Part shown: positions 1 through 64,000 of the stretch, in pieces
Numbering within the stretch: position 1 is the stretch's first letter
Layout: each line of letters begins with the position of its first letter
Source: Erythrobacter sp.
GTDB lineage: Bacteria; Pseudomonadota; Alphaproteobacteria; Sphingomonadales; Sphingomonadaceae
DNA length: 64,000 nucleotides
NCBI GenBank assembly: GCA_027311945.1
Contig: DAICXZ010000006.1
Span: 1 to 64,000 of the forward strand
Direction of reading: 5' to 3'
Program-made: the position numbers and the translations under genes
The notes under the pieces: generated by a model
Seen by the model: the letters and a program-made list of their open reading frames with translations, nothing else
What the model was told of the DNA's origin: nothing
Database searches by the model: none

Positions 1-141
1 AGCCGAAATCGGGGCAGGATCAAGCGGCAAACCGTATTGGGGGCATGCCCCCAATACGGTTGTTGCCATCACGCCCAGCAATGGGCATCAAAACGGCCCA
101 AGGCTCTACTCGTAGCTGGTAGAAACTTCGGGCTCAGACCA
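1..141. other. Foreign or rearranged sequence fused to the 5' end of an RND pump gene
   Basis: Recognisable RND permease sequence begins only at about position 142 (residues GAISYFFLPISQYPDI). The preceding 141 bases do not encode the usual N-terminal cytoplasmic stretch and first membrane helix of the family. They carry a perfect palindrome. The reading frame used by the pump stays open back to base 1, so the fusion may extend left of the window. It could be the non-coding end of an insertion sequence, a local rearrangement or an assembly join. I do not recognise the element. Confidence 0.5.
31..60. repeat. Perfect 30-bp palindrome
   Basis: Each 15-base arm (ACCGTATTGGGGGCA and its exact reverse complement) meets the other without a loop. 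No U tract follows, so it is not a standard terminator. It lies within the unexplained 5' sequence of the pump gene and could be an insertion-sequence end, a recombination joint or a fold-back artefact. Confidence 0.85.
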
Positions 142-3100
142 GGTGCGATCTCCTACTTCTTCCTGCCGATCAGCCAGTATCCCGACATCGTCCCGCCGAC
201 CGTCACCGTGAACGCGACCTATCCCGGCGCATCGGCGGAGACGGTGGCCGACACTGTCGCCAATCCGATCGAGCAGGAGATCAACGGCGTTGACGGCATG
301 CTCTACCAGTCGAGCGAGTCCACCGGCGATGGCCGGATGACGATCACCGTCACCTTCGCGCCGGGGACCGACCTCGACGAGGCGCAGGTGCTGGTCCAGA
401 ACCGTGTGGCGATTGCCGAAGCACGCTTGCCCGAAGAGGTGCGCCGGCTCGGCATCGTCACCCGCAAGACCACGCCCGACTTCCTGATGGTGGTCAATCT
501 GGTCTCGCCCGATGGCTCGCTCGATCGCGAATATATTTCCAACTACGCTCAGACCCGCATCAAGGACCGGCTCGCGCGGCTTGAAGGGGTGGGCGATGTG
601 CAGCTGTTCGGCCAGCGCGAGCTGGCAATGCGCGTGTGGATCGATCCCGGCCGCGCTGCTGCGTTGGGCCTGACCGGCGGCGATATCGTCGGCGCGCTGC
701 GGGCACAGAACGTGCAGGTGGCAGCCGGCACGCTCGGCCAGCAGCCGAGCCCGGATTCCGCCTTCCAGCTCAATGTCGAGACGCAGGGGCGCTTCACCAG
801 CCCTGCTCAGTTCGGCGAGGTGGTGATCCGCACCGATGATCAGGGTCGGCAGATCCGGGTCAACGATGTCGCACGGGTGGAGATCGGCGCGGCCGACTAT
901 GCCACCTCATCCTATCTCAACGACACGGATTCGGTCATCCTGCCGGTTTACCAGAAGCCAGGCTCCAACGCGCTCAACGCGGCGGAGGGCGTGAAAGCGG
1001 TGATGGCCGAACTGGCCGCCGATTTCCCGTCGGGCCTCGAATACCGTATCGTCTACAACCCGACCGAGTTCATCGCCCAGAGTATCGACGCCGTGGTTCA
1101 CACACTGTTCGAGGCGGTGGTGCTGGTGGTGCTGGTGATCATCGTGTTCCTGCAGAAGGCGCGCGCCTCGATCATTCCGGTGCTGGCCATCCCGATCTCG
1201 CTGGTCGGCACCTTCGCCGTGCTGGCAATGCTGGGCTACTCACTTAACAACCTCTCGCTGTTCGGGCTGGTCCTTGCGATTGGCATCGTGGTCGATGACG
1301 CCATCGTCGTGGTCGAGAACGTCGAGCGTAATCTCGAGGCGGGTTACAGCCCGCTGGAGGCGGCGCGGCGCTCGATGGACGAGGTGGGCACGGCGCTGGT
1401 CGCTATCGTGCTCGTGCTCTGCGCGGTGTTCGTGCCGACGCTGTTCATGGGCGGGATGTCGGGCGAGTTCTACAAGCAGTTCGCGGTCACGATTTCTGCG
1501 GCCACCATCATCTCGCTGTTCGTGTCGCTCACGCTGTCGCCAGCGCTGTCGGCGCTGCTGCTCAAGCCTCACAAGCACCTGCCCGATGATGCGCCGCGCT
1601 GGCGCAAGGCAATCGAGGGCGCGGGCGAGCGGTTCAATGCCGGGTTCGAGCGCTTCAGCGACTGGTATGCGCGCCTGACAGGGCGGTTGGTAGCGATGCC
1701 AAAGCGGATGATGCTCGCCTATGGCGTCCTGATCGGGCTCACCGGCCTCACGCTGGCCGCCACTCCCACCGGCTTTATCCCGCAGCAGGATCAGGGCTAT
1801 TTCGTCTCCGTCATCCAGCTTCCTCCGGGTTCGGCCACCACGCGGACCGACGCGGTGATGAAGAAGGTCGCCGAACGCGTCCTGCCGATCGAGGGAGTCA
1901 GGGGGGCGATCATGCTGTCAGGCTTTGACGGCACGACGCAGACCCAGTCCGCCAGTTCTGCCGCCGCTTACTGGGTGCTCGATGACTTCGAGGACCGGGA
2001 TGGCAATGGCCGTTCGGTCGATGAACTGATCGCCAAGGCGCAGGCGGCCACGGCTGACATCACCGAGGCCCGGCTGATGCTGGTGAAGCCTCCGGTCATT
2101 CAGGGCATCGGCTCGGCAGGCGGCTTCCGCATGATGCTGAAGGACAATTCGGGCGAAGGCTATCGCAAGCTGCAGGAGGTGGCCTATGCCGTGATCGCGG
2201 AGGCCAACCAGCAGGAAGGACTGGCCGGGGTCTATACCTTCTTTGACACCGGCACCCCGCGCGTGAAGGCCGATATCGACCGCGACAAGGCCCAGCTCCT
2301 CGGCGTCGCCCCGAGCGACATTTTCGATACACTGTCGGTCTATCTCGGCAGCGCCTTCATCAACGACTTCAACCTGCTGGGGCGGACCTACCGCGTCACC
2401 GCGCAGGCCGATGCGGGCTATCGCGATGATGTCAGCGATATCGGCAATCTCTACACCCGCTCGAACAGCGGGGCGATGGTTCCGCTTGGCTCGCTGGCGA
2501 CGGTGACCGACACCACCGGCCCTTACCGCGTCAGCCGCTATAACCTGGCGCCCGCAGTGGCCATCGACGGTGACACCGCGCCGACCAGCTCGACCGGCCA
2601 GTCGCTGGTGACGATGGAGAAGGTCGCGTCCGAAACCGTGCCGCAGGGTTATTCGACCGAATGGACCGGCATTGCCTTCCAGCAGGCGAACACCGGCAAC
2701 ACCGCGATCTATGTCTTCGGCCTCGCGGTGCTGCTCGTCTTCCTGGTGCTGGCGGCGCAATACGAGAGCCTGATCATGCCGCTGGCGATCATCCTGATCG
2801 TGCCGATGTGCCTGCTGGCGGCGATGATCGGGGTGAACGTGATGGGGATGGACAACAATGTCCTCACTCAGATCGGCCTGGTCGTGTTGATCGCGCTGTC
2901 GGCGAAAAACGCGATCCTGATCGTCGAGTTCGCCCGTCAGGGTGAGGCGCTGCACGGGCTGTCGCCGGTCGATGCCGCTATCGAGGCTGCCCGCACTCGC
3001 CTGCGCCCGATCCTGATGACCAGCTTTGCCTTCATCCTCGGGTCTGTGCCGTTGGTGATCGCGAGCGGGGCGGGGGCCGAGCTGCGGCAGGCACTGGGTA

Positions 3101-3258
3101 CTGCGGTGTGCTTCGGCATGCTCGGCGTGACCGGGTTCGGGCTTGTCTTCACGCCCACTTTCTACGTTGTCTGCCGCGCGCTTGGCGACCGGCTTGCTTC
3201 GCTGCGCGGGCCCCGCCGTGCTGGTGAGGCAGCCCCCGCCGTGCAGCCGGCCGAATAG
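37..3258 (+). CDS. RND efflux pump inner-membrane permease (AcrB/MexB type), 5' end broken
   Basis: This is a hydrophobe/amphiphile efflux permease of the HAE-1 RND family, the proton-driven inner-membrane part of a tripartite drug exporter. The body is intact: porter-domain start (SQYPDIVPPTV), the paired-Asp proton relay in transmembrane helix 4 (VVDDAIVVVENV, near residue 420), the helix-10 lysine (LSAKNAILIVEF, near residue 957) and a normal C-terminus. Only about residue 36 onward matches the family. The expected N-terminal helix 1 is absent and replaced by an unrelated cysteine- and glutamine-containing stretch. The TTG at 37 is a formal start with no visible ribosome binding site, and the frame is open to the window edge. 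The pump is probably non-functional unless a start lies upstream. The NodT gene follows after 11 bp. No membrane-fusion subunit is visible. Confidence 0.85.
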   Translation: MGACPQYGCCHHAQQWASKRPKALLVAGRNFGLRPGAISYFFLPISQYPDIVPPTVTVNATYPGASAETVADTVANPIEQEINGVDGMLYQSSESTGDGRMTITVTFAPGTDLDEAQVLVQNRVAIAEARLPEEVRRLGIVTRKTTPDFLMVVNLVSPDGSLDREYISNYAQTRIKDRLARLEGVGDVQLFGQRELAMRVWIDPGRAAALGLTGGDIVGALRAQNVQVAAGTLGQQPSPDSAFQLNVETQGRFTSPAQFGEVVIRTDDQGRQIRVNDVARVEIGAADYATSSYLNDTDSVILPVYQKPGSNALNAAEGVKAVMAELAADFPSGLEYRIVYNPTEFIAQSIDAVVHTLFEAVVLVVLVIIVFLQKARASIIPVLAIPISLVGTFAVLAMLGYSLNNLSLFGLVLAIGIVVDDAIVVVENVERNLEAGYSPLEAARRSMDEVGTALVAIVLVLCAVFVPTLFMGGMSGEFYKQFAVTISAATIISLFVSLTLSPALSALLLKPHKHLPDDAPRWRKAIEGAGERFNAGFERFSDWYARLTGRLVAMPKRMMLAYGVLIGLTGLTLAATPTGFIPQQDQGYFVSVIQLPPGSATTRTDAVMKKVAERVLPIEGVRGAIMLSGFDGTTQTQSASSAAAYWVLDDFEDRDGNGRSVDELIAKAQAATADITEARLMLVKPPVIQGIGSAGGFRMMLKDNSGEGYRKLQEVAYAVIAEANQQEGLAGVYTFFDTGTPRVKADIDRDKAQLLGVAPSDIFDTLSVYLGSAFINDFNLLGRTYRVTAQADAGYRDDVSDIGNLYTRSNSGAMVPLGSLATVTDTTGPYRVSRYNLAPAVAIDGDTAPTSSTGQSLVTMEKVASETVPQGYSTEWTGIAFQQANTGNTAIYVFGLAVLLVFLVLAAQYESLIMPLAIILIVPMCLLAAMIGVNVMGMDNNVLTQIGLVVLIALSAKNAILIVEFARQGEALHGLSPVDAAIEAARTRLRPILMTSFAFILGSVPLVIASGAGAELRQALGTAVCFGMLGVTGFGLVFTPTFYVVCRALGDRLASLRGPRRAGEAAPAVQPAE

Positions 3259-3269
3259 GAGCATCGCTC

Positions 3270-4706
3270 ATGATCATTCGCAATCTCCTCGTTTCCGCCG
3301 TTTCCGCGCTGGCCCTTGCGGCCTGCGCGGCGGGGCCGGACCGCATCGCCTTAACCCCTACCCCCGATGTGGAAACCGGCCCCTTCCTTTCCGCCGAGGC
3401 CGAGGTTGTCAGCCCGGCGCCGTTGCCCGAGAATTGGTGGCAGCTCTACCGCGACCCGGTGCTCGACGGGCTGGTCGCCGATGCGCTGGCAGCCAATACC
3501 GATATACGCCAGTCGGTTGCCCGGATCGCGCGTGCACGGGCCGCCCTGCGCGGGGCGCAGTCGGACCGTCTGCCGCAGGTGGGGCTGAATGCCTCGGGCG
3601 GATATGGCCGCACCGCCGAGGCCCAGACCTTGCCCGGTCAGGACCGCGATGGCGGCCAGTTCTCGATCGGCGCCGAGGTCGCCTACGAGGTCGACCTGTT
3701 CGGCCGTGTAAGCAGCGGCGTGGCCGCAGCGCGCGGCGATGTTGCAGCGGCGCGGGCCGATGCCGAGGGGGTGCGGGTGATGGTGGTGGCCGATACCACC
3801 CGCGCCTATGCCGATGCCGCCAGCGCTTCCGCACGGCTGCGGGTGGCGCAGTCCATCGTAAGCCTGCTCGAAGACAGCTTGCGGCTGACCCGGGTGCGGC
3901 ATGAGGCCGGCTATACCGACGGGCTGGCCGTGGCGCGGATCGAAAGCCTGCTCAAGCAGCGCGCCGCCACCATTCCTGCTATCGAGGCCGAGCGGCGCGC
4001 GGCGCTGTTCGCGCTGGCCACGCTGACGGGCCGCGCACCTGCTGCCTTGCCCACAGGAATTGGCGACCGCAACGTGCCGTTGGAGATCACTGCGCCGCTG
4101 CCGGTGGGCGACGGAACGCAGCTTCTCGCACGCCGCCCGGATGTGCGCGCGGCAGAGCAACGGGCGCTGGCCGATGGTGCGCGGATTGGTGTCGCTCGGG
4201 CTGATCTCTATCCGCGGATCACGCTCGGCGGATCGGTCGGATCGCGCGCTGCCAATGTGGGCGATCTGTTCACGGGCGGCCCGCTGAGTTTCCTGCTTGG
4301 ACCGCTGATCGACTGGGCTTTCCCCAATCGCGAGCCGGTCCACGCCCGCATCGACGCTGCCGAGGCTGATGCCGCCGGATCGCTGGCCGCATTCGACGGC
4401 ACGGTCCTCACGGCACTGCAGGAGGCGGAGACGGCTCTATCGAGCTATGCGCGGTCACTCGAACGGCGTCGCATTCTGGTCGAGGCCGTCGACGCCGCCG
4501 AACATGCGGCACGCATCGTGCGGGCGCAGAATCGGGAGGGACTGATCAACTCGCTGGAGACGCTCGACGCCGAGCGCACCCTTGCTGAGGCGCGTGCCGA
4601 CCTTGCCGATCAGGATGCCGATGTCTCGCGCCAGCAGATCGCGGTATTCCGGGCGCTTGGCGGCGGTTGGGCAAGCGAAGCGGAGAGCGTCAATGAAGCG
4701 GGATGA
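3270..4706 (+). CDS. NodT/OprM-family outer-membrane efflux lipoprotein
   Basis: This 478-aa protein is the outer-membrane channel that partners an RND permease. It has a lipoprotein signal with lipobox LAAC (Cys at about residue 19) and two outer-membrane efflux protein repeats of long amphipathic helices, with typical phrases such as NWWQLYRDPVLDGLV and LLARRPDVRAAEQ. The start is supported by TAGGAG about 10 bases upstream. It lies 11 bp behind the permease on the same strand, so the two were probably one operon. If the permease is broken, this gene may be an orphan that serves other pumps. Confidence 0.9.
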   Translation: MIIRNLLVSAVSALALAACAAGPDRIALTPTPDVETGPFLSAEAEVVSPAPLPENWWQLYRDPVLDGLVADALAANTDIRQSVARIARARAALRGAQSDRLPQVGLNASGGYGRTAEAQTLPGQDRDGGQFSIGAEVAYEVDLFGRVSSGVAAARGDVAAARADAEGVRVMVVADTTRAYADAASASARLRVAQSIVSLLEDSLRLTRVRHEAGYTDGLAVARIESLLKQRAATIPAIEAERRAALFALATLTGRAPAALPTGIGDRNVPLEITAPLPVGDGTQLLARRPDVRAAEQRALADGARIGVARADLYPRITLGGSVGSRAANVGDLFTGGPLSFLLGPLIDWAFPNREPVHARIDAAEADAAGSLAAFDGTVLTALQEAETALSSYARSLERRRILVEAVDAAEHAARIVRAQNREGLINSLETLDAERTLAEARADLADQDADVSRQQIAVFRALGGGWASEAESVNEAG

Positions 4707-4812
4707 TACGTCCTGGTGGTATGCCCACGGCGAGGCGCTCATCTTCGGCGGCGTCAGCTTTATGGTAACCTCGACCGTATTGGTGTGGTTTCTGATGAGC
4801 GGGATCGATTGA
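4693..4812 (+). CDS. Small predicted membrane protein, 39 aa
   Basis: A short frame starts with ATG at 4693, overlapping the end of the efflux lipoprotein gene by 14 bases, and stops at 4812. The product has a polar N-terminus (MKRDDTSWWYAHGEA) followed by one hydrophobic segment that could span the membrane. Overlap with the preceding gene and the clean single-helix pattern suggest a translated accessory peptide of the pump, as AcrZ is for AcrB. No homology is recognised; it could also be chance. Confidence 0.4.
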   Translation: MKRDDTSWWYAHGEALIFGGVSFMVTSTVLVWFLMSGID

Positions 4813-5122
4813 GCGGACTTAGCGGTTCTTGTGTGTTCCGCAAAAGCGGTTGGTGCCAGCTAAGATGACGTTGCCTGATTACGCCACTGTGTAGCCGAGC
4901 AGGTGCACTGTGCTAGCCTATAGCAGGCGTGGGGCTGGGGCATCTGCCGAACGCGGAACGAGAAGTGTCTGAACGCGAGGGCGGCCTTGGTTCGCGTGCA
5001 AGCGCTCTTGGCGCTCCCTTGTGCCCAGCCCACTCTCGGGATTTACAACCACCGCGTCTGAGCCTCGTGGTCCAGACCGGATCTGGCAAGACCGTGCTGT
5101 GGTGATGGACGTCCGGCTGCCG
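4813..5122. other. Intergenic stretch without recognisable gene
   Basis: About 310 bases lie between the small membrane frame and the 3' end of the convergent dgoA gene. Frames crossing it are short and unlike any known protein. No tRNA, clear terminator or copy of either island operator is seen. Confidence 0.5.
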
Positions 5123-5752
5123 TCAAGCGTCCTGCAAACTGGCCACAAGCGCCTTCGCATCGCTTTTTATTTCACCCGTATCGCGGCCCGGCCGGAACAG
5201 GTTGCTGCCAGCGGCAATCCCGCGCGCGCCGGCCTCCAGCCAACTTCGCGCGTTGCTTGTGTCGACACCGCCGACGGCCCAAACGCTCGCACCCTGCGGC
5301 AAGATCGCCAGCATGGCGGCAAGATGGCCTTGTGGCATGCTGGAAGCAGGAAAGAGCTTCAGGTGTCGTGCACCGGCTGTGGTCGCCGCCAGGGCTTCGG
5401 TGGGGGTCATTATGCCAGGCATTACGTCCATGCCGAGATCATGCCCGGCGGCGATGACTGCCGGATCGCAATTCGGAGCGACCAGCAGCCTCCCGCCCGC
5501 GCCCGCGAGGTCCTGCGCGAGGGCGGTGCTGGTGATCGTGCCGCCGCCGATCAGCGCCTCACCTTCCGCCAGATCGGCCAGCGCCGCGATGCTGTCGAGC
5601 CAGCCGGGTGAATTGGCAGGAACCTCGATGATCCGGATGCCTGCCGCAATCAGCGCTGTGCCCACTGCGACGGCTTCGCTCGGCGTGATCCCCCGCAAGA
5701 TCGCCACCACGGGCGGGTGGCCTGCTGCAAGAAGGTCTTCAAGTGAGGGCAT
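5123..5752 (-). CDS. dgoA: 2-dehydro-3-deoxy-6-phosphogalactonate aldolase
   Basis: A KDPG/KDPGal-type class I aldolase of 209 aa (E. coli DgoA has 205). It should split 2-keto-3-deoxy-6-phosphogalactonate into pyruvate and glyceraldehyde 3-phosphate. The TIM-barrel landmarks are present: VVAILRGI with the general-base Glu in IIEVPANSP, GGGTI, and the Schiff-base lysine in ARHLKLFPAS. ATG 5752 is chosen because it gives the family length and overlaps the end of dgoK by 14 bases; the open frame runs further up but that part is dgoK in another frame. It is the last gene of the operon that starts at the IlvD/Edd dehydratase. Confidence 0.9.
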   Translation of the reverse strand: MPSLEDLLAAGHPPVVAILRGITPSEAVAVGTALIAAGIRIIEVPANSPGWLDSIAALADLAEGEALIGGGTITSTALAQDLAGAGGRLLVAPNCDPAVIAAGHDLGMDVMPGIMTPTEALAATTAGARHLKLFPASSMPQGHLAAMLAILPQGASVWAVGGVDTSNARSWLEAGARGIAAGSNLFRPGRDTGEIKSDAKALVASLQDA

Positions 5753-6632
5753 CGATTCGCTCCAATCCGACAATGGCGCACCGCTCGGGGTCAAGCAGTC
5801 GGGCTTTGGCTCCGAACCGTGCGAGCGCTTGTTCATAACATCGCGCAAGCTGGCCTGCCGCGACCAGCACTGGGGGGTTCTGCGCAATCCAGCGCAGCCG
5901 CAGCATCCGGGCAACCTCGTGCCCGATCAGCAAGCCCGAGATATAGCCGCGCGCCCATTCGTCCGAGCGTTGACCCGTCATTCGCATCGACCGGGCGGCA
6001 AACAGCAGCGCGGTCAGGGGCAGGTCCTCGTCGTTACGCGCAAGCCCTTCGGCGAACCCATCCTCATCGATAGTGGACGAAGGGGCGAGCGGCCCGTCGA
6101 GCAGGCTCGAACTTGCCAGAAGCGCGTTCATCTCGCCGGTCATGGCCGTGGCAAATTGCACCATCCGGCCATTGCGCCAGGCGACCCATTTGGCGTGAGT
6201 GCCTGGCAGGATGAACGTCGCATCCTCGCCGCCGCAAAGGTCGGCCGCGCCGATCACCTGCGTTTCCTCGCCGCGCATTACGTCGCAATAGCCGTCGGGG
6301 GCGGAGAAGCTGAGGCCGGGGACGATCGCTACCTCGCAGCCATCGATATCGATCCGCGCGACGGCCTGCGCGATGTCTTCAGGCGTGGCAGGGCAGGGGA
6401 GGTAGGGCACTTGCGCAAGCCCGCCGCGGGCACCGGCCATGCCGCAGACGAGAACGCGCCCTGTATTGCCCCCTAGCTTCGCGAGCGCGGTGTGCAGCAC
6501 CGCCCGCGGCTCACCTTGCTGGGCCAGCAGGCCAGGAAGCTCTACCGATCCGGTAACCTTCCCATCGTGAATCTGCCACAGCCGGAACCGCGTGCTTCCC
6601 CAGTCGCCGAAGATCTTGGTAGCTGACGTCAC
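5739..6632 (-). CDS. dgoK: 2-dehydro-3-deoxygalactonokinase
   Basis: A 297-aa kinase of the DgoK family that phosphorylates 2-keto-3-deoxygalactonate with ATP, the step before DgoA. The N-terminal ATPase-fold phosphate loop GDWGSTRFRLW and the central LPGTHAKWV motif are typical. The start is a GTG at 6632, only 6 bp after the stop of the GH27 gene, and the 3' end overlaps dgoA. With GH27 and the dehydratase it completes a non-phosphorylative galactose (De Ley-Doudoroff type) branch, although no separate galactose dehydrogenase is certain here. Confidence 0.9.
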   Translation of the reverse strand: MTSATKIFGDWGSTRFRLWQIHDGKVTGSVELPGLLAQQGEPRAVLHTALAKLGGNTGRVLVCGMAGARGGLAQVPYLPCPATPEDIAQAVARIDIDGCEVAIVPGLSFSAPDGYCDVMRGEETQVIGAADLCGGEDATFILPGTHAKWVAWRNGRMVQFATAMTGEMNALLASSSLLDGPLAPSSTIDEDGFAEGLARNDEDLPLTALLFAARSMRMTGQRSDEWARGYISGLLIGHEVARMLRLRWIAQNPPVLVAAGQLARCYEQALARFGAKARLLDPERCAIVGLERIDALT

Positions 6633-6638
6633 AAGCGG

Positions 6639-8564
6639 TCAGGAACCTGAGGCTTGCGCAGGCTGACGTGTGAGCGCAGCCTCGCCCCAGGTAACGGGCA
6701 CTGCCCTGTCACCGCCCTCGCTGCGTCGTACCACCAGTTCCACCAGCCTGGCGCCGCCAAGATCGGCTGCGAGCGGGGCCGGAGCCATGCCCGCCTCCAG
6801 CCAGTCGCTCTGGGCGAGCAATGTGCCATCGCCATAGAGTTCGAACCGGACCGGCCCGCCTGCTTCGGTGGCCGAATCGTCTATGCCGACCACAGCCGAG
6901 AAGCGCGCGAAACCTTCGGAGCGCAGCTCCAGCCGCGAGCCCGAGAGTACGCCGATGCCCGTCGCAAATGCCTGCCCTGCGATGCTCAGGCCCTGCCCGT
7001 AAGGCGCGCTGTCGGCCCGGGCACCGCCCCAGCCGGTGTAGCGCGGGCGCTCACCGATCGAGCGGGTATTCTGCCAGGGGGTGATCGCACGGTGGATCTG
7101 CGGGTCGAACTGCGGAACATCCACGCCATCGTGTGCAACGTGGATACGGCCCGGCATTTCGGAGAGATAGAAGCCCTCCTCCAGCTCGCGGCGTCCATCG
7201 GCGATGAACACCAGCGTCTCATGCGGGGCGAGCGTGAAGGCGGTCTCGCCGGTGAAACTGCTCTGGCCGTCGGTCCACAGATTGCGCAGCGCAATCGGCG
7301 CGTCGGCTACAAGCTTGAGCTGCTCGGCGGTCAGCGTGACCTCCTTCGGCTGGGCGGTGCGGTTGAACAGCGCAACCGCCTTGGTGCCGTCGGCCAGCAG
7401 CTTGACCAGCGTCTGCACCTCGTCGGTATCGTAGGCGAGCACGGCCTGATTGCCCGCCGCATCCTGATTGATCGCGACAAGGCCCTGATGGCCGAGCAGC
7501 GCGAGCTGTTCCTCGTTCGCCTGCCTGAGGTCGAACCCGATGATGAGCGGGGCGGACAGCATCGACCATAGCGCCATGTGCGAGCGCGCCTCGGTCATGT
7601 GCTCGGCGTCGAAATCGCCGGTGCCGACAAACAGCATGTCGGGATCGTTCCAGTTGCCGGGCTGGGCATAGAGCGCGCGGCGCGCGGCGCTGTCAAAGTT
7701 GTGCAGCAGGCGGCCCCAGTACGGGGCGATGTCCTCGCTGGTGCGAGACAGGTTGCCATAGCTGCCGAACCACGAACGCACGTCGGCCGAGCCCCAGATG
7801 CACAGCGAATAGGTAAAGTCGCCATCCGGGTTATGCCGCAGGAGCGCATCGCCAACCTCGGAAAACAGCGCCTTGACCGCCGGAACGTCTGTCCGCGCGA
7901 TCGAGTTGAAATCGATCAGCGGATCAAGCGCGCGGTAGGTGCCGTTCTGCACGTTCGGGTTGTCGGCCCCCATGCCGCGAATGCCGCAGCCGTCGACCTT
8001 GATATAGTCGAATCCCCAGTCAGCGAAGTAGAGCGCGATATCCTGATCGATATGGCCGTAGAGGCCCACTTCGCGCTCCGCCACGGTGCCCTGAGGGTTG
8101 TTGGGATTGCCATGGCCAAAGGTCTGGCCGCACGAATTGCGCCCGATGTCGGAATAGATCCCTGCCTTGAGGCCCATGGCGTGCAGCCGGTCGGTCAGCG
8201 GGCGAAAGCTGGTGGTGCCATCGGCAAGCGCGGCCGAGGGGAACTTGTCGGCCCGGATCACCATGCGCCCGTCAGCGGTATCGCGTTTGAGCCACCAGCC
8301 ATCGTCGATATTGATCGAGCGATAGCCCGCCTGCGCCAGCCCGCTGGCGACGATCACCTCAGCGCTGGCGAGGACCTTCTCCTCGTCGACATCCTGATAA
8401 AAAGCGTTCCAGCTGTTCCAGCCCATCGGAGGCAGGTCGGCGTTTCCGCCTTCGTAGGCGGTCCAGCGCCCGGTCGGGGCGAGGTCGTCGGCCTGCGCCG
8501 CCTGCGGCATGGCGACGGCAGCAAGCAAGGCCGCCACGCGAGAGAACCGTCCAGCCCGCATCAT
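6639..8564 (-). CDS. GH27 alpha-galactosidase-like enzyme with C-terminal NPCBM domain, secreted
   Basis: This 641-aa protein has a signal peptide ending near QAAQA. Its GH27 (beta/alpha)8 barrel has the hallmarks PPMGWNSWNAF, INIDDGWW, GIYSD and the nucleophile motif DYIKVDGCG; the acid/base Asp probably lies in RTSEDIAPYW. After a beta-sandwich domain comes an NPCBM-like jelly roll (about residues 500-630, starting near YTGWGGARAD). Family members release terminal alpha-D-galactose or, in some cases, beta-L-arabinopyranose from plant polymers; the sequence alone does not decide. The start overlaps the stop of the upstream esterase by 4 bases (ATGA), with AGGAGG just upstream. Confidence 0.88.
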   Translation of the reverse strand: MMRAGRFSRVAALLAAVAMPQAAQADDLAPTGRWTAYEGGNADLPPMGWNSWNAFYQDVDEEKVLASAEVIVASGLAQAGYRSINIDDGWWLKRDTADGRMVIRADKFPSAALADGTTSFRPLTDRLHAMGLKAGIYSDIGRNSCGQTFGHGNPNNPQGTVAEREVGLYGHIDQDIALYFADWGFDYIKVDGCGIRGMGADNPNVQNGTYRALDPLIDFNSIARTDVPAVKALFSEVGDALLRHNPDGDFTYSLCIWGSADVRSWFGSYGNLSRTSEDIAPYWGRLLHNFDSAARRALYAQPGNWNDPDMLFVGTGDFDAEHMTEARSHMALWSMLSAPLIIGFDLRQANEEQLALLGHQGLVAINQDAAGNQAVLAYDTDEVQTLVKLLADGTKAVALFNRTAQPKEVTLTAEQLKLVADAPIALRNLWTDGQSSFTGETAFTLAPHETLVFIADGRRELEEGFYLSEMPGRIHVAHDGVDVPQFDPQIHRAITPWQNTRSIGERPRYTGWGGARADSAPYGQGLSIAGQAFATGIGVLSGSRLELRSEGFARFSAVVGIDDSATEAGGPVRFELYGDGTLLAQSDWLEAGMAPAPLAADLGGARLVELVVRRSEGGDRAVPVTWGEAALTRQPAQASGS

Positions 8565-9640
8565 TTGTCCTCCTCAAAAGCAAGATTGGCACCGAAGAAG
8601 GGCAGCACATGATCCTCAATACGGAAGGCGAGCCGGTTGGTGTGGTCGCCCTCGTAAACTTCGAGACTGTTGACGATGCCATAGGCGGAAAGCGCTTCGT
8701 GCATCCGCGTGGTGTCGGCCACCAGGCCGTCGGCATTGCCCACATCCATGGCGATGGCCTTATAGCCGCGGAGGCCCTCGATATACTGGTCGACGAAGGC
8801 CAGCGGCGCGTTGGCGGCCCATTTGGCCATGATGTCGGGCCGCTCGGCTCCCTCGTCGTCGACCGGAAGGTCGATATAGAGCGGTGGGTGTTGCGGGTTG
8901 GGCGAAAAGGCCGAAGCGATGGCCATCGCGCCGCGCAGGTTGAACGACATGTCCGCGCCCGCCTCGGCAGAGGGCAGGGTATAGATTGCCGTCACATCCT
9001 CGGCGCTGAGCCCGCGCGAACCCATGGCCGACTGGCAGCAGGGCGACATCAGGTACAGTGCGCCGTAGCGGTCATTGCGGCGAATACCGATCCGCGAGGC
9101 GCCGTAACCGCCCATTGAATGGCCCACGAGGCCGCGGCTGGCAGGCTGGGCAAAGGTGCGGAAGTTCGCGTCGACCCAATCGACCAGCTCGTCGGCGATG
9201 AAGTTCTCGAAGTTCCCGGTGGTGGCCGAGTTTGAATAGAACGCGCCGTTGTGCTCGTTCTTGCTTGAGGGGAAGACGAGGATCATCTCGGGCACGCCTT
9301 TGGCAAAGGCCCCCTCGGCGGTCTGCGGCATATGGATCTCGCCCATCCACTGTTCGGCGCCGATCGAATAGCCATGCAAGGCATAGACGACCGGATAGCG
9401 CTTCTCGGGATGGCTGTCGTAGCCGGGTGGGAGCACCACGAACACGTCCCGCTCGGCGCTCGTGCCGAGCAGGTTGCCCGCAATTTCGCGCGAGTGGACG
9501 ACATGGTGCTCTACCCGCACCGGCGCAGCGCCTTCCACCACCGGCGGCGCTTCGGTGCTCACCTGCGCCGCAGCGGGCGCGCCGATGGTTGCCAACGCCA
9601 GCATCGCGCTGGCGGTGAAGTGCTTGAACCCTCGTCTCAT
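8561..9640 (-). CDS. Secreted CE1-like carbohydrate esterase (alpha/beta hydrolase)
   Basis: A 359-aa protein with a signal peptide (cleavage near APAAAQ) and an esterase-D/CE1 alpha/beta-hydrolase fold. It shows RDVFVVLPPGYD, YPVVYALHGY, the nucleophile elbow GHSMGGYGA and a late EGDHTNR histidine. CE1-type enzymes remove acetyl or feruloyl groups from xylan side chains, which fits its place between the sugar-acid dehydratase and GH27 genes. GGAGAGG precedes the ATG. The exact ester substrate is unknown. Confidence 0.8.
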   Translation of the reverse strand: MRRGFKHFTASAMLALATIGAPAAAQVSTEAPPVVEGAAPVRVEHHVVHSREIAGNLLGTSAERDVFVVLPPGYDSHPEKRYPVVYALHGYSIGAEQWMGEIHMPQTAEGAFAKGVPEMILVFPSSKNEHNGAFYSNSATTGNFENFIADELVDWVDANFRTFAQPASRGLVGHSMGGYGASRIGIRRNDRYGALYLMSPCCQSAMGSRGLSAEDVTAIYTLPSAEAGADMSFNLRGAMAIASAFSPNPQHPPLYIDLPVDDEGAERPDIMAKWAANAPLAFVDQYIEGLRGYKAIAMDVGNADGLVADTTRMHEALSAYGIVNSLEVYEGDHTNRLAFRIEDHVLPFFGANLAFEEDK

Positions 9641-9670
9641 TATCCTCTCCCTGCCCCTTGTCGCGGAAGC

Positions 9671-11455
9671 TTAGTGGTTGTTGCGCGGCAAGCCCCTGGT
9701 CGTCGCGATCCGCTGGTATTTCTCGCTACCTTCGAGGATCGCGCCGGTGTTCATTTGTCCTACCATTGCACGCTGGATTTCCTGCCACGGCGTCTGCGAA
9801 GCGGGGAAGGGGAAGCCGCCATTGGCCTCCAGTTCCTCGCGCCGACGGGCGATCTCCGCATCGTCGAGCAGCAGATCGACCGTGCCCTTCCTGAGGTCGA
9901 TGCGCAGCCGGTCGCCGGTCTGCACCAGCGCGAGCGGGCCGCCCACTGCGGCCTCGGGCGAAGCGTTGAGAATCGAGGGGCTGGCCGAGGTGCCCGACTG
10001 GCGCCCGTCCCCAATGCAGGGCAGCGCGTGGACGCCTTGCGTTAGCAGGTATGACGGTGCGCGCATGTTCACCACTTCGGCCGCGCCCGGATAGCCAACC
10101 GGACCCGCACCGCGCATGATCATCAGGTGGCGGTCGGTGATGGCGAGGGCGGGATCGTCGATCCGCTTGTGATAGTCTTCCGGTCCATCGAACACCACCA
10201 CCGGGCCTTCGAAGGCTTCGGGATCGTCCGGGTCCGAAAGGTAGCGGGCGCGGAATTCGTCGCCGATCACGCTGGTCTTCATGATGGCGGCATCGAACAG
10301 GTTGCCACTAAGGACCAGGAACCCGGCGTTTTCGACCAGCGGTTCGGCATAAGGGCGGATCACATCGTGATTCTCGGACTCGGCATCGCGGCAGTTTTCA
10401 CCCAGCGTGCGCCCGTTCACCGTCATCGCGTCCTCGCGGATGATGCCCTGTCTGATCAGTTCGCCGATCACTGCCGGAACGCCGCCGGCGCGGTGGAAGT
10501 CCTCGCCCAGATAGGTGCCCGCCGGTTGCAGGTTGACCAGCAGCGGCACCGCATGGCCATGCTCCTGCCAGTCCTTCAGTTCCAGTTCCACGCCGAGGTG
10601 GCGGGCAATGGCGGCAAGGTGGATAGGCGCATTGGTCGATCCGCCGATGGCCGAGTTCACTGCGATCGCATTGAGGAAGCTGTCGCGGGTCATGATGTCC
10701 GACGGCTTCAAATCCTCCGCCACCATTTCCACGATCCGCTTGCCGGTGCGATAGGCCGCTTCCTGCCGGTCGCGGTGCGGGGCGGGGATCGTGGCCGAGC
10801 CGGGCAGCATCATGCCCAGTGCCTCGGCCAGCGAGTTCATCGTGGTGGCCGTGCCCATGGTGTTGCAATAGCCGGTCGACGGCGCGCTGCTGGCGACGAG
10901 GCGGATGAACTCTTCGTCGTCGATCGTGCCTTCGGCGAGCAGTTCGCGCGCCTTCCACACGATGGTGCCCGAGCCGGTCCGCTCGCCCTTGTGCCAGCCA
11001 TTGAGCATCGGGCCGACCGACAGCGCAATGGCGGGAATATCGAGCGTGGCCGCAGCCATCAGGCACGCGGGCGTGGTCTTGTCGCAGCCGGTGGTCAGCA
11101 CCACCCCGTCGATTGGATAGCCATAAAGCAGTTCGACCAGCGCGAGGTAGGCGAGGTTGCGATCGAGGCCCGCCGTTGGGCGCTTGCCGGTTTCCTGAAT
11201 CGGGTGAACGGGGAATTCAATCGCAATCCCGCCCGCCTCGCGAATCCCCTCGCGGATGCGCTGTGCCAGCACCAGATGGTGGCGGTTGCACGGGCTCAGA
11301 TCGCTGCCGGTCTGGGCGATGCCGATGATCGGCCTGCCGCTTCGCAACTCCTCGAGACTCAGCCCGAAGTTGAGATAGCGCTCGAGGTAGAGCGCGGTCA
11401 TGTCGATGTTGTCCGGATTGTCGAACCATGCCCGACTGCGCAGCGTTTTGCTCAC
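9671..11455 (-). CDS. IlvD/Edd-family sugar-acid dehydratase (xylonate / L-arabinonate type)
   Basis: A 594-aa Fe-S dehydratase of the IlvD/Edd family, sugar-acid branch. Cluster-binding cysteines are visible in [21 protein letters not shown] and [15 protein letters not shown]. It should convert D-xylonate, L-arabinonate or D-galactonate to the 2-keto-3-deoxy acid, feeding XylX, AraD1 or DgoK. GTG 11455 is chosen as start: AAGGGGAA lies just upstream, and the protein then begins [14 protein letters not shown] as in family members; the longer frame adds 35 unrelated residues. It is the first gene of a five-gene operon (dehydratase, esterase, GH27, dgoK, dgoA). It is the only such dehydratase seen, so it may serve several sugars. 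Confidence 0.9.
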
Positions 11456-11518
11456 AAGATTCCCCTTCGTATCCGCCCTGGCGACAAGCTGCCGCTTGAC
11501 GGTGTCGTCAGCGCTCAA

Positions 11519-11531
11519 TAGTCCTACAAAT
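11519..11531 (-). promoter_or_regulatory. GntR-type motif copy 1 (ATTTGTAGGACTA)
   Basis: Read on the minus strand this is ATTTGTAGGACTA, in the divergent promoter between the dehydratase operon and the FucP-type transporter. On that strand TTGCGC and TATTGA, 18 bases apart, could be -35 and -10, placing the motif in the spacer as expected for a repressor site. It shares its core with four other island sites. Confidence 0.55.
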
Positions 11532-11562
11532 AGATAGAGCGCAAGGGTGGAGGATTTCAATT

Positions 11563-12861
11563 ATGGCGCAAATGCCGTCGGGCCATGTGGCCGTGTCTGG
11601 TGAAGGGAAGGCGGCGTTCGACTATCGACCCGCGCTGGCGCTGCTCGCCTCGCTGTTTTTCATGTGGGGCTTCATCACCGTCATCAACAACACGCTGTTG
11701 CCGCACCTGCGAAGCGTGTTCGAATTGAGCTACACCCAGACCACGCTGATCGAGAGCGTCTGGTTTATTGCCTACGGGGTAATGGGGATGCCCAGCGCGT
11801 TCCTGATCGAGCGGACGGGATACAAGAAGGCGATCATCATCGGGCTTTCGGTGATGGCGGTGGGGGCGCTGCTGATGGTGCCCGCTGCGCGGTTGCCTTC
11901 CTATGGCGTGACGCTGTTCGCGCTATTCGTGGTGGCCAGCGGGATCACGCTGCTGCAGGTCGCGGCCAACCCCTATGTGGCGGTGATTGGCCCGCCCGAG
12001 AGCTCCGAATCGCGCCTCACGCTGGTCCAGGCGTTCAATTCAATGGGCACGTTTTTCGCGCCCTACTTCGGCGGCTATCTGATCCTTAGCCGCACCACGG
12101 GTGGCACCTCGCTTGAAGGCACGGTCCTGACCGAGGCCGAGCGACTGGCCGACGCGCAGGCGACGCAGTTGCCCTATGTGCTGGTGGCCGTGGTGCTGGT
12201 GATCCTTGCGGTTGTGATCTGGCGGTCGAGCCTTCCGGCGCTAGGTTCGGCGACCAGCCGGGTGGCGAAGGAGGAGCGCAAGAAGCACTCGCTGTGGCGC
12301 CACCGCAACCTCGTGCTCGGCGTGCCGGCGATCTTCATCTACCTGATCGCCGAAATTGGCGTGGCCAACCTCTTCATCAACTTTGCGATTTTGCCAGACA
12401 TTGCCGGGATCACTCCGGCGCAGGCGGCGAACTATCTTGTGCTGTTGTGGGGAGGGATGATGATCGGCCGGTTCGGCGGCAGCTTCCTGATGCGCCGCTT
12501 TCCCGCAGACAAGACGCTGGCCTGCTTTGCGCTGTTTGCCCTGGTGGTGATGATCGGCGCGGCAACGCTTCACGGGCCGCTCGCCATGTGGTGCCTGATC
12601 CTCGTCGGCTTCGGCCACTCGATCATGTTCCCGGCGATCTTCGCCATGGGCATCAAGGGGCTGGGTCCGCTCACTGAGGAAGGCTCGGGCCTTTTGATCA
12701 CCGCCATTGCGGGCGGTGCGCTGGTGGTGGTGCAGGGGTGGCTCGCAGATGCCTATGGCTTGCAGAACAGCTTCTGGCTGACCGTCGTCTGCGAGATCTA
12801 CATCATCTACTACGCGCTGTGGGGATCGAAGCCCGTGGTAATGGGCGCCCCGGCCGAGTGA
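11563..12861 (+). CDS. FucP-type sugar:proton symporter (MFS)
   Basis: A 432-aa, 12-helix major facilitator of the fucose/glucose/galactose permease family. Typical phrases are FFMWGFITVINNTLLPHL near the N-terminus, LLQVAANPYVAVIGP in helix 4-5 and FGHSIMFPAIFAMGIKGLG in the second half. It sits in the cytoplasmic membrane and imports a monosaccharide released in the periplasm; L-arabinose, galactose or fucose fit the divergent genes. GGTGGAGG lies 9 bases before the ATG. It is transcribed divergently from the dehydratase operon with a shared motif between them, so co-regulation is likely. Confidence 0.88.
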   Translation: MAQMPSGHVAVSGEGKAAFDYRPALALLASLFFMWGFITVINNTLLPHLRSVFELSYTQTTLIESVWFIAYGVMGMPSAFLIERTGYKKAIIIGLSVMAVGALLMVPAARLPSYGVTLFALFVVASGITLLQVAANPYVAVIGPPESSESRLTLVQAFNSMGTFFAPYFGGYLILSRTTGGTSLEGTVLTEAERLADAQATQLPYVLVAVVLVILAVVIWRSSLPALGSATSRVAKEERKKHSLWRHRNLVLGVPAIFIYLIAEIGVANLFINFAILPDIAGITPAQAANYLVLLWGGMMIGRFGGSFLMRRFPADKTLACFALFALVVMIGAATLHGPLAMWCLILVGFGHSIMFPAIFAMGIKGLGPLTEEGSGLLITAIAGGALVVVQGWLADAYGLQNSFWLTVVCEIYIIYYALWGSKPVVMGAPAE

Positions 12862-12871
12862 CCGGGGCGCC
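12844..12871. terminator. Hairpin between convergent genes
   Basis: A perfect 10-bp GC stem (GGCGCCCCGG with its complement) and an 8-base loop overlap the stop codon of the transporter and end just before the stop of the GH43 gene. There is no U tract, so it may act as a weak bidirectional or Rho-assisted stop. Confidence 0.55.
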
Positions 12872-12874
12872 GTC

Positions 12875-14527
12875 TCACTTCGCCGAATAGGCGTAGGGGC
12901 CGAGCACCAAGCCGGTGAAAAGGTTGGTGCGCACCGAAGCGAGCTGGCCGATGTCGACCCCGTCGGCCAGCACCTGCCAACCTGCGCGAGAGCCATTGCG
13001 ATAGCTGAAGCGCGCCTTGTCACGGTCGATCTCGATACGCAGGTCAGCCTCGCCGCCGCGCCATGGCGTGCTTGCGATCACCGTGCCGTTGACAGGGGCA
13101 TTCTCTCCATCGCGGCGGAGCACGGCGAGAACTGCCCCCTCGGCGGTGCCCAGCAGCCCGAACGACACGAAGGCCTCCTCACTGGCGACAGCCGCCAGCC
13201 CGGCGAAGTCCCCCTCATTTTGCGGTGTGAAGCTGAGCGAGGTCGCCATACTCGCCTCATGCTGTTGCAGCCGCTGGCCAACGAAGGCGGGCATCGCCGT
13301 TTGCGAGATGGCTTGCGGCCCGGCAACAAGGTGCAGCGCGCCATCGCTCAGCGAGACGTTCTGCACCGGCGCAATTCCCCGCATCCGCAGCCACTGCGGC
13401 CCCAGCCGCGCCGAAGTGAATTCATCGCGCCAGCTCGATCTGTCGGGCGTGGGGGCGGGTGCCAGAGAGGGGCGCGGCACTGTCATCGGCACGGCCTCGC
13501 CATGGTCAAGGAACAGCGGCCAGCCATCGCGCCAGGTTACCGGCAGGAGGAAGGTTTCGCGGCCCATCAGCGTAGACTGATCCGCGAAGGGGCGGGTGCC
13601 GAGAAACACGCCCCACCAGCTGCCATCGTCAAGCTGGATGAAGTCTGCGTGGCCGGTCGCCTCGACCCGGTCGGGCCGGTCGCGCGAAAGATCGCGCTGG
13701 GTCAGGATCGGGTTGACCGGGCCGGGCGTATAGGGCCCGGTGATCGAACGGCTGCGATAGATGGTCTGCGAGTGCTGGTCGGCCGTGCCGCCCTCTGCGG
13801 CCAGCAGGTAATACCAGCCATCGACCTTGTAGATATGCGGCCCCTCGGCCCAGACCGGATTTGCGGCAGGGTCTACCCCGCCATCCACCAGCACTCTGGG
13901 TTCTCCGACCATTTTGAGCGTCGCAAGGTCGAACTGCCGGATCCAGATCGCGCGATGGCCGTCGTAGCGCGGCTCGCCCACCGGTGCATCGTTATAGGTG
14001 ATCCAGCCGCGCCCGTCCTCGTCAATGAACAGCGAGGGGTCGATGCCGTCGAACGCCAGCGGCACCGGGTCCGACCATGGCCCGGCAGCTTCGCTGGCGG
14101 TGATCAGAAAGTTGCCATCGCAGCGCACGCAGGTGTTGAGGATGTAATAGGTGCCCTCGTGCCAGGTGATCGCCGGGGCATAGAGGCCGTCGCCCGTCAG
14201 CGTGACGCGCGACATGTCGACCATGCCGGGGCGATCGATCGCGTTGCCGACCTGCTCCCAGTTCACCAGATCGCGGCTGTGAAACACCGGCAGGCCCGGA
14301 AACCAGCCGAAGGTCGAGGTGACGAGATAGAAATCCGCGCCCACCTTCACGATAGAGGGATCGGGATGAAAGCCGGGCAGGGTCGGGTTGGCATAGGTCT
14401 GCCCATCGGTTGGCCTTGCTTCTCCCTCATAGGCGACGAAATCGAAGGACGCGGTCGGCCCCGCTGTGGCGGGGGCTGCGATCAGCGCGGTCATCGCGAG
14501 CAAAAGGGCCTTCGATCGTTCAAGCAT
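12875..14527 (-). CDS. GH43 beta-xylosidase / alpha-L-arabinofuranosidase with C-terminal beta-sandwich, secreted
   Basis: A 550-aa protein with signal peptide (cleavage near PATAG). A five-bladed GH43 propeller occupies about residues 40-330, with the catalytic base Asp in GFHPDPSI, the pKa-modulating Asp in DGIDPSLF and the acid Glu in WAEGPHIY. A C-terminal concanavalin-like domain follows (about 360-545), the arrangement of XynB-type xylosidases. ATG 14527 is chosen over the upstream ATG because GGGAG precedes it and a signal peptide follows. The LacI-type operator at 14583 lies 56 bases upstream and is shared with the divergent xylose-oxidation operon. Confidence 0.88.
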   Translation of the reverse strand: MLERSKALLLAMTALIAAPATAGPTASFDFVAYEGEARPTDGQTYANPTLPGFHPDPSIVKVGADFYLVTSTFGWFPGLPVFHSRDLVNWEQVGNAIDRPGMVDMSRVTLTGDGLYAPAITWHEGTYYILNTCVRCDGNFLITASEAAGPWSDPVPLAFDGIDPSLFIDEDGRGWITYNDAPVGEPRYDGHRAIWIRQFDLATLKMVGEPRVLVDGGVDPAANPVWAEGPHIYKVDGWYYLLAAEGGTADQHSQTIYRSRSITGPYTPGPVNPILTQRDLSRDRPDRVEATGHADFIQLDDGSWWGVFLGTRPFADQSTLMGRETFLLPVTWRDGWPLFLDHGEAVPMTVPRPSLAPAPTPDRSSWRDEFTSARLGPQWLRMRGIAPVQNVSLSDGALHLVAGPQAISQTAMPAFVGQRLQQHEASMATSLSFTPQNEGDFAGLAAVASEEAFVSFGLLGTAEGAVLAVLRRDGENAPVNGTVIASTPWRGGEADLRIEIDRDKARFSYRNGSRAGWQVLADGVDIGQLASVRTNLFTGLVLGPYAYSAK

Positions 14528-14582
14528 GTGAAATTCTCCCAAGATGTGATGCGGCACTTGCCGTACCGCCTGTGGCTGCGTA

Positions 14583-14596
14583 TGGTAGCGCTATCA
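14583..14596. promoter_or_regulatory. LacI-type operator 1, TGGTAGCGCTATCA
   Basis: A near-palindrome with the central CG typical of LacI/GalR binding sites, between the divergent GH43 and xylX starts. It is one of six matching sites in the island. It begins about 38 bases before the chosen xylX start and could control both directions. Confidence 0.75.
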
Positions 14597-14620
14597 AGGG
14601 CGAGGGCAAGAGCAACGGCA

Positions 14621-15742
14621 ATGGCCGAAAATCTGGAATGCATGTTGCCGGAGGATTACCGGCAGGGAACCTTTATCGGACGCGCTTTGTCGCCCGATGG
14701 ACCAGTGGTTATCACCATACGCGAAGGCGAGCTGTTCGATCTGACTGAACGCTGCGCGAGCGTGTCGGGAGCGGTCGCGCGGCGGGAATTCGCGGGCGGC
14801 GTGGCACTCGGCCCGGTGAGCGAAGGCTTGCCGGAGGGCTGGACGCTGCTGTCGCCGGTCGATCTGCAGGCGATCAAGGCGAGCGGCGTTACCTTCGCAA
14901 TCTCGGCCATCGAGCGGGTGATCGAGGAACGGGCGCGCGGCGACTCGGCCAAGGCGGCGGAAATCCGCACGATGCTGGAAGAGCAGGTCGGCGCGATTCG
15001 CGAAGTCGTGCCCGGCAGCGAAGAGGCGATGCGCCTGAAGGAGCTGCTGATCGGCCAGGCGATGTGGTCGCAGTATCTCGAAGTGGCCATCGGCCCGGAT
15101 GCGGAGATTTTCTCCAAGTCGCCCGTGCTTTCCACCGTTGGTGCGAATGCGCTGATCGGGGTGCGCTCGGATTCGAGCTGGAACAACCCCGAACCCGAAG
15201 TTGTGCTGGTGTGCGACAGCGCGGGCGAAGTGGTCGGCGCGACGCTCGGCAACGATGTGAACCTGCGCGATTTCGAGGGCCGCAGTGCGCTGCTGCTGTC
15301 GAAGGCGAAGGACAACACGGCCTCGTGCTCCATCGGCCCGTTCATTCGCCTGTTCGACGACACCTTCGGCATCGACGATGTGCGCAGCGCGATTGTCGAT
15401 CTCAGGATCGACGGGCCGGAAGGCTATGTGCTCGAAGGCAGCAACGACATGAGCCAGATCAGCCGCGATCCGCTCGATCTGGTGGCGCAGTGCCTGTCTG
15501 AGCATCATTATCCCGACGGCTTCGTGCTGTTCTGCGGCACGCTGTTCGCGCCGGTGCAGGATCGCGATGCGCCGGGCGCAGGCTTTACGCACAAGATTGG
15601 CGACAAGGTCGCGATTTCGTCGCCCCGGCTGGGGCGTCTGGTGAACGAGGTGACCACCTCGCGCGACGCTCCGGCCTGGACGATGGGCATTGCCGCCTTC
15701 GTCCGCAATCTGGCCGGGCGCGGTCTCATTGAGAAAATCTGA
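14621..15742 (+). CDS. xylX: FAH-family 2-keto-3-deoxy-D-xylonate dehydratase (XylX type)
   Basis: A 373-aa fumarylacetoacetate-hydrolase-fold protein of the XylX branch (RALSPDGPVVITIREGELFDL at the start; GVRSDSSWNNPEPEVVLV and GNDVNLRDFEGRSALLLSKAKDN in the core). It should dehydrate 2-keto-3-deoxy-D-xylonate (or L-arabinonate) to alpha-ketoglutarate semialdehyde, the fourth Weimberg step. Glu/Asp metal ligands of the fold are plausible in NPEPEVVLV. ATG 14621 is preferred because the frame further upstream is the antisense of GH43; an in-frame ATG at 14582 overlaps the operator. It is the first gene of an operon with the xylose dehydrogenase and lactonase. Confidence 0.88.
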   Translation: MAENLECMLPEDYRQGTFIGRALSPDGPVVITIREGELFDLTERCASVSGAVARREFAGGVALGPVSEGLPEGWTLLSPVDLQAIKASGVTFAISAIERVIEERARGDSAKAAEIRTMLEEQVGAIREVVPGSEEAMRLKELLIGQAMWSQYLEVAIGPDAEIFSKSPVLSTVGANALIGVRSDSSWNNPEPEVVLVCDSAGEVVGATLGNDVNLRDFEGRSALLLSKAKDNTASCSIGPFIRLFDDTFGIDDVRSAIVDLRIDGPEGYVLEGSNDMSQISRDPLDLVAQCLSEHHYPDGFVLFCGTLFAPVQDRDAPGAGFTHKIGDKVAISSPRLGRLVNEVTTSRDAPAWTMGIAAFVRNLAGRGLIEKI

Positions 15743-15830
15743 CGTGGTGCAGGCAAGCCTCGAGGCACCGGCATTGATGTCAGCGAGCCGCCTTCGCGGC
15801 GGGCAAACAGATACAGGAGAAGACGTCCAG

Positions 15831-16616
15831 ATGAGTTCAGGCGAGCGCGCCGCAACGGGATCGGGCGCAATCTATCCCTCGCTGACCGGCCGCAAGGTGA
15901 TCGTCAGTGGCGGAGGATCCGGCATCGGGGAAGGCATTGTGGAGGGTTTCGTCAGGCAAGGCGCTGCCGTCGCTTTCGTCGACTTGCAGGAAAAACCGAG
16001 CGAGGCATTGGTCGAGCGGCTGAGTGATGCCGCCGTGCCGCCCATCTTCATGGCCTGCGATATCACCGATGTGACCGACTACAGCGCCAAGATCGCCAGC
16101 CTGATCGAGCGGCTCGGCGGGTGCGATGTGCTCGTCAACAATGCCGCCAACGATGATCGCCACAAGGTCGGCGAAATCACGTCCGAATACTGGGACGAGC
16201 GGATGGCGGTGAACCTGAAACACCAGTTTTTCGCTGCCAAGGCGGTGGTGCCTGCCATGCAGTCGGCCGGCGGCGGGAGCATCATCAACCTTGGCTCGAT
16301 CAGCTGGCATCTGGGCCTGGACGATCTTACTATCTATCAGACTGCCAAGGCCGCGATCGAAGGGCTGACCCGCAGCCTTGCGCGTGAGCTGGGACGCGAT
16401 AATATCCGGGTTAACACTATCGTGCCCGGCAATGTTAAAACCCCGCGCCAGATGCAGTGGTACACCCCCGAAGGAGAGGCGGAGATCATGTCGCAGCAAT
16501 GCCTGAACGGCCGCCTCCAGCCGCGTGACATCGCGGCCATGGCGCTGTTCCTGGCCTCGGACGACGCGCGCTTCTGCACCGCGCACAATTACTGGGTGGA
16601 CGCCGGATGGAGATGA
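15831..16616 (+). CDS. NAD-dependent D-xylose 1-dehydrogenase (SDR)
   Basis: A 261-aa short-chain dehydrogenase that oxidises D-xylose to xylonolactone, step one of the Weimberg path. It has the cofactor motif SGGGSGIG, NNAANDDRHK, the catalytic Ser (NLGSISWHLGL), Tyr and Lys (YQTAKAAIEG) and a C-terminus ending WVDAGWR. The pattern closely follows the Caulobacter xylose dehydrogenase, also called XylB there, so the symbol is omitted to avoid confusion with xylulokinase. ACAGGAGAAG precedes the ATG. It overlaps the lactonase gene by 10 bases. Confidence 0.93.
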   Translation: MSSGERAATGSGAIYPSLTGRKVIVSGGGSGIGEGIVEGFVRQGAAVAFVDLQEKPSEALVERLSDAAVPPIFMACDITDVTDYSAKIASLIERLGGCDVLVNNAANDDRHKVGEITSEYWDERMAVNLKHQFFAAKAVVPAMQSAGGGSIINLGSISWHLGLDDLTIYQTAKAAIEGLTRSLARELGRDNIRVNTIVPGNVKTPRQMQWYTPEGEAEIMSQQCLNGRLQPRDIAAMALFLASDDARFCTAHNYWVDAGWR

Positions 16617-17491
16617 CGCCGCCGGTCGAGGTTGTGCTTGAAACCGGGTCTCTGCTCGGCGAGGGCGTAGTGTGGGACCAGACGCGCGCGGCCCTGTGGT
16701 TCGTCGATATCAAGCGGCACCAGCTCTGGCACTGCGATCCCGCCAGTGGCGAGCACTGGCATGCCGAAGCGCCGGGCCAGATCGGCTGGGCGCTGCCTGC
16801 CGAAGGCGGGCTGCTGCTGTGCGGGCTGGCTGACGGGCTTTACACGTTCGATCCGGGCAGCCGCAGCTTCGAATTGCTGACCCGATTGGCGCAGGAACCG
16901 TCGCACAATAGACTCAACGATGCCTGCACCGATCCCTGGGGCCGCGTCTGGTTCGGCTCGATGGATGATGGCGAAAGTGCGGCCTCGGGCCGGTTCTATC
17001 TGTTCGACCGGGGCGATGTGCGGACGATGGGGCCGGCGGGCATTGCCATCACCAATGGCCCGGCGGTGAGTCCGGCGGGCGACCGGATCTACTTCACCAA
17101 TACGCTGGCGCAGACCATCACGGTCGCCGAGCTTGGCCCCTCGGGGCTAGGTGACGTGCGGCCGTTCGTGGATGTCGGCGCGCTGTTTCCCGATGCCTAT
17201 CCCGATGGGCCGGTGGTCGATGGCGAGGGCTATCTGTGGAGCGGGCTTTATAACGGGGGCGGTCTCGCCCGGTTCGATCCTGACGGGCGGCTGGTCGATT
17301 TCTGGGCCATGCCCGTGCGCGATATAACCAAGATGGCATTCGGAGGAGAGTCCATGCGGACCGCTTTCGTCACCACGGCAACGAAGAACCTCGCCCCCGA
17401 AGAGCGGGGCGACTGGCCGCTGGCGGGCCACTTGCTGTCGTTCCAGGCGCCGGTTGCGGGCGTCGCCCATGCCTTGGTGAAACTGGCATGA
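16607..17491 (+). CDS. xylC: SMP-30/gluconolactonase-family xylonolactonase
   Basis: A 294-aa six-bladed propeller of the SMP-30/regucalcin family, expected to open xylono-lactone to xylonate between the dehydrogenase and the dehydratase. Family marks are the metal-ligand Glu in LGEGVVWDQ, HNRLNDACTDPWGRVWFGSMD and ITNGPAVSPAGDRIYFTNT. The start overlaps the dehydrogenase stop and the stop overlaps the next start by ATGA, so the operon is tightly coupled. Cytoplasmic, no signal peptide. Confidence 0.9.
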   Translation: MEMTPPVEVVLETGSLLGEGVVWDQTRAALWFVDIKRHQLWHCDPASGEHWHAEAPGQIGWALPAEGGLLLCGLADGLYTFDPGSRSFELLTRLAQEPSHNRLNDACTDPWGRVWFGSMDDGESAASGRFYLFDRGDVRTMGPAGIAITNGPAVSPAGDRIYFTNTLAQTITVAELGPSGLGDVRPFVDVGALFPDAYPDGPVVDGEGYLWSGLYNGGGLARFDPDGRLVDFWAMPVRDITKMAFGGESMRTAFVTTATKNLAPEERGDWPLAGHLLSFQAPVAGVAHALVKLA

Positions 17492-19416
17492 GCGCGCGCC
17501 TGAGCCGCTGGCTGCTGGCCCCGCTTGCTGCCACCGCGATGCTGGGCGCAGCCGCGCCCGCCGCCGCCCGACCGAGCCTTGCGCCGGTGTGGGGCGAGGG
17601 TGCGGTGATCCAGCGCGGCATGGTCGTCGAGGTGCAGGGCTATTCCGAGCCGAATGCACGCATCACCGGCGTGCTCGGCAGCGATCGCGCCAGCACCAAG
17701 GCCGATGGCTCGGGCGCCTTCGTGCTCAGTTTCCCCTCGCGCCCGGCCAGCGCCGAGCCAATCACGCTCGAAGTGACCGACGCCGATGGCGCAACCAAGG
17801 TCGGCGGGCTGGTGACCGGCGATGTCTATCTCTGTTCGGGCCAGTCGAACATGGCCTTCACCGTCGCCGCAGGGCTGAACGGAGGCAACAACATTCGCAC
17901 CAGCAGCGATCCGCTGCTGCGGATGCTGACCGTTCCGCTCGCGACCGCTGCCGTGCCCGCGCGTGATTTCGATGGTGCGGTGGAGTGGCAGGCAGCGTCG
18001 CCCGAGACCACGGGCGAGTTCTCCGCCGCCTGCTACTACATGTTGCGCGCCTTGCGGGCCGCCGAAGATGTGCCGATGGGCGCGATCCATGCCAGCTGGG
18101 GCGGCTCGCAGATCCGGCCATGGCTGTCGCCGGAAGCGGGCGCTGAGCTATATGGCGATGAGGATATGGCCCTTCTGACGGGCTTTGCCGCAAACCCGGT
18201 CGCCGCCGCAGCGGCCTTCGCACCGCGCTGGCAGGACTGGTACAGCGCGGCCGCAGGCGGTTCGCAGCCATGGGCGGAGCCTGACAGCCTTGCGTGGAAG
18301 CCCGTGGCCCGCATCGCGCCATGGACCAGCTGGGGCGAAGGCGCGCCTGAGCCAATCGGCAATGTCTGGTTCCGTCGCACGATCGAACTTAGCCCTGAGC
18401 AGGCTGCTGCGGGGGGCACCGTCAATATCGGCATTATTGACGACCTCGATGCGACATGGATCAACGGCCATCCGCTCGGCTTCAACCACGGCTGGAGTAC
18501 GGAGCGTGAATATGCCGTGCCTGCCAGCTACTTGAAAGCGGGGGCCAACGAACTGGTCTTCGCCGCATCGAACAGCTGGGATCAGGCCGGAATGCAAAGC
18601 CCGGCGGATCGCCTGTCATTCACCGTGGCAGGGGGCGAGCGCCTGTCGCTGGCCGAAGGCTGGCGCTATGCGAGCAGTCCGGTGACCGACATGCCGCCGC
18701 GCGCGCCATGGGATGTGAACGCGGGCATCGGCGTAATGCACAACCGCATGATCGCGCCCATCGGTGCGTTCTCGCTGAAGGGCGCAGCCTGGTATCAGGG
18801 TGAGAGCGACGTCGGCCAGCCCGGCTATGACGACCGCCTGCGCGAACTGGTGGCCGGCTGGCGTCGCCAGTTCGGGCCGCAAATGCGGATGCTGGTGGTG
18901 CAACTGGCGGGCTATGGCGAGCCGACCTCGAGGCCGGGGCCGAGCGGTTGGGCCGATCTGCGCGAGATCGAGCGCAAGGCTGCTGTTGCCGACGATAACG
19001 CCGCGCTGGTGACAGCCATTGATCTTGGCGAATGGAGCGACATCCATCCGGCCAACAAGGTGCTGCTCGGCCAGCGGCTGGCGCTGGCTGCGGCGGGATC
19101 GCCGCTGCCGATGCCGGTTTCCGCGCAGATTGTGCCCGCGAGTGCCGACAAGCCTGCCGAGGTGGCGGTACGCTTCTCCGGCGTGGAAGGCGACCTTACC
19201 AGCTGGAGCGGGGCCGCGCTCGGTTTCGAGCTGTGCGGCACGAGCGACGAGAGTTGTGCCTACGTTTCGGGTCGCGCTGAAGGCGATAGCGTTTTCCTGC
19301 CGCTTGATGGTCGACAGGTAACGCGGGTCCGCCATGCATGGGCCGACGCGCCGGTCGTCAATGTCTACGATGAGCGCAAGGTCGCCATTCCGGGCTTCGA
19401 ACTGGCGGTGGACTAA
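17488..19416 (+). CDS. Secreted SGNH/SASA-type acetylesterase with inserted jelly-roll domain (CE20-like)
   Basis: A 642-aa protein with a signal peptide ending near AAAARP. The sialate-O-acetylesterase-type SGNH fold is split: the oxyanion/nucleophile block is VYLCSGQSNMAF (about residue 115) and the closing blocks are GAAWYQGESDVG and LGEWSDIHPANK (about 510). Between them sits a sugar-binding-like jelly roll (about 285-380, WFRRTIELSPEQ to SWDQAGM). This inserted-domain architecture is known for CE20 xyloglucan/xylan acetylesterases from Xanthomonas. ATGA overlap with the lactonase indicates the same operon. The role is probably removal of acetyl groups from xylan or xyloglucan. Confidence 0.82.
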   Translation: MSARLSRWLLAPLAATAMLGAAAPAAARPSLAPVWGEGAVIQRGMVVEVQGYSEPNARITGVLGSDRASTKADGSGAFVLSFPSRPASAEPITLEVTDADGATKVGGLVTGDVYLCSGQSNMAFTVAAGLNGGNNIRTSSDPLLRMLTVPLATAAVPARDFDGAVEWQAASPETTGEFSAACYYMLRALRAAEDVPMGAIHASWGGSQIRPWLSPEAGAELYGDEDMALLTGFAANPVAAAAAFAPRWQDWYSAAAGGSQPWAEPDSLAWKPVARIAPWTSWGEGAPEPIGNVWFRRTIELSPEQAAAGGTVNIGIIDDLDATWINGHPLGFNHGWSTEREYAVPASYLKAGANELVFAASNSWDQAGMQSPADRLSFTVAGGERLSLAEGWRYASSPVTDMPPRAPWDVNAGIGVMHNRMIAPIGAFSLKGAAWYQGESDVGQPGYDDRLRELVAGWRRQFGPQMRMLVVQLAGYGEPTSRPGPSGWADLREIERKAAVADDNAALVTAIDLGEWSDIHPANKVLLGQRLALAAAGSPLPMPVSAQIVPASADKPAEVAVRFSGVEGDLTSWSGAALGFELCGTSDESCAYVSGRAEGDSVFLPLDGRQVTRVRHAWADAPVVNVYDERKVAIPGFELAVD

Positions 19417-19442
19417 GCGCCAGATACCCTTATCCACCTTGC

Positions 19443-19533
19443 TCCCCTCCCCTTGGGGAGGGGCTGGGGGTGGGGGCTCGACGCTGGCGTGGAACCCCCA
19501 TCCCAACCCTTCCCCAAGGGGAAGGGCTTTGCG
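19443..19533. repeat. Nested GC-rich inverted repeats between convergent genes
   Basis: Two self-complementary units, CCCCTCCCCTTGGGGAGGGG and TTCCCCAAGGGGAA, flank G-rich and C-rich arms that pair with each other (GGGGGTGGGGG against CCCCCATCCC). The block occupies the gap between the esterase (plus) and LacI (minus) stops. It looks like a chromosomal REP-type repeat that could end transcription from both sides; no other copy is in the window. Confidence 0.7.
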
Positions 19534-19556
19534 AGTCAATGCTATGTCATCCCGCT

Positions 19557-20633
19557 CTAGCCGGGCCGCCGCTGTAGCAGGCTCGGCGCGGTGTCGCTGT
19601 CGCGGCGGATCAGTTCGTAAGGCATGATATGCGCTTCGGGGCTGGCGTTGCTCACCCCGCGCTTGCCGCGCAGCATCGTCGCCGCAGTCCGCACCGCCCA
19701 GGCAGTCATCTCGCGGATCGGCTGGCGGATCGTGGTCAGCTCGGGCCATACCGAGCGGGCCAGATCGGTATCGTCGAAGCCGCAGACGGTGAGGTCGGTC
19801 GGAACCTCCAGATGGCGGCGATGGGCCATGGCGACGGTCGCGGCGGCCATGTCGTCGTTCGAGGCAAAGATTGCGGTGGGGCGTGGATCGACCGACAGCA
19901 GCTTCTCCGCCGCATCCATGCCCGAACGGTAGGTGAACCGCCCTTGCGCAACCAGCCGGTCGTCGATTTCGAGCCCCGCGTCTTCCATTGCCTTGCGAAA
20001 ACCGTCGAGCCGCAGCGACGAGGCGACCTGCTGCGGGTTGCCGACAATGAACCCGATCCGCCGGTGGCCGAGGCCGATGATGTGGCTGGTCATGTCGTAT
20101 GCGGCCTGGAACTCGTCGATCAGCACCGCGGCGCCGTTGCCGCTTGCCGCGCCCGGCCCCACGGCGATGGCGATCGCGCCGCTGTCGATGATGAGATCGA
20201 GGATCGACTGGTCGTCGGACAGCGGCGGCGGGAGGATGAAGCCGCGAAAGCCGCCGGAAATGAGGCGCGAGATGATGGCCTTGCCGTCCTCCTCGCCATC
20301 TCCGGCAACCGACTGCACCACCACCTGCAGCCCGCTGCGGTTGGCTTCTTCCAGCGCGCCCATCAGGAACTCGGCGAGATAGGCGGTCGAGGGGTTGTCG
20401 TAGAGCAGGGCGATCCGCTGCTGCTCGCCCGCCGCGAGGCTGCGCGCGGCGCGGTTGGGGCGATAGTCGAGCTTCTTGATCGCCTTCAGCACCGCCTCGC
20501 GTGTGGCGGTGCGCACGCCCGCCTCGTCGTTGATCACGCGGCTCACGGTCATGGGTGAGCAGTTGGCCTCGCGTGCAACATCGCTGATGGTCGGCTGGCC
20601 GGATTGCCGGCGTCTCGGTCTGCTCGCGCTCAT
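19557..20633 (-). CDS. LacI-family transcriptional repressor, probable xylose/xylan regulator
   Basis: A 358-aa LacI/GalR protein. The N-terminal helix-turn-helix is PTISDVAREANCSPMTVSRV with the hinge helix RAARSLAAG, followed by a periplasmic-binding-protein-like sensor domain with GHRRIGFI, AIFASNDDMAAA and CGFDDTDLA. It lies 93 bases behind GH67 on the same strand, so read-through from the GH67 promoter, which has a LacI-type operator, would give autoregulation. Six operators of the family type lie in front of xylose and glucuronoxylan genes, making this the best candidate repressor. The effector is inferred to be xylose or a xylose-derived sugar. Confidence 0.9.
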   Translation of the reverse strand: MSASRPRRRQSGQPTISDVAREANCSPMTVSRVINDEAGVRTATREAVLKAIKKLDYRPNRAARSLAAGEQQRIALLYDNPSTAYLAEFLMGALEEANRSGLQVVVQSVAGDGEEDGKAIISRLISGGFRGFILPPPLSDDQSILDLIIDSGAIAIAVGPGAASGNGAAVLIDEFQAAYDMTSHIIGLGHRRIGFIVGNPQQVASSLRLDGFRKAMEDAGLEIDDRLVAQGRFTYRSGMDAAEKLLSVDPRPTAIFASNDDMAAATVAMAHRRHLEVPTDLTVCGFDDTDLARSVWPELTTIRQPIREMTAWAVRTAATMLRGKRGVSNASPEAHIMPYELIRRDSDTAPSLLQRRPG

Positions 20634-20726
20634 GCTTTCACCCGTTTCATCGTGCTGCTGGGTTCCTTGGCGCGCGTGACCGGAGCGGGCAAGTGAATTG
20701 GCGAGATTCAGCAGCTTGCGCGAACG

Positions 20727-22823
20727 TCACTCGCCGGGAGCTTCGGGAAAGTCGAGCGCGCGATAGTAGGCGAGATCGTGTTCCGGCGGCACGCTGCCCG
20801 CAGGCATGGGCAGGCCATTGAGCGATTGCCAGTAGGCGATGCTGGCATCGCGCCACCAGCGCGCTTCCTTCGCCTGAATCGCCAGGAAGTCCGCCACATC
20901 GGCGTGGCGACGCGGATCGACCTTGCCCGCCTGCGCGGCCCATGCCGCCTGCATCTCGGCCACGCCCGCTACTCCCGCGTCATAATGGTCGACCAGCGTC
21001 GGCCACAGGCGCTTGCCATCGGGGAAGGCCCAGTCCCACGGCACATGGTGAAACCACAGCAGCAAGCGCGGGTCGGTGGTTTCGGGCTCTGCCCATTGCG
21101 CCGCGACCGAGGGGGCATAGTCAGCCAATGCATCGGTGCCGCTGGCGGTCCGGTCAAAGCCGATGCCTTCGCTATCGGCGCGGTGGTAGTAGCAGGGGTT
21201 CCACTCAGGGCGCGCAAGGTCGCAGACCCACGGCGCGGGGCCATAGTGGTGGCCGGTCGCCATGAGGTGCGCAAGGCCGAGCGGGGTCATGTAATCGACC
21301 ACCATCTCGCGGCTGCGCAGCATCATGGCGGAGACGTCGCTGACGAAAGCGGGATCGCGCGAGAAGGTCTGCATCAGCCATTCGCGCGCGATCTGCTCGC
21401 TTGAAAGCTGCGGGTTCCAGGCGAGCCGGCCGAAGGCATACCAGTTGGCCTGATCGAAATGGCTGCCGCTCCAGTTGCGGGCCGTGCCGATGTTGGCGAC
21501 CCCGGCCATGCCCGCAGGCGCGATGCTGTCGGCCACGGTTCCGCCATGCCCGGTGCTGGTGCCGAGCACTTCCTTCCACAGCGGCGCGAGGTAGGCAAGG
21601 TGGGTGGCAAATCCGAGATATTCCTTGGTGATCTGCGCTTCGAGCGCGACCTTGGTGTGGCGCATCGCGCCGAACAGCGGGTGGAACGGCTCGCGCGGCT
21701 GGAAATCGATCGGGCCATTCTTCACCTGCACGATCACGTTGTCGGCAAAGGAGCCATCGAGGGGGGCGAACTCGCGATATGCCTGGCTGGCGCGGTCGGT
21801 CTCGTCCTCGGCGGCATAGACGAAGGCGCGCCAGAACACCGTGCCACGATCGCCGATGGCACTGGCCAGCATGTTTGCGCCATCGGCGTGGGTGCGGCCA
21901 TAGTCGCCGGGGCCGGGTTGGCCTTCGCTGTTGGCCTTGACGAGAAAGCCGCCGAAGTCGGGAATGGCGGCGTAGATCTCGTCGGCCTTATCGTGCCACC
22001 ACCGGGCAACGTCAGGATCGAGCGGGTCGGCTGTGTCGAGCCCGCCGATGTCGCGCGGCGCGGAAAAGCGCGCGGTGAGATAGACGCGGATGCCATAGGG
22101 CCGCCACGCGTCGGCAAGCCGCGCGAGCCGGGCGATGTAGCGCGGCTCCAGCATCATGGCGCTGGCGTTGACATTGTTCACCACCACGCCGTTGATGCCC
22201 ACACTGGCATTGGCGCGGGCATAGTCGATCATGCGTTGGTCGAGATGGTCGGGCAGGTGCCACCAGTCGAAGATCGAACTTCCGGCATAGCCGCGCTCGA
22301 CCGTGCCATCGGGATTGTCCCAGTGGTTGAGCAGGCGCAGCGGCATGGCCGGGGCGTCTGCCGTTTGGATTTCGGTCAGCCGCGCGCCGGTGTCGAGCAG
22401 GCGGAGCAGCGCGAAGGCACCATAAAGGCAGCCGCTCGGCTCGCCCGCGCGCAGGATTAGCCCGGTGCTGTCGCCGTCAAGCGCGAAGGCGCCGCCACGG
22501 GCGATGGTGGTATCGGCGCAGGAAAGGCGGATCGAGCGGGGCGCGGCGGGCGTGGTCTCGCCAGCGGCCAGTCGGGCAAGACCGCTGCGCAGTTCTGCCA
22601 AGGCCACCGAAACCATTGCTTCGGACTGCGCATCGGCAAAGCTGTCGGGACCGACAACGGTGATCCCTTTCAGCTCAGCTGCCGCTTCGCCGCCGACTGG
22701 CTCGTGCCTGAGCCAGAGATCGTATCCATCCTCCGCGCGAGCCTTCACCGAAGCCAGCAACATGACGAGCAGCGCCAGCCCGAAAGGACTCCACATGACC
22801 AACGATTGACGATTGACAAGCAT
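20727..22823 (-). CDS. aguA: GH67 alpha-glucuronidase, exported
   Basis: A 698-aa GH67 enzyme that removes (4-O-methyl)-glucuronic acid from the non-reducing end xylose of xylo-oligosaccharides. Family phrases include LRLLNHWDNPDGTVERGYAG, SVGINGVVVNNVNA, the catalytic Glu region VKANSEGQPGPGDYGRTH and VQVKNGPIDFQPREPFHP. ATG 22823 is chosen: GGAGAG lies about 5 bases upstream and the N-terminus becomes a clear signal peptide (cleavage near KARA-ED), which many GH67 proteins lack. A LacI-type operator lies 15 bases upstream of the start. LacI follows downstream. Confidence 0.93.
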   Translation of the reverse strand: MLVNRQSLVMWSPFGLALLVMLLASVKARAEDGYDLWLRHEPVGGEAAAELKGITVVGPDSFADAQSEAMVSVALAELRSGLARLAAGETTPAAPRSIRLSCADTTIARGGAFALDGDSTGLILRAGEPSGCLYGAFALLRLLDTGARLTEIQTADAPAMPLRLLNHWDNPDGTVERGYAGSSIFDWWHLPDHLDQRMIDYARANASVGINGVVVNNVNASAMMLEPRYIARLARLADAWRPYGIRVYLTARFSAPRDIGGLDTADPLDPDVARWWHDKADEIYAAIPDFGGFLVKANSEGQPGPGDYGRTHADGANMLASAIGDRGTVFWRAFVYAAEDETDRASQAYREFAPLDGSFADNVIVQVKNGPIDFQPREPFHPLFGAMRHTKVALEAQITKEYLGFATHLAYLAPLWKEVLGTSTGHGGTVADSIAPAGMAGVANIGTARNWSGSHFDQANWYAFGRLAWNPQLSSEQIAREWLMQTFSRDPAFVSDVSAMMLRSREMVVDYMTPLGLAHLMATGHHYGPAPWVCDLARPEWNPCYYHRADSEGIGFDRTASGTDALADYAPSVAAQWAEPETTDPRLLLWFHHVPWDWAFPDGKRLWPTLVDHYDAGVAGVAEMQAAWAAQAGKVDPRRHADVADFLAIQAKEARWWRDASIAYWQSLNGLPMPAGSVPPEHDLAYYRALDFPEAPGE

Positions 22824-22837
22824 ATTTCTCTCCACCA

Positions 22838-22851
22838 TGGTAGCGCTATCA
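22838..22851. promoter_or_regulatory. LacI-type operator 2, TGGTAGCGCTATCA
   Basis: Identical to operators 1 and 5 and placed just before the ribosome binding site of GH67, where bound repressor would block transcription. It could also influence the divergent GH3 gene about 260 bases away. Confidence 0.78.
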
Positions 22852-23040
22852 TAAGGGCGCTGCCTGTCAAGCGCAGTACGGAGATTGGATGGTTGATGGC
22901 GAGCTTTGGCTCCTCCCCAATATATCCTTCGGATGGTGTCGCGACGCAGGTTTCCTGCGTTGCCTCTGTTCGGGCGATGGCTTGCATTAACCGGCACCCC
23001 CGCCGCGGCATGGCTGATGCCGCCGTGGCCGGGGCCGAGG

Positions 23041-23087
23041 CGCGCGACTTCCCTCTGGTCCTCTCCCTCAGAGGGAAAGTCGCGCGC
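23041..23087 (+). other. Long imperfect hairpin in the leader of the GH3 gene
   Basis: CGCGCGACTTCCCTCT pairs with AGAGGGAAAGTCGCGCG with a single unpaired base around a roughly 14-base loop. It ends about 20 bases before the GH3 start and could affect translation or mRNA stability, or be the remnant of a terminator. No U tract follows. Confidence 0.5.
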
Positions 23088-23107
23088 CCATTGGTTTGCT
23101 CAGCCGC

Positions 23108-25492
23108 ATGATGAACCGGCGTTCGGCTCTGCGGCTAACGGGCGGCAGCCTGACCGCCTTGGCGCTGGCCAGTGCCCCTGCCGTCTTCGCGCAAGATCGC
23201 GCCCCGCTGTACAAGGACGCCCAGGCCCCTATCGCCGCTCGTGTCGCTGACCTGCTGGCGCGGATGACCCTGGCGGAGAAGATCGCGCAGATTCGTGCCG
23301 TGTGGGTGGGCAAGGGCGACATGAGCGAAGGGCTCGAGTTCGTGCCCGCCAAGGCGAGCGCTGCCTTTCCCGACAACATCGGCCACCTCACCCGCCCGAG
23401 CGACCGGCGCGGCCTGCCCGGTGTGGCAGGGGCGGCCGGGGGCACGGCTGCGAACTGGCGCACGCCCGAGCAGACGGTCGAATTCATCAATGCCCTGCAA
23501 CGTTGGGCGCTGGAGGATACGCGGCTCGGCATTCCGGTGCTGGTGCACGAGGAATCGCTGCACGGTTACATGGCGACCGAGGCGACGATGTTCCCGCAGG
23601 CCATTGCCCTTGCCGGGACTTTCGACACCGATCTGATGCGCCGCATCCAGTCGACCATTGCCGCCGAGGTGCGCGCGCGCGGCGTACCGCTGGTGCTGAG
23701 CCCGGTGGTCGACATCGCGCGCGACCCGCGCTGGGGTCGGATCGAGGAGACCTGGGGCGAAGACCCCTACCTCTGCGGTGAGATGGGCGTGGCCGCAGTC
23801 GAAGGACTACAAGGTCCGGGCAAGTTCGAACGGCTGGCCGATGGCAAGGTCTTCGCCACGCTTAAGCATATGACCGGCCACGGCCAGCCAGAGGGCGGCA
23901 ACAACGTCAGCCCGGCGCAGCTAAGCGAGCGTGAACTACGGGAAAACTTCTTCCCGCCCTTCCGTGAGGTGGTGCGGCGCACCTCGATCGGCGCGGTGAT
24001 GCCGAGCTACAACGAGATCGACGGCGTTCCCAGCCACGCGAACACCTGGCTGCTGGGCGAAGTGCTGCGCGGCGAATGGGGTTTCGACGGGTTGATCGTG
24101 TCGGACTATGGCGGGGTGCACGAGCTGGCGACGCTCCACCACGTGGCTGCCGATCTTGGCGAAGCGGCGCATCTGGCGCTGCTGGCCGGGGTCGATAGCG
24201 AGCTACCTGAGGGCGATGCCTTTGCCACGCTTGCCGAGCAGGTGGCGCAAGGCAAGGTGCCCGAGGCGCTGATCGACCGTGCCTGTGCGCGGATGCTCGC
24301 GTTCAAATTCCGCGCTGGCCTGTTTGAGAATCCTTATGGCGATGCTGCCCATGCGCGCGCGATCACCGCCGATGCTGCTGCCCGCGCGCTGGCGCTCGAA
24401 GCGGCACGCAAGAGCCTGTGCCTGCTGACCAATCGCAACAATGCCCTGCCGCTTGACGAAGCGACGATGGGCCGGGTGGCGGTGATCGGCCCGAACCATG
24501 CCATCGCCCGCCTTGGCGGCTATTCGAGCGTGCCCAAGCAGGCCATCAGCCTGATCGAGGGCCTGCGAGCGGTTGCGCCGCAAGCCGAGTTCGTCACCGC
24601 GCAAGGCGTGTTCATCACCCGCAGCGAAGACCGCTCCGCCGATCTGATCGAATTGGCCGACCGCGACGAGAACCTGCGCCTGATCGAACAGGCGGTGGAA
24701 CTGGCGCGCGGCTGCGACACGATTATCCTCGCCATCGGCGATACCGAGCAGACCAGCCGCGAAGGCTTTGCCGCCAACCACCTCGGCGACCGGACCGATA
24801 TCGATCTGGTCGGTGAACAAAATGCGCTGGTCGATGCGCTCGCCGCGCTCGGCAAGCCGCTGATCGTGGCCGCCTACAACGGACGCCCGCCGAGCTGGCC
24901 CAATGCGGTCGAGAAGGCCGATGCCGTGCTCGAATGCTGGTATCCGGGGCAGGAGGGCGGCACGGCCGTGGCCGAGGCGCTGCTGGGCCGGATCAATCCC
25001 GGTGCGCGGCTGCCGGTTTCGGTGGCGCGTTCGGCGGGACAGGTGCCACGCTTCTACAACCACAAGCCGAGCGCCCGGCGCGGCTATCTGTTCGACGAGA
25101 TGAGCCCGCTGTTCGCCTTCGGGCACGGGCTTAGCTACACCAGTTTCGAAATCTCGCCGCCGCAGCTTTCCGCCAGCCGGGTGGGCAGCGACGAGCCGCT
25201 TGAGGTCCGCTGCACGGTGCGCAACACCGGCAAACGGGCGGGCGACGAGGTGGCACAGCTCTACATCACCCGCAGCGATGTCTCGGTCACGCGGCCGGTG
25301 CTCGAACTCAAGGGGTTCGAGCGGGTCTCGCTGGCACCGGGCGAGAGCCGCGAGGTGAGGTTCACGCTCACGCCCGAGGCATTGGCGTTCTGGAATATCG
25401 ACATGGTCGAGGTGAACGAGCGGGGGCCGGTCGAGGTCCACGTCGGCCCTGCGTCCGATCGCTTGCAGAGCGCGCGCTTCGAAGTCGTTTGA
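23108..25492 (+). CDS. GH3 beta-glucosidase/beta-xylosidase, Tat-exported
   Basis: A 794-aa three-domain GH3 enzyme. The signal NRRSALRLTGG with hydrophobic stretch and AVFAQ cleavage is of twin-arginine type. The TIM-barrel part has LVHEESLHGY, RWGRIEETWGEDP, KHMTGHG and the nucleophile Asp in LIVSDYGGVHEL. The (alpha/beta)6 part has AIGDTEQTSREGF and YPGQEGG, and a fibronectin-III-like domain closes the protein (PLFAFGHGLSYTSFE onward). It should trim xylo- or gluco-oligosaccharides to monosaccharides in the periplasm. Start ATG 23108 (or 23111) gives the Tat signal. Transcription is divergent from GH67. Confidence 0.9.
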   Translation: MMNRRSALRLTGGSLTALALASAPAVFAQDRAPLYKDAQAPIAARVADLLARMTLAEKIAQIRAVWVGKGDMSEGLEFVPAKASAAFPDNIGHLTRPSDRRGLPGVAGAAGGTAANWRTPEQTVEFINALQRWALEDTRLGIPVLVHEESLHGYMATEATMFPQAIALAGTFDTDLMRRIQSTIAAEVRARGVPLVLSPVVDIARDPRWGRIEETWGEDPYLCGEMGVAAVEGLQGPGKFERLADGKVFATLKHMTGHGQPEGGNNVSPAQLSERELRENFFPPFREVVRRTSIGAVMPSYNEIDGVPSHANTWLLGEVLRGEWGFDGLIVSDYGGVHELATLHHVAADLGEAAHLALLAGVDSELPEGDAFATLAEQVAQGKVPEALIDRACARMLAFKFRAGLFENPYGDAAHARAITADAAARALALEAARKSLCLLTNRNNALPLDEATMGRVAVIGPNHAIARLGGYSSVPKQAISLIEGLRAVAPQAEFVTAQGVFITRSEDRSADLIELADRDENLRLIEQAVELARGCDTIILAIGDTEQTSREGFAANHLGDRTDIDLVGEQNALVDALAALGKPLIVAAYNGRPPSWPNAVEKADAVLECWYPGQEGGTAVAEALLGRINPGARLPVSVARSAGQVPRFYNHKPSARRGYLFDEMSPLFAFGHGLSYTSFEISPPQLSASRVGSDEPLEVRCTVRNTGKRAGDEVAQLYITRSDVSVTRPVLELKGFERVSLAPGESREVRFTLTPEALAFWNIDMVEVNERGPVEVHVGPASDRLQSARFEVV

Positions 25493-25511
25493 CCTTTCCC
25501 ACACGCACCCC

Positions 25512-25557
25512 AACGAAAGGGGCCGTGGCAACCTGCGCTGCCACGGCCCCTTTCGTT
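25512..25557. terminator. Strong bidirectional terminator hairpin
   Basis: A perfect 19-bp stem (25512-25530 with 25539-25557) and an 8-base loop lie between the convergent GH3 and MFS genes. Short A and T runs are inside the stem ends, so it can act on both strands. Confidence 0.85.
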
Positions 25558-25580
25558 TCAGGCCAATGGTGGGCTGTTGG

Positions 25581-26981
25581 TCAGCCGACCATGTCTTCCA
25601 GTTCCATACCCTTGGTTTCGGTGATGAGCTTCTTCACCAGGAAGATGCTGATCAGCGCCGCCACGGTGTAAAGCGCATAGACGGTGGCAAGGCCCAGACC
25701 GCTCGCCATCGAGGGGAAGCTCTGCACCACCAGATAGTTCGCGGCCCACTGCGCCAGACCGGCAACCGCAAGGGCTGAACCGCGCATCTGGTTAGGGAAC
25801 ATCTCGCCCAGCATCACCCACATCACCGGGCCCCAGCTGAAGTTGAAGAACACCACGTAGAGGTTCGCCGCGACCAGCGCCGTCCATCCAGCGGTGGGGC
25901 CGAGCGCGAGGTTGCCCGCCGCGTCGGTGGCGGCACCGCTGAAGGCCCATGTGAGCGCGGCCAAAGTCACCGTCATCCCGGTCGAGCCGATGATAAGCAG
26001 CGGTTTGCGTCCGATCTTGTCGATCACCAGCAGGGCGGCGATCACGGCGGCGATCGACACCACGCCTGAAAGGATGTTGCGCTCCAAGGCCACTTCCTCG
26101 GAGATTCCGGCCAGCTTCCACAGCGTCTCACCGTAGTAGAAGATGATGTTGATGCCGACGAACTGCTGGAATGTCGCCAGCATGATCCCGGCCCAGACGA
26201 TGGGGCGAAAGATGGTGCCCGGCGCGGTCACGTCCTTGAGGCGCGGGCGGTGATCGTCGGAGAAGGTGCGGCGAATGTCGGCGACCTTGCGGCTCGCCTC
26301 CTCGCTGCCGAACAGGCGGGTGAGCACCTTGTGCGCTTCTTCGTCCCGCTTCTTCGAAACGAGGTAACGCGGGCTTTCGGGAATGAACAGCAGCGCGATG
26401 AGGAAGATCACCGCCGGCGCTGCCTGTGCGAGGTACATCCAGCGCCATGCCTGCGTGCCGCCGATCTCGCCGAGCGAGCTGCCCGCAGCCTGGGCGAGGA
26501 AGTAGTTGACCACGAAGGCCCCGGTGAGGCCCGAAATGATCATCACCTGCTGCACCGTGGTCAGCCGCCCACGGATATTGGCCGGGGCCACTTCCGAGAT
26601 ATAGAGCGGCGAGAGCACCGAGGCCGCGCCGACGGCAAGGCCACCGGCAAAGCGGGCCAGGACGAAAATCGTGTGCGTTTCGGTTACGCCCTGAATAAGC
26701 GCGCCGACCACGAACAAGGCTGCGGCCATGATCATGACGGTGCGCCGCCCGATGGCATCGGCCAACCGGCCGGCGAAGAACGCGCCCACCCCGCAGCCGA
26801 TAAGCAGCACGCCCACGGTGAAGCCAAGCTGCGCATCGGAAAGTCCGAACTCTGCTGTCAGTCCGCCCTGGGTGCCGTTTACCGCGCCGCTGTCATAGCC
26901 GAACAGCAGCCCGCCGATGGTCGCCACCGCGACGATCGCGCTGATAAGCGCCATGTTGACGCCTTGCCTTGTCGTTTCCAT
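25581..26981 (-). CDS. XylE/GalP-type D-xylose:proton symporter (MFS sugar porter)
   Basis: A 466-aa, 12-helix sugar porter. It has GGLLFGYDSGAVNGTQGG in helix 1, GRLADAIGRRTVM in loop 2-3, the family mark PESPRYLVSKKR in the central loop, QQFVGINIIFYYGETLW in helix 7 and LVKKLITETKGMELEDM at the C-terminus. It imports a pentose or hexose through the inner membrane; with a LacI-type operator upstream and the xylose genes around it, D-xylose is most likely. GGGAGGGATCGAGGA precedes the ATG. Confidence 0.9.
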   Translation of the reverse strand: METTRQGVNMALISAIVAVATIGGLLFGYDSGAVNGTQGGLTAEFGLSDAQLGFTVGVLLIGCGVGAFFAGRLADAIGRRTVMIMAAALFVVGALIQGVTETHTIFVLARFAGGLAVGAASVLSPLYISEVAPANIRGRLTTVQQVMIISGLTGAFVVNYFLAQAAGSSLGEIGGTQAWRWMYLAQAAPAVIFLIALLFIPESPRYLVSKKRDEEAHKVLTRLFGSEEASRKVADIRRTFSDDHRPRLKDVTAPGTIFRPIVWAGIMLATFQQFVGINIIFYYGETLWKLAGISEEVALERNILSGVVSIAAVIAALLVIDKIGRKPLLIIGSTGMTVTLAALTWAFSGAATDAAGNLALGPTAGWTALVAANLYVVFFNFSWGPVMWVMLGEMFPNQMRGSALAVAGLAQWAANYLVVQSFPSMASGLGLATVYALYTVAALISIFLVKKLITETKGMELEDMVG

Positions 26982-27018
26982 TCCTCGATCCCTCCCATGC
27001 GGCTATCCATCCGCGTTA

Positions 27019-27032
27019 TGGTAGCGCTACCT
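27019..27032. promoter_or_regulatory. LacI-type operator 3, TGGTAGCGCTACCT
   Basis: A palindromic LacI-type site about 38 bases upstream of the symporter start, inside the gap between it and the end of the GH9 gene. The only gene it can control on the minus strand is the transporter. Confidence 0.75.
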
Positions 27033-27127
27033 ATGGCCTAACTTGGTTTATGCGGCAATAGGAGATGTGAAGCAGTAATCACGCGCTCGGCCTTGACGTT
27101 AGCGTGGCCTTTGCGCCGGGCAAGTCG

Positions 27128-29650
27128 TCATTGCGCCAGCGCGTTGGCGGCGTGGACAAGTGCGACGTAGCTTGGCGTCATGTTGACCACATATTCGTTC
27201 TCGCCCCAGAAGAACGGCCAGTTCTCCTGATTCTCCGGATAGTCGGGCTTGATGATCAGCACGCCGGGCACCACGCCGCCGGGAATGAACGAGAAATCGG
27301 CCCGGTTGCTGCCATAGGCGACCTCTTTCGAGCGTGCGCCGACCCCCGATACGAACGACAGATTGGAGGCGGGGTGCGTGCCATGGAGATAGTCGAGCGC
27401 GCGGAACACTTCGCTCCCATCGGTCAATTCGGGGAAGGCCTTGTGGATCGCATAGGCGGTCAGCCCCGTTTCGATGATCGAGCCGTTGCCCGCCCATCCG
27501 CCCTCGGTGATCGGCACGCCATAGGGGTTGGCCCCGGTGAAAGGCTCGCTCCGTGCAGCCAGCTCGCGGGCGGCAGTCTCGACCTCGGCGCGGAAAGAGG
27601 CGGGCATGTGCGGCAGTGCGGCGAGCGCGGTGCGCAGGACCATCATGGCGCGCGGCTTCACCTGCGGCCACAGGGCGGCGAGGCTTTCCGCATATTCGGG
27701 CTTACCGGTGGTGATCAGCAGTTCGGCAGCGGCATCGAATTGCTCACCCACCAGCCAGCCGCCGGTGGTATTGCCATGGCTGAAGGTGAAAGGCGGGCGC
27801 GACTGCTCCTCGGCCCAGACCTGCTCGGCCAGTGAGAGCGCTTTTGCCGCAAGCGCATCGTCATAGCCCTTCAGCGCCCGCGCGCCCGCCGCCAGCGCTG
27901 CGGCTGAGCCATAGTCGAGCGCCGAGGCGCGCGAGGTGAAGGCCCAGCGGTCGTCGGGCGTGCCGCTGTGGGTGGCAGTGCGCTCGCCGAAGGCCAGCGA
28001 CGGGTCGTAAATCAGGCCGTCGGTCTTCGAAGCGGCATCGCCGAGGTGGGTGTACTGGGCCACGTCGGGCTCGACCACACCGTGGATGGCATGGCCGACC
28101 GCGTCGTACATCGAGGTGAGATAGAGCACGCCGTGGGCGATCTGCTGCTGGATGTCGGGCTGGCCATCGGGCACGTGCATCTCGACCCGGCGCAGCTGGT
28201 GGTCGACCAGCGTCTGGTCGCGTGTGGGGCGGAAATTGTCCCAGATATGGGCCAGCTCGCGCACCACCGCATATTGCGTCTGGGTGCGGATGTCGAAGTC
28301 GCCCGCGTCGAGCCAGCCGCCGACATCGAGGCCGGGGATATGTTCGCCGGGTTCGAACCTTGTGTCGGTGGTGGGGCCTTGCCGGTAAAGGTCGATATGC
28401 TCGTGATCGAGCGGAGCCTGCCGCGCGTCGTCGCGATGCGAATCGCCGTGCCAGACGCGGTAAGCCTCGTTCACCAGCATGTGGTCCATCTGCACCGGCA
28501 TGTAGACGTCCATGCCCGGATGCCATGCCTGCTCGTAAACATCGGCGGCGATGCGGAACGGGGCGGTGCGCTGGCCGCGATAGCTGAGCGCGTAGAGACC
28601 CGGTTCGCGCACCGCGCTGAAATCGAACGTGGCATAGGAATAGCGCAGATAGTCGCCCCAGTTCTCGGGCGTGCCTGCGAGCACCACGCTTTCGGAGCCA
28701 TCGGGCGCGATGCGCAGCAATTGTGCTTCACCGCCACTGGTGTCGGCCCGATCGAGTTCGATCACCGCGCGCTTGGCTTGGCTGGGGACATAGCCGACCT
28801 GCGAATGGCCGATCACCGGTTCGCGCCGCCAGCCCGGCGTGACAGCGGGGGTGAGCGTCCATTCGACGACCCGCCCGGTGCGCCCGGAGGGGATCAGGCC
28901 GCGCACCACGAACCAGCCGTTCTGCGCCTGATTGCGCCCGTCGTAGAGCGCCACTTCACCCTCGCGAGCGGCGATCCGGACCCTGGCGGCGGGATCTTCG
29001 GGCGCCAGCACCAGATCGCGCGCGCGGGCCATCGGCAGCGGCTCGGCGCCGGGGCCGAAGTCGCGCCCGCTGGCGGCGTTGCGTTCGGGCGTCGTCTCCA
29101 TGTCGCCCGCCGGGGAGCGGGGGAAAGCACCGGGTACGCCATCGGCGAAGTAGCTCTGGCGGAAGTAGCTGGAAGGCAGGAATTCAAGGTTCAGCCCGGC
29201 CCTGCCCGCCAGCGCCTCGGGCAGCGGCTGATCCAGCACCACGGCAAGCTGAACGCTGTCGCCCGCCCGCCGCGCCTCGATCTTGTAGGTAAAGCCGTTG
29301 TCCGGATATTCGAGCGTCACCGTGACCTTGCCGGTTGCCGGGTCCACCACGCGCTCGATCATGCGCCCGATCGGGTCCCACTGGCCCGGCGTTGCAGAAA
29401 GGCGCACATCGCCGTTGGTGGCGATGCGCTCGCCGCGCTGGATGATCTCGACCCCGCTGATCTTGGAATCGGCAAACAGTCCATCGTACCAGTTCGAGAA
29501 CACCAGCACCTCGGCACCGTCGGCGGCGAAGTACTCGGCCTCGTTCAGTTCGAGCGCGGCGCGGGCACTTTCCTGCGCGTGCAGCGCTGGCGTTGCCGCC
29601 GCCATAAGCATGGCTGCTCCTGCGAGAAGGAGGCCTCTGTATCCGTTCAT
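27128..29650 (-). CDS. GH9-like secreted glycosidase with N-terminal Ig-like domain
   Basis: An 840-aa protein with a signal peptide (ends near ALHAQ). An unassigned N-terminal beta domain (about 30-290) is followed by a CelD_N/Ig-like domain beginning GHSQVGYVPSQAKRAV and a GH9 (alpha/alpha)6 barrel with the base motif GGWLDAGDFD (about residue 450) and a probable proton donor in WGENEYVVN (about 817). The usual C-terminal His-rich GH9 signature is replaced by LSFVSGVGARSKEVAYGSN, so specificity may differ from cellulases. ATG 29650 is chosen for AGGGAG upstream and the signal peptide. It is the last gene of the five-gene operon starting at the 32785 esterase. Confidence 0.78.
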   Translation of the reverse strand: MNGYRGLLLAGAAMLMAAATPALHAQESARAALELNEAEYFAADGAEVLVFSNWYDGLFADSKISGVEIIQRGERIATNGDVRLSATPGQWDPIGRMIERVVDPATGKVTVTLEYPDNGFTYKIEARRAGDSVQLAVVLDQPLPEALAGRAGLNLEFLPSSYFRQSYFADGVPGAFPRSPAGDMETTPERNAASGRDFGPGAEPLPMARARDLVLAPEDPAARVRIAAREGEVALYDGRNQAQNGWFVVRGLIPSGRTGRVVEWTLTPAVTPGWRREPVIGHSQVGYVPSQAKRAVIELDRADTSGGEAQLLRIAPDGSESVVLAGTPENWGDYLRYSYATFDFSAVREPGLYALSYRGQRTAPFRIAADVYEQAWHPGMDVYMPVQMDHMLVNEAYRVWHGDSHRDDARQAPLDHEHIDLYRQGPTTDTRFEPGEHIPGLDVGGWLDAGDFDIRTQTQYAVVRELAHIWDNFRPTRDQTLVDHQLRRVEMHVPDGQPDIQQQIAHGVLYLTSMYDAVGHAIHGVVEPDVAQYTHLGDAASKTDGLIYDPSLAFGERTATHSGTPDDRWAFTSRASALDYGSAAALAAGARALKGYDDALAAKALSLAEQVWAEEQSRPPFTFSHGNTTGGWLVGEQFDAAAELLITTGKPEYAESLAALWPQVKPRAMMVLRTALAALPHMPASFRAEVETAARELAARSEPFTGANPYGVPITEGGWAGNGSIIETGLTAYAIHKAFPELTDGSEVFRALDYLHGTHPASNLSFVSGVGARSKEVAYGSNRADFSFIPGGVVPGVLIIKPDYPENQENWPFFWGENEYVVNMTPSYVALVHAANALAQ

Positions 29651-29690
29651 CTCTTTGCTCCCTTGCGCCAATGCGCTCTGGTGAATGCTG

Positions 29691-31148
29691 CTAGGGCAGC
29701 TTGAACTGCCAGCGGCCTGCATCGCTGCCCGCGTCGAAGGGCACGAGCGACGGGGTGCTGGTGCCGATGGCGACCATCGCCAGCCCTTCGTCAGCATAGC
29801 GCTTGGGCGTGATGCGATAGGTGCCGTCGATCAGCTGGTCGATGCGCCATAACTGACTGTCATCGTCCGCAGCGGCGGGCATGGCGGCAACCTCGCGGTT
29901 GTCGGTGGCAGCCAGCGTCCGCTCGGTGCCCTCGACGGTGATGCGGTAATAGGGCGCGCCGAACCAGCCGCCCGCCTCGGGCGCGGGCGTGATCGTCCAG
30001 TGCTGGTTGGGCCGCACCATATAGGCTGACAGGTCCACCCGCACCGGCCCGTCCGCCCAACCGGCTTCGACATCGGGCAGCGTCTGCGCCGGGACGGTCA
30101 CAATGGGGGCGTCCGGGCCTGCCATCCAGGCGGCGCGGGCATCGAACGGGATGCGCACGAAGTCGGTCTGCAATTGCAGCGCGTTGCCGCTGCGCTGCGA
30201 CTGGATCTGATAGGTGCCGGGGCGGACATTCTCGCCCGCCACGGGCCAGCCGTCGCGCCAGAGCAGCGGCTCGATCGCCAGCACGCTGCGGCCCGAGCGT
30301 TCCATGTCGGCCTCGTAGTGGAGAGAGAACTTCTGGATATCGTCGCCAAGGTCGATCAGGCCGAAGTGCCCGGCGCCGATCATCCGGTCATGCGATGTGG
30401 CGACCAGCTTGCCGCCACCGCGCAGCAGCGGCTGGCCCATATTGTCGACATAGGGGCCGGTGGGCGACCGCGAACGCCCGACGCGGATGTTGTAGGTGGA
30501 GTTCGGCCCGTCGCAGCAGGTTCCGTGGGTGCCGAGCAGGTAGTACCAGCCATCGCGGTACATCAGCGCGGTCGCTTCCATGTCGATGGCGATCTCGACC
30601 GGCTCGTTGCCCGCCAGGCGCAAGCCCGTGGCCGGATCGAGTTCGATCATGCGGATCGAGCCGAAATAGGTGCCGTAGCTCAGCCACAGGCGCCCGTCCT
30701 GATAGAGGAAGGCGGGGTCGATAGCGTCGTGGTTTTCATAGCCGTCGCTGGAGGCGATGGTGCCGATCTCGTGGAATTCGAAGTCGGGCGAATTGGGATC
30801 GAGCGACCTGGTCCACATGATCTTCACGTCGCTGGCGTGGCCGCCCGACATGCCGCCGCCGCCCACGGCCCAGGACACGTAATAGCGGTCGCCAATCTTG
30901 ATCGTGTCGGGCGCCACCCCGCCGCCGGGGCGCACCGCGCCGTCTTCCCAGGTCCAGCCGTCCTCCGAACTCAAGCCGCCGCCGCGGGTGCCGAAGGTGT
31001 ACCACTTGCCGTCCGAGTAGGTGAGGGTGGAGGGATCGTGGATGAACACGTCCCCGGCGAGCTGCGCTGAAGCAGGCGCGGCGAAGGCCAGCAGCGAGGC
31101 GGCCAAGGGGGCAAGCGAAAGTTTTGTAAGCAAGGTGTGCTTGGGCAT
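29691..31148 (-). CDS. GH43 arabinanase/arabinofuranosidase-like enzyme with C-terminal beta-trefoil-like region, secreted
   Basis: A 485-aa protein with a signal peptide (ends PASAQ). The GH43 propeller occupies about residues 30-300: FIHDPSTLTYSDGKWYTF carries the base Asp, ENHDAIDPAFLYQDG the second Asp and IDMEATALMYRDGWYYLL the probable acid Glu; HGTCCDGPNSTYNIRVGRS is typical of arabinan-active GH43. The C-terminal 170 residues look like a ricin-type trefoil. ATG 31148 is used; a GTG at 31160 overlapping the upstream stop by 4 bases is an equal alternative. Substrate is inferred to be alpha-L-arabinose side chains. Confidence 0.8.
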   Translation of the reverse strand: MPKHTLLTKLSLAPLAASLLAFAAPASAQLAGDVFIHDPSTLTYSDGKWYTFGTRGGGLSSEDGWTWEDGAVRPGGGVAPDTIKIGDRYYVSWAVGGGGMSGGHASDVKIMWTRSLDPNSPDFEFHEIGTIASSDGYENHDAIDPAFLYQDGRLWLSYGTYFGSIRMIELDPATGLRLAGNEPVEIAIDMEATALMYRDGWYYLLGTHGTCCDGPNSTYNIRVGRSRSPTGPYVDNMGQPLLRGGGKLVATSHDRMIGAGHFGLIDLGDDIQKFSLHYEADMERSGRSVLAIEPLLWRDGWPVAGENVRPGTYQIQSQRSGNALQLQTDFVRIPFDARAAWMAGPDAPIVTVPAQTLPDVEAGWADGPVRVDLSAYMVRPNQHWTITPAPEAGGWFGAPYYRITVEGTERTLAATDNREVAAMPAAADDDSQLWRIDQLIDGTYRITPKRYADEGLAMVAIGTSTPSLVPFDAGSDAGRWQFKLP

Positions 31149-31156
31149 GGCGGGCC

Positions 31157-31843
31157 TCACTTGATGTCGATGGCAAGGTTGCGGATCGGCTGACCGTCCG
31201 CATCGAGGAAGCGCAGGCAGAAGTCGCTCAGACCGGGGCCGTTGATGATTGCGCCGCGGATGACATTGCGCCCCGCCTTCAGGGTCAGGCGGTCGGACAG
31301 GACATCGTCCATCACCATGCGCCGGTCGTCATAGAGCCCGGCCACTTCCTCGCCATTCAGCCACCAGCGCGAGGCGGAGTTGGAGCCGACGGCAAGGCGC
31401 ACCCCGGCCATCTCCTCCGGCACGTCGATCACCGTGACCGCCCAGAATACGACGCCATACTTCGGCTTGTCGAGCGCCTGGGCGAAGTTGAACAGCTTTA
31501 CGTCCCACAACCGCGAATCGAGCGCGTGCCATTGCAGCCCGTTCACGCGCTGCCCGTCGCTCTCCACCTTGGCGAAGTCACCCGGATAGGTTGCAGGCGA
31601 CAGTTCCTCACGCACGTAGCTGCGGGTGAAAACGGTGTTGGTGGGGTTGGGCTTGCTGATCGGTTCGAGTAACAGCCAGCGGGTGATGAACCCATCGGCA
31701 TCGGGCGCGGTCGGGGCCGGTGCTGCGGGGCTGAAGTAGTCGCTCAGCGGCGGGTACTGGCCCGGTTCGCGCGCGTCAGCGTTCACCGCCCACAGCGCCA
31801 GCGCGGCAGTCACAGCGCTGGCGGCGGTCCATGTCTTGGTCAT
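31157..31843 (-). CDS. Secreted protein with galactose-binding-like jelly roll, function unknown
   Basis: A 228-aa exported protein with a signal peptide (cleavage near VNADA-RE). The second half (ASRWWLNGEEVAGLYDDRR, LKAGRNVIRGAIINGPGLSDF) resembles the sugar-binding jelly roll found at the N-terminus of GH2 enzymes and in some acetylesterases, but there is no catalytic domain. I do not recognise a family. It sits in the operon between the esterase and a GH43, with a 4-base overlap or 8-base gap to the latter, so an accessory binding role on arabinoxylan is plausible. Confidence 0.65.
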   Translation of the reverse strand: MTKTWTAASAVTAALALWAVNADAREPGQYPPLSDYFSPAAPAPTAPDADGFITRWLLLEPISKPNPTNTVFTRSYVREELSPATYPGDFAKVESDGQRVNGLQWHALDSRLWDVKLFNFAQALDKPKYGVVFWAVTVIDVPEEMAGVRLAVGSNSASRWWLNGEEVAGLYDDRRMVMDDVLSDRLTLKAGRNVIRGAIINGPGLSDFCLRFLDADGQPIRNLAIDIK

Positions 31844-31873
31844 CGCAATATCCTCGGATCGTTGCTGGGCGGG

Positions 31874-32785
31874 TTATTGCGCGGCCATGAAGCCATGCAT
31901 GGTGAGCCAGCTGGCGAAGGCCTCGAACCAGCCAGTGCTGGTGGTGGTCTTGGGGTACATCCCGAAGCCGTGGCCGCCTTGCTCGTAATAGTGGAATTCG
32001 ACCGGGCGGCCTGCTTCCTGCCAGCTTTTGACGAGGCCGAAGTCGGCGGCGGCGATCACGGGATCGTCGGCGGCGATGGCCACGAACAGTGGCGGTGCGT
32101 CGGGCGCGACTTCGGTGGCTGCCATCGGGCCATAGATGTCACCCAGGAAAGCCGGGTCGGCATCTTCTGCGGCGGCTTCCGTCGCCATCGTCAGCATGGC
32201 GCCGGCGGAGAAGCCGATCATGCCGATGCGGTCGGGATCGATATTCCATTCGTCCGCCCGCGCGCGGATCAGCGCAAAGGCTGCGCGCGAATCGGCGATC
32301 ATTGGTTCGATCGAGCGCGCCATTTCGGCCGGGGACGGGCGTGCCGGGCGCTGCGCGCCAGCAGGCATGGGCGTGGGGCGGGCGAACTCTTCGAGATCGG
32401 CCGGGGTCTGGTTGAGCCGGTACTTGAGCACGAAGGCGGCCACGCCCCGCTCGGCCAGCGCACGGGCAACGTCCCAGCCTTCGTTTTCCATCGACAGCGA
32501 GCGGAACCCTCCGCCCGGTGTCACGATGGCGGCCGCTCCGGTGGCCTTCGCCGGATCGGGGAGGAACGGGGTCAACGTCGCCTCGGTGACGTTGCGGGCA
32601 AACTGGCTGCCATATTGCTGGTGCCACGATTCGCTGACGGTGGCTCCGGGCAGGGGGCCGGTGTTCAGCGCAATGGCCGTGGGTTGGGCGGGCGTCGCAA
32701 TCGGGCGCATCACATCGTCTTGCGCCGAGGCGGAAAAGCTGGCGGTGGCAAGAGCAGCCGCAAGCAGGATTGAGCGGTAGTTCAT
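31874..32785 (-). CDS. Secreted alpha/beta-hydrolase, probable xylan acetyl/feruloyl esterase
   Basis: A 303-aa protein with signal peptide (cleavage near SASAQ) and a compact BD-FAE/xylanase-esterase-type alpha/beta hydrolase. It shows AIVTPGGGFRSLSMENEG (oxyanion region), the nucleophile elbow MIGFSAGAML, an acid-loop IAADDPVI and the His in YEQGGHGFGM. It probably deacylates xylo-oligosaccharides. It is the promoter-proximal gene of a five-gene operon, with both a LacI-type operator and a GntR-type motif just upstream. Confidence 0.82.
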   Translation of the reverse strand: MNYRSILLAAALATASFSASAQDDVMRPIATPAQPTAIALNTGPLPGATVSESWHQQYGSQFARNVTEATLTPFLPDPAKATGAAAIVTPGGGFRSLSMENEGWDVARALAERGVAAFVLKYRLNQTPADLEEFARPTPMPAGAQRPARPSPAEMARSIEPMIADSRAAFALIRARADEWNIDPDRIGMIGFSAGAMLTMATEAAAEDADPAFLGDIYGPMAATEVAPDAPPLFVAIAADDPVIAAADFGLVKSWQEAGRPVEFHYYEQGGHGFGMYPKTTTSTGWFEAFASWLTMHGFMAAQ

Positions 32786-32849
32786 GACAGGTTCCTCTCT
32801 CTGCGCCTCGTGGCAACTTGCGGGCTCGTCTCGGCGAGTCTCGCATCAT

Positions 32850-32863
32850 TGGTAGCGCTATCT
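32850..32863. promoter_or_regulatory. LacI-type operator 4, TGGTAGCGCTATCT
   Basis: Upstream of the esterase operon on the minus strand, just downstream of the likely -10 (TATAGA or TAATTA). Five bases separate it from the GntR-type motif, so the promoter appears to answer to both regulators. Confidence 0.75.
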
Positions 32864-32867
32864 ATAA

Positions 32868-32881
32868 TTAATCCTACAAAT
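32868..32881 (-). promoter_or_regulatory. GntR-type motif copy 2 (ATTTGTAGGATTAA)
   Basis: Read on the minus strand it lies between a plausible -35 (TTGCCC) and an AT-rich -10 (TAATTA/TATAGA) of the esterase operon, the same spacer placement as copies 1 and 5. Confidence 0.6.
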
Positions 32882-33015
32882 AACGATTGGGCAACCGGGA
32901 ATTGCGAAAGGGGCTGTTTGCAAAGGCGAGAAAACCAACGCGTTTGCGGTATTGCCGCAAAATTCTGCGGAAATTCGTGATTTTATTGTAGGGGTTGAAG
33001 CTGCATTGCGCCGCG

Positions 33016-34026
33016 CTATTGCCCGCGTAGCATTCGCATCGCCGCCATCCGGATGCGTTGATAGGCCCCATCGGCGAATGAGCCCAGCAGACCGCGCTTT
33101 TCCTCGGGCAGGAAGGCGAGGGGGTGCCCCTCCGGTCGGAACACGTAATGGTCGAAGAATGCCCTCCACGCCGCGCGTTCGGCTGCGGGGCGCTCGGCAA
33201 TGGCGATCATCGACAGCAGTAGCGCGGCGTAGGGCGGGTCTGCGGCAGGCGAGAAACCGTCCCACCAGAAGTTGACCAGCACGTTCAGCGAATCGAGCGC
33301 CTCCACCTTGTGCCACCACAATTTCGGGACATAGAGCGCGTCGCCCGGCTCCAGTTCGAAGACCAGCGCGCGACCACGGATCGCTTCGAAGCGCGGATAG
33401 CGCGGATCGCCCCGAGCCGAATCGACCGCGAGGCCGACGGGTTGCCCGGCCATCGTGAAATCGATCGGGCCGACATAGAGATCGGCAATCGCCTCGGGAG
33501 GATAGAGCGTGAAGCGCCGCCTCCCCATGGCGACACAGGCCACATTGTCCTGCGTGTCGTAATGGCAAGCGACCTGCGAGCCGTGGCCGATCCAGAAGCG
33601 CGGCAGCACCGTCGACGGTACGAAGGGGGTCGGCACCAGGCTGACCATTCCGGGGAAGTGGTTTTCCGCTGGCAGCGAGCCGAGATAGAGCGTGTCGGCT
33701 CCTTCTACCCCGGCGGAGGCCTCCATGCGGTCGAGCGCCTCTGTAAGGGCGACCGTCTCGCGGGCGAAATTGAACTGCGTGAGGTCGTCGTCATAATAAT
33801 AGCGCTGACCGATTTCCGCGCTGCCCACGAACATTTCGGCCGTTCGCCCGCTGTCGTGGCGGCGCAATTGGGCGAGCACACTTTCGCCTCCCTCGGCCAG
33901 CAAAGGCCAGTCGCGCACTGCACCGGGAAGCAGGCGCGGCTGGCATTGCTGCATGACATCGGCCCGGAACGCCTCCGGGGTGGCCAGCGACTCGCTGTCC
34001 CGAAGAGGTGCCTGGAACGGCATCAT
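33016..34026 (-). CDS. Cupin-like/JmjC-fold protein
   Basis: A 336-aa cytoplasmic protein of the cupin_8 (JmjC-like) family. It shows FWIGHGSQVACHYDTQDNV, carrying the His-x-Asp part of the Fe(II) site, and LEPGDALYVPKLWWHKVEAL with the later His. Such proteins are Fe(II)/2-oxoglutarate oxygenase relatives and occur repeatedly beside TonB receptors, SapC and tryptophan-halogenase-like genes in sphingomonads and Caulobacter; the target is unknown. It overlaps SapC by 4 bases (ATGA), so the two are co-translated. Confidence 0.8.
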   Translation of the reverse strand: MMPFQAPLRDSESLATPEAFRADVMQQCQPRLLPGAVRDWPLLAEGGESVLAQLRRHDSGRTAEMFVGSAEIGQRYYYDDDLTQFNFARETVALTEALDRMEASAGVEGADTLYLGSLPAENHFPGMVSLVPTPFVPSTVLPRFWIGHGSQVACHYDTQDNVACVAMGRRRFTLYPPEAIADLYVGPIDFTMAGQPVGLAVDSARGDPRYPRFEAIRGRALVFELEPGDALYVPKLWWHKVEALDSLNVLVNFWWDGFSPAADPPYAALLLSMIAIAERPAAERAAWRAFFDHYVFRPEGHPLAFLPEEKRGLLGSFADGAYQRIRMAAMRMLRGQ

Positions 34027-34703
34027 GAGGCTGCGAAGAGGCGCTCGTTCCGGCGATGGGCGAGGGTCTTGATGTGACGGACAGAGGCCGACTGCAAATA
34101 GGCAATCTGAAGGTCGCCATGCCGGAACAGGGCAAGCGCCGCTGCATCGTCGAGCGCGTGCAGGGCATCGAGGCTGATCGAATAGAGACCATCGAGGCGC
34201 AGGTGCGAGCCATCGTCGAAATCGAGCGAAATATCGATTGGCTCAAGCAGCCGATGTTCGACAAGTCGGCCAACCACGGCTTCGGTCTCGCGAAGGCCAT
34301 GAGAAAGCTGGTGCATGGCCTGCTGGACCGCGCGCAGAGTGTGAGTTGGCTCGCCGCGTTCGTCGAACAGGGGCTGGCCGTTTCCGGAAAACACAGGGTC
34401 GTCAGGGTCGAGGGCGATGCGTTCTTCAACCAGATAGAATCCTTGGCGAACGAGATCGGCGGGACGGTATCCGGGCAAGGCTCCATCATTGGCACACAGG
34501 TTTTCGCCAGCTGCGAGCCCCATGACAGCGCCGGGATAAAAGCCGCCGGTCTCAGGATGTTTGGTGAAGAGAATCGGAAATTCGCAAGCAGCTTGTGGAA
34601 ATTCGCTCGCCACCAGCTGAACGAAGTGCCGACCGTTTGCATTTGCGGTGTTTACCCGCAGGCTGGCGTGGCTTTGCCTATCCAGAAATACCAGGTCACC
34701 CAC
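34023..34703 (-). CDS. SapC-family protein
   Basis: A 226-aa protein of the SapC family (named after a Campylobacter S-layer gene), with HFVQLVASEFPQAACEFPILF, FYPGAVMGL, GYRPADLVRQGFYL and a C-terminal half rich in Leu-Ala helices. There is no signal peptide. The start is GTG 34703, with GGAGAAA upstream. Members are commonly placed next to TonB receptors; the function is unknown. It is transcribed divergently from the receptor and co-translated with the cupin-like gene. Confidence 0.85.
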   Translation of the reverse strand: MGDLVFLDRQSHASLRVNTANANGRHFVQLVASEFPQAACEFPILFTKHPETGGFYPGAVMGLAAGENLCANDGALPGYRPADLVRQGFYLVEERIALDPDDPVFSGNGQPLFDERGEPTHTLRAVQQAMHQLSHGLRETEAVVGRLVEHRLLEPIDISLDFDDGSHLRLDGLYSISLDALHALDDAAALALFRHGDLQIAYLQSASVRHIKTLAHRRNERLFAAS

Positions 34704-34820
34704 TGTCCCATTTCTCCTTTTTCAGCGCGCCGAGCGTAGGAACTCTCTGGCCTTTGTGCCAGGAATCGTACGTTGGCGGCATTGCGCTTGGTCTCCCGGA
34801 TAGGGACCTAGCAGCAAAAT

Positions 34821-34834
34821 TAACTCCGACAAAT
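34821..34834 (-). promoter_or_regulatory. GntR-type motif copy 3 (ATTTGTCGGAGTTA)
   Basis: Located in the divergent region between sapC and the TonB receptor. On the plus strand it reads TAACTCCGACAAAT and abuts the likely -35 of the receptor promoter, so it could affect both transcripts. Confidence 0.55.
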
Positions 34835-34835
34835 G

Positions 34836-34863
34836 TTGCAATTGTTTGGATTGGTTTTATGAT
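34836..34863 (+). promoter_or_regulatory. Candidate sigma70 promoter of the TonB receptor
   Basis: TTGCAA and TATGAT are separated by 16 bases, about 105 bases before the receptor start. The leader after it holds no other clear signal except GAGGGGA about 9 bases before the ATG. Confidence 0.5.
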
Positions 34864-34969
34864 CAGGTGATCTTGGTGCGAGATGCTGCGAGCAAAAGCT
34901 CATCAGCAGCACATGTCCACCCGGGTTTTCGAAACGCCGTAGAGCGACGTTATGAGGGGATGATTTGAA

Positions 34970-37882
34970 ATGAAAGCGATCGGTTTTGGTCCTCGTTTCC
35001 GCAAAAATGGTAGCGGTAACAGAATCGTGTTGGGCTGCGCGACGAGTGTGCTTGCCCTCACCTGCGCGTCGCCCGCGCTGGCTCAGGATGCCGGTGCGGA
35101 GACGAGCGACACCATCGTGGTGACGGGCCTGCGCGGCTCGCTCCAGCGCAACCTCGATGAAAAGCGCGATGCGGCGGGCGTCATGGACGTGATTTCGTCC
35201 GAAGACATCGGCAAGTTCCCCGATTCGAACGTGGCCGCTTCACTGCAGCGCCTGCCCGGTGTGTCGATCCAGCGCAGCGGTGCGCGCGGTGAAGCCACCG
35301 GCATCACCGTTCGCGGTTTCGGCGGTGACTTCAACACCACCCTTTACGATGGCCGTCGCATCTCGACCGCGACCGGCGGTCGCCAGATCGACTTCTCGAC
35401 CGTGGGTGTGGACTTCATCGGCGCTCTGGCCGTGATGAAGACGCCTGACGTTTCGCTGTCGTCCTCGTCGATCGGTGCGACTGTCGATATCCAGTTCCCC
35501 AATCCGTTCGACCGGCCCGGCTTCCGCGCCGCAGTGACGGCTTCGGGCTCGATCCAGGACCGCTCGGGCGAGATCGCGCCGACTGCGGGTCTGCTGATCA
35601 GCAACACCTTCGGCGATACCTTCGGCGTGCTGGCCGACTTCATCTACACGCAGCGCAAGACCGACACCAACCGCGTCTATGTGAGCGGGTGGCCGGGCAA
35701 CACCTTCGCCCCTTGTCAGCTGGCGGGCAGCACGGCTGCGACCTGCAACCCGCGAACCGAGGATACCGATCCGGCCACGCCGCCGATCCCCGCTTCCGAT
35801 CTGCGGAGCATCCCAGGCTGGTTCCCGCAGCAGTACGGTGCCGAGCAGCAGCGCGTCGAAGACGAGCGTATCGATGCTCGCCTTGCCCTTCAGTGGCAGC
35901 CGTCAGACGGCTCCATGGTGACGCTCGACAACAACTATTCGCGGCAGGAAGTGACCTCGAACAACTATGCCTTCGGCATGTGGTTCAACCAGGGCTCGCT
36001 GCGCGATGTCACGCTTGACGAGAACGGCACGGTGGTCGACTTCGTGCAGGCTGGCACGCCGACCGACTTCACCGCGGCGCTGAACCGCCAGATCCTCGAA
36101 ACCAACCAGACCGGCCTTAACATCGAGCTGGAAGCGAGCGACAACCTCAGCTTCGAGGTGGACGGCGCCTATGCGGTGAGCAAGCTCAATCCCGGTGATG
36201 TGATCGGCAGCATGAACGGTGACATCGGCTACGGCGGTGCGCTCGGTTCGGCGGTGCGGTTCCAGGTCGATGGCGACAGCAGTGGTGCCTTCCCCTCGAT
36301 CTCGAACTTCGGCCCCGCCGGAGTTGCAGGCAGCTGGGCTGACACCAGCGTGATCGGCTCGCACGTGACGGTCAACCAGACCCAGCGCAACCGCGATGAA
36401 CTGTGGCAAGTGCGCGCTGGCGGCAAGTGGGAGCAGGACGACCTCACGATCCAGTTCGGCGGCCAGTACTACGAAGACAAGTTCAACTTCGCGAACTACA
36501 GCACCTTCACCAACAACTTCTGGCAGGCCTATGCCGGTTATGGCGGCCCGTCGGGCCAGGGCTCGGGTATCAATCCGCTGCCAGCCTCGCTTTATGAGGG
36601 CTCGATCAGCCTCGACGGGTTCATTCCGGGCTTCGAAGGCAACCTGCCGCCATCCATCTTCGTGTACAGCCCCGAGGCGTATCAGGACTTCCTGACTGGC
36701 CTCGGCAACCCGCAGACCAGCACTATTCCAGGCTACAACGCAGGCTGCTGCGGCGGGAACTTTACCGGCGAGTTCACGGAGGCGTTGGACACCGGCTCAA
36801 TCCGCGACATCAAGGAGAACACCTGGGCGCTCTACTTGCGCACCACGTTTGATACCGAGATTGGCGGGATGCCGTTCCACGTCTCTGCCGGTATGCGCAA
36901 CGAGCACACCAAGATCGTCGCCAATGGCAACGGCCGGGTGCCGCTCTCGATCACGACCAGCACGGCCGACCCGACCCTGCTGACTGTTGTTCTGTCGGAT
37001 GCACAGCCGCTGACCGGTTCGACGACGTACAACTACCTGTTGCCGAGCCTCGATACGCGTCTGGAAATCACGCCTGACTTCCAGGTCCGCTTCAGCGCTT
37101 CGCGCACGATCACCAGGCCGACACTAAACCTGCTCTATCCGCAGCTTAACGTCGGCACCGGGCAGCGTGTGGGTGCGCTCAGCGCATCGGGCGGCAATCC
37201 GGCGCTCAAGCCTTATCTTGCCGACAACTTCGATCTGGCGGCGGAATGGTACTACCAGCGTAACTCCTATTTCGCTGTGAATGCCTTCCTCAAGAACGTG
37301 TCCAACTTCATCGTTGGCGGCGTGACCAGGCAGGCGATCAACGGCGTGATCGACCCGACTACCGGCCAGCCAGCGGTGTTCTCGGTCACCCAGCAGGTGA
37401 ACGGCCCGGATGCGACTGTGAAGGGCGTGGAAGTCGCGCTGCAGCACGTGTTCGGCGATAGCGGCTTCGGCTTCCAGGCCAATGCGACGCTCGTGGAAAC
37501 GAACCGTCCCTACGACGATAGCAATATCTCGCAGACGGGCTTTGCGGTGACGGGGCTTGCCAACTCGGCCAACTTCGTCGGCTTCTACGACAAGAACGGC
37601 TTCCAGATCCGCGCCGCGCTCAACTGGCGTGACGAGTATCTGCTGCAGTTCGGCCAGAACCAGAACACCGGTGCCTTCGGTTCCGAGCCGACCTTCGTTG
37701 ATGAGAGCTTCCAGATCGACCTGACCTCGAGCTACGACATCACCGACGCGCTGAGCGTCTTTGCCGAAGTGCTGAACGTGAACGGAAACCAGCAGAGCAC
37801 GCATGGTCGCTATTCGAACCAGCTGCTCGACGTGTTCGACTACGGTCGGCGCTACTCGCTGGGTATGCGCTTCCGCTACTGA
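34970..37882 (+). CDS. TonB-dependent receptor for plant oligosaccharides
   Basis: A 970-aa outer-membrane transporter. A signal peptide (ASPALAQ) precedes a TonB box (DTIVVTGLRGSL) and a plug domain (about 55-175, with SSEDIGKFPDSNVAASLQRL and GARGEATGITVRGFGGDF), and a 22-strand-type barrel ends in the aromatic LGMRFRY. The form is that of the large sphingomonad/Caulobacter receptors encoded beside SapC, cupin and halogenase-like genes and commonly tied to carbohydrate uptake. A terminator follows, then the halogenase-like gene. The ligand is inferred from the neighbourhood to be arabinoxylan oligosaccharides. Confidence 0.92.
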   Translation: MKAIGFGPRFRKNGSGNRIVLGCATSVLALTCASPALAQDAGAETSDTIVVTGLRGSLQRNLDEKRDAAGVMDVISSEDIGKFPDSNVAASLQRLPGVSIQRSGARGEATGITVRGFGGDFNTTLYDGRRISTATGGRQIDFSTVGVDFIGALAVMKTPDVSLSSSSIGATVDIQFPNPFDRPGFRAAVTASGSIQDRSGEIAPTAGLLISNTFGDTFGVLADFIYTQRKTDTNRVYVSGWPGNTFAPCQLAGSTAATCNPRTEDTDPATPPIPASDLRSIPGWFPQQYGAEQQRVEDERIDARLALQWQPSDGSMVTLDNNYSRQEVTSNNYAFGMWFNQGSLRDVTLDENGTVVDFVQAGTPTDFTAALNRQILETNQTGLNIELEASDNLSFEVDGAYAVSKLNPGDVIGSMNGDIGYGGALGSAVRFQVDGDSSGAFPSISNFGPAGVAGSWADTSVIGSHVTVNQTQRNRDELWQVRAGGKWEQDDLTIQFGGQYYEDKFNFANYSTFTNNFWQAYAGYGGPSGQGSGINPLPASLYEGSISLDGFIPGFEGNLPPSIFVYSPEAYQDFLTGLGNPQTSTIPGYNAGCCGGNFTGEFTEALDTGSIRDIKENTWALYLRTTFDTEIGGMPFHVSAGMRNEHTKIVANGNGRVPLSITTSTADPTLLTVVLSDAQPLTGSTTYNYLLPSLDTRLEITPDFQVRFSASRTITRPTLNLLYPQLNVGTGQRVGALSASGGNPALKPYLADNFDLAAEWYYQRNSYFAVNAFLKNVSNFIVGGVTRQAINGVIDPTTGQPAVFSVTQQVNGPDATVKGVEVALQHVFGDSGFGFQANATLVETNRPYDDSNISQTGFAVTGLANSANFVGFYDKNGFQIRAALNWRDEYLLQFGQNQNTGAFGSEPTFVDESFQIDLTSSYDITDALSVFAEVLNVNGNQQSTHGRYSNQLLDVFDYGRRYSLGMRFRY

Positions 37883-37897
37883 TAGCCTCCCACTGGC

Positions 37898-37930
37898 GCG
37901 GGGCGCAATTCGATTGCGCCCCGCCTCTTT
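37898..37930 (+). terminator. Rho-independent terminator after the TonB receptor
   Basis: A perfect 12-bp stem (GCGGGGCGCAAT and complement) with a TCG loop is followed by CTCTTTT. It should end or attenuate receptor transcription before the halogenase-like gene 18 bases further on. Confidence 0.85.
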
Positions 37931-37948
37931 TCGCGATGAAATGGCGAA

Positions 37949-39487
37949 ATGAAACAGGTTAAGCATATTGTCATTGTCGGCGGAGGCACGGCCGGCTGGC
38001 TGACGGCAGGGGTGATCGCAGCCCGGCATCAGGCCCGGATGAAGCATGGCTTCACCGTCACACTGGTGGAATCGCCCAATGTGCCGATCATTGGCGTGGG
38101 CGAGGGCACCTGGCCGACGCTGCGCAATACTCTGCGCGGCATCGGCTTTTCCGAAACCGATTTCCTGCGCGAATGCGATGCCGCTTTCAAGCAAGGTGCG
38201 CGGTTCAACCGCTGGACCACCGGCGAGCCCGACGAGGGCTATTACCACCCGCTCATGCTGCCGCAGGGCTTTGCGCGGCTCAATCTCGTGCCGCACTGGC
38301 AGGCTGACGGCACCGCCACCTTCTGCGACGCGGTCACGCCGCAAGGCCGGATTTGCGATGCGGGCCTCGCGCCCAAGACGATTGCGACCCCCGAATTCGA
38401 AAGCCTGGCGAACTACGCCTACCATCTCGATGCGGGCAAATTCTCGCAGTTTCTGCAGCGCCATTGCTGCGAAAAGCTCGGTGTGCGCCATGTGCTCGCA
38501 GACGTCACCAGTGTCGACGTCACTGAAAGTGGCGATGTTCGTGCGATCCAGACCCAGCAGGCAGGCGAGATCACCGGCGACCTGTTTGTCGACTGCACCG
38601 GGTTCAAGGCGCTGCTGATCGAGGGGGCGATGCAGGTTCCGTTCCGGGACTGCAACGATGTGCTGTTCTGCGACACCGCGCTGGCGGTGCAGGTGCCTTA
38701 TGCGGACCCGGACGCCCCTATCGCCAGCCACACCATTTCGACTGCGCAGTCGGCAGGCTGGATCTGGGATATCGGCCTGCCCACGCGGCGCGGCGTGGGT
38801 CATGTCTTTTCCAGCAACCACATCAGCGCCGAAGAGGCCGAGCGCGAGCTGCGCGCCTATATCGGGCCTGCCGCCGATAGCCTGACCGTGCGGAAGATTC
38901 CGATCCGTTCGGGTCACCGCGAGACGTTCTGGAAGCGCAATGTCGTCGCGGTCGGCCTTGCAGCGGGCTTTCTTGAGCCGCTGGAGGCCTCTGCGATCGT
39001 GCTGATCGAGCTTTCGGCCAAGATGATTGCCGAACAGATGCCGCCGAACCGGGCGGTGATGGACGTTATCGCGCGCCGCTATAACGAGACGACCCATTAC
39101 CGCTGGGGCCGGATCATCGACTTCCTCAAGCTGCACTATGCGTTGACCAAGCGCACCGATACCGAGTTCTGGCGCGACAACCTGCGGCCCGAAACGATCC
39201 CGGATCGGCTGCTGGGTCTGATGGAGCTGTGGCGGTATCAGCCGCCGTGGCTGCATGACGAGTTCGACCGGGCGGAAGAGGTTTTTCCCTCGGCGAGCTA
39301 CCAATATGTGCTCTACGGGATGCAATGGCGCACCGAGCTGCCGCCCGGTGAGGACCAGCGCGAGCGCGATATGGCCGTTCGGGCGATGCGCGAAAACCGT
39401 CAGCAGACCGAGCGCCTGATGCAAGGGCTGCCGCGGCATCGCGACTTGCTGAACCGCATCCGCGAGCATGCGATGATGCCAGTGTGA
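37949..39487 (+). CDS. Tryptophan-halogenase-like flavoprotein with altered signature
   Basis: A 512-aa FAD protein of the flavin-dependent tryptophan halogenase family. It has the FAD motif VGGGTAGWLTA at residues 10-20, GVGEGTWPTLR, a lysine at residue 81 (AAFKQGARFNRW) matching the catalytic Lys of true halogenases, and GFLEPLEASAI near residue 335. The halogenase signature WxWxIP reads WIWDIGLP (residues 271-278), so the Pro is shifted. Genes like this accompany TonB receptors in sphingomonads without any halogenated product known. It probably modifies or senses something linked to receptor function. A receptor terminator precedes it, so it may be attenuated relative to the receptor. Confidence 0.85.
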   Translation: MKQVKHIVIVGGGTAGWLTAGVIAARHQARMKHGFTVTLVESPNVPIIGVGEGTWPTLRNTLRGIGFSETDFLRECDAAFKQGARFNRWTTGEPDEGYYHPLMLPQGFARLNLVPHWQADGTATFCDAVTPQGRICDAGLAPKTIATPEFESLANYAYHLDAGKFSQFLQRHCCEKLGVRHVLADVTSVDVTESGDVRAIQTQQAGEITGDLFVDCTGFKALLIEGAMQVPFRDCNDVLFCDTALAVQVPYADPDAPIASHTISTAQSAGWIWDIGLPTRRGVGHVFSSNHISAEEAERELRAYIGPAADSLTVRKIPIRSGHRETFWKRNVVAVGLAAGFLEPLEASAIVLIELSAKMIAEQMPPNRAVMDVIARRYNETTHYRWGRIIDFLKLHYALTKRTDTEFWRDNLRPETIPDRLLGLMELWRYQPPWLHDEFDRAEEVFPSASYQYVLYGMQWRTELPPGEDQRERDMAVRAMRENRQQTERLMQGLPRHRDLLNRIREHAMMPV

Positions 39488-39565
39488 AGCCTTGCGCAGT
39501 TTGGCCCTTGCTGACCGGCTGTTGACTTGTTGATCGCCTTGGCCTTCACCGGAGGCATGGACGTG

Positions 39566-40363
39566 ATGGAAAGCGGGCGGAAAGACGCGACAGGCGATAA
39601 CGCAGGGCACAACGTGCGTGGCCCGGGCCGTCGCCTGCGCGGAGCGGTTGCGAACAAACTTGGCATCTCCATCATGGCCGGTGACTATGCACCCGGCGAC
39701 GTCTTGCCGGGCGAAGTGGCGGCGGCCGAGGAACTGGAAGTTTCGCGCGGCGCCTATCGTGAGGCGATGCAGGTGCTGGCCGCCAAGGGATTGGTCGAAA
39801 GCCGCCCGAAGACCGGCACCAAGGTGCTGCCGCGCGAACGCTGGAACCTGCTCGACCCCGAAGTGCTGTCCTGGGCCTTTGCCGGAGAGCCCGATGCGCG
39901 CTTAGTGCGCAGCCTGTTCGAGCTGCGTCTGGTGATCGAACCGGCCGCTGCGGCCTTCGCTGCCCAGCGCCGCACCGCCGCTCAGCTCAAGCAGATGCGC
40001 GAAGCGCTTGGCCTCATGCGACGGCATTCGCTCGCCACCGAAGAGGGGCGCGCCGCAGATCGCGAATTTCACGATGCCTTGCTGCAGGCGACGATGAACG
40101 ATGCACTCATCGCGATCAGTGCGTCGATCGGTTCGGCCGTTTCGCTGACCACGATCTACAAGCAGCGGAACCGCAAATTGCCGCGCGATCCAATTCCCGA
40201 CCATGCCCGTGTGCTTGATGCGATTGCCGAGGGCGACGCAGATGCTGCGGCCTCGGCAATGCGTGTTCTGGTCGAGTTGGCGCTCGAAGACACGAAAGTC
40301 GTGATGGCGGCGCGGGGAACCGAAGCGGGCGATTCGCAATCGGCAGGCTTGACCGGCCTTTAG
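39566..40363 (+). CDS. GntR-family regulator, FadR/FCD subfamily
   Basis: A 265-aa regulator. The winged helix (about residues 20-90) has PGDVLPGEVAAAEELEVSRGAYREAMQVLAAKGLV in pieces typical of GntR, then an all-helical FCD sensor domain with LFELRLVIEPAAAAFAA, REFHDALLQATMN and PDHARVLDAIAEGDADAA, which carry the metal- and ligand-binding Asp/His residues. CACCGGAGG about 10 bases upstream favours ATG 39566; ATG 39557 is possible. FadR-type GntR proteins often respond to sugar acids. It is the best candidate for the ATTTGTMGGA motif, which precedes arabinose and side-chain genes. It is convergent with GH95. Confidence 0.88.
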   Translation: MESGRKDATGDNAGHNVRGPGRRLRGAVANKLGISIMAGDYAPGDVLPGEVAAAEELEVSRGAYREAMQVLAAKGLVESRPKTGTKVLPRERWNLLDPEVLSWAFAGEPDARLVRSLFELRLVIEPAAAAFAAQRRTAAQLKQMREALGLMRRHSLATEEGRAADREFHDALLQATMNDALIAISASIGSAVSLTTIYKQRNRKLPRDPIPDHARVLDAIAEGDADAAASAMRVLVELALEDTKVVMAARGTEAGDSQSAGLTGL

Positions 40364-40373
40364 AGGCTTGGCG

Positions 40374-42746
40374 CTAGGGCTGGAGCGGTCGGCTCAGGTC
40401 TGCGCCCATAATCCGTACCGTCTGGCCCGCTTCAAGTACGATCTCGCGCAGCGGCTTCGATATGGCCGCCCCAGCGCCGCAACCAACTTGCCACTTCCCG
40501 CCGATGGGGGAGGAAAGCTGCGCTTCGAGCAAGCGCCCGTCGCGCCATGTCAGGGACACTTCGAGATTTCCCCGTGCCCGCAGCCCGCTTACCGAACCTT
40601 CGGGCCAGTGGGCGGGCAGGGCGGGGAGCAACAGCAGCCGGTTGCCCCGGCTTTGCAGCAGCATCTCGGCAATGGCCCGAGTGCCACCGAAGTTGCCGTC
40701 TATCTGGAACGGCGGATGCGCGTCGAACAGGTTGGGGTAGGCCCGGCCCGGCCCGAGCAGGAAGGCCAGCGCAGCGTGTGCCTGCTCCGGCTGACGCAGG
40801 TGCGCGCGCAGGTTGATCCGCCATGCGGTGGCCCACCCGGTCGAACGATCGCCGCGCAGATCGAGCGAACGGCGCGCTGCGGCGGCAAGTTCGGGGGTGG
40901 CCGCAAGGTCGATCTCGCTGCCGGGAAACAGCGCATAGAGGTGCGACACGTGGCGATGATCGGGCTCGGGGGCTGCGGCATCCCAATCCTCGAGCCATTC
41001 CTGCATTTGGCCCTGAGCGCCGATCCGGTCGGGCGCGAGGCGGCTGCGAGCGACATTGAGTTCGGCGGCGAAACCCGGTTCGATTCCGAGAATGGCAGCG
41101 GCCTCGGCGGTCTGGCGGAACAGATCGCGCAGGATCTGGCGGTCCATCGCCGGGCCTGCCGCCACTGCTGCGCCCTCAGGATGCCGGTTCTCCGGTGAGA
41201 TCGATGGGCTGGTGACCAGCTCGCCAGTGGCCGGGTCCACTTGCAGGGTATCGAGGAAGAACTGTGCCGCGCCGCGCATCAGCGGAAAGGCGCGGGCGAG
41301 GAACGCGCGGTCTCGGCCATAGTCCCATCGGTCCCACAGGTGCGTGCACAGCCATGCGCCGCCCGTAGGCCATAGGCCCCACTGCGCCCCGTCAATGGGG
41401 GCGGTGGCGCGCCACAGGTCGGTGTTGTGGTGGCAGACCCAACCACGTGCGCCGTACATTTCACGTGCTGTTCGCGCGCCGGTGATCGCGAGCTCCTCGA
41501 TCACTCGCAGCAGCGGCTCGGTGCATTCGGCCAGCGCCGTGGGCTCGGCGGCCCAGTAGTTCATCTCGGTGTTGATATTGACCGTGTATTTCGATTGCCA
41601 CGGAGGGTTGTTATCATCGTTCCAGATGCCTTGCAGGTTGGCCGGCTGCGAGCCGGGCAGCGACGAGGCGATCAGCAGATAGCGGCCATAGTCGAAGTAG
41701 AGCTTTGCCAGCGCCGGGTCGGCTGAGAGATCGTCGGCGGCGATGCGCTGGTCGGTGGGCAGCGCCGCGCGCGGCGTGGTGCCAAGGTCCAGCTGCACGC
41801 GCCGGAACATCTCGCGGTGCGCGGATACGGCCTGATCGCGCAGCGTGTTGTAGCCCAGCCGGGATGCTCCTTCGATGGCAGCGGCCACCTCGGCTTGCGG
41901 GTCGCCGCTGGTGTCGTCGAAGCGGCGGAAGCTGGTGGCCAGCGCCACATAGACGACGATCTCGCGCGCCTTGGTTACGCGCAGGCGCACACCGTCGGAC
42001 TGGATCGCGCCATCGCTTTCCACCAGCGCGCGCCCGGCCAGCCGCAGCGCTGGCGCAATTCCGGCACGGCCTGCGTTGCGCCCGGTGAGCAGCAGGCTTG
42101 CCCCAGTGGTGGTCACCGCACTGGTCGGTTGCTGACTGGTAAGCTCGATGTCGGCGGCAAAGGGCGCTGCGGCGCGCATCCGGAACGCGATCACCTGCGC
42201 TTGCGGCGATACGAAGACCTCGCGCTCGTGGGCGACGCCGCCGATGGTTGCCTCGGTGCGGGCGAGCGCGCTGTCGAGGTCAAGCGAGCGGCGGTATCCG
42301 TCAGGTGCCGAGGTCTCAAGCCCGGGGAAGCTGACCGCAAGCTCGCCGAAGTTCTGGTAGGCCATCTGGGTAGCAGGCCTGCCGATCAGCTTCGCATCGG
42401 CTAGCGCTTCCGCCTCGGCATAGCGCTGTTCGGCGATCAGGCGACGAACCTCGTCCAGCGCGCCGCGCGCCTCGGGATTGACCGGGTCATAAGGCCCGCC
42501 GGTCCACAGGGTATCCTCGTTGAGTTGTAGCCGCTCGCGCGCGATGCCGCCATAGATCATCGCGCCGAGGCGGCCGTTGCCCACCGGCAGCGCCTCGACC
42601 CAGGTGCTGGCCGGTTGTCGATACCACAGCTGCGACGGTGCGCCCGGCGCTCCCGCCGGGCCACTGGCGCGCACCATCGCCGGAGCGGCGGCCAGCGCGG
42701 CGCTGCCCATTATGAGCGAGCGCCGCGATAGCGGGAAGTCGCGCAT
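40374..42746 (-). CDS. GH95 alpha-L-fucosidase/alpha-L-galactosidase, Tat-exported
   Basis: A 790-aa GH95 enzyme. The N-terminal twin-arginine signal is [11 protein letters not shown]. The beta-sandwich domain starts with [20 protein letters not shown] and [17 protein letters not shown]; the (alpha/alpha)6 barrel has [37 protein letters not shown] and [11 protein letters not shown] with the likely catalytic Asp/Asn/Glu set. It releases alpha-L-fucose or alpha-L-galactose, a xyloglucan or pectin side chain. It lies 9 bases behind GH51 in the same operon. Confidence 0.9.
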
Positions 42747-42755
42747 CGCTCCGCC

Positions 42756-44312
42756 TCAGCGAAGTTGCAGCACGACCACCGATTTTGCGGGCAACGTTGC
42801 GGTCAGCGTGCCGCCCGATACCCGTGCGCCCGAGAACTCTTGCGGTGCGACCACCTCGGGCCGGTCAAAGGTGTTGTGTGCGTCCATCGCATCGGCGGTA
42901 ATCACCCGCCCGGTGGCCGAGCGCGCCTCCACCCCGTCGAGCCGGATGCTGACCGGATGCGCCTGATTGGGATCGACGTTCACCAGCGCCACATGCACCC
43001 CGCCTTCGGTATCGCGCACGGCGGAGACGCTGATCGCGGGGATGGAGATGTCGCCATGGCTATAGTCGGGCGTTTCCAGTTCGACCGGCAGGCTGGTCGC
43101 ACCCTGCCAGGGCACATAGAGATCGAACACGTGGTAGGTCGGCGTCTTCACCATGCGTGGGCCGTCGGTCAGCAGCATGGCCTGAAGCACGTTCACCATC
43201 TGCGCGATGGCGGCCATGCGCACCCGCTCGGCGTGCTTGGTGAAGATGTTGATGTTGAGCGCCGCTACCATCGCATCGCGCAGGCTGTTCTGCTGCTGCA
43301 GGAAGCCGGGGTTGGAGCCGGGCGCGGGATCGTACCAGGTGCCCCATTCGTCGACCGCCAGCATTACCCGGCGTTCAGGATCGTGGACGTCCATGATTGC
43401 CGAATGGCGGGTGATATACTCGTCCATTTCCAGCGTGTTGGCGAGGGTGGAAGCCCACTCGGCCTCGGGGAAGCCAAGCGCCGGGCCCTTGTCTTCCCAC
43501 ACCTCGGCACGCGGGCGCGTATAGTAGTGGAGCGCAAGGCCATCGATGTACTTGCCCGAAATCCGCATCATCGTGTCGGTCCACTCGTAATTGGCGTCCG
43601 AGGGACCGGCGGCGATCTTCAGCATCGGGCCATTGCCGCTCTTGGCGAAGGCGGCGAAGCGGTTGGTGAGATCAGAGGCATATTCGGCGCGCATGTTGCC
43701 GCCGCAGCCCCACAGCTCGTTGCCGATGCCGAGGTAATCGACCTTGTAAGCCTCGCGGTGGCCGTTGGCCTCGCGTTCGCGGGCGAGCATCGTGGTGCCT
43801 GCGGCGGCGGTCATATATTCGACCCACTGCGAGGTTTCCGCCGGGGTGCCGCTGCCGACATTGGCCGAAACATAGGTCTCCGCGCCAAGCCGCTGGGCAA
43901 AGCCCATGAATTCGTGCGTGCCGAAGCTGTTGTCCTCGTTCACGCCGCCCCAATTGGTGTTGATCTTGACCGGGCGATCCTCGCGCGGGCCGATGCCGTC
44001 GCGCCAGTGGTATTCGTCGGCAAAGCAGCCGCCGGGCCAGCGCACCATCGGCACCTCGATCGCGCGCAGGGCTTCGAGCACATCGGTGCGGTAGCCCGCG
44101 TCATTGGGGATCGGCGAATCCTCGCCCACCCAGACCCCGCCATAGATGCCGGTGCCGAGGTGCTCCATGAACTGGCCGAACACTTCGGGTTGCACCACCG
44201 GGCCGGGCTGATCGGCGTGGATGATAGCGCTCGCAGATTCCTGCGCGGCGAGTGGCATGGCGCTCGCAGAGAGCAGGAGCGCGAATGCGGACAGGCGGCT
44301 GAAGGTGTTCAT
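42756..44312 (-). CDS. abfA: GH51 alpha-L-arabinofuranosidase, exported
   Basis: A 518-aa GH51 enzyme that cleaves terminal alpha-L-arabinofuranose from arabinoxylan or arabinan. The N-terminal signal peptide (LSASAMPLAAQE) is notable, since many GH51 enzymes are cytoplasmic. The barrel has MVRWPGGCFADEYHWRDG, the acid/base Glu199 in GIGNELWG, and the nucleophile Glu322 in LAVDEWGTWYDP; a beta-sandwich follows to the C-terminus. It is the first gene of the GH51-GH95 operon, divergent from a beta-helix glycosidase, with a GntR-type motif between them. Confidence 0.92.
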   Translation of the reverse strand: MNTFSRLSAFALLLSASAMPLAAQESASAIIHADQPGPVVQPEVFGQFMEHLGTGIYGGVWVGEDSPIPNDAGYRTDVLEALRAIEVPMVRWPGGCFADEYHWRDGIGPREDRPVKINTNWGGVNEDNSFGTHEFMGFAQRLGAETYVSANVGSGTPAETSQWVEYMTAAAGTTMLAREREANGHREAYKVDYLGIGNELWGCGGNMRAEYASDLTNRFAAFAKSGNGPMLKIAAGPSDANYEWTDTMMRISGKYIDGLALHYYTRPRAEVWEDKGPALGFPEAEWASTLANTLEMDEYITRHSAIMDVHDPERRVMLAVDEWGTWYDPAPGSNPGFLQQQNSLRDAMVAALNINIFTKHAERVRMAAIAQMVNVLQAMLLTDGPRMVKTPTYHVFDLYVPWQGATSLPVELETPDYSHGDISIPAISVSAVRDTEGGVHVALVNVDPNQAHPVSIRLDGVEARSATGRVITADAMDAHNTFDRPEVVAPQEFSGARVSGGTLTATLPAKSVVVLQLR

Positions 44313-44375
44313 GGCAATCCCCTTGCATTGTTTTTTGATGATGGCGCGCTTGCACCGGCGGGGAAGCCCCCTTGC

Positions 44376-44388
44376 ATTTGTAGGAGTA
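44376..44388 (+). promoter_or_regulatory. GntR-type motif copy 4 (ATTTGTAGGAGTA)
   Basis: Plus-strand ATTTGTAGGAGTA lies between divergent GH51 and the beta-helix protein, about 70 bases before the latter's start and 64 bases before the former's. A possible -35/-10 pair is TTGCAT with CATGAT, 18 bases apart. Confidence 0.55.
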
Positions 44389-44456
44389 GTAGAGGCATGA
44401 TGGCTTCGTCAAGCCACCTGCTGAGCAAACTGACAGGTGGCGAGGGAGGAGGCGAA

Positions 44457-46562
44457 ATGTACCGACTTGCGGCCCTGCTGCTGATCATGTCCGGCCCGGC
44501 GGTGGCGCAGGTGCATGCGGGTGGCGACTGGCCCGATTTGCCGGTCTACGAGCCCGCGCCGCGCGATCCTGATGCACACCTGTCGATCGTGATTCCGATT
44601 CGCCCCGAAGGGGAGCCCGTCGTGCTCCATGTCTCGCCCGAGGGTGACGATGCGGGCGACGGATCGCCTGCCCATCCGGTCGCCAGCCTTGCCCGCGCGC
44701 AGCAGCTGGTGCGGACGCTGAACCTGTCGCACGATGTGACGGTGAGCCTTGCGGCAGGCACCTATCGCCTTGCCGAGCCGCTGCGGTTTGCCCCCGAAGA
44801 TGGCGGGCGCAACGGCCATGTGGTGCGCTGGGTCGGCGAGCCGGGGGCTTTTCCGGTGTTGTCAGGTGCCGTTACGGTGAGCGGCTGGACCCTTTTCGAT
44901 GCCGCCCGCACCATCTGGCGCGCGCCGATTGCCCCGGGGACCGATTCGCGCCAGCTCAGCGTCAACGGCAAGCTCGCGCAGCGTGCCCGGATCGAGATAC
45001 CGCGCAGCGCGGTTAGGTTTGCGCCCTGGGGGCTGGAGCTGCTTGATCCGGCTTGGCGCACCCTTGCCGAATTGCCGCAGCAGGACCGGATCGAGATCGA
45101 GGGGATGAGTTGGTTCACGCACCGCCACGCAATGGTGGCGCGCATTACCGGCGACCGCATTGAGATGCAGCAACCCGGCTGGCGCAACAACCTGATCGGC
45201 TATGACACGTTGGCTCGCCCGATCTCGCAGGAGGTGGCGCGGCTGTTCCTCGTCAACTCGCGCGCCTTCATGCGCGAGCCGGGCCAGTGGTATGCCGATC
45301 CCGAGGAAGGCTGGCTTTACTACCGCGCCACGCCGGGCGAGGACATGGCCGCCGCCAAGGTCGAGATGCCGGTGCTCGATCGCCTGCTTTCTATCGGCGG
45401 AACGCTAGACGAGCCGGTGCGCGATCTGGAATTCTCGGGCCTCGCGTTCCAGCACAGCAGTTGGTTGCAACCTTCGGGCGCGGAAGGATACGCCAGCCAG
45501 CAAAGCGGCGCCTACATTGCTGGCGATCTGGCCGGATACCCCGGCGATCCCATCCGCGATTGCAGCTGGGGGTGCCCCGCCTTCGAGCGGATGCGCAACC
45601 ACTGGCGTCAGCAACCGGCGGCGGTGCAGGTTTCGGCGGCAACGCGCGTGGTTTTTGAGGGCAACATTTTCTCGCAGCTAGGCCAGATCGCGCTTGGCAT
45701 CGGCAACAATCCGGAGGCCAATGCCAGCGGCGTAGGGCTGGCCGCACAGGCAATCGAGGTGCGCGGCAATCGCTTCGAGGATCTGGCGGGCGGCGCGATC
45801 ATGGCGGGCGGGATTTCCCGCGATGCGCATCATCCCTCCGACAGTCGCATGGGCCTGCGCGACATTATCATCTCCGACAACTGCCTTACGGGCGTCTCGC
45901 GCGACTACAAGGAGCAGGCGGCGATCCTTGTCACCTATGCAAGCGGGGCGGTGATTGCGCACAACACCATTTCCGATACGCCCTATGACGGGATCGACGT
46001 GGGCTGGGGCTGGGGGATCAACGATCCGGGCGGCAGCGCCGAATATTTCCGCTGGCACCGTTCTTACTACGACGATCCCGAAAACCTCGTCTACGACACG
46101 CCCACGATCCTGCGCGACACGGTGATTGTCGGCAACGATGTGAGCAACGTGAAGCAGTGGTTTCCCGATGGCGGCGCGATTTACCACCTCTCGGCCGATC
46201 CCGGCGCGCTGATCGCGCGCAACTATGTTCACGACGTGGCGGGCACCGGCGGCATTGCGATCTACCTCGACGAGGGTTCGCGTGAGGTCCGCGTGAGCGA
46301 GAACGTGATCGACCGTGTGGGCGGGGTCTGGCTCAATCTCAATTCGCAGGACTCGATCAAGCCGAGGCGCACCGCCACCGACAATGTGGCGACAGAGAAC
46401 TGGTACAACTCCGGTCGGTTGCAGGGCGACTGGAGCGCCTATGTCAACAATATCGCCGAGCGTAACGTGGCGGTCGCAGGGCAGCAATGGCCCGAGGGCG
46501 CGCTTGCGGTGATTGCGGAAAGCGGCACACGCACCGATGTTTGCGGCCTGTCCGCCCGGTAG
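44457..46562 (+). CDS. Secreted right-handed beta-helix glycosidase-like protein (GH141/GH120-like)
   Basis: A 701-aa protein with a signal peptide (GPAVAQ). After a short leader it begins VLHVSPEGDDAGDGSPAHPV, VSLAAGTYRLAEPLRFAPED and FPVLSGAVTVSGW, then a beta-sandwich-like insert (about 130-260, FMREPGQWYADPEEGWLYY) and parallel beta-helix repeats to the end (NCLTGVSRDYKEQ, HNTISDTPYDGIDVGWGWG, GGAIYHLSADPG, RNYVHDVAGTGG). This plan matches GH141/GH120-type enzymes (alpha-L-fucosidase, xylanase or beta-xylosidase), so an exo-acting role on xylan or xyloglucan is likely. ATG 44457 is chosen for the strong GGGAGGAGG. Confidence 0.78.
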   Translation: MYRLAALLLIMSGPAVAQVHAGGDWPDLPVYEPAPRDPDAHLSIVIPIRPEGEPVVLHVSPEGDDAGDGSPAHPVASLARAQQLVRTLNLSHDVTVSLAAGTYRLAEPLRFAPEDGGRNGHVVRWVGEPGAFPVLSGAVTVSGWTLFDAARTIWRAPIAPGTDSRQLSVNGKLAQRARIEIPRSAVRFAPWGLELLDPAWRTLAELPQQDRIEIEGMSWFTHRHAMVARITGDRIEMQQPGWRNNLIGYDTLARPISQEVARLFLVNSRAFMREPGQWYADPEEGWLYYRATPGEDMAAAKVEMPVLDRLLSIGGTLDEPVRDLEFSGLAFQHSSWLQPSGAEGYASQQSGAYIAGDLAGYPGDPIRDCSWGCPAFERMRNHWRQQPAAVQVSAATRVVFEGNIFSQLGQIALGIGNNPEANASGVGLAAQAIEVRGNRFEDLAGGAIMAGGISRDAHHPSDSRMGLRDIIISDNCLTGVSRDYKEQAAILVTYASGAVIAHNTISDTPYDGIDVGWGWGINDPGGSAEYFRWHRSYYDDPENLVYDTPTILRDTVIVGNDVSNVKQWFPDGGAIYHLSADPGALIARNYVHDVAGTGGIAIYLDEGSREVRVSENVIDRVGGVWLNLNSQDSIKPRRTATDNVATENWYNSGRLQGDWSAYVNNIAERNVAVAGQQWPEGALAVIAESGTRTDVCGLSAR

Positions 46563-46599
46563 CGAGAAAAAGGTCACAACGAGGCTTGGCCGAATCCGT

Positions 46600-46613
46600 T
46601 GGTAGCGCTATCA
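46600..46613. promoter_or_regulatory. LacI-type operator 5, TGGTAGCGCTATCA
   Basis: Identical to operators 1 and 2, 43 bases before the GH43 lipoprotein that heads the xylB-xylA operon. Confidence 0.78.
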
Positions 46614-46656
46614 AAGCAGGCAAGGCCAAAGATTGGTCAGAAAGAGGAGAACAAGG

Positions 46657-47784
46657 ATGCGGATTGGTTTGGTATCATGTGCGGCGCTGAGTCTCGCCCT
46701 GGGTCTGGGTTTGGCCGGGTGCAGCGAGCAGGCCGAGGATGCGGACGCTGTCGCCAAGGCCGACGAGCCGTTGTCGCCTGACGGCAAACCCTATCTGGCG
46801 CAGCCGCTGGTCACCGAAATCTACACCGCCGACCCCTCGGCCCATGTGTTCGACGGCAAGATCTACATCTACGCCAGCCACGATATCGACGCGGGGATCG
46901 CCGATGACGACCTCGGCAACCAGTATGCCATGCGCGACTACCGCGTGTTGAGCATGGACAGTATCGGCGGCCCGGTAACGATTGGCGAAGTGGCGCTCGA
47001 CGTGGACGATGTGCCCTGGGCCTCGCAGCAGATGTGGGCACCCGATGCGGCCTACAAGAACGGCACCTACTACCTCTATTTCCCCGCACGCGACAAATCG
47101 AAGGACAAGAACGGCCTCGGCGCGTTCCGCATCGGTGTCGCCACCTCGGACAACCCGATGGGGCCGTTCACGCCTGAAGAGAACTACATTGAGGGCAGTT
47201 ACTCGATGGACCCGGCGGTGTTCACCGACGACGATGGCACCAGCTACATGTATTTCGGCGGCATCTGGGGCGGCCAGTTGCAGCGCTGGAAGGACGGCGT
47301 CTACGATCCCAACGGCTCGGACACCGATCTGCTCCAGGACGATCAGCCCGCGATCATGCCGCGCGTGGCGCGTATGGGCGATGACATGAAGAGCTTTGCC
47401 GAGCCGGTGCGCGAGGCGCTGATCGTCGATAAGGAAGGCAACCCTATCCTCGGCGGCGATCATGACCGGCGCTTCTTCGAGGCGGCCTGGGTCTTCAAGC
47501 GCGGCGGCAAGTACTACTTCACCTATTCGACCGGCGACACGCACTATGTGAACTATGCCATCGGCGACACGCCCTATGGCCCGTTCACCTATCAGGGCCA
47601 TATCCTTGAGCCGGTACAGGGCTGGACCTCGCATCACTCGATTGTCGAATGGGATGGCCGCTGGTGGCTGTTCTACCACGATACGCAGCTGAGCGGCAAA
47701 AACCACCTTCGCAACGTCAAGGTCACCGAGCTGACCTTCAACGAAGACGGTTCGATCCCGACCATCAACCCGTTCCGCGACTGA
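46657..47784 (+). CDS. GH43 beta-xylosidase/arabinofuranosidase lipoprotein
   Basis: A 375-aa lipoprotein (lipobox LAGC, Cys about residue 22) with a single GH43 propeller. The base Asp lies in YTADPSAHVF, the second Asp in YSMDPAVFTDDDG and the acid Glu probably in RRFFEAAWVFKRGG. AGGAGA lies 7 bases before ATG 46657; the frame extends 8 codons further up without a signal. The stop overlaps the xylulokinase ATG by one base, so a cell-surface or periplasmic xylosidase is translationally linked to the intracellular isomerase route. Confidence 0.88.
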   Translation: MRIGLVSCAALSLALGLGLAGCSEQAEDADAVAKADEPLSPDGKPYLAQPLVTEIYTADPSAHVFDGKIYIYASHDIDAGIADDDLGNQYAMRDYRVLSMDSIGGPVTIGEVALDVDDVPWASQQMWAPDAAYKNGTYYLYFPARDKSKDKNGLGAFRIGVATSDNPMGPFTPEENYIEGSYSMDPAVFTDDDGTSYMYFGGIWGGQLQRWKDGVYDPNGSDTDLLQDDQPAIMPRVARMGDDMKSFAEPVREALIVDKEGNPILGGDHDRRFFEAAWVFKRGGKYYFTYSTGDTHYVNYAIGDTPYGPFTYQGHILEPVQGWTSHHSIVEWDGRWWLFYHDTQLSGKNHLRNVKVTELTFNEDGSIPTINPFRD

Positions 47785-49235
47785 TGTTCCTCGGGATCGA
47801 CATCGGCACCTCCGGGGTCAAGGCCGTCGCGCTGGACGAGACCGGCGCGGTCGCCGGGCAGGGCACCGCTGCGCTGAGTGTGCAGCGGCCCCGGCCCGGC
47901 TGGTCGGAGCAGGACCCGGAAGGCTGGTGGCGCGCGACCACGGCGGCGGTGCAGGCGATCGATCCGGCGGTGCGCCGTGCGGTGCGCGGGGTGGGGTTGG
48001 CCGGGCAGATGCACGGCGCGACCTTGCTCGGCGCAGACGACAAGGTGCTGCGCCCGGCGATCCTGTGGAACGACGTGCGCAGCCATGAGGAATGCGCCGA
48101 GCTGGAGGCAGCCGTTCCGGCTCTGCGCGAAATTGCGGGCAATATCGCCATGCCCGGCTTCACCGCGCCCAAACTCGCCTGGGTGCGCAAGCACGAGCCC
48201 GAGCTGTTCGCGCAGATCGCCAGCGTGCTGCTGCCCAAGGACTATGTCCGCCTGCGGATGACTGGCGACAAGGCGAGCGACCTTTCCGATGCAGCGGGCA
48301 CCTTGTGGGTCGATGTGGCGAACCGGTGCTGGAACGACGAGATACTCGCCGCCACGGGCCTTACCAAAGCGCAGATGCCCGCGCTGTTCGAGGGCAGCGA
48401 GGCTACCGGCACACTGCTCCCCGAGATTGCCGAATTATGGGGGATGCCCGCGGTGGCCGTTGTGGCCGGCGGCGGGGACAATGCTGCCGGCGCAGTCGGC
48501 GTGGGCGTGGTGGGCGAGGGCGATGCGCTGTTGTCGCTCGGCACTTCAGGGGTGATCTTCGTTGCCACCGAGAGCTTCCGGCCCAACCCGGCGCGCGCTG
48601 TCCATGCCTTCTGCCACTGCCTGCCCGGGATGTGGCACCAGATGAGCGTTCACCTGTCTGCCGCCTCGTGCATCGACTGGGTCGCGCGGCTGACCGGAGC
48701 CTCGGGCGCGGCAGAGCTGTTTGCCCGCGCCGAGGATACCGGGCCGGGCAGCGGCAACGAGCTGTTCCTACCCTATCTCTCGGGCGAACGCACCCCGCAC
48801 AACGATGCCCATGTGCGCGGCGCTTTCCTCGGGCTCGACAACGATACCGATGCCGGACGGCTCGCGCAGGCGGTGCTTGAGGGCGTTGCCTTTGCGCTCG
48901 CCGACGGGCTCGATGCCCTGCGCGATGCGGGCACCAGCGTCAGCGAGCTGGCGGTGATCGGCGGCGGCGCGCGCTCGAGCTACTGGGGGCGCATTATCTC
49001 GGCGGCGTTCGAAGTGCCGCTCGTTTATCTGAAGGGCGGCGAAGTCGGCCCGGCGCTGGGCGCTGCCCGGCTGGCGCAGATGGCTGTCGATGGCGGCAAC
49101 CCGAGCGATATCTTCGCCCAACCGCCCGTTTCTCACCGGATTGAGCCCGAGGCCGCGCTGATTGACCAGCTTGGCCCCCGCAAGGCTGCGTTCCGGCTCG
49201 CCTACCCCCGCATTACTCCGAAGAAAGGCCTCTGA
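47784..49235 (+). CDS. xylB: Xylulokinase
   Basis: A 483-aa FGGY-family kinase that phosphorylates D-xylulose to xylulose 5-phosphate. It has [18 protein letters not shown] at the N-terminus, [12 protein letters not shown] with the xylulokinase MHG signature, [24 protein letters not shown] and the C-terminal [14 protein letters not shown]. Its start and stop each overlap a neighbour by one base (TGATG), giving strict coupling with the GH43 and with xylA. Cytoplasmic. Confidence 0.95.
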
Positions 49236-50557
49236 TGTCTGCCGCACCTGAATATTTCGCCGAGTTCCCCGTCATCGCCTTCGAGGGCGAGGAGACCTCC
49301 AACGAACTCGCCTACCGCTACTACGACAAGCAACGTATGGTGCTGGGCAAGACCATGGAAGAGCACCTGCGCTTCGCGGTGTGCATGTGGCACACCTTCT
49401 GCTGGCCCGGCTCCGACGTGTTCGGCGGTGGCACTTTCGACCGGCCCTGGATGACCCACCCCAACGGCACCGAAGCCGCCGCTTTGAAGCGCGCCACCGC
49501 GCTCGATTTCGTGCGCAAGCTCGACCTGCCGTTCTACTGCTTCCACGATGTCGACGTGATGGAGCCCGCCGCTGACGTCGCGCAGTATCAGCGCAACTTC
49601 GGCACCGCGGTCGACCATCTTGAACAGCTGCAAGGCGAGACGGGCCGCAAGCTGCTGTGGGGCACGGCCAACCTGTTCTCCGATCCGCGCTATGCCGCCG
49701 GGGCTGCGACCAGTCCCGATCCCGAAGTCTACGCCTGGGCGGCGCTTCAGGTGCGCTCGGCGCTCGATGCGACGCACCGGCTGGGCGGGGCTAACTATGT
49801 GCTGTGGGGCGGCCGCGAGGGTTACGAGACGTTGCTCAACACTAACCTTTCGCGCGAACTCGATAACTTCGGCCGCTTCCTCAACCTCGTGGTCGAGCAC
49901 AAGCACAAGATCGGCTTCACCGGCACGATCCTGATCGAGCCCAAGCCGCACGAGCCGACCAAGCACCAGTACGATTTCGATACCGCCACCGTTTACGGTT
50001 TTCTCAAGCGCTATGGCCTTGAAAACGAGGTCTGCGTGAACATTGAGGCCAATCACGCCACGCTGTCGGGCCACACCTTCGAACATGAAATCGCCATGGC
50101 CAATGCGCTGGGCATTTTCGGTTCGATCGACGCCAACCGGGGCGATCATCAGAACGGCTGGGACACCGACCAGTTTCCCAACTCCATCGAGGAAGTCACG
50201 CTGGCGATGGTCGAGATCATCCGGGCAGGCGGCTTCACCACCGGCGGGTTCAACTTCGATGCCAAGGTACGCCGCCAGTCGGTCGATGCCGATGATTTGC
50301 TGCACGGGCATATCGGCGGTGTCGACGTGATCGCGGCGGGCCTGCTGGCAGCCGAGCGGATCATCAAGGATGGCCGGATCGATGCCTTCCGCGCCGAGCG
50401 CTATGCGGGTTGGGACGGCGAACTGGGCCGCAAGGTGCATGCCGAGGGCACTTCGTTGGCCGATTTGGCTGATCTGGCCGTCGCCCAGAACCTTGCGCCG
50501 CGCCACCGTTCGGGCAAGCAGGAGCGGCTCGAAAATCTGGTCAACCGGCTGGTCTGA
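49235..50557 (+). CDS. xylA: Xylose isomerase
   Basis: A 440-aa class II xylose isomerase converting D-xylose to D-xylulose with two divalent metals. Active-site features are [18 protein letters not shown], the catalytic His in [61 protein letters not shown] and GSIDANRGD. The length is normal. Overlapping start with xylB and a hairpin 14 bases after the stop define the operon core. Confidence 0.97.
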
Positions 50558-50570
50558 GCGACGATAATAT

Positions 50571-50606
50571 CGCGCGGAGCGGGCCGCAAAACGGCTGCTC
50601 CGCGCG
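50571..50606 (+). terminator. GC-rich hairpin between xylA and the epimerase gene
   Basis: A perfect 10-bp stem (CGCGCGGAGC and complement) with a 16-base loop. Without a U tract it is more likely a partial stop or an mRNA 3'-stabilising structure than a full terminator. Confidence 0.5.
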
Positions 50607-50657
50607 CAGCAGAGCAATAGGGGCGAGCACAGGCTCGACCTTTGTGGGAGAGGTCAG

Positions 50658-51812
50658 ATGAAGCGAATTTTGGGAACATTTGCGGTTGCCTGCGTGCTGG
50701 TGGCAAGCCCTGCCATGGCCGCAGACGCGGTGCGCGAAGAGGCCGGAACCATGCCCGATGGCAGCGTGGTCGAGGCGGTTGTCCTGTCCAATGCCAATGG
50801 CGTTTCCGCGCGCGTGCTGACCTATGGCGCCACGCTTCAGTCGCTTACCGCACCTGATCGTGACGGGAACCCCGCCGACATCACGCTGGGCTACGATGAC
50901 GTCACCAAGTACCAGACCCATCCCAACTATTTCGGCGTTACGGTGGGCCGCTATGCCAACCGCATTGCCGATGGTGCCTTCTCGCTCGATGGACGGCGAT
51001 ATCAGCTGATCCAGAATGACAAGACCAACTCGCTGCACGGCGGCGCTTTGGGTTTCGACAAGCGCATGTGGCGGATCGTCTCGGTTGAATCCGGGCCTGT
51101 CGCGCGGCTGGTGCTGGCTTTGACGAGCGAAGATGGCGATCAGGGCTATCCGGGCAAGCTTGAGGTTACCGTCACCTACACGCTCGACGATGGCGGCGAT
51201 CTTGGCATCGTGTTCGAGGCGACGAGCGACCGGGCGACCATCGTCAACATGACCAACCACGCGTTGTTCAATCTCGCAGGGCACGATTCCACCGTCGATG
51301 CGATGCAGCACTGGCTTATGATCCCGGCCAGCCGCTACACCCCGGTCGACGAGCGGCTGATCCCCACCGGCGAACTTGCGTCAGTGGCGGGCACCGTGTT
51401 CGATTTCCGCGAACCGCGCGTGGTGGAAGATGGCCTGCGCGACGGCACGAACGAACAGATCGTGCTCGGGCGCGGCTATGACCATAACTGGGTGATCGAC
51501 AAGGGCCGCACCGCTTCTCCCGAACTGGTCGCGCGGCTGGCCGATCCTGCCTCGGGCCGCGTGCTCGACGTGCTGTCGACCGAACCGGGCGTGCAGTTCT
51601 ACACTGGCAACTTCCTCGATGGCACGGTGAGCGGCAAAGGCGGCAAGGTTTATCGCATGGGCGACGGCATCGCGCTCGAACCGCAGCTGTTCCCCGATAC
51701 GCCGAACCAGCCCGATTTCGGCAGTGCACGGGTCGATCCCGAGCATCCTTATCGCCACGAGATGGTCTACCGCGTGCACACCATGGCCGAGGATGCTCCG
51801 GCCCGGCCCTGA
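50658..51812 (+). CDS. Periplasmic aldose 1-epimerase (mutarotase)
   Basis: A 384-aa GalM-family protein with a signal peptide (SPAMAAD). It interconverts alpha and beta anomers of free sugars. It has TYGATLQSLTAPDRDG, GVTVGRYANRIADG, NDKTNSLHGG, the catalytic His in VNMTNHALFNLAGH, and QFYTGNFLDG near the catalytic Glu. Export fits sugars being released and equilibrated in the periplasm before uptake. It sits 100 bases after xylA; GGGAGAGG precedes the ATG. Confidence 0.92.
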   Translation: MKRILGTFAVACVLVASPAMAADAVREEAGTMPDGSVVEAVVLSNANGVSARVLTYGATLQSLTAPDRDGNPADITLGYDDVTKYQTHPNYFGVTVGRYANRIADGAFSLDGRRYQLIQNDKTNSLHGGALGFDKRMWRIVSVESGPVARLVLALTSEDGDQGYPGKLEVTVTYTLDDGGDLGIVFEATSDRATIVNMTNHALFNLAGHDSTVDAMQHWLMIPASRYTPVDERLIPTGELASVAGTVFDFREPRVVEDGLRDGTNEQIVLGRGYDHNWVIDKGRTASPELVARLADPASGRVLDVLSTEPGVQFYTGNFLDGTVSGKGGKVYRMGDGIALEPQLFPDTPNQPDFGSARVDPEHPYRHEMVYRVHTMAEDAPARP

Positions 51813-51833
51813 GGGCACTTCCGGCGCTGCCGC

Positions 51834-52766
51834 CTATTCGTGGAACGGGGCGACCCTCTCGAACCGGCAGCGCATGAAAGCATCGGCAACAAGGCGCAGC
51901 GGGGCCACATCGACCTCGCTGCGCCCCGCCGAAACAACCTCGGCGAAGCGGGCATAGATCGCGGCATATTCCCGGTCGGGCGCGCGGTGCGTGCCCTCGG
52001 GCGTGGTCAGCACCGAGCCGCCTTCGCTCAGCACCAGCCGCCCGCCGTCTGTTTCGACGGTGATGTCCCAGGTCTGCGGCCCTGTTTGCAGGAAATTGAG
52101 CGTCAGGCTGATGGGGACGCCAGCGCTGTCCTCCAGCGTGACCGAGCCAGCGATGGGCGTTTCGCAGTTCTCGGGAAATTGCAGCAGCCCTCCGCTAACG
52201 CAGAGTGGCCGGGGCAGGATTTCAGTGGCGATGGAGAGCGCGTTGATACCGGGGTCGAACACCCCGAAGCCGCCTGCTTTCCAAATCCAGTGCTGGCCCG
52301 GATGCCAGACGCGCACATCCTCGCGCCAGTCGATAGCCACCGAGCGGATTTCGCGCCCGGCGAGCCACTCTTTGGCGGGGCCCACGCCAGCGGAAAATCG
52401 CGAGTGCCAAGCGGCGAACAGGCATACCCCGCTCTCGTGCGCCATCTCTTCCAGCGTGGCGACTTCGCTCAGAACCGCGCAGGGCGGCTTTTCGAGCAGC
52501 ACGTGCTTGCCCGCAGCAATCGCCTCCTGCGCGAGGGTGCGGCGGACTTGCGGCGGCGTGCAGATGGCCACGGCATCGACCACGCAGTCGCTTGCCAGCA
52601 GGTCAGCCAGACTGGCGAAGACCGGCACCCCGACATCCTCTGTGGCGGAAGGATCGACCACTGCAGCGAGCGTGCAATCGGGGTTCTCGGCAATCGCTGG
52701 CATGTGCTGGTCGTGTGCGATCTTGCCGAAGCCGACCAGTGCAATCCGCAAGGGAGGCGTGGTCAC
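51834..52766 (-). CDS. L-arabinose/D-galactose 1-dehydrogenase (Gfo/Idh/MocA family)
   Basis: A 310-aa NAD(P)-dependent oxidoreductase with LRIALVGFGKIAHDQHMPAI, the catalytic Lys in LLEKPPCAVLSEV, AAWHSRFSAGV, IDWREDVRVWHPGQHWIW and GGFGVFDPGINALSI. These follow closely the pattern I recall for Azospirillum L-arabinose 1-dehydrogenase (309 aa). It should form L-arabinono-lactone, step one of oxidative arabinose breakdown; such enzymes often also use D-galactose, which would feed DgoK/DgoA. Start GTG 52766 overlaps the AraD1 stop by 4 bases. It is the last gene of a four-gene arabinose operon. Confidence 0.88.
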   Translation of the reverse strand: MTTPPLRIALVGFGKIAHDQHMPAIAENPDCTLAAVVDPSATEDVGVPVFASLADLLASDCVVDAVAICTPPQVRRTLAQEAIAAGKHVLLEKPPCAVLSEVATLEEMAHESGVCLFAAWHSRFSAGVGPAKEWLAGREIRSVAIDWREDVRVWHPGQHWIWKAGGFGVFDPGINALSIATEILPRPLCVSGGLLQFPENCETPIAGSVTLEDSAGVPISLTLNFLQTGPQTWDITVETDGGRLVLSEGGSVLTTPEGTHRAPDREYAAIYARFAEVVSAGRSEVDVAPLRLVADAFMRCRFERVAPFHE

Positions 52767-53755
52767 AGCACGCTTACCCGGCACGGCTGCTCCGTCTCGC
52801 CAGAAGCGCGCAGCGGGTTGCGCAGCGGCAGGGTGAAGGGGGCTGCCTCGATCTCGAACACATCGCCATCGCGGGTTTCGACGCCATCGGCAAAGCTGGC
52901 GGTGGAAGTGCCGAAGAAATGCACGTGAATATCGCCGGGGCGGCGGAACAGGTCATACTTGAAGTGATGATGTTCGAGGTTGGCGATCGAGTGCGACATG
53001 TTGGTCTCGCCGGTGAGGAACGGCTTTTCCCATAGGACTTCACCTTCGCGGTGGATGCGGCAGTGGCCGCGCACATCGGCGGGAAGGTCTCCGAGCAGCA
53101 GTTCAGGCCCGAGCGAGGCCTGCCGCAGCTTGGAATGGGCGAGCCACAGGTAGTTGTGCTTCTCGGTGACGTGGTCCGAATATTCGTTGGCGAGGCAGAA
53201 GCCGAGGCGGAAGGGTGTGCCGTCTGCGCCGATCAGATAGATACCCGCAATCTCGGGTTCGTCGCCGCCATCCTGTGCATAGGGCGGGCGGTCGAGCGGG
53301 GCCTCGGGCGCGACCAGATGGGCGCCATCGCCCTTGTAGAACCATTCGGGCTGCTGGCCGATTGCTCCTGCCGCAGGCTTGCCGCCCTCCATGCCTTCGA
53401 GGAACATGCGCATCGAATCGGTCAGCGCCTCGCCCGCAGCGGCGGCCTTGTGCATCTTGTCGCGGCCCTCGGCACTGCCGAGGTGCGTGAGGCCGGTGCC
53501 CGCAAGCCACAGGTGCGCCGGATCGGGGTGAGAGATCGGCGGTAGCAGGTGCCCCGCCGAGAGTTCCGCCACAGTGTCGACAGGGTCGCCCACGCGGTTG
53601 GCGCTGGCGAGTTCCGCCAGCGTGGTCTCCTGCGCGATGGCGGCCAGCGCCAGCGAACGAACATCGGCAAAGCCCGCCACGGCGCGGCAATCGTTGTCGT
53701 CGGAGGCCAGCAGCTGGGTCGTGTTATCGTCAAGGCGGCGGCACAGCAGACGCAT
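52763..53755 (-). CDS. AraD1/GguC-type FAH-family protein (2-keto-3-deoxy-L-arabinonate processing)
   Basis: A 330-aa fumarylacetoacetate-hydrolase-family protein of the AraD1/GguC branch: HLWLAGTGLTHLGSAEGRDKMH, PEWFYKGDGAHLVAP, AGIYLIGADGTPFRLGFCLANEYSDH in pieces and KLRQASLGPELLLGDLP. It should act on 2-keto-3-deoxy-L-arabinonate, as XylX does for the xylose acid, giving alpha-ketoglutarate semialdehyde. ATG 53755 follows AAGGA by about 10 bases. It is coupled to the dehydrogenase by a GTGA overlap. Confidence 0.82.
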   Translation of the reverse strand: MRLLCRRLDDNTTQLLASDDNDCRAVAGFADVRSLALAAIAQETTLAELASANRVGDPVDTVAELSAGHLLPPISHPDPAHLWLAGTGLTHLGSAEGRDKMHKAAAAGEALTDSMRMFLEGMEGGKPAAGAIGQQPEWFYKGDGAHLVAPEAPLDRPPYAQDGGDEPEIAGIYLIGADGTPFRLGFCLANEYSDHVTEKHNYLWLAHSKLRQASLGPELLLGDLPADVRGHCRIHREGEVLWEKPFLTGETNMSHSIANLEHHHFKYDLFRRPGDIHVHFFGTSTASFADGVETRDGDVFEIEAAPFTLPLRNPLRASGETEQPCRVSVL

Positions 53756-53796
53756 TTTCAGGATTTCCTTGAGCAAGGCGGCAAGGGCCGCGGGGA

Positions 53797-54408
53797 TTAG
53801 TTGGACGGAGGTGCCGGATCGGCGCCGTCGGTGGCGAACAGCGCCAGCTCCGGGCGGGCCTCGTCGGTGAAGGGCAGCGGCACGTCTTCAGCGAGGATTT
53901 GCCAGAGGCCGTGGCGCTGGGCGAACAGCAGGCGCGCCCGCCCATCCTCGCCATCAATGCGAAGGCGCACCTTGCGCTCGAACGTGCCGCCAAGCGCGGT
54001 GGTGAAGACGAGGCGGCCCGCGGTGACGCCGCCCGGTCCCTCGTGCAGGCGGACCGCGATCAGATCGGCGGGCTCGATCCGTTCGACCTGAATGCTCAGC
54101 CAGTGATCATGGTCATGATACACCGCCAGCCCGGCAACATCGCCTTCGCCAAGGCCCGACCAATCGAGCGTGACCGTGCCGGAAAAGTCCGCCGAGGGCA
54201 GGGGCTGCGCGACCAGCTCGGCCTCGTTGGACCAGAGCGGTGCCCTTGTGGCGTTGAGCGTGATCGTATCGCCCGGTGCGGACTCTTCAGGCCGGGTGAG
54301 CGCAAAGTCCGAGAACTGCGCCGCAGCCCCTTGTTCTGCGCGGACCGGCAGCGCGGGGGCTAGCAGAATTGCTGCGGCAACGGCGAAGGCGGCGGGAAGG
54401 CCTCTCAT
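53797..54408 (-). CDS. Secreted beta-sandwich protein resembling a detached GH43 C-terminal domain
   Basis: A 203-aa exported protein with signal peptide (LPVRAEQ). The pattern SGTVTLDWSGLGEGDVAGLAVYHDHDHW, in two pieces, and later LLFAQRHGLWQILAED resembles the concanavalin-like C-terminal domain of GH43 xylosidases, here as a separate gene. The ATG overlaps the stop of the upstream GH43 lipoprotein by 4 bases (ATGA), so the pair is co-translated and may form one enzyme from two chains. No catalytic motif is seen. Confidence 0.7.
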   Translation of the reverse strand: MRGLPAAFAVAAAILLAPALPVRAEQGAAAQFSDFALTRPEESAPGDTITLNATRAPLWSNEAELVAQPLPSADFSGTVTLDWSGLGEGDVAGLAVYHDHDHWLSIQVERIEPADLIAVRLHEGPGGVTAGRLVFTTALGGTFERKVRLRIDGEDGRARLLFAQRHGLWQILAEDVPLPFTDEARPELALFATDGADPAPPSN

Positions 54409-55451
54409 GGCAGCGACAGAATGCCCGCCTCGGTCTGCTCGACATGGTCGATGAGACCGTCGGGACGGAAGTGCATTCGTTCCACCGCCACCGCGCGCCG
54501 CCCGAGCCCGCCTTTCAGCCCGCCGACATCGAGCGTGCCGACGTGATAGAACATGTACCACTCGCCCTGGAACTCCGCCACGCCGGGATGGATCGTGAAG
54601 CTGTTGGCCGCCGAGCCCATCAGCTCGCCGCGCCAGGTCCAGGGGCCGGTGATTGCCGGGGCGGTGGCATAGGAGATGCGCTCGTCCGGGCTGATCGTCT
54701 TGTCCATGCTGGCATAGGCCAGATAGAAGAGGTCGCCGCGCTTGAAGATCCACGGGCCTTCCTCGAAATCGGGCAGGTCGATCTGGCGGATCGGTCCGTC
54801 CAAGCTGATCATGTCGGGCGCGAGCTTGGCGATGTAACAATTGGCATTGCCCCAGATCAGCCAGCTGGTGCCGTCATCGTCCGTCCACACGGTGGGGTCG
54901 ATATCGTCCCATGAATGCGGGCCGTCGGTATCCTCGTTGCGCACCAGCGCGCTGCCACGGGCATCGCGGAACGGGCCGAGCGGGCTATCCGCCACGGCCA
55001 CGCCGATGGCCTTCCCGCGCGAACCGTGCGCCGGATCGTGCTCCACCGCGGTGTAGAGCCAGAACTTGCCGTCCTTCTCGTGCACCTGGCTGGCCCAGGC
55101 ATCGCTGATGACCCAGCTGAAATCGGTCGGCTGCATGATCGGGCCGTGCGCGGTCCAGGTCTTCATGTCCTTGGTCGAGAAGGCGAGCCATTGGGTGATG
55201 TTGAACATCTGCCCTTCACCCGCCTGATCGTGACCGGCATAGAGATAGAGCGTGTCGCCGACCACCAGCGGGGCAGGGTCGGCAGTGAACACATCGGGGA
55301 ACAGCGGATTGCCCGTGGTGATATAGGTCTTACCCGCAGCGGGCGCGCCCGGAGCAGCCATGGGCACCTTGTCGTCCGGTAGCGTGGCGCAGCCGGTTGT
55401 CGCCGCTGCAAGTGCCAGCGCTATGGTCAGGTAAATCGGCTTGTGTGTCAT
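54405..55451 (-). CDS. GH43 alpha-L-arabinofuranosidase/xylosidase lipoprotein
   Basis: A 348-aa lipoprotein (lipobox TTGC, Cys about residue 21) with one GH43 propeller. The base Asp lies in FTADPAPLVV, the second Asp in DDIDPTVWTDDDG and the acid Glu in PDFEEGPWIFKRGD. No C-terminal sandwich is present; the next gene encodes one. It heads the operon with AraD1 and arabinose dehydrogenase, so L-arabinofuranose release is the likely role. Confidence 0.87.
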   Translation of the reverse strand: MTHKPIYLTIALALAAATTGCATLPDDKVPMAAPGAPAAGKTYITTGNPLFPDVFTADPAPLVVGDTLYLYAGHDQAGEGQMFNITQWLAFSTKDMKTWTAHGPIMQPTDFSWVISDAWASQVHEKDGKFWLYTAVEHDPAHGSRGKAIGVAVADSPLGPFRDARGSALVRNEDTDGPHSWDDIDPTVWTDDDGTSWLIWGNANCYIAKLAPDMISLDGPIRQIDLPDFEEGPWIFKRGDLFYLAYASMDKTISPDERISYATAPAITGPWTWRGELMGSAANSFTIHPGVAEFQGEWYMFYHVGTLDVGGLKGGLGRRAVAVERMHFRPDGLIDHVEQTEAGILSLP

Positions 55452-55511
55452 CGTTATCCTCGACCCTGCCCGTTCAATCGGATGTTGAATCGGGTCTTAG
55501 CCCGCGCCCTC

Positions 55512-55539
55512 TTTTTACTCCGACAAATGAAAGTGTCAA
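55512..55539 (-). promoter_or_regulatory. Promoter of the arabinose operon with GntR-type motif copy 5
   Basis: On the minus strand TTGACA (55539-55534) and TAAAAA (55517-55512) are 16 bases apart, about 60 bases before the GH43 lipoprotein start. The motif ATTTGTCGGAGTAA (55528-55515) fills the spacer, the position expected for repression. Confidence 0.6.
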
Positions 55540-55571
55540 AGCTCTCGCAAAAGAAGGCGCGGGAGACCTGG

Positions 55572-57140
55572 TCAGCGAACCTTGAGCTTGCCGTCGACGC
55601 GAACCGGGAACCAGTCGACGCCTTCGCGCAGCGGGCTCGGCAGAAGCTCGGCGGGCATGTCCTGATAGGATACGGGCCGTACGAAGCGATCAATCGCCAT
55701 GGTGCCGACCGAGGTGCTGCGTCCGTCGGACGTTGCGGGGAATGGCCCGCCATGGACCATGGCGTGCGTCACCTCCACGCCAGTAGGCCAGGCATTGGCT
55801 ATCACGCGGCCGGCCAGCCGTTCGAGCACCGGGACCAGATTGGCGGCGGCGGGATGGTCGGCTTTTACCATGTGTAGCGTTGCGGTTAGCTGGCCTTCCA
55901 TCTCTTCGAGGATTTGCTGGACCTCGTCGAGATCCTTGCAGGTGACGACCAGCGAGGCCGGGCCGAACACTTCGTCGGCCAAACCATGGTCGGCAAGGAA
56001 GGTCGCTCCATCGCAGGCATAGACCTGCGCGCGGCCGCACAGGCTGGTGCCGGGTGCGCCAGCGCCGATCAGGCGAACGCCTGAGGTTCCTCCGAGCTTG
56101 GTGCTGCCGCTGTCGAAGGCCTGTGCGATTCCGCCGGTCAGCATGGTGCCCGCCGGGACTTCGGCAATAGCCTCGGCAACGCCTTCAAGGAAGCGGTCGC
56201 AATCCGCGCCCGCAAGCGTCAGCACGATCCCCGGATTGGTGCAGAACTGGCCGACGCCCATGCTGAGCGAGCCGACATAGGCCTTGGCCAGATCGCCAGC
56301 GGCCTCGGCCAGCTTGTGCGGCATCAGGATCACGGGGTTGATGCTGCTCATTTCGGCATAGACCGGGATCGGCACCGGGCGGGCGGCCGCATGGCCCATC
56401 AGGGCAAGCCCGCCTGCGCGCGAGCCGGTGAAGCCGACGGCGGCAATGCGCGGGTCTTTCACCAGTGCTTCGCCCAGCTCGTTGGACGGGCCGTGAAGCA
56501 GCGAGAACACGCCGCCCGGAAGACCCGCAGCCTCCACCGCCTCAGCGATAGCGCCGGCCACCAGTTCAGAGGTGCCGGGGTGGGCGGGATGGGCCTTGAC
56601 CACGACCGGGCAGCCTGCCGCCAGCGCGCTCGCGGTGTCACCTCCGGCGACCGAGAAGGCGAGCGGGAAGTTGCTTGCGCCGAACACCGCCACTGGGCCG
56701 AGCGCGATCTTGCGCAGCCGCAGGTCGGGCTTGGGCGGGGTGCGGGCCGGATCGGCATGATCTACCCTCAGGTCAAGCCAGCCGCCCTGCTCGATCTCGT
56801 CGGCGAACAGGCGAAGCTGGCCGACCGTGCGTCCGCGCTCGCCGGTGAGGCGTGCTTCGGGCAGGCCGGTTTCCTGCATTGCCAGCTGGGTGAGGGTGTC
56901 ACCAAGCGCATCGATGCGCGCGGCAACATCCCGCAGGAAGGCAGCGCGGTCGGAGGCTTTGAGCGTCGACAGGGGCCGCAGCGCAGCGGCCGCAGCGGAA
57001 CAGGCATCGCTTACATCGGCCTCGCTGGCGATGGCGAAGGCTTCGCCGAACTCTTCACCGCTGGCGGCATCCTTCGCGCGGAAGGTTTGCGCCGAGCCTC
57101 GACGAGTGCCAGCTACGAAATTTTCTCCGGTGATTGTCAT
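55572..57140 (-). CDS. Alpha-ketoglutarate semialdehyde dehydrogenase
   Basis: A 522-aa aldehyde dehydrogenase that should oxidise alpha-ketoglutarate semialdehyde to alpha-ketoglutarate, the common last step of oxidative xylose and arabinose breakdown. Catalytic positions are Asn157 (GASNFPLAFS), Glu263 (YAEMSSINPV) and Cys300 (GVGQFCTNPG). The sequence type (GENFVAG, PVYAEMSSINPVI, VTHAMVHGGPFPATSDGRSTS) is that of KGSADH enzymes in sugar-acid operons. It has its own LacI-type operator 71 bases upstream, and the arabinose-operon promoter lies just after its stop. Confidence 0.9.
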   Translation of the reverse strand: MTITGENFVAGTRRGSAQTFRAKDAASGEEFGEAFAIASEADVSDACSAAAAALRPLSTLKASDRAAFLRDVAARIDALGDTLTQLAMQETGLPEARLTGERGRTVGQLRLFADEIEQGGWLDLRVDHADPARTPPKPDLRLRKIALGPVAVFGASNFPLAFSVAGGDTASALAAGCPVVVKAHPAHPGTSELVAGAIAEAVEAAGLPGGVFSLLHGPSNELGEALVKDPRIAAVGFTGSRAGGLALMGHAAARPVPIPVYAEMSSINPVILMPHKLAEAAGDLAKAYVGSLSMGVGQFCTNPGIVLTLAGADCDRFLEGVAEAIAEVPAGTMLTGGIAQAFDSGSTKLGGTSGVRLIGAGAPGTSLCGRAQVYACDGATFLADHGLADEVFGPASLVVTCKDLDEVQQILEEMEGQLTATLHMVKADHPAAANLVPVLERLAGRVIANAWPTGVEVTHAMVHGGPFPATSDGRSTSVGTMAIDRFVRPVSYQDMPAELLPSPLREGVDWFPVRVDGKLKVR

Positions 57141-57210
57141 GGGGTCTCCCAGTTTCTCTCTTGCAAACGAAGCGGCTCTGGCACGTTTTGGCGATAGGCC
57201 GCACTCTCGA

Positions 57211-57224
57211 AGGTAGCGCTACCA
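57211..57224. promoter_or_regulatory. LacI-type operator 6, AGGTAGCGCTACCA
   Basis: A palindrome (GGTAGCGCTACC core, perfect) upstream of the semialdehyde dehydrogenase on the minus strand. The peptidase on the other strand starts 120 bases away and is unrelated to sugars. Confidence 0.75.
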
Positions 57225-57345
57225 CAAACTGTGGGCATTGTAACCCGGTGCGGCAGCGCGCGCGCGTTTTGCCGCGCCGGGGATTTGGTTTCATATGATC
57301 CTGCAGGGGCTATCCGGGGCTGCACCCTTGCGTTATCCCGACGGT

Positions 57346-59574
57346 ATGACTCATAAATGGCATTGGATCGCAGCCTTGGCATTAGTATCGAGCGCAGCGC
57401 AGGCGCAGGACAACGAGCAGGAAGAGCTGACGCTTGACGCGGTTTTCGGCAGCCCGTCGCTCTCCGGCTCCACACCGCGCGGATTGCAGCTCTCGCCCGA
57501 CGGCCGTTTCGCCACGCTGCTGAAGCCGCGCGTGGATGATCGGCAGCGTTATGACCTCTGGGCCATCGACACTTCGACCGGCGAGGAGCGGATGCTCGTC
57601 GACAGCGAGGCGCTGGGCGGCCGCGAAATCTCCGAGGAGGAGAAGATGCGCCGCGAGCGGATGCGGCTGGCCGGTACGCGCGGGATCATCTCCTACGATT
57701 GGGGCCCCGACGGCAAGGCACTGCTGGTGCCCATCGACGGCGACCTGTGGCTCGCCCCGCTTGAAGGCGCGCCGCGTCAGCTGACCGATACGGATGCGGG
57801 CGAACTCGACGCCAAGCTTTCCGAAACGGGCCGCTATGCAAGCTTTGTGCGTGAGGGCGACCTCTATGTGGTCGAGACCGCGACGGGCGCGGAACACCGG
57901 CTGACCGAAGGCGCCAGCGACACAGTCACCTGGGGATCGGCCGAATTCGTTGCGCAGGAGGAGCTGGACCGTTCGAGCGGCCACTGGTGGAGCCCCGACG
58001 ACAGCCGCCTCGCGGTGGCGCGGGTGGATGAAAGCGGCGTCGAGGTGGTCCAGCGGCTGGCGATTGGCGCGGAAGGATCGTCGCTGATCGCGCAGCGCTA
58101 TCCGCGCGCTGGCACCGACAATGCGCTGGTCGACCTGTACGTTATGCGGCCCGATGGCAGCGAGCGGGTGAAGGTCGATCTGGGCGACAATCCCGATGTG
58201 TATCTCGCCCGTGTCTACTGGTCGGCGGATGGGCAGACGCTGTGGGTTGGCCGCCTCAGCCGCGACCAGAAGCGGCTTGACCTGCTGGAAGTCGATCCGG
58301 TGACGGGCGCCTCGCACGTGCTGCTCAGCGAAACGTCCGACACCTTCGTCAACCTTGCCTCCAGCGGCTTCGGCCAGGGCGGTGAGGCGGGCCTGCGCGC
58401 GCTGAAGGGCGGCGGCTTCCTGTGGCTGTCGGAGCGTGACGGCTACATGGACCTCTACCGCTGGCAGGATGGCGCGCTAACTCAGCTCACGCGCGGCGAC
58501 TGGGTGGTGAGCGGGCTGGCCGGTGTCGATGAGGCGAACGGGCTCGCCTATGTCACCGGCAACCGCGAAACGCCGCTTGAACGCCATGTCTATGCCGTGC
58601 GGCTCGACGGCACGGGCGAACAGCAGCGGCTGACCGAGCGCGGCTACTGGAACAGCGGCGCGCTCGATCGCACCGGCACGCGGCTGATCATCCAGCGCCA
58701 GAGCCCGGTCCAGCCGCCGCAGATCTATCTTGCCGACAACACGGGCGAGCAGCTCGCCTGGATCGAGCAGAATGCCATCGAGCCCGGCCATCCCTTCGCG
58801 CCCTATGCCCGCCTGCTGCGCGAGCCTGAATATGGCACGCTTACCGCGTCGGACGGGCAGGTGCTGCATTGGGAGGCGCTGAAGCCTGAGGGCAAAGGGC
58901 CGTTCCCGGTGATCTTCGAGGTCTATGGCGGCCCCCATGCCCAGCGCGTGGCGCGCTACTGGGCCTCGCCGCTCGATCGCTGGTGGATCGAGCAGGGCTA
59001 TGCCATCTTCCGCCTCGACAACCGTGGTTCTGGCAACCGGGGCCGCGCCTTCGAGGAGCCTATCTATCAGGCGCTAGGCACGGTCGAGGTCGAGGACCAG
59101 CTGGCGGGGCTAGGCTGGCTCAAGCAGCAGGGCTGGGCCGATGCTGACCGGATCGTGGTCGAAGGCTGGTCCTATGGCGGCTACATGACGCTGAAGCTGT
59201 TGGAGGCAGCGCCGGGCGCCTTCGCTGGCGGTATCTCAGGCGCGCCAGTGACCGGGTGGGGCCTTTACGACACCGCCTATACCGAGCGCTATCTGGGCGA
59301 TCCGCGCGAAGTGCCAGAGGTTTACGAGGCTGCCGATGTGCTGCCCCGTGCGGGCAACATTGCCGATCCGCTCTTGGTGATCCACGGGATGAGCGACGAC
59401 AACGTGGTGTTCGACAATGCGGTGCGGCTGTTTGCCGCGCTCCAGCAGGCGCGCGTGCCGTTCGAGACCGCCGTCTATCCGGGGCAGGCGCACGGGTTTC
59501 AGGGCAAGGACATCCTGATCCACCGCACGCTGACCATGCAGGCTTTCCTGAACCGGGTTACGGCTGCCGACTGA
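57346..59574 (+). CDS. S9 family prolyl dipeptidyl peptidase (DPP IV type), secreted
   Basis: A 742-aa serine peptidase. The signal peptide is MTHKWHWIAALALVSSAAQA. The N-terminal propeller contains the double-Glu substrate anchor AQEELDR typical of DPP IV; the C-terminal alpha/beta hydrolase has Ser609 in GWSYGGYM, an Asp in MSDDNVVFDN (about 683) and a His in YPGQAHGFQG (about 715). It removes X-Pro dipeptides from peptide N-termini. ATG 57346 is chosen for the signal peptide, with ATG 57295 as an alternative. Its 3' end overlaps the convergent nucleotidase by 17 bases. Confidence 0.9.
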   Translation: MTHKWHWIAALALVSSAAQAQDNEQEELTLDAVFGSPSLSGSTPRGLQLSPDGRFATLLKPRVDDRQRYDLWAIDTSTGEERMLVDSEALGGREISEEEKMRRERMRLAGTRGIISYDWGPDGKALLVPIDGDLWLAPLEGAPRQLTDTDAGELDAKLSETGRYASFVREGDLYVVETATGAEHRLTEGASDTVTWGSAEFVAQEELDRSSGHWWSPDDSRLAVARVDESGVEVVQRLAIGAEGSSLIAQRYPRAGTDNALVDLYVMRPDGSERVKVDLGDNPDVYLARVYWSADGQTLWVGRLSRDQKRLDLLEVDPVTGASHVLLSETSDTFVNLASSGFGQGGEAGLRALKGGGFLWLSERDGYMDLYRWQDGALTQLTRGDWVVSGLAGVDEANGLAYVTGNRETPLERHVYAVRLDGTGEQQRLTERGYWNSGALDRTGTRLIIQRQSPVQPPQIYLADNTGEQLAWIEQNAIEPGHPFAPYARLLREPEYGTLTASDGQVLHWEALKPEGKGPFPVIFEVYGGPHAQRVARYWASPLDRWWIEQGYAIFRLDNRGSGNRGRAFEEPIYQALGTVEVEDQLAGLGWLKQQGWADADRIVVEGWSYGGYMTLKLLEAAPGAFAGGISGAPVTGWGLYDTAYTERYLGDPREVPEVYEAADVLPRAGNIADPLLVIHGMSDDNVVFDNAVRLFAALQQARVPFETAVYPGQAHGFQGKDILIHRTLTMQAFLNRVTAAD

Positions 59575-61231
59575 CCTCGGCGACACGGCCGCAGGGCGGG
59601 ATCGTGGCCCCCGGTGCGAGCCAGGCTTCCAACGCGTCGACATCGATGCCCGCGTCACCCACAGCGGGGAACCGGGCGAAGGTCGCAAAGCCGTCGCCGC
59701 CTTCGGCGAGGAAGTTGTTGATCGCGACGCGGTAGGTCTTTGCCGGATCGAGCGGCTTGCCATTCAGCGTTGCGGACACGATCCGCTGGCCGGCTGGCTG
59801 GCTGCGGTCGAAGCGATAGGCGAAGCCCTGTGAGGGCAGCAGCGCCGAATGGCAGGTGGCGACGGTGCCGTCGGCGGCTTCGCAGAACTGTTCTTCGAGC
59901 ACGGCCTTGATCGCGCTGCCCGGCATTTCCACCAGCAGCACCGAATTGGCGAAGGGCTGCATGGCAAGGGCGTCGCCGTAGGTCATCGGGCCGCTCGTAC
60001 CCGGTGGCAGATCGGTGCGCACGCCGCCGGAGTTCACGAAAGCGATATCGGCCGGGCCGCCCGCGAGATCGCGCGTGATGGCGAGCTGGGCGTCGGCCAC
60101 CAGCCGGTCAGCGTGGCTTTCGAGGCAGTTGCCGCTCTCGTCTTCGGCGAGTTGCCAGCTGCCGACCGGGCGCGCGGCGATGGCCTCGCTCGCCGCGACG
60201 TAGCGGGCCACCAGCGCGGCAATCGCAGGCTCTTCCCCGGCCTCTTGCGTCACGGGCACGTTGTGCGCGCTGAGCGAGAGAATGGCGTCGCTGGCCGGGT
60301 CGAGCGTCATATCGATCTGCGTCACGAAAGCGCCATAGCGCCCGGCGCTGGTCAGCGTGCGCCCGCCGACCTTGCAGCTATAGGCCTGATGGGTGTGGCC
60401 CGAGACGACCAACCCGATGGCCGGATCGAGCCGTTCGAGGATCGGCACGATCGCGCCCGACAGGCCGGGGCAGCCGCTGACGTTGAATGTGGGATCTACC
60501 TGCGCCCCCTCGTGGATCAGCAGCACCACGGCATCGGCCCCCTCGGCCTTGAGGCTGGCCGCCAGCCGGTTGGCTGCCTCGGCTTCGTCGCCGAAGCTGT
60601 ATCCGGCGATGGCCGAGGAGGAGACCAGTTGCGGCGTATCCTTGAGTGTCAGCCCGATGAAGCCGATCATCGCACCGTCTACTTCGCGCAGGGCCGTGCC
60701 GGGAAACAGCGTCGCGCCTTCCGCGTCCGTGGTGTTGCCAGCCAGATAGCGGAACGAGGCGCCAGCGAAGGGCTCGAGCGCGCAGGGTTTGCGCGGTGTA
60801 TAGACTTCGCAGCCGCCCTCCTGCATCCGCCGCAGCTCGGCAATGCCCCGGTCGAACTCGTGGTTGCCGACCGCCGCCACGTCTAGCCCGGCAAGGCTGA
60901 GCGCGGCGATTGCAGGTTCGTCGAGGAATTGCTGCGAGATCACCGGGCTCGCGCCGATCAGGTCGCCGGCTGCCACCACGAGGCTCGAAGGCTGCTCGGC
61001 GCGAAGCCGGGCAATGGTCGCGCCCAGTCGCGCCGCGCCGCCGAGAAGGGCGCTGCGTGTGCCATCATCGCTCGCATAGCTGGTTTCTTGCGTGGCCGGC
61101 AGGAGCGCGCCGTGAAAGTCGTTCAGAGCGATGATCCGCACGGACACCGGGGCTGGCTCTGTTTCGGGTGCCGTCGCACAGGCCGAAAGGGCAAAGACGG
61201 CAAGCGAAGCGGAAATGAGGCGCATGGTCAT
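59558..61231 (-). CDS. 5'-nucleotidase/UshA-type metallophosphoesterase lipoprotein
   Basis: A 557-aa lipoprotein (lipobox LSAC). The metallophosphatase domain has metal ligands in LNDFHGALLP, VVAAGDLIGASP, AVGNHEFDRG and VSGHTHQAY; the C-terminal 5'-nucleotidase domain has DIAFVNSGGVRTDL, YGDALAMQPFANSV and INNFLAEGGDGFATF. It hydrolyses nucleotides or related phosphoesters outside the cytoplasm. The start may be ATG 61231 or 61225. It overlaps the peptidase stop tail to tail. Confidence 0.92.
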   Translation of the reverse strand: MTMRLISASLAVFALSACATAPETEPAPVSVRIIALNDFHGALLPATQETSYASDDGTRSALLGGAARLGATIARLRAEQPSSLVVAAGDLIGASPVISQQFLDEPAIAALSLAGLDVAAVGNHEFDRGIAELRRMQEGGCEVYTPRKPCALEPFAGASFRYLAGNTTDAEGATLFPGTALREVDGAMIGFIGLTLKDTPQLVSSSAIAGYSFGDEAEAANRLAASLKAEGADAVVLLIHEGAQVDPTFNVSGCPGLSGAIVPILERLDPAIGLVVSGHTHQAYSCKVGGRTLTSAGRYGAFVTQIDMTLDPASDAILSLSAHNVPVTQEAGEEPAIAALVARYVAASEAIAARPVGSWQLAEDESGNCLESHADRLVADAQLAITRDLAGGPADIAFVNSGGVRTDLPPGTSGPMTYGDALAMQPFANSVLLVEMPGSAIKAVLEEQFCEAADGTVATCHSALLPSQGFAYRFDRSQPAGQRIVSATLNGKPLDPAKTYRVAINNFLAEGGDGFATFARFPAVGDAGIDVDALEAWLAPGATIPPCGRVAEVSRQP

Positions 61232-61304
61232 GAGGCCGCCTTCGGGTCTGCGGATGGCACCTTGATGACATGGGCCAGCGCCGGGGCGGGGTAAAGGCGC
61301 GCGG

Positions 61305-62294
61305 TCAGCTGGCGTGCCCTTCCTTCACCCGCTCGTCCGCTTTGCGTCCGTAGCGCGCGGCCAGCACGGCGCAGACCATCAGTTGCAGCTGGTGGAACAC
61401 CATCAGCGGCAGGATCACCGCGCCCACCGTCGCCGCAGGGAACAGCACGCCCGCCATCGGCACGCCGGTGGCAAGGCTCTTCTTCGAACCGCAGAACTGC
61501 AGGACGATCACATCCTCGCGGGCAAAGCCCAGCCAGCGGCCAACCAGCGCGGTAAGTACCAGCACGAAGGCGAGCAGCAGCGCCGACAGACCAAGGATCG
61601 TCAGCATGTCGCCGGCCGACACCTGCGACCATAGCCCCTCGACCACGGCGGCAGAGAAGGCGGCATAGACCACCAGGAGCACCGACCCGCGATCCACCAC
61701 CAGCAGCAGCACCCGTTGCCGCGCGATCCAGTTGCCGATCAGCGGCTGCAACAGGTGCCCCGCCACAAAGGGCAGCAGCAGTTGCACGACAATGGTGAGC
61801 ACCGCCTTGCCCGAGATGCCGCCCTGCTCGCCGGTCAGCATAAGCGCCACCAGCACCGGCGTGATCACGATCCCCGCGAGGTTGGAAAAGGCTGCGCTGC
61901 ACACCGCGCCTGCCACATTGCCGCGCGCCATGGCGGTGAAAGCGATCGAGCTTTGCACCGTGGAGGGCAGCAGCGTGAGAAAGACCAGCCCGGTGCGCAG
62001 CCACGGATCGAGGAACGGTAGCGCGGCGATGCCAAGGCCGAGCAGCGGAAACACCCCATAGGTCACCGCGCCGACAGTGGCGTGGAGCCGCCAGTGCCGC
62101 GCGCCGTCGATCACCGCCTGCCGCGATAGCCGGGCACCGTGGAGGAAGAACAGCAGCACGATACCGACGTCGGCCGCTCCGCCAGCGATGCCCGCGCCGG
62201 TCCCGCGCGCGGGCAGCAGCGAGGCCAGGCCAACGGTGCCCAGCAGCAGCAGGATAAAGGTGTCGATCTTGAGGCGGGCGAGGAGCGCCTTCAT
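61305..62294 (-). CDS. Bile-acid:sodium-symporter-family membrane protein (SBF-like, YfeH type)
   Basis: A 329-aa protein with about 10 hydrophobic helices. Features are DVGIVLLFFLHGARLSR, LTLLPSTVQSSIAFTAMARGN and FCGSKKSLATGVPMAGVLF, the two crossover motifs of the SBF-like family. The substrate is unknown. ATG 62294 (MKALLARLKIDTF) is the likely start; the upstream 22 residues lie in the region in front of the TetR gene. It is divergent from a TetR regulator with about 130 bases between, suggesting control by it. Confidence 0.85.
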   Translation of the reverse strand: MKALLARLKIDTFILLLLGTVGLASLLPARGTGAGIAGGAADVGIVLLFFLHGARLSRQAVIDGARHWRLHATVGAVTYGVFPLLGLGIAALPFLDPWLRTGLVFLTLLPSTVQSSIAFTAMARGNVAGAVCSAAFSNLAGIVITPVLVALMLTGEQGGISGKAVLTIVVQLLLPFVAGHLLQPLIGNWIARQRVLLLVVDRGSVLLVVYAAFSAAVVEGLWSQVSAGDMLTILGLSALLLAFVLVLTALVGRWLGFAREDVIVLQFCGSKKSLATGVPMAGVLFPAATVGAVILPLMVFHQLQLMVCAVLAARYGRKADERVKEGHAS

Positions 62295-62422
62295 GGGCAG
62301 GCTTTCGATGCTTGGTCGAACAGGCTCGCTAGAGCGGCTGATGGCGGCAATCAATCGCAATCCCTGCCAGCTGTGGGCCCCTAGGGTTTTCTCATGTCTC
62401 CGGTACAGCTAGCCTTGTGTCC

Positions 62423-62998
62423 ATGAGTGCCCCGACCAGCGAAACACGCAGCAAACTGCTCGCCGCAGCCGAGCGAATACTCGTCCAGCGCGGAATTACC
62501 GGGCTGTCGGTACGCAAGGTGGGCGAGACGGCCGGGCTCAACCCCACGCTGGTGACCTATCACTTCGGCTCGCTCGGCGCACTGCTGGAACAGCTGCGTG
62601 ATCGCAACCTCGGGCCCATCCTGGCGGCATGGGAAGGGCTGGATCAGCTTGACGGGCTCGATGCGGTCCTGCGCGGCTGGATTGCTCCGCTGCTGATGCC
62701 GGCTGCTTTTACCGAAGGCGGGCGGGCGCTGGTGGTGATCGACGAGATCGCCGCCCATGGCGAGGGCGATCTCCGCGCTGGAGTGGTCGCCGCCATGCTG
62801 GATTTCAGCCGCAGCTTGCGCGCACTGATGCTGACCTATTGCCCCGCGCTCGACGAACCCGAGATGCGCGCCCGACTGCGGTTCATTTCCGCCGCCGCGC
62901 TTGGCCCTCCGCCGCGTGGACGCGGCATGCTGGGCGTGGGCGTCGAAGACGAGTTCGAATACCTTGTGCGGTTCGCCCACGCAGCCTTGCGCGAGTAA
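62423..62998 (+). CDS. TetR-family transcriptional regulator
   Basis: A 191-aa regulator. The N-terminal helix-turn-helix is SKLLAAAERILVQRGITGL followed by VGETAGLNPTLVTYHFGSLG; the C-terminal ligand domain is helical and unlike any I can name. ATG 62423 is preferred over the GTG two codons earlier. It is divergent from the SBF-like gene, its most likely target. No operator was identified. Confidence 0.88.
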   Translation: MSAPTSETRSKLLAAAERILVQRGITGLSVRKVGETAGLNPTLVTYHFGSLGALLEQLRDRNLGPILAAWEGLDQLDGLDAVLRGWIAPLLMPAAFTEGGRALVVIDEIAAHGEGDLRAGVVAAMLDFSRSLRALMLTYCPALDEPEMRARLRFISAAALGPPPRGRGMLGVGVEDEFEYLVRFAHAALRE

Positions 62999-63179
62999 TC
63001 CGGAAGGGTTTCCATGGGCCCGCCTCCGCCTGCCGGAGGCACCGTTTCCTGCTGTTCGCCGTCAATTTCGTGGCTACTGCGGCGGATAGCTAGTGCGCAA
63101 AATTCCGCCGACAGCAAAAAAGTTTGGCTCGAAACACGATTGATACAGCGGCGAAATAACCTGGATGCAAGGGCCCGCT

Positions 63180-64000
63180 ATGAGGAGGGTGATTGCACAC
63201 CTGGAGAGCATTTTGCCCAAACCAACGACCATCGGATTGCCCCGTACTGCTGATCATCACCATGGTCTCGCGCAGGATATGGATATGGCGCGCCTGTTGA
63301 ACCGGCGCCGTGCGCTGGGTCTGTTCGGTGCCGCCGGTGGTACAATCGCGCTCGCGGCCTGCGGCGGAGACGAACTGACCAGCAGCGGTTCAACTGCGAG
63401 CGCTACTCCCACGCCGACGGCCACAAGCACCGCGACGTCTACTCCCACTCCCACCAGCACTTCGGCAAGCTGTGTGTCCTTCGCGGAAGAAACCAACGGC
63501 CCTTACCCCGCCGATGGAACCAACACCTCGAACGGTGCGACCTCCAATGTGCTCACCAATACCAGCTTCGTGCGCAGCGATGTGCGGTCCAGCATTCTTG
63601 CCAGCACCAACACGGCCGCAGGCATCGAGCTGACGATCACGCTTCAGCTCGCCGACGTCAATAACGACTGCGCCGTCCTGGAGGGCTATGCAGTTTACAT
63701 GTGGCATTGCAATGCGGAGGGCGACTATTCGCTCTACGATCTGCCGCAGCAGGATTATCTGCGCGGCATTCAGGTGAGCAATGCCAACGGCCAGGTAACT
63801 TTCACCACGATCATCCCCGGCTGCTACAACGGACGCTATCCGCACATCCATTTCGAGGTCTTCAGCAGCCTCGCCAATGCAACTGGCGGTCGTTACGCGG
63901 TTCTCATCTCGCAGTTCGCGGTGTTGAAGAGCCAGCTGACGACGATTTATGCCAGCAACGCGGTTTATGCGAGCAGCATAAGCGCGCTCAGTTCCAGCAC
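63180..64000 (+). CDS. Exported intradiol-dioxygenase-like lipoprotein, 3' end cut by the window
   Basis: The frame is open from ATG 63180 to the window end without a stop. A RRRALGLFGAAG twin-arginine signal precedes a lipobox (LAAC), then a Ser/Thr/Pro-rich linker (TPTPTATSTATSTPTPTS) and a dioxygenase beta-sandwich. Likely iron ligands are Tyr in AEGDYSLYD and GCYNGRYPHIHFEVF (Tyr, His, His), matching protocatechuate 3,4-dioxygenase-type enzymes. The export signal sets it apart from classical cytoplasmic aromatic dioxygenases. The start is uncertain: ATG 63279 would also give a complete signal, but the upstream HHHGLAQDM segment looks coding. The substrate is unknown. Confidence 0.78.
   Translation, partial: MRRVIAHLESILPKPTTIGLPRTADHHHGLAQDMDMARLLNRRRALGLFGAAGGTIALAACGGDELTSSGSTASATPTPTATSTATSTPTPTSTSASCVSFAEETNGPYPADGTNTSNGATSNVLTNTSFVRSDVRSSILASTNTAAGIELTITLQLADVNNDCAVLEGYAVYMWHCNAEGDYSLYDLPQQDYLRGIQVSNANGQVTFTTIIPGCYNGRYPHIHFEVFSSLANATGGRYAVLISQFAVLKSQLTTIYASNAVYASSISALSSS

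Follow-up and report, generated by a model that had tools for sequence, protein, structure and literature searches.

Six 14-bp palindromes in a 64,000 nt window of an Erythrobacter sp. genome (the window being the whole stretch of DNA analysed) are, with a probability of about 0.92, the operators (xyl-boxes) of the LacI-family protein encoded at 19557-20633, a XylR that would repress xylose and xylan genes until released by xylose. The first-pass annotation of the window had proposed such a six-site LacI regulon. This proposal was borne out, but the system belongs to the already described XylR/xyl-box kind, and the dehydratase of the oxidative xylose route carries no box.

Six palindromes are located upstream of xylose and xylan genes

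All six palindromes reported in the first-pass annotation match TGGTAGCGCTAYCW exactly, and three of them are identical:

14583..14596, + strand, putative xyl-box TGGTAGCGCTATCA, between GH43 (−) and xylX (+)
22838..22851, + strand, putative xyl-box TGGTAGCGCTATCA, 14 bp 5′ of the likely GH67 start (22823)
27019..27032, + strand, putative xyl-box TGGTAGCGCTACCT, 37 bp 5′ of the XylE-type symporter
32850..32863, + strand, putative xyl-box TGGTAGCGCTATCT, 64 bp 5′ of the esterase run
46600..46613, + strand, putative xyl-box TGGTAGCGCTATCA, 43 bp 5′ of GH43-xylB-xylA (likely start 46657)
57211..57224, − strand, putative xyl-box AGGTAGCGCTACCA, 70 bp from the aldehyde dehydrogenase (−) and from a DPP IV-type peptidase (+)

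The sites lie in promoter gaps as annotated, entirely outside gene models and 14-70 bp 5′ of likely start codons; about 7.8% of the 14-mers in window 1-62004 are outside gene models. With up to two mismatches and both orientations counted, the window contains 17 matches to the box pattern, compared with a mean of 0.72 and a maximum of 4 in 100 shuffles. The window was also scanned with a matrix built solely from 27 sites of four relatives, and the best 20 places of the scan were kept. The six boxes rank top (22.0-25.5 bits), followed by 35008 (18.0 bits, within a TonB-receptor ORF), 44222 (12.6 bits, within GH51) and 1688 (12.1 bits, within acrB), and the rest of the best 20 score <5 bits. Positions 44222 and 1688 were rejected as boxes because of their low scores and location inside genes.

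It is uncertain whether 35008 (TGGTAGCGGTAACA) should be counted as a seventh box in the window, acting on the TonB receptor. It is located at codon 13 in the reading frame and is kept in the related genome G097, but this conservation could be coding.

Few comparable sites exist in the rest of the genome

When one mismatch was allowed, the whole genome (3.04 Mb) contained the six window sites, an exact match at C19:90501 and a one-mismatch match at C4:156690, and no others. Instead of many equal sites in unrelated coding regions, we thus found just two more, one preceding a GH127 gene and the other a gene for a Gfo/Idh/MocA oxidoreductase. The six window sites are real, but the regulon has at least eight sites genome-wide. 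The perfect palindrome TGGTAGCGCTACCA was found at 83 places with up to three mismatches: 7 with one, 6 with two (including 32850) and 70 with three. Three of the five other places in the two-mismatch class are on C1 (once) and C33 (twice), away from the listed targets.

A reversed pattern served as the control. In the same genome it gave 9 and 8 matches with up to one mismatch vs 8 and 7 for the real pattern, 583 vs 83 with up to three mismatches, and 1 vs 7 with none; in the family genomes it occurred 0-3 times per strand. Since the reversed control can be as frequent as the real pattern, match counts by themselves are no proof of a motif, which is supported instead by promoter-gap positions, targets and conservation.

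The same box precedes genes of both xylose routes

The predicted targets in the window are as follows:

12875..14527, − strand, GH43 of beta-xylosidase type (PF04616, PF17851)
14621..15742, + strand, xylX, FAA-hydrolase family, 2-keto-3-deoxy-pentonate dehydratase type (PF01557, 28.2 bits, cut-off 23.9)
15831..16616, + strand, D-xylose 1-dehydrogenase, with an inferred start (NF053674, 439.1 bits, cut-off 400)
16607..17491, + strand, SMP-30/gluconolactonase-type lactonase, xylC type (PF08450)
17488..19416, + strand, SASA-type carbohydrate esterase, last of the xylX run (PF03629)
20727..22823, − strand, GH67 alpha-glucuronidase, upstream of lacI (PF07488, PF07477)
25581..26981, − strand, sugar porter of XylE type (PF00083; TIGR00879 over cut-off; NF007484 358.7, below its cut-off of 608)
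27128..32785, − strand, run of four genes behind box 32850, in the following order:
31874-32785, − strand, esterase-like
31157-31843, − strand, gene without an assigned family
29691-31160, − strand, GH43
27128-29797, − strand, GH9-type
46657..51812, + strand, GH43, xylulokinase, xylose isomerase and aldose epimerase behind box 46600 (TIGR01312 and TIGR02630 over cut-off)
55572..57140, − strand, aldehyde dehydrogenase, alpha-ketoglutarate semialdehyde type by context only (PF00171)

The functional link among these targets, claimed in the first-pass annotation, fits their Pfam and NCBIfam assignments, but the XylE-type porter and the semialdehyde dehydrogenase are below the NCBIfam equivalog cut-offs; for the latter, the best 25 of 40 NCBIfam matches are all below their cut-offs. 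In the isomerase route, xylose isomerase (TIGR02630) and xylulokinase (TIGR01312) both exceed their cut-offs. In the oxidative (Weimberg) route, the dehydrogenase exceeds its equivalog cut-off and the other enzymes are assigned by family and neighbourhood only. The present analysis adds that both the isomerase route and the larger part of the oxidative route are probably under the control of this one box.

The dehydratase gene carries a second element

The dehydratase gene has no xyl-box: none was seen by eye in 11400-11620, and none scored >5 bits among the best 20 places of the matrix scan. It is preceded instead by a second rare element, TANTCCTACAAAT, whose three places in the window are listed below the dehydratase gene:

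9671..11455, − strand, IlvD/EDD sugar-acid dehydratase (PF00920; NF009560 over cut-off)
11519..11531, + strand, second element TAGTCCTACAAAT, between the dehydratase and an MFS transporter
32869..32881, + strand, second element TAATCCTACAAAT, 5 bp from xyl-box 32850
44376..44388, − strand, second element TACTCCTACAAAT, between GH51 (−) and a beta-helix protein (+)

The GTG start at 11455 was assigned from homology and a purine-rich stretch upstream, and the protein is 61-63% identical to counterparts in xylX or GH67-lacI runs of relatives. The element TANTCCTACAAA is present in 17 of the 149 family genomes. In four of these (the Erythrobacter genome itself, G097, G081 and G146), at least one match lies in front of a window-cluster gene or an ortholog of one, and in the other 13 no such gene is located within 1.5 kb of the matches. 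Within the window the second element also lies before GH51 and the esterase run, and in relatives it is placed in front of a GH43 gene and of a TonB-receptor gene; we found no known element that it matches.

A single XylR and a single operator might drive both competing xylose routes except for the dehydratase step, which would be passed to TANTCCTACAAAT so that the flux is split by two signals, perhaps xylose and arabinose. We regard this as improbable, because TANTCCTACAAA is sparse near cluster genes and absent from G012 and G098, and because TCCTACAAA is missing from the MFS-dehydratase gap in both G097 and G098.

The boxes co-occur with the LacI-family regulator

The regulator gene is located directly behind GH67, as first annotated, 93 bp downstream on the same strand:

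19557..20633, − strand, LacI-family repressor, putative XylR ortholog by co-occurrence and neighbourhood (PF00356, PF13377 and PF00532 over cut-off)

Among the NCBIfam models, none over its cut-off gives this protein a name. The genome has two LacI-family genes, and the second (C10:14658) adjoins GH68, MFS and GDSL genes; its product is 26% identical to the window LacI and carries SAATVSRALAG in place of SPMTVSRVIND in the recognition stretch. The recognition helix is conserved in relatives: MTVSRV is constant in 18/18 aligned proteins, and SPMTVSRV is found in 16/18.

Among 149 genomes of the family, the box is present in all 14 whose LacI is at least 59% identical to the window protein, in 15 of the 26 with 46-57% identity, and in none of the 109 others (Fisher p ~4e-22 for 29/40 vs 0/109, a value that ignores relatedness). 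The strict box is absent from 11 of the 26 genomes in the middle group, which counts against the regulon reading. The regulator and the box go together within the family, but not at the phylum level: TGKTAGCGCTAMCA, a pattern that omits the TGGTAGCGCTATCA form, occurs in 46 of 397 genomes, and the 49 genomes encoding a LacI at E ≤ 1e-60 include only 12 of these 46, suggesting that the palindrome is used by other regulators too.

In G097, G098, G012 and G129, and likewise in more distant genomes, boxes precede many of the same target genes, and xylX is close to the dehydrogenase in these four. Within the fetched stretches, no box was found immediately before GH67 in G012, and a box before GH43-xylB-xylA was seen just in G097 among the four. 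In 80 named loci, the strict box was found in the fetched flank of 34, all of which neighbour a listed xylose or xylan gene, and was not found in that of 46; the reversed control was found in 0/80. A listed xylose or xylan gene neighbours lacI in 69 loci and is missing from 11. The row lacI-TGTTAGCGCTAACA-xylX recurs in L168-L173, of which five are Caulobacter-titled loci and one is from an alphaproteobacterial MAG. In the genus group that contains G434, which is probably Caulobacter, the best matches mostly share 50-53% identity with the window LacI. In G569, lacI has none of the listed genes nearby, and xylX was not found at L308 and L309.

The assignment of the sites to this LacI protein, marked as inference in the first-pass annotation, is thus supported by elimination between two LacI genes, by the co-occurrence in 149 genomes, and by the neighbourhood and recognition helix, which are conserved in relatives such as the Caulobacter- and Pseudoxanthomonas-titled loci. 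It is very probable that this XylR-type repressor binds all eight sites, and its most plausible identity is XylR, a repressor that xylose releases. The comparison for orthology covered the Caulobacter- and Pseudoxanthomonas-titled loci and the genus group of G434.

Proposed mechanism and alternatives

In the absence of xylose, XylR would occupy each 14-bp box and block transcription. When xylan or glucuronoxylan is cleaved, D-xylose would build up and release XylR from the boxes. Expression of all the targets would then rise in concert: the hydrolases (GH67, GH43 and the esterase run) and the symporter for xylose, xylA and xylB of the isomerase route, most of the oxidative route (xylX, the dehydrogenase, the lactonase and the semialdehyde dehydrogenase), and the GH127 and Gfo/Idh/MocA oxidoreductase genes elsewhere in the genome. 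Given co-transcription of GH67 and lacI, box 22838 would govern lacI as well; since lacI sits behind GH67 and its box, XylR probably represses itself.

The inducer could differ from free D-xylose even if the regulator is right. A xylo-oligosaccharide, glucuronate or an arabinose-substituted product would suit the GH67, GH127, GH43 and esterase-like targets, which judged by family act on substituted xylan. We consider this unlikely, as in L168-L173 the box stands in front of a xylX run whose fetched flank shows no hydrolase gene of those listed, and XylR proteins studied elsewhere are reported to be xylose-responsive. Some LacI-family proteins both activate and repress, and box 57211 is as far as 70 bp from the start codon, so that activation at some boxes could be envisaged. 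This has a very low probability: most boxes are 14-64 bp 5′ of the start codon, where a bound protein is expected to block initiation or elongation, and the XylR of other bacteria is reported to act by repression. CG-centred palindromes are the general shape of LacI-family operators and 34 of the 46 palindrome genomes lack a close relative of the window LacI, but it is least probable of all that the boxes belong to the C10 protein or a non-LacI factor, given the divergence, recognition stretch and neighbours of the former and a co-occurrence that tracks the window LacI.

Comparison with known systems

Repression by XylR released by xylose is known from other bacteria. According to PMC10380989 and PMC7748154, Xanthomonas campestris, X. 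oryzae and X. citri possess a LacI-type XylR and the xyl-box TGGTAGCGCTAACA, which controls xylA (Dejean et al.; Ikawa et al., 2018, as cited there); this box deviates by a single base from the commonest box of the window. None of the xyl-box strings searched for occurs in the text of Blanvillain et al., 2007 (PMC1790865). Expression of xylR is unchanged by xylose in wild-type Xanthomonas according to PMC10380989, whereas self-repression is predicted here. As in the Erythrobacter window, GH67, lacI, xylA and xylB occur together with the box in a Pseudoxanthomonas locus (L208) and in same-phylum loci (L148-L151, L155 and L157). In those loci, however, lacI and GH67 are divergent and xylX was not found in the fetched stretch, whereas here lacI lies behind the box and GH67 on one strand and genes of the oxidative route are boxed.

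XylR of Caulobacter crescentus is a LacI-type repressor released by xylose (Stephens et al., 2007, as cited in PMC10380989), and the lacI-box-xylX row of the Caulobacter-titled loci resembles the present system. Among the genes sought in the fetched flank, those loci show oxidative-route genes only, whereas in the Erythrobacter window the box of the oxidative route also precedes genes of the isomerase route and of xylan hydrolysis. The alphaproteobacterial LacI regulators GluR, BglR, PckR and GapR (PMC4052901) are alike in acting at LacI-family sugar-gene operators, but their targets are genes of central or beta-glucoside metabolism. Among the open-access titles and abstract openings listed, none describes XylR in Sphingomonadales or the control of both xylose routes by one XylR, which is weak evidence of absence.

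The Erythrobacter regulon thus adds a clear-cut case to a type of bacterial sugar switch that is already known and is not a new kind of system. It provides a bounded whole-genome prediction for XylR, comprising a regulator, an operator and eight sites, which can be tested directly, and it tells genes under putative XylR control apart from genes of the same cluster carrying another element. If true, the placing of the isomerase and oxidative routes under one shared operator would help to understand and engineer how bacteria split xylose between them.

Distribution of the xyl-boxes in the window and the genome

The first-pass annotation had placed six palindromes, here called xyl-boxes, at 14583, 22838, 27019, 32850, 46600 and 57211; all are present at these coordinates and three are identical. 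At up to two mismatches, the window contains 17 matches over both orientations, compared with a mean of 0.72 in dinucleotide shuffles. The placement in promoter gaps was likewise borne out, as all six boxes lie entirely between gene models, compared with ~7.8% of 14-mers in window 1-62004.

Xyl-boxes and distances to the likely starts of the adjoining genes
14583: xylX, 24 bp to the likely start codon; divergent GH43 gene, 55 bp
22838: GH67 gene, 14 bp to the likely start codon
27019: XylE-type symporter gene, 37 bp to the likely start codon
32850: esterase-like gene, 64 bp to the likely start codon
46600: GH43-xylB-xylA, 43 bp to the likely start codon
57211: aldehyde dehydrogenase gene, 70 bp to the likely start; divergent DPP IV-type peptidase gene, also 70 bp

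A scoring matrix built from 27 sites in four relatives, with the window sites excluded, ranked the six boxes at the top (22.0-25.5 bits), followed by 35008 (18.0 bits), 44222 (12.6) and 1688 (12.1), and the rest scored <5. The near-box TGGTAGCGGTAACA at 35008-35021 falls on codon 13 of a TonB receptor gene and is kept in the close relative G097; this may represent coding conservation or an intragenic operator.

The assembly holding the window comprises 3,039,334 bases in 33 contigs and is 99.95% complete. Only two further sites at ≤1 mismatch were found in it, one 50 bp ahead of a GH127 gene (C19:90501) and the other 34 bp ahead of a Gfo/Idh/MocA oxidoreductase gene (C4:156690). The perfect palindrome at ≤3 mismatches occurs at 83 places genome-wide, of which 7 differ from it by one base and 6 by two. 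The box pattern read backwards, used as a reversed control, matched or exceeded the real pattern by count at ≤1 mismatch (9 and 8 vs 8 and 7) and gave 583 places vs 83 for the perfect palindrome at ≤3 mismatches, but 1 vs 7 at 0 mismatches. We take the high control counts to reflect the composition of the reversed word. Since the control is as frequent, counts alone are weak proof, and the case is carried by position, targets and conservation.

Co-occurrence of the xyl-box with the LacI-type regulator

The genome encodes two LacI-family proteins (PF00356, E ≤ 0.001), the window LacI protein (19557-20633, minus strand) and one on contig C10, which is 26% identical to it and neighbors GDSL, ceramidase-like, MFS and GH68 genes. 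Among the NCBIfam models scoring above their cut-offs, none names the window protein. We ordered 149 genomes of the family by their best match to this protein, with identity classes set after the lists were seen, at E about 1e-84. The strict box TGGTAGCGCTAHCW is present in 14/14 genomes with a LacI protein at least 59% identical, in 15/26 at 46-57% identity and in 0/109 of the remainder (29/40 vs 0/109, Fisher p ~4e-22, kinship among genomes not corrected for). In some genomes, e.g. G148, the box directly precedes lacI itself. On this sequence evidence the boxes are very probably operators of a XylR ortholog (probability about 0.92), our confidence being slightly lowered by the reversed control.

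Among the matches listed, the best 80 named loci were inspected with flanks of up to 6 kb. A strict box lies in the flank of 34 loci and is lacking there in 46, while the reversed control occurs in 0/80. A xylose or xylan gene from the set looked for adjoins 69 loci, which include all 34 box-bearing ones, and is lacking at 11. The order lacI, TGTTAGCGCTAACA, xylX recurs in five Caulobacter-titled loci and one alphaproteobacterial MAG (L168-L173). Pseudoxanthomonas sp. CF125 (L208) carries GH67, lacI, xylA and xylB plus a box; P. taiwanensis (L243) carries the same genes, the strict box being absent. In an alignment of 18 LacI proteins, MTVSRV is invariant (18/18) and SPMTVSRV is found in 16.

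At the phylum level, TGKTAGCGCTAMCA, a pattern that omits the TGGTAGCGCTATCA form and scores 0 in the window's own genome, was found in 46/397 genomes and a LacI protein at E ≤ 1e-60 in 49/397. The two sets share only 12 genomes, which indicates that similar palindromes are used by other regulators.

Matches to TGKTAGCGCTAMCA number 6, 21 and 7 per strand in G346, G439 and G443, three genomes of family f22 in the same class, and most of the listed ones read TGTTAGCGCTAACA. All three fall outside the set of genomes that hold a close relative of the window LacI protein, which suggests another regulator with the same palindrome.

Box targets in relatives

The comparison with four close relatives (G097, G098, G012 and G129) was confined to the stretches around boxes and lacI. 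The divergent xylX/GH43 gap carries a box in all four. GH67-lacI is directly preceded by a box in G097, G098 and G129; in G012 the boxes closest to GH67-lacI stand before a TonB receptor gene that lies upstream of it. Boxes also precede the XylE-type symporter gene in G097, G098 and G012, GH43-xylB-xylA in G097, a GH43 relative in G098, and TonB receptor genes in G098, G012 and G129. In more distant genomes, drawn from the same class and from the same phylum, the regulator adjoins xylX runs or GH67 with xylA/xylB, and boxes are frequent.

In the window, a TonB receptor gene is flanked by Cupin_8, SapC and 'tryptophan halogenase' genes (33016-39487). Cupin_8 and halogenase-type genes again adjoin TonB receptors, with a xyl-box nearby, in L077, L082, L090, L148, L151 and L155. 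The esterase-GH43-GH9 run behind box 32850 includes a 228-aa protein (31157-31843, minus strand) that is kept in G097 and matches no Pfam or NCBIfam model at E ≤ 0.001. A secreted-looking 701-aa beta-helix protein (44457-46562, plus strand), with a sub-threshold match to a GH141 insertion domain, is encoded between GH51 and GH43-xylB-xylA. In G097, the box and the GH51 match are only ~330 bp apart.

A second element in the cluster

The whole 3.04 Mb genome has three copies of TCCTACAAAT, all of them within the window and in promoter gaps.

Copies of the second element
11519-11531, plus strand: TANTCCTACAAAT, dehydratase/MFS gap; TCCTACAAAT at 11522
32869-32881, plus strand: TANTCCTACAAAT, esterase run, beside the xyl-box; TCCTACAAAT at 32872
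44376-44388, minus strand: TANTCCTACAAAT, GH51/beta-helix protein gap; TCCTACAAAT at 44376
55516-55528, plus strand: weaker copy

TCCTACAAA precedes GH51, TonB receptor and esterase-like genes in G097, a GH43 ortholog in G081 and the MFS ortholog in G146, and TANTCCTACAAA precedes some of the same cluster genes in these three genomes. The element is absent from G012 and G098 and was not found in the dehydratase/MFS gap of G097 or G098. No cluster genes were found near TANTCCTACAAA in 13 of the 17 genomes holding it.

Xylose routes predicted to be under the xyl-box

XylA and XylB score over NCBIfam cut-offs. The oxidative-route genes under the box encode D-xylose dehydrogenase (over cut-off), a lactonase, XylX and an aldehyde dehydrogenase identified to family level only. 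No xyl-box precedes the dehydratase gene (9671-11455, minus strand), whose product is the only close one in the genome, the next matches being 30-35% identical. Its identity is 85-87% with genes in G098 and G097, 78-79% with two in G434, and 61-63% with dehydratases in GH67-lacI or xylX runs (G012, G098 and G434). A dehydratase gene follows lacI in G098, G012 and G129; from the identity figures, the window genome and the G097 stretch lack this gene, which the other three close relatives have.

The window dehydratase belongs to a different group from those in relatives' xylX or GH67-lacI runs. Its substrate could be L-arabinonate, besides or in place of D-xylonate.

Relation to known XylR systems

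According to PMC10380989 and PMC7748154, XylR of Caulobacter and Xanthomonas is a repressor of the LacI type, released by xylose, and the Xanthomonas xyl-box is TGGTAGCGCTAACA. As XylR is already described in these genera and its box in Xanthomonas, the predicted window regulon belongs to a known kind. The predicted XylR operators are ordinary in kind, well supported and cleanly testable; that one box covers both the isomerase route and oxidative-route genes is a little new.
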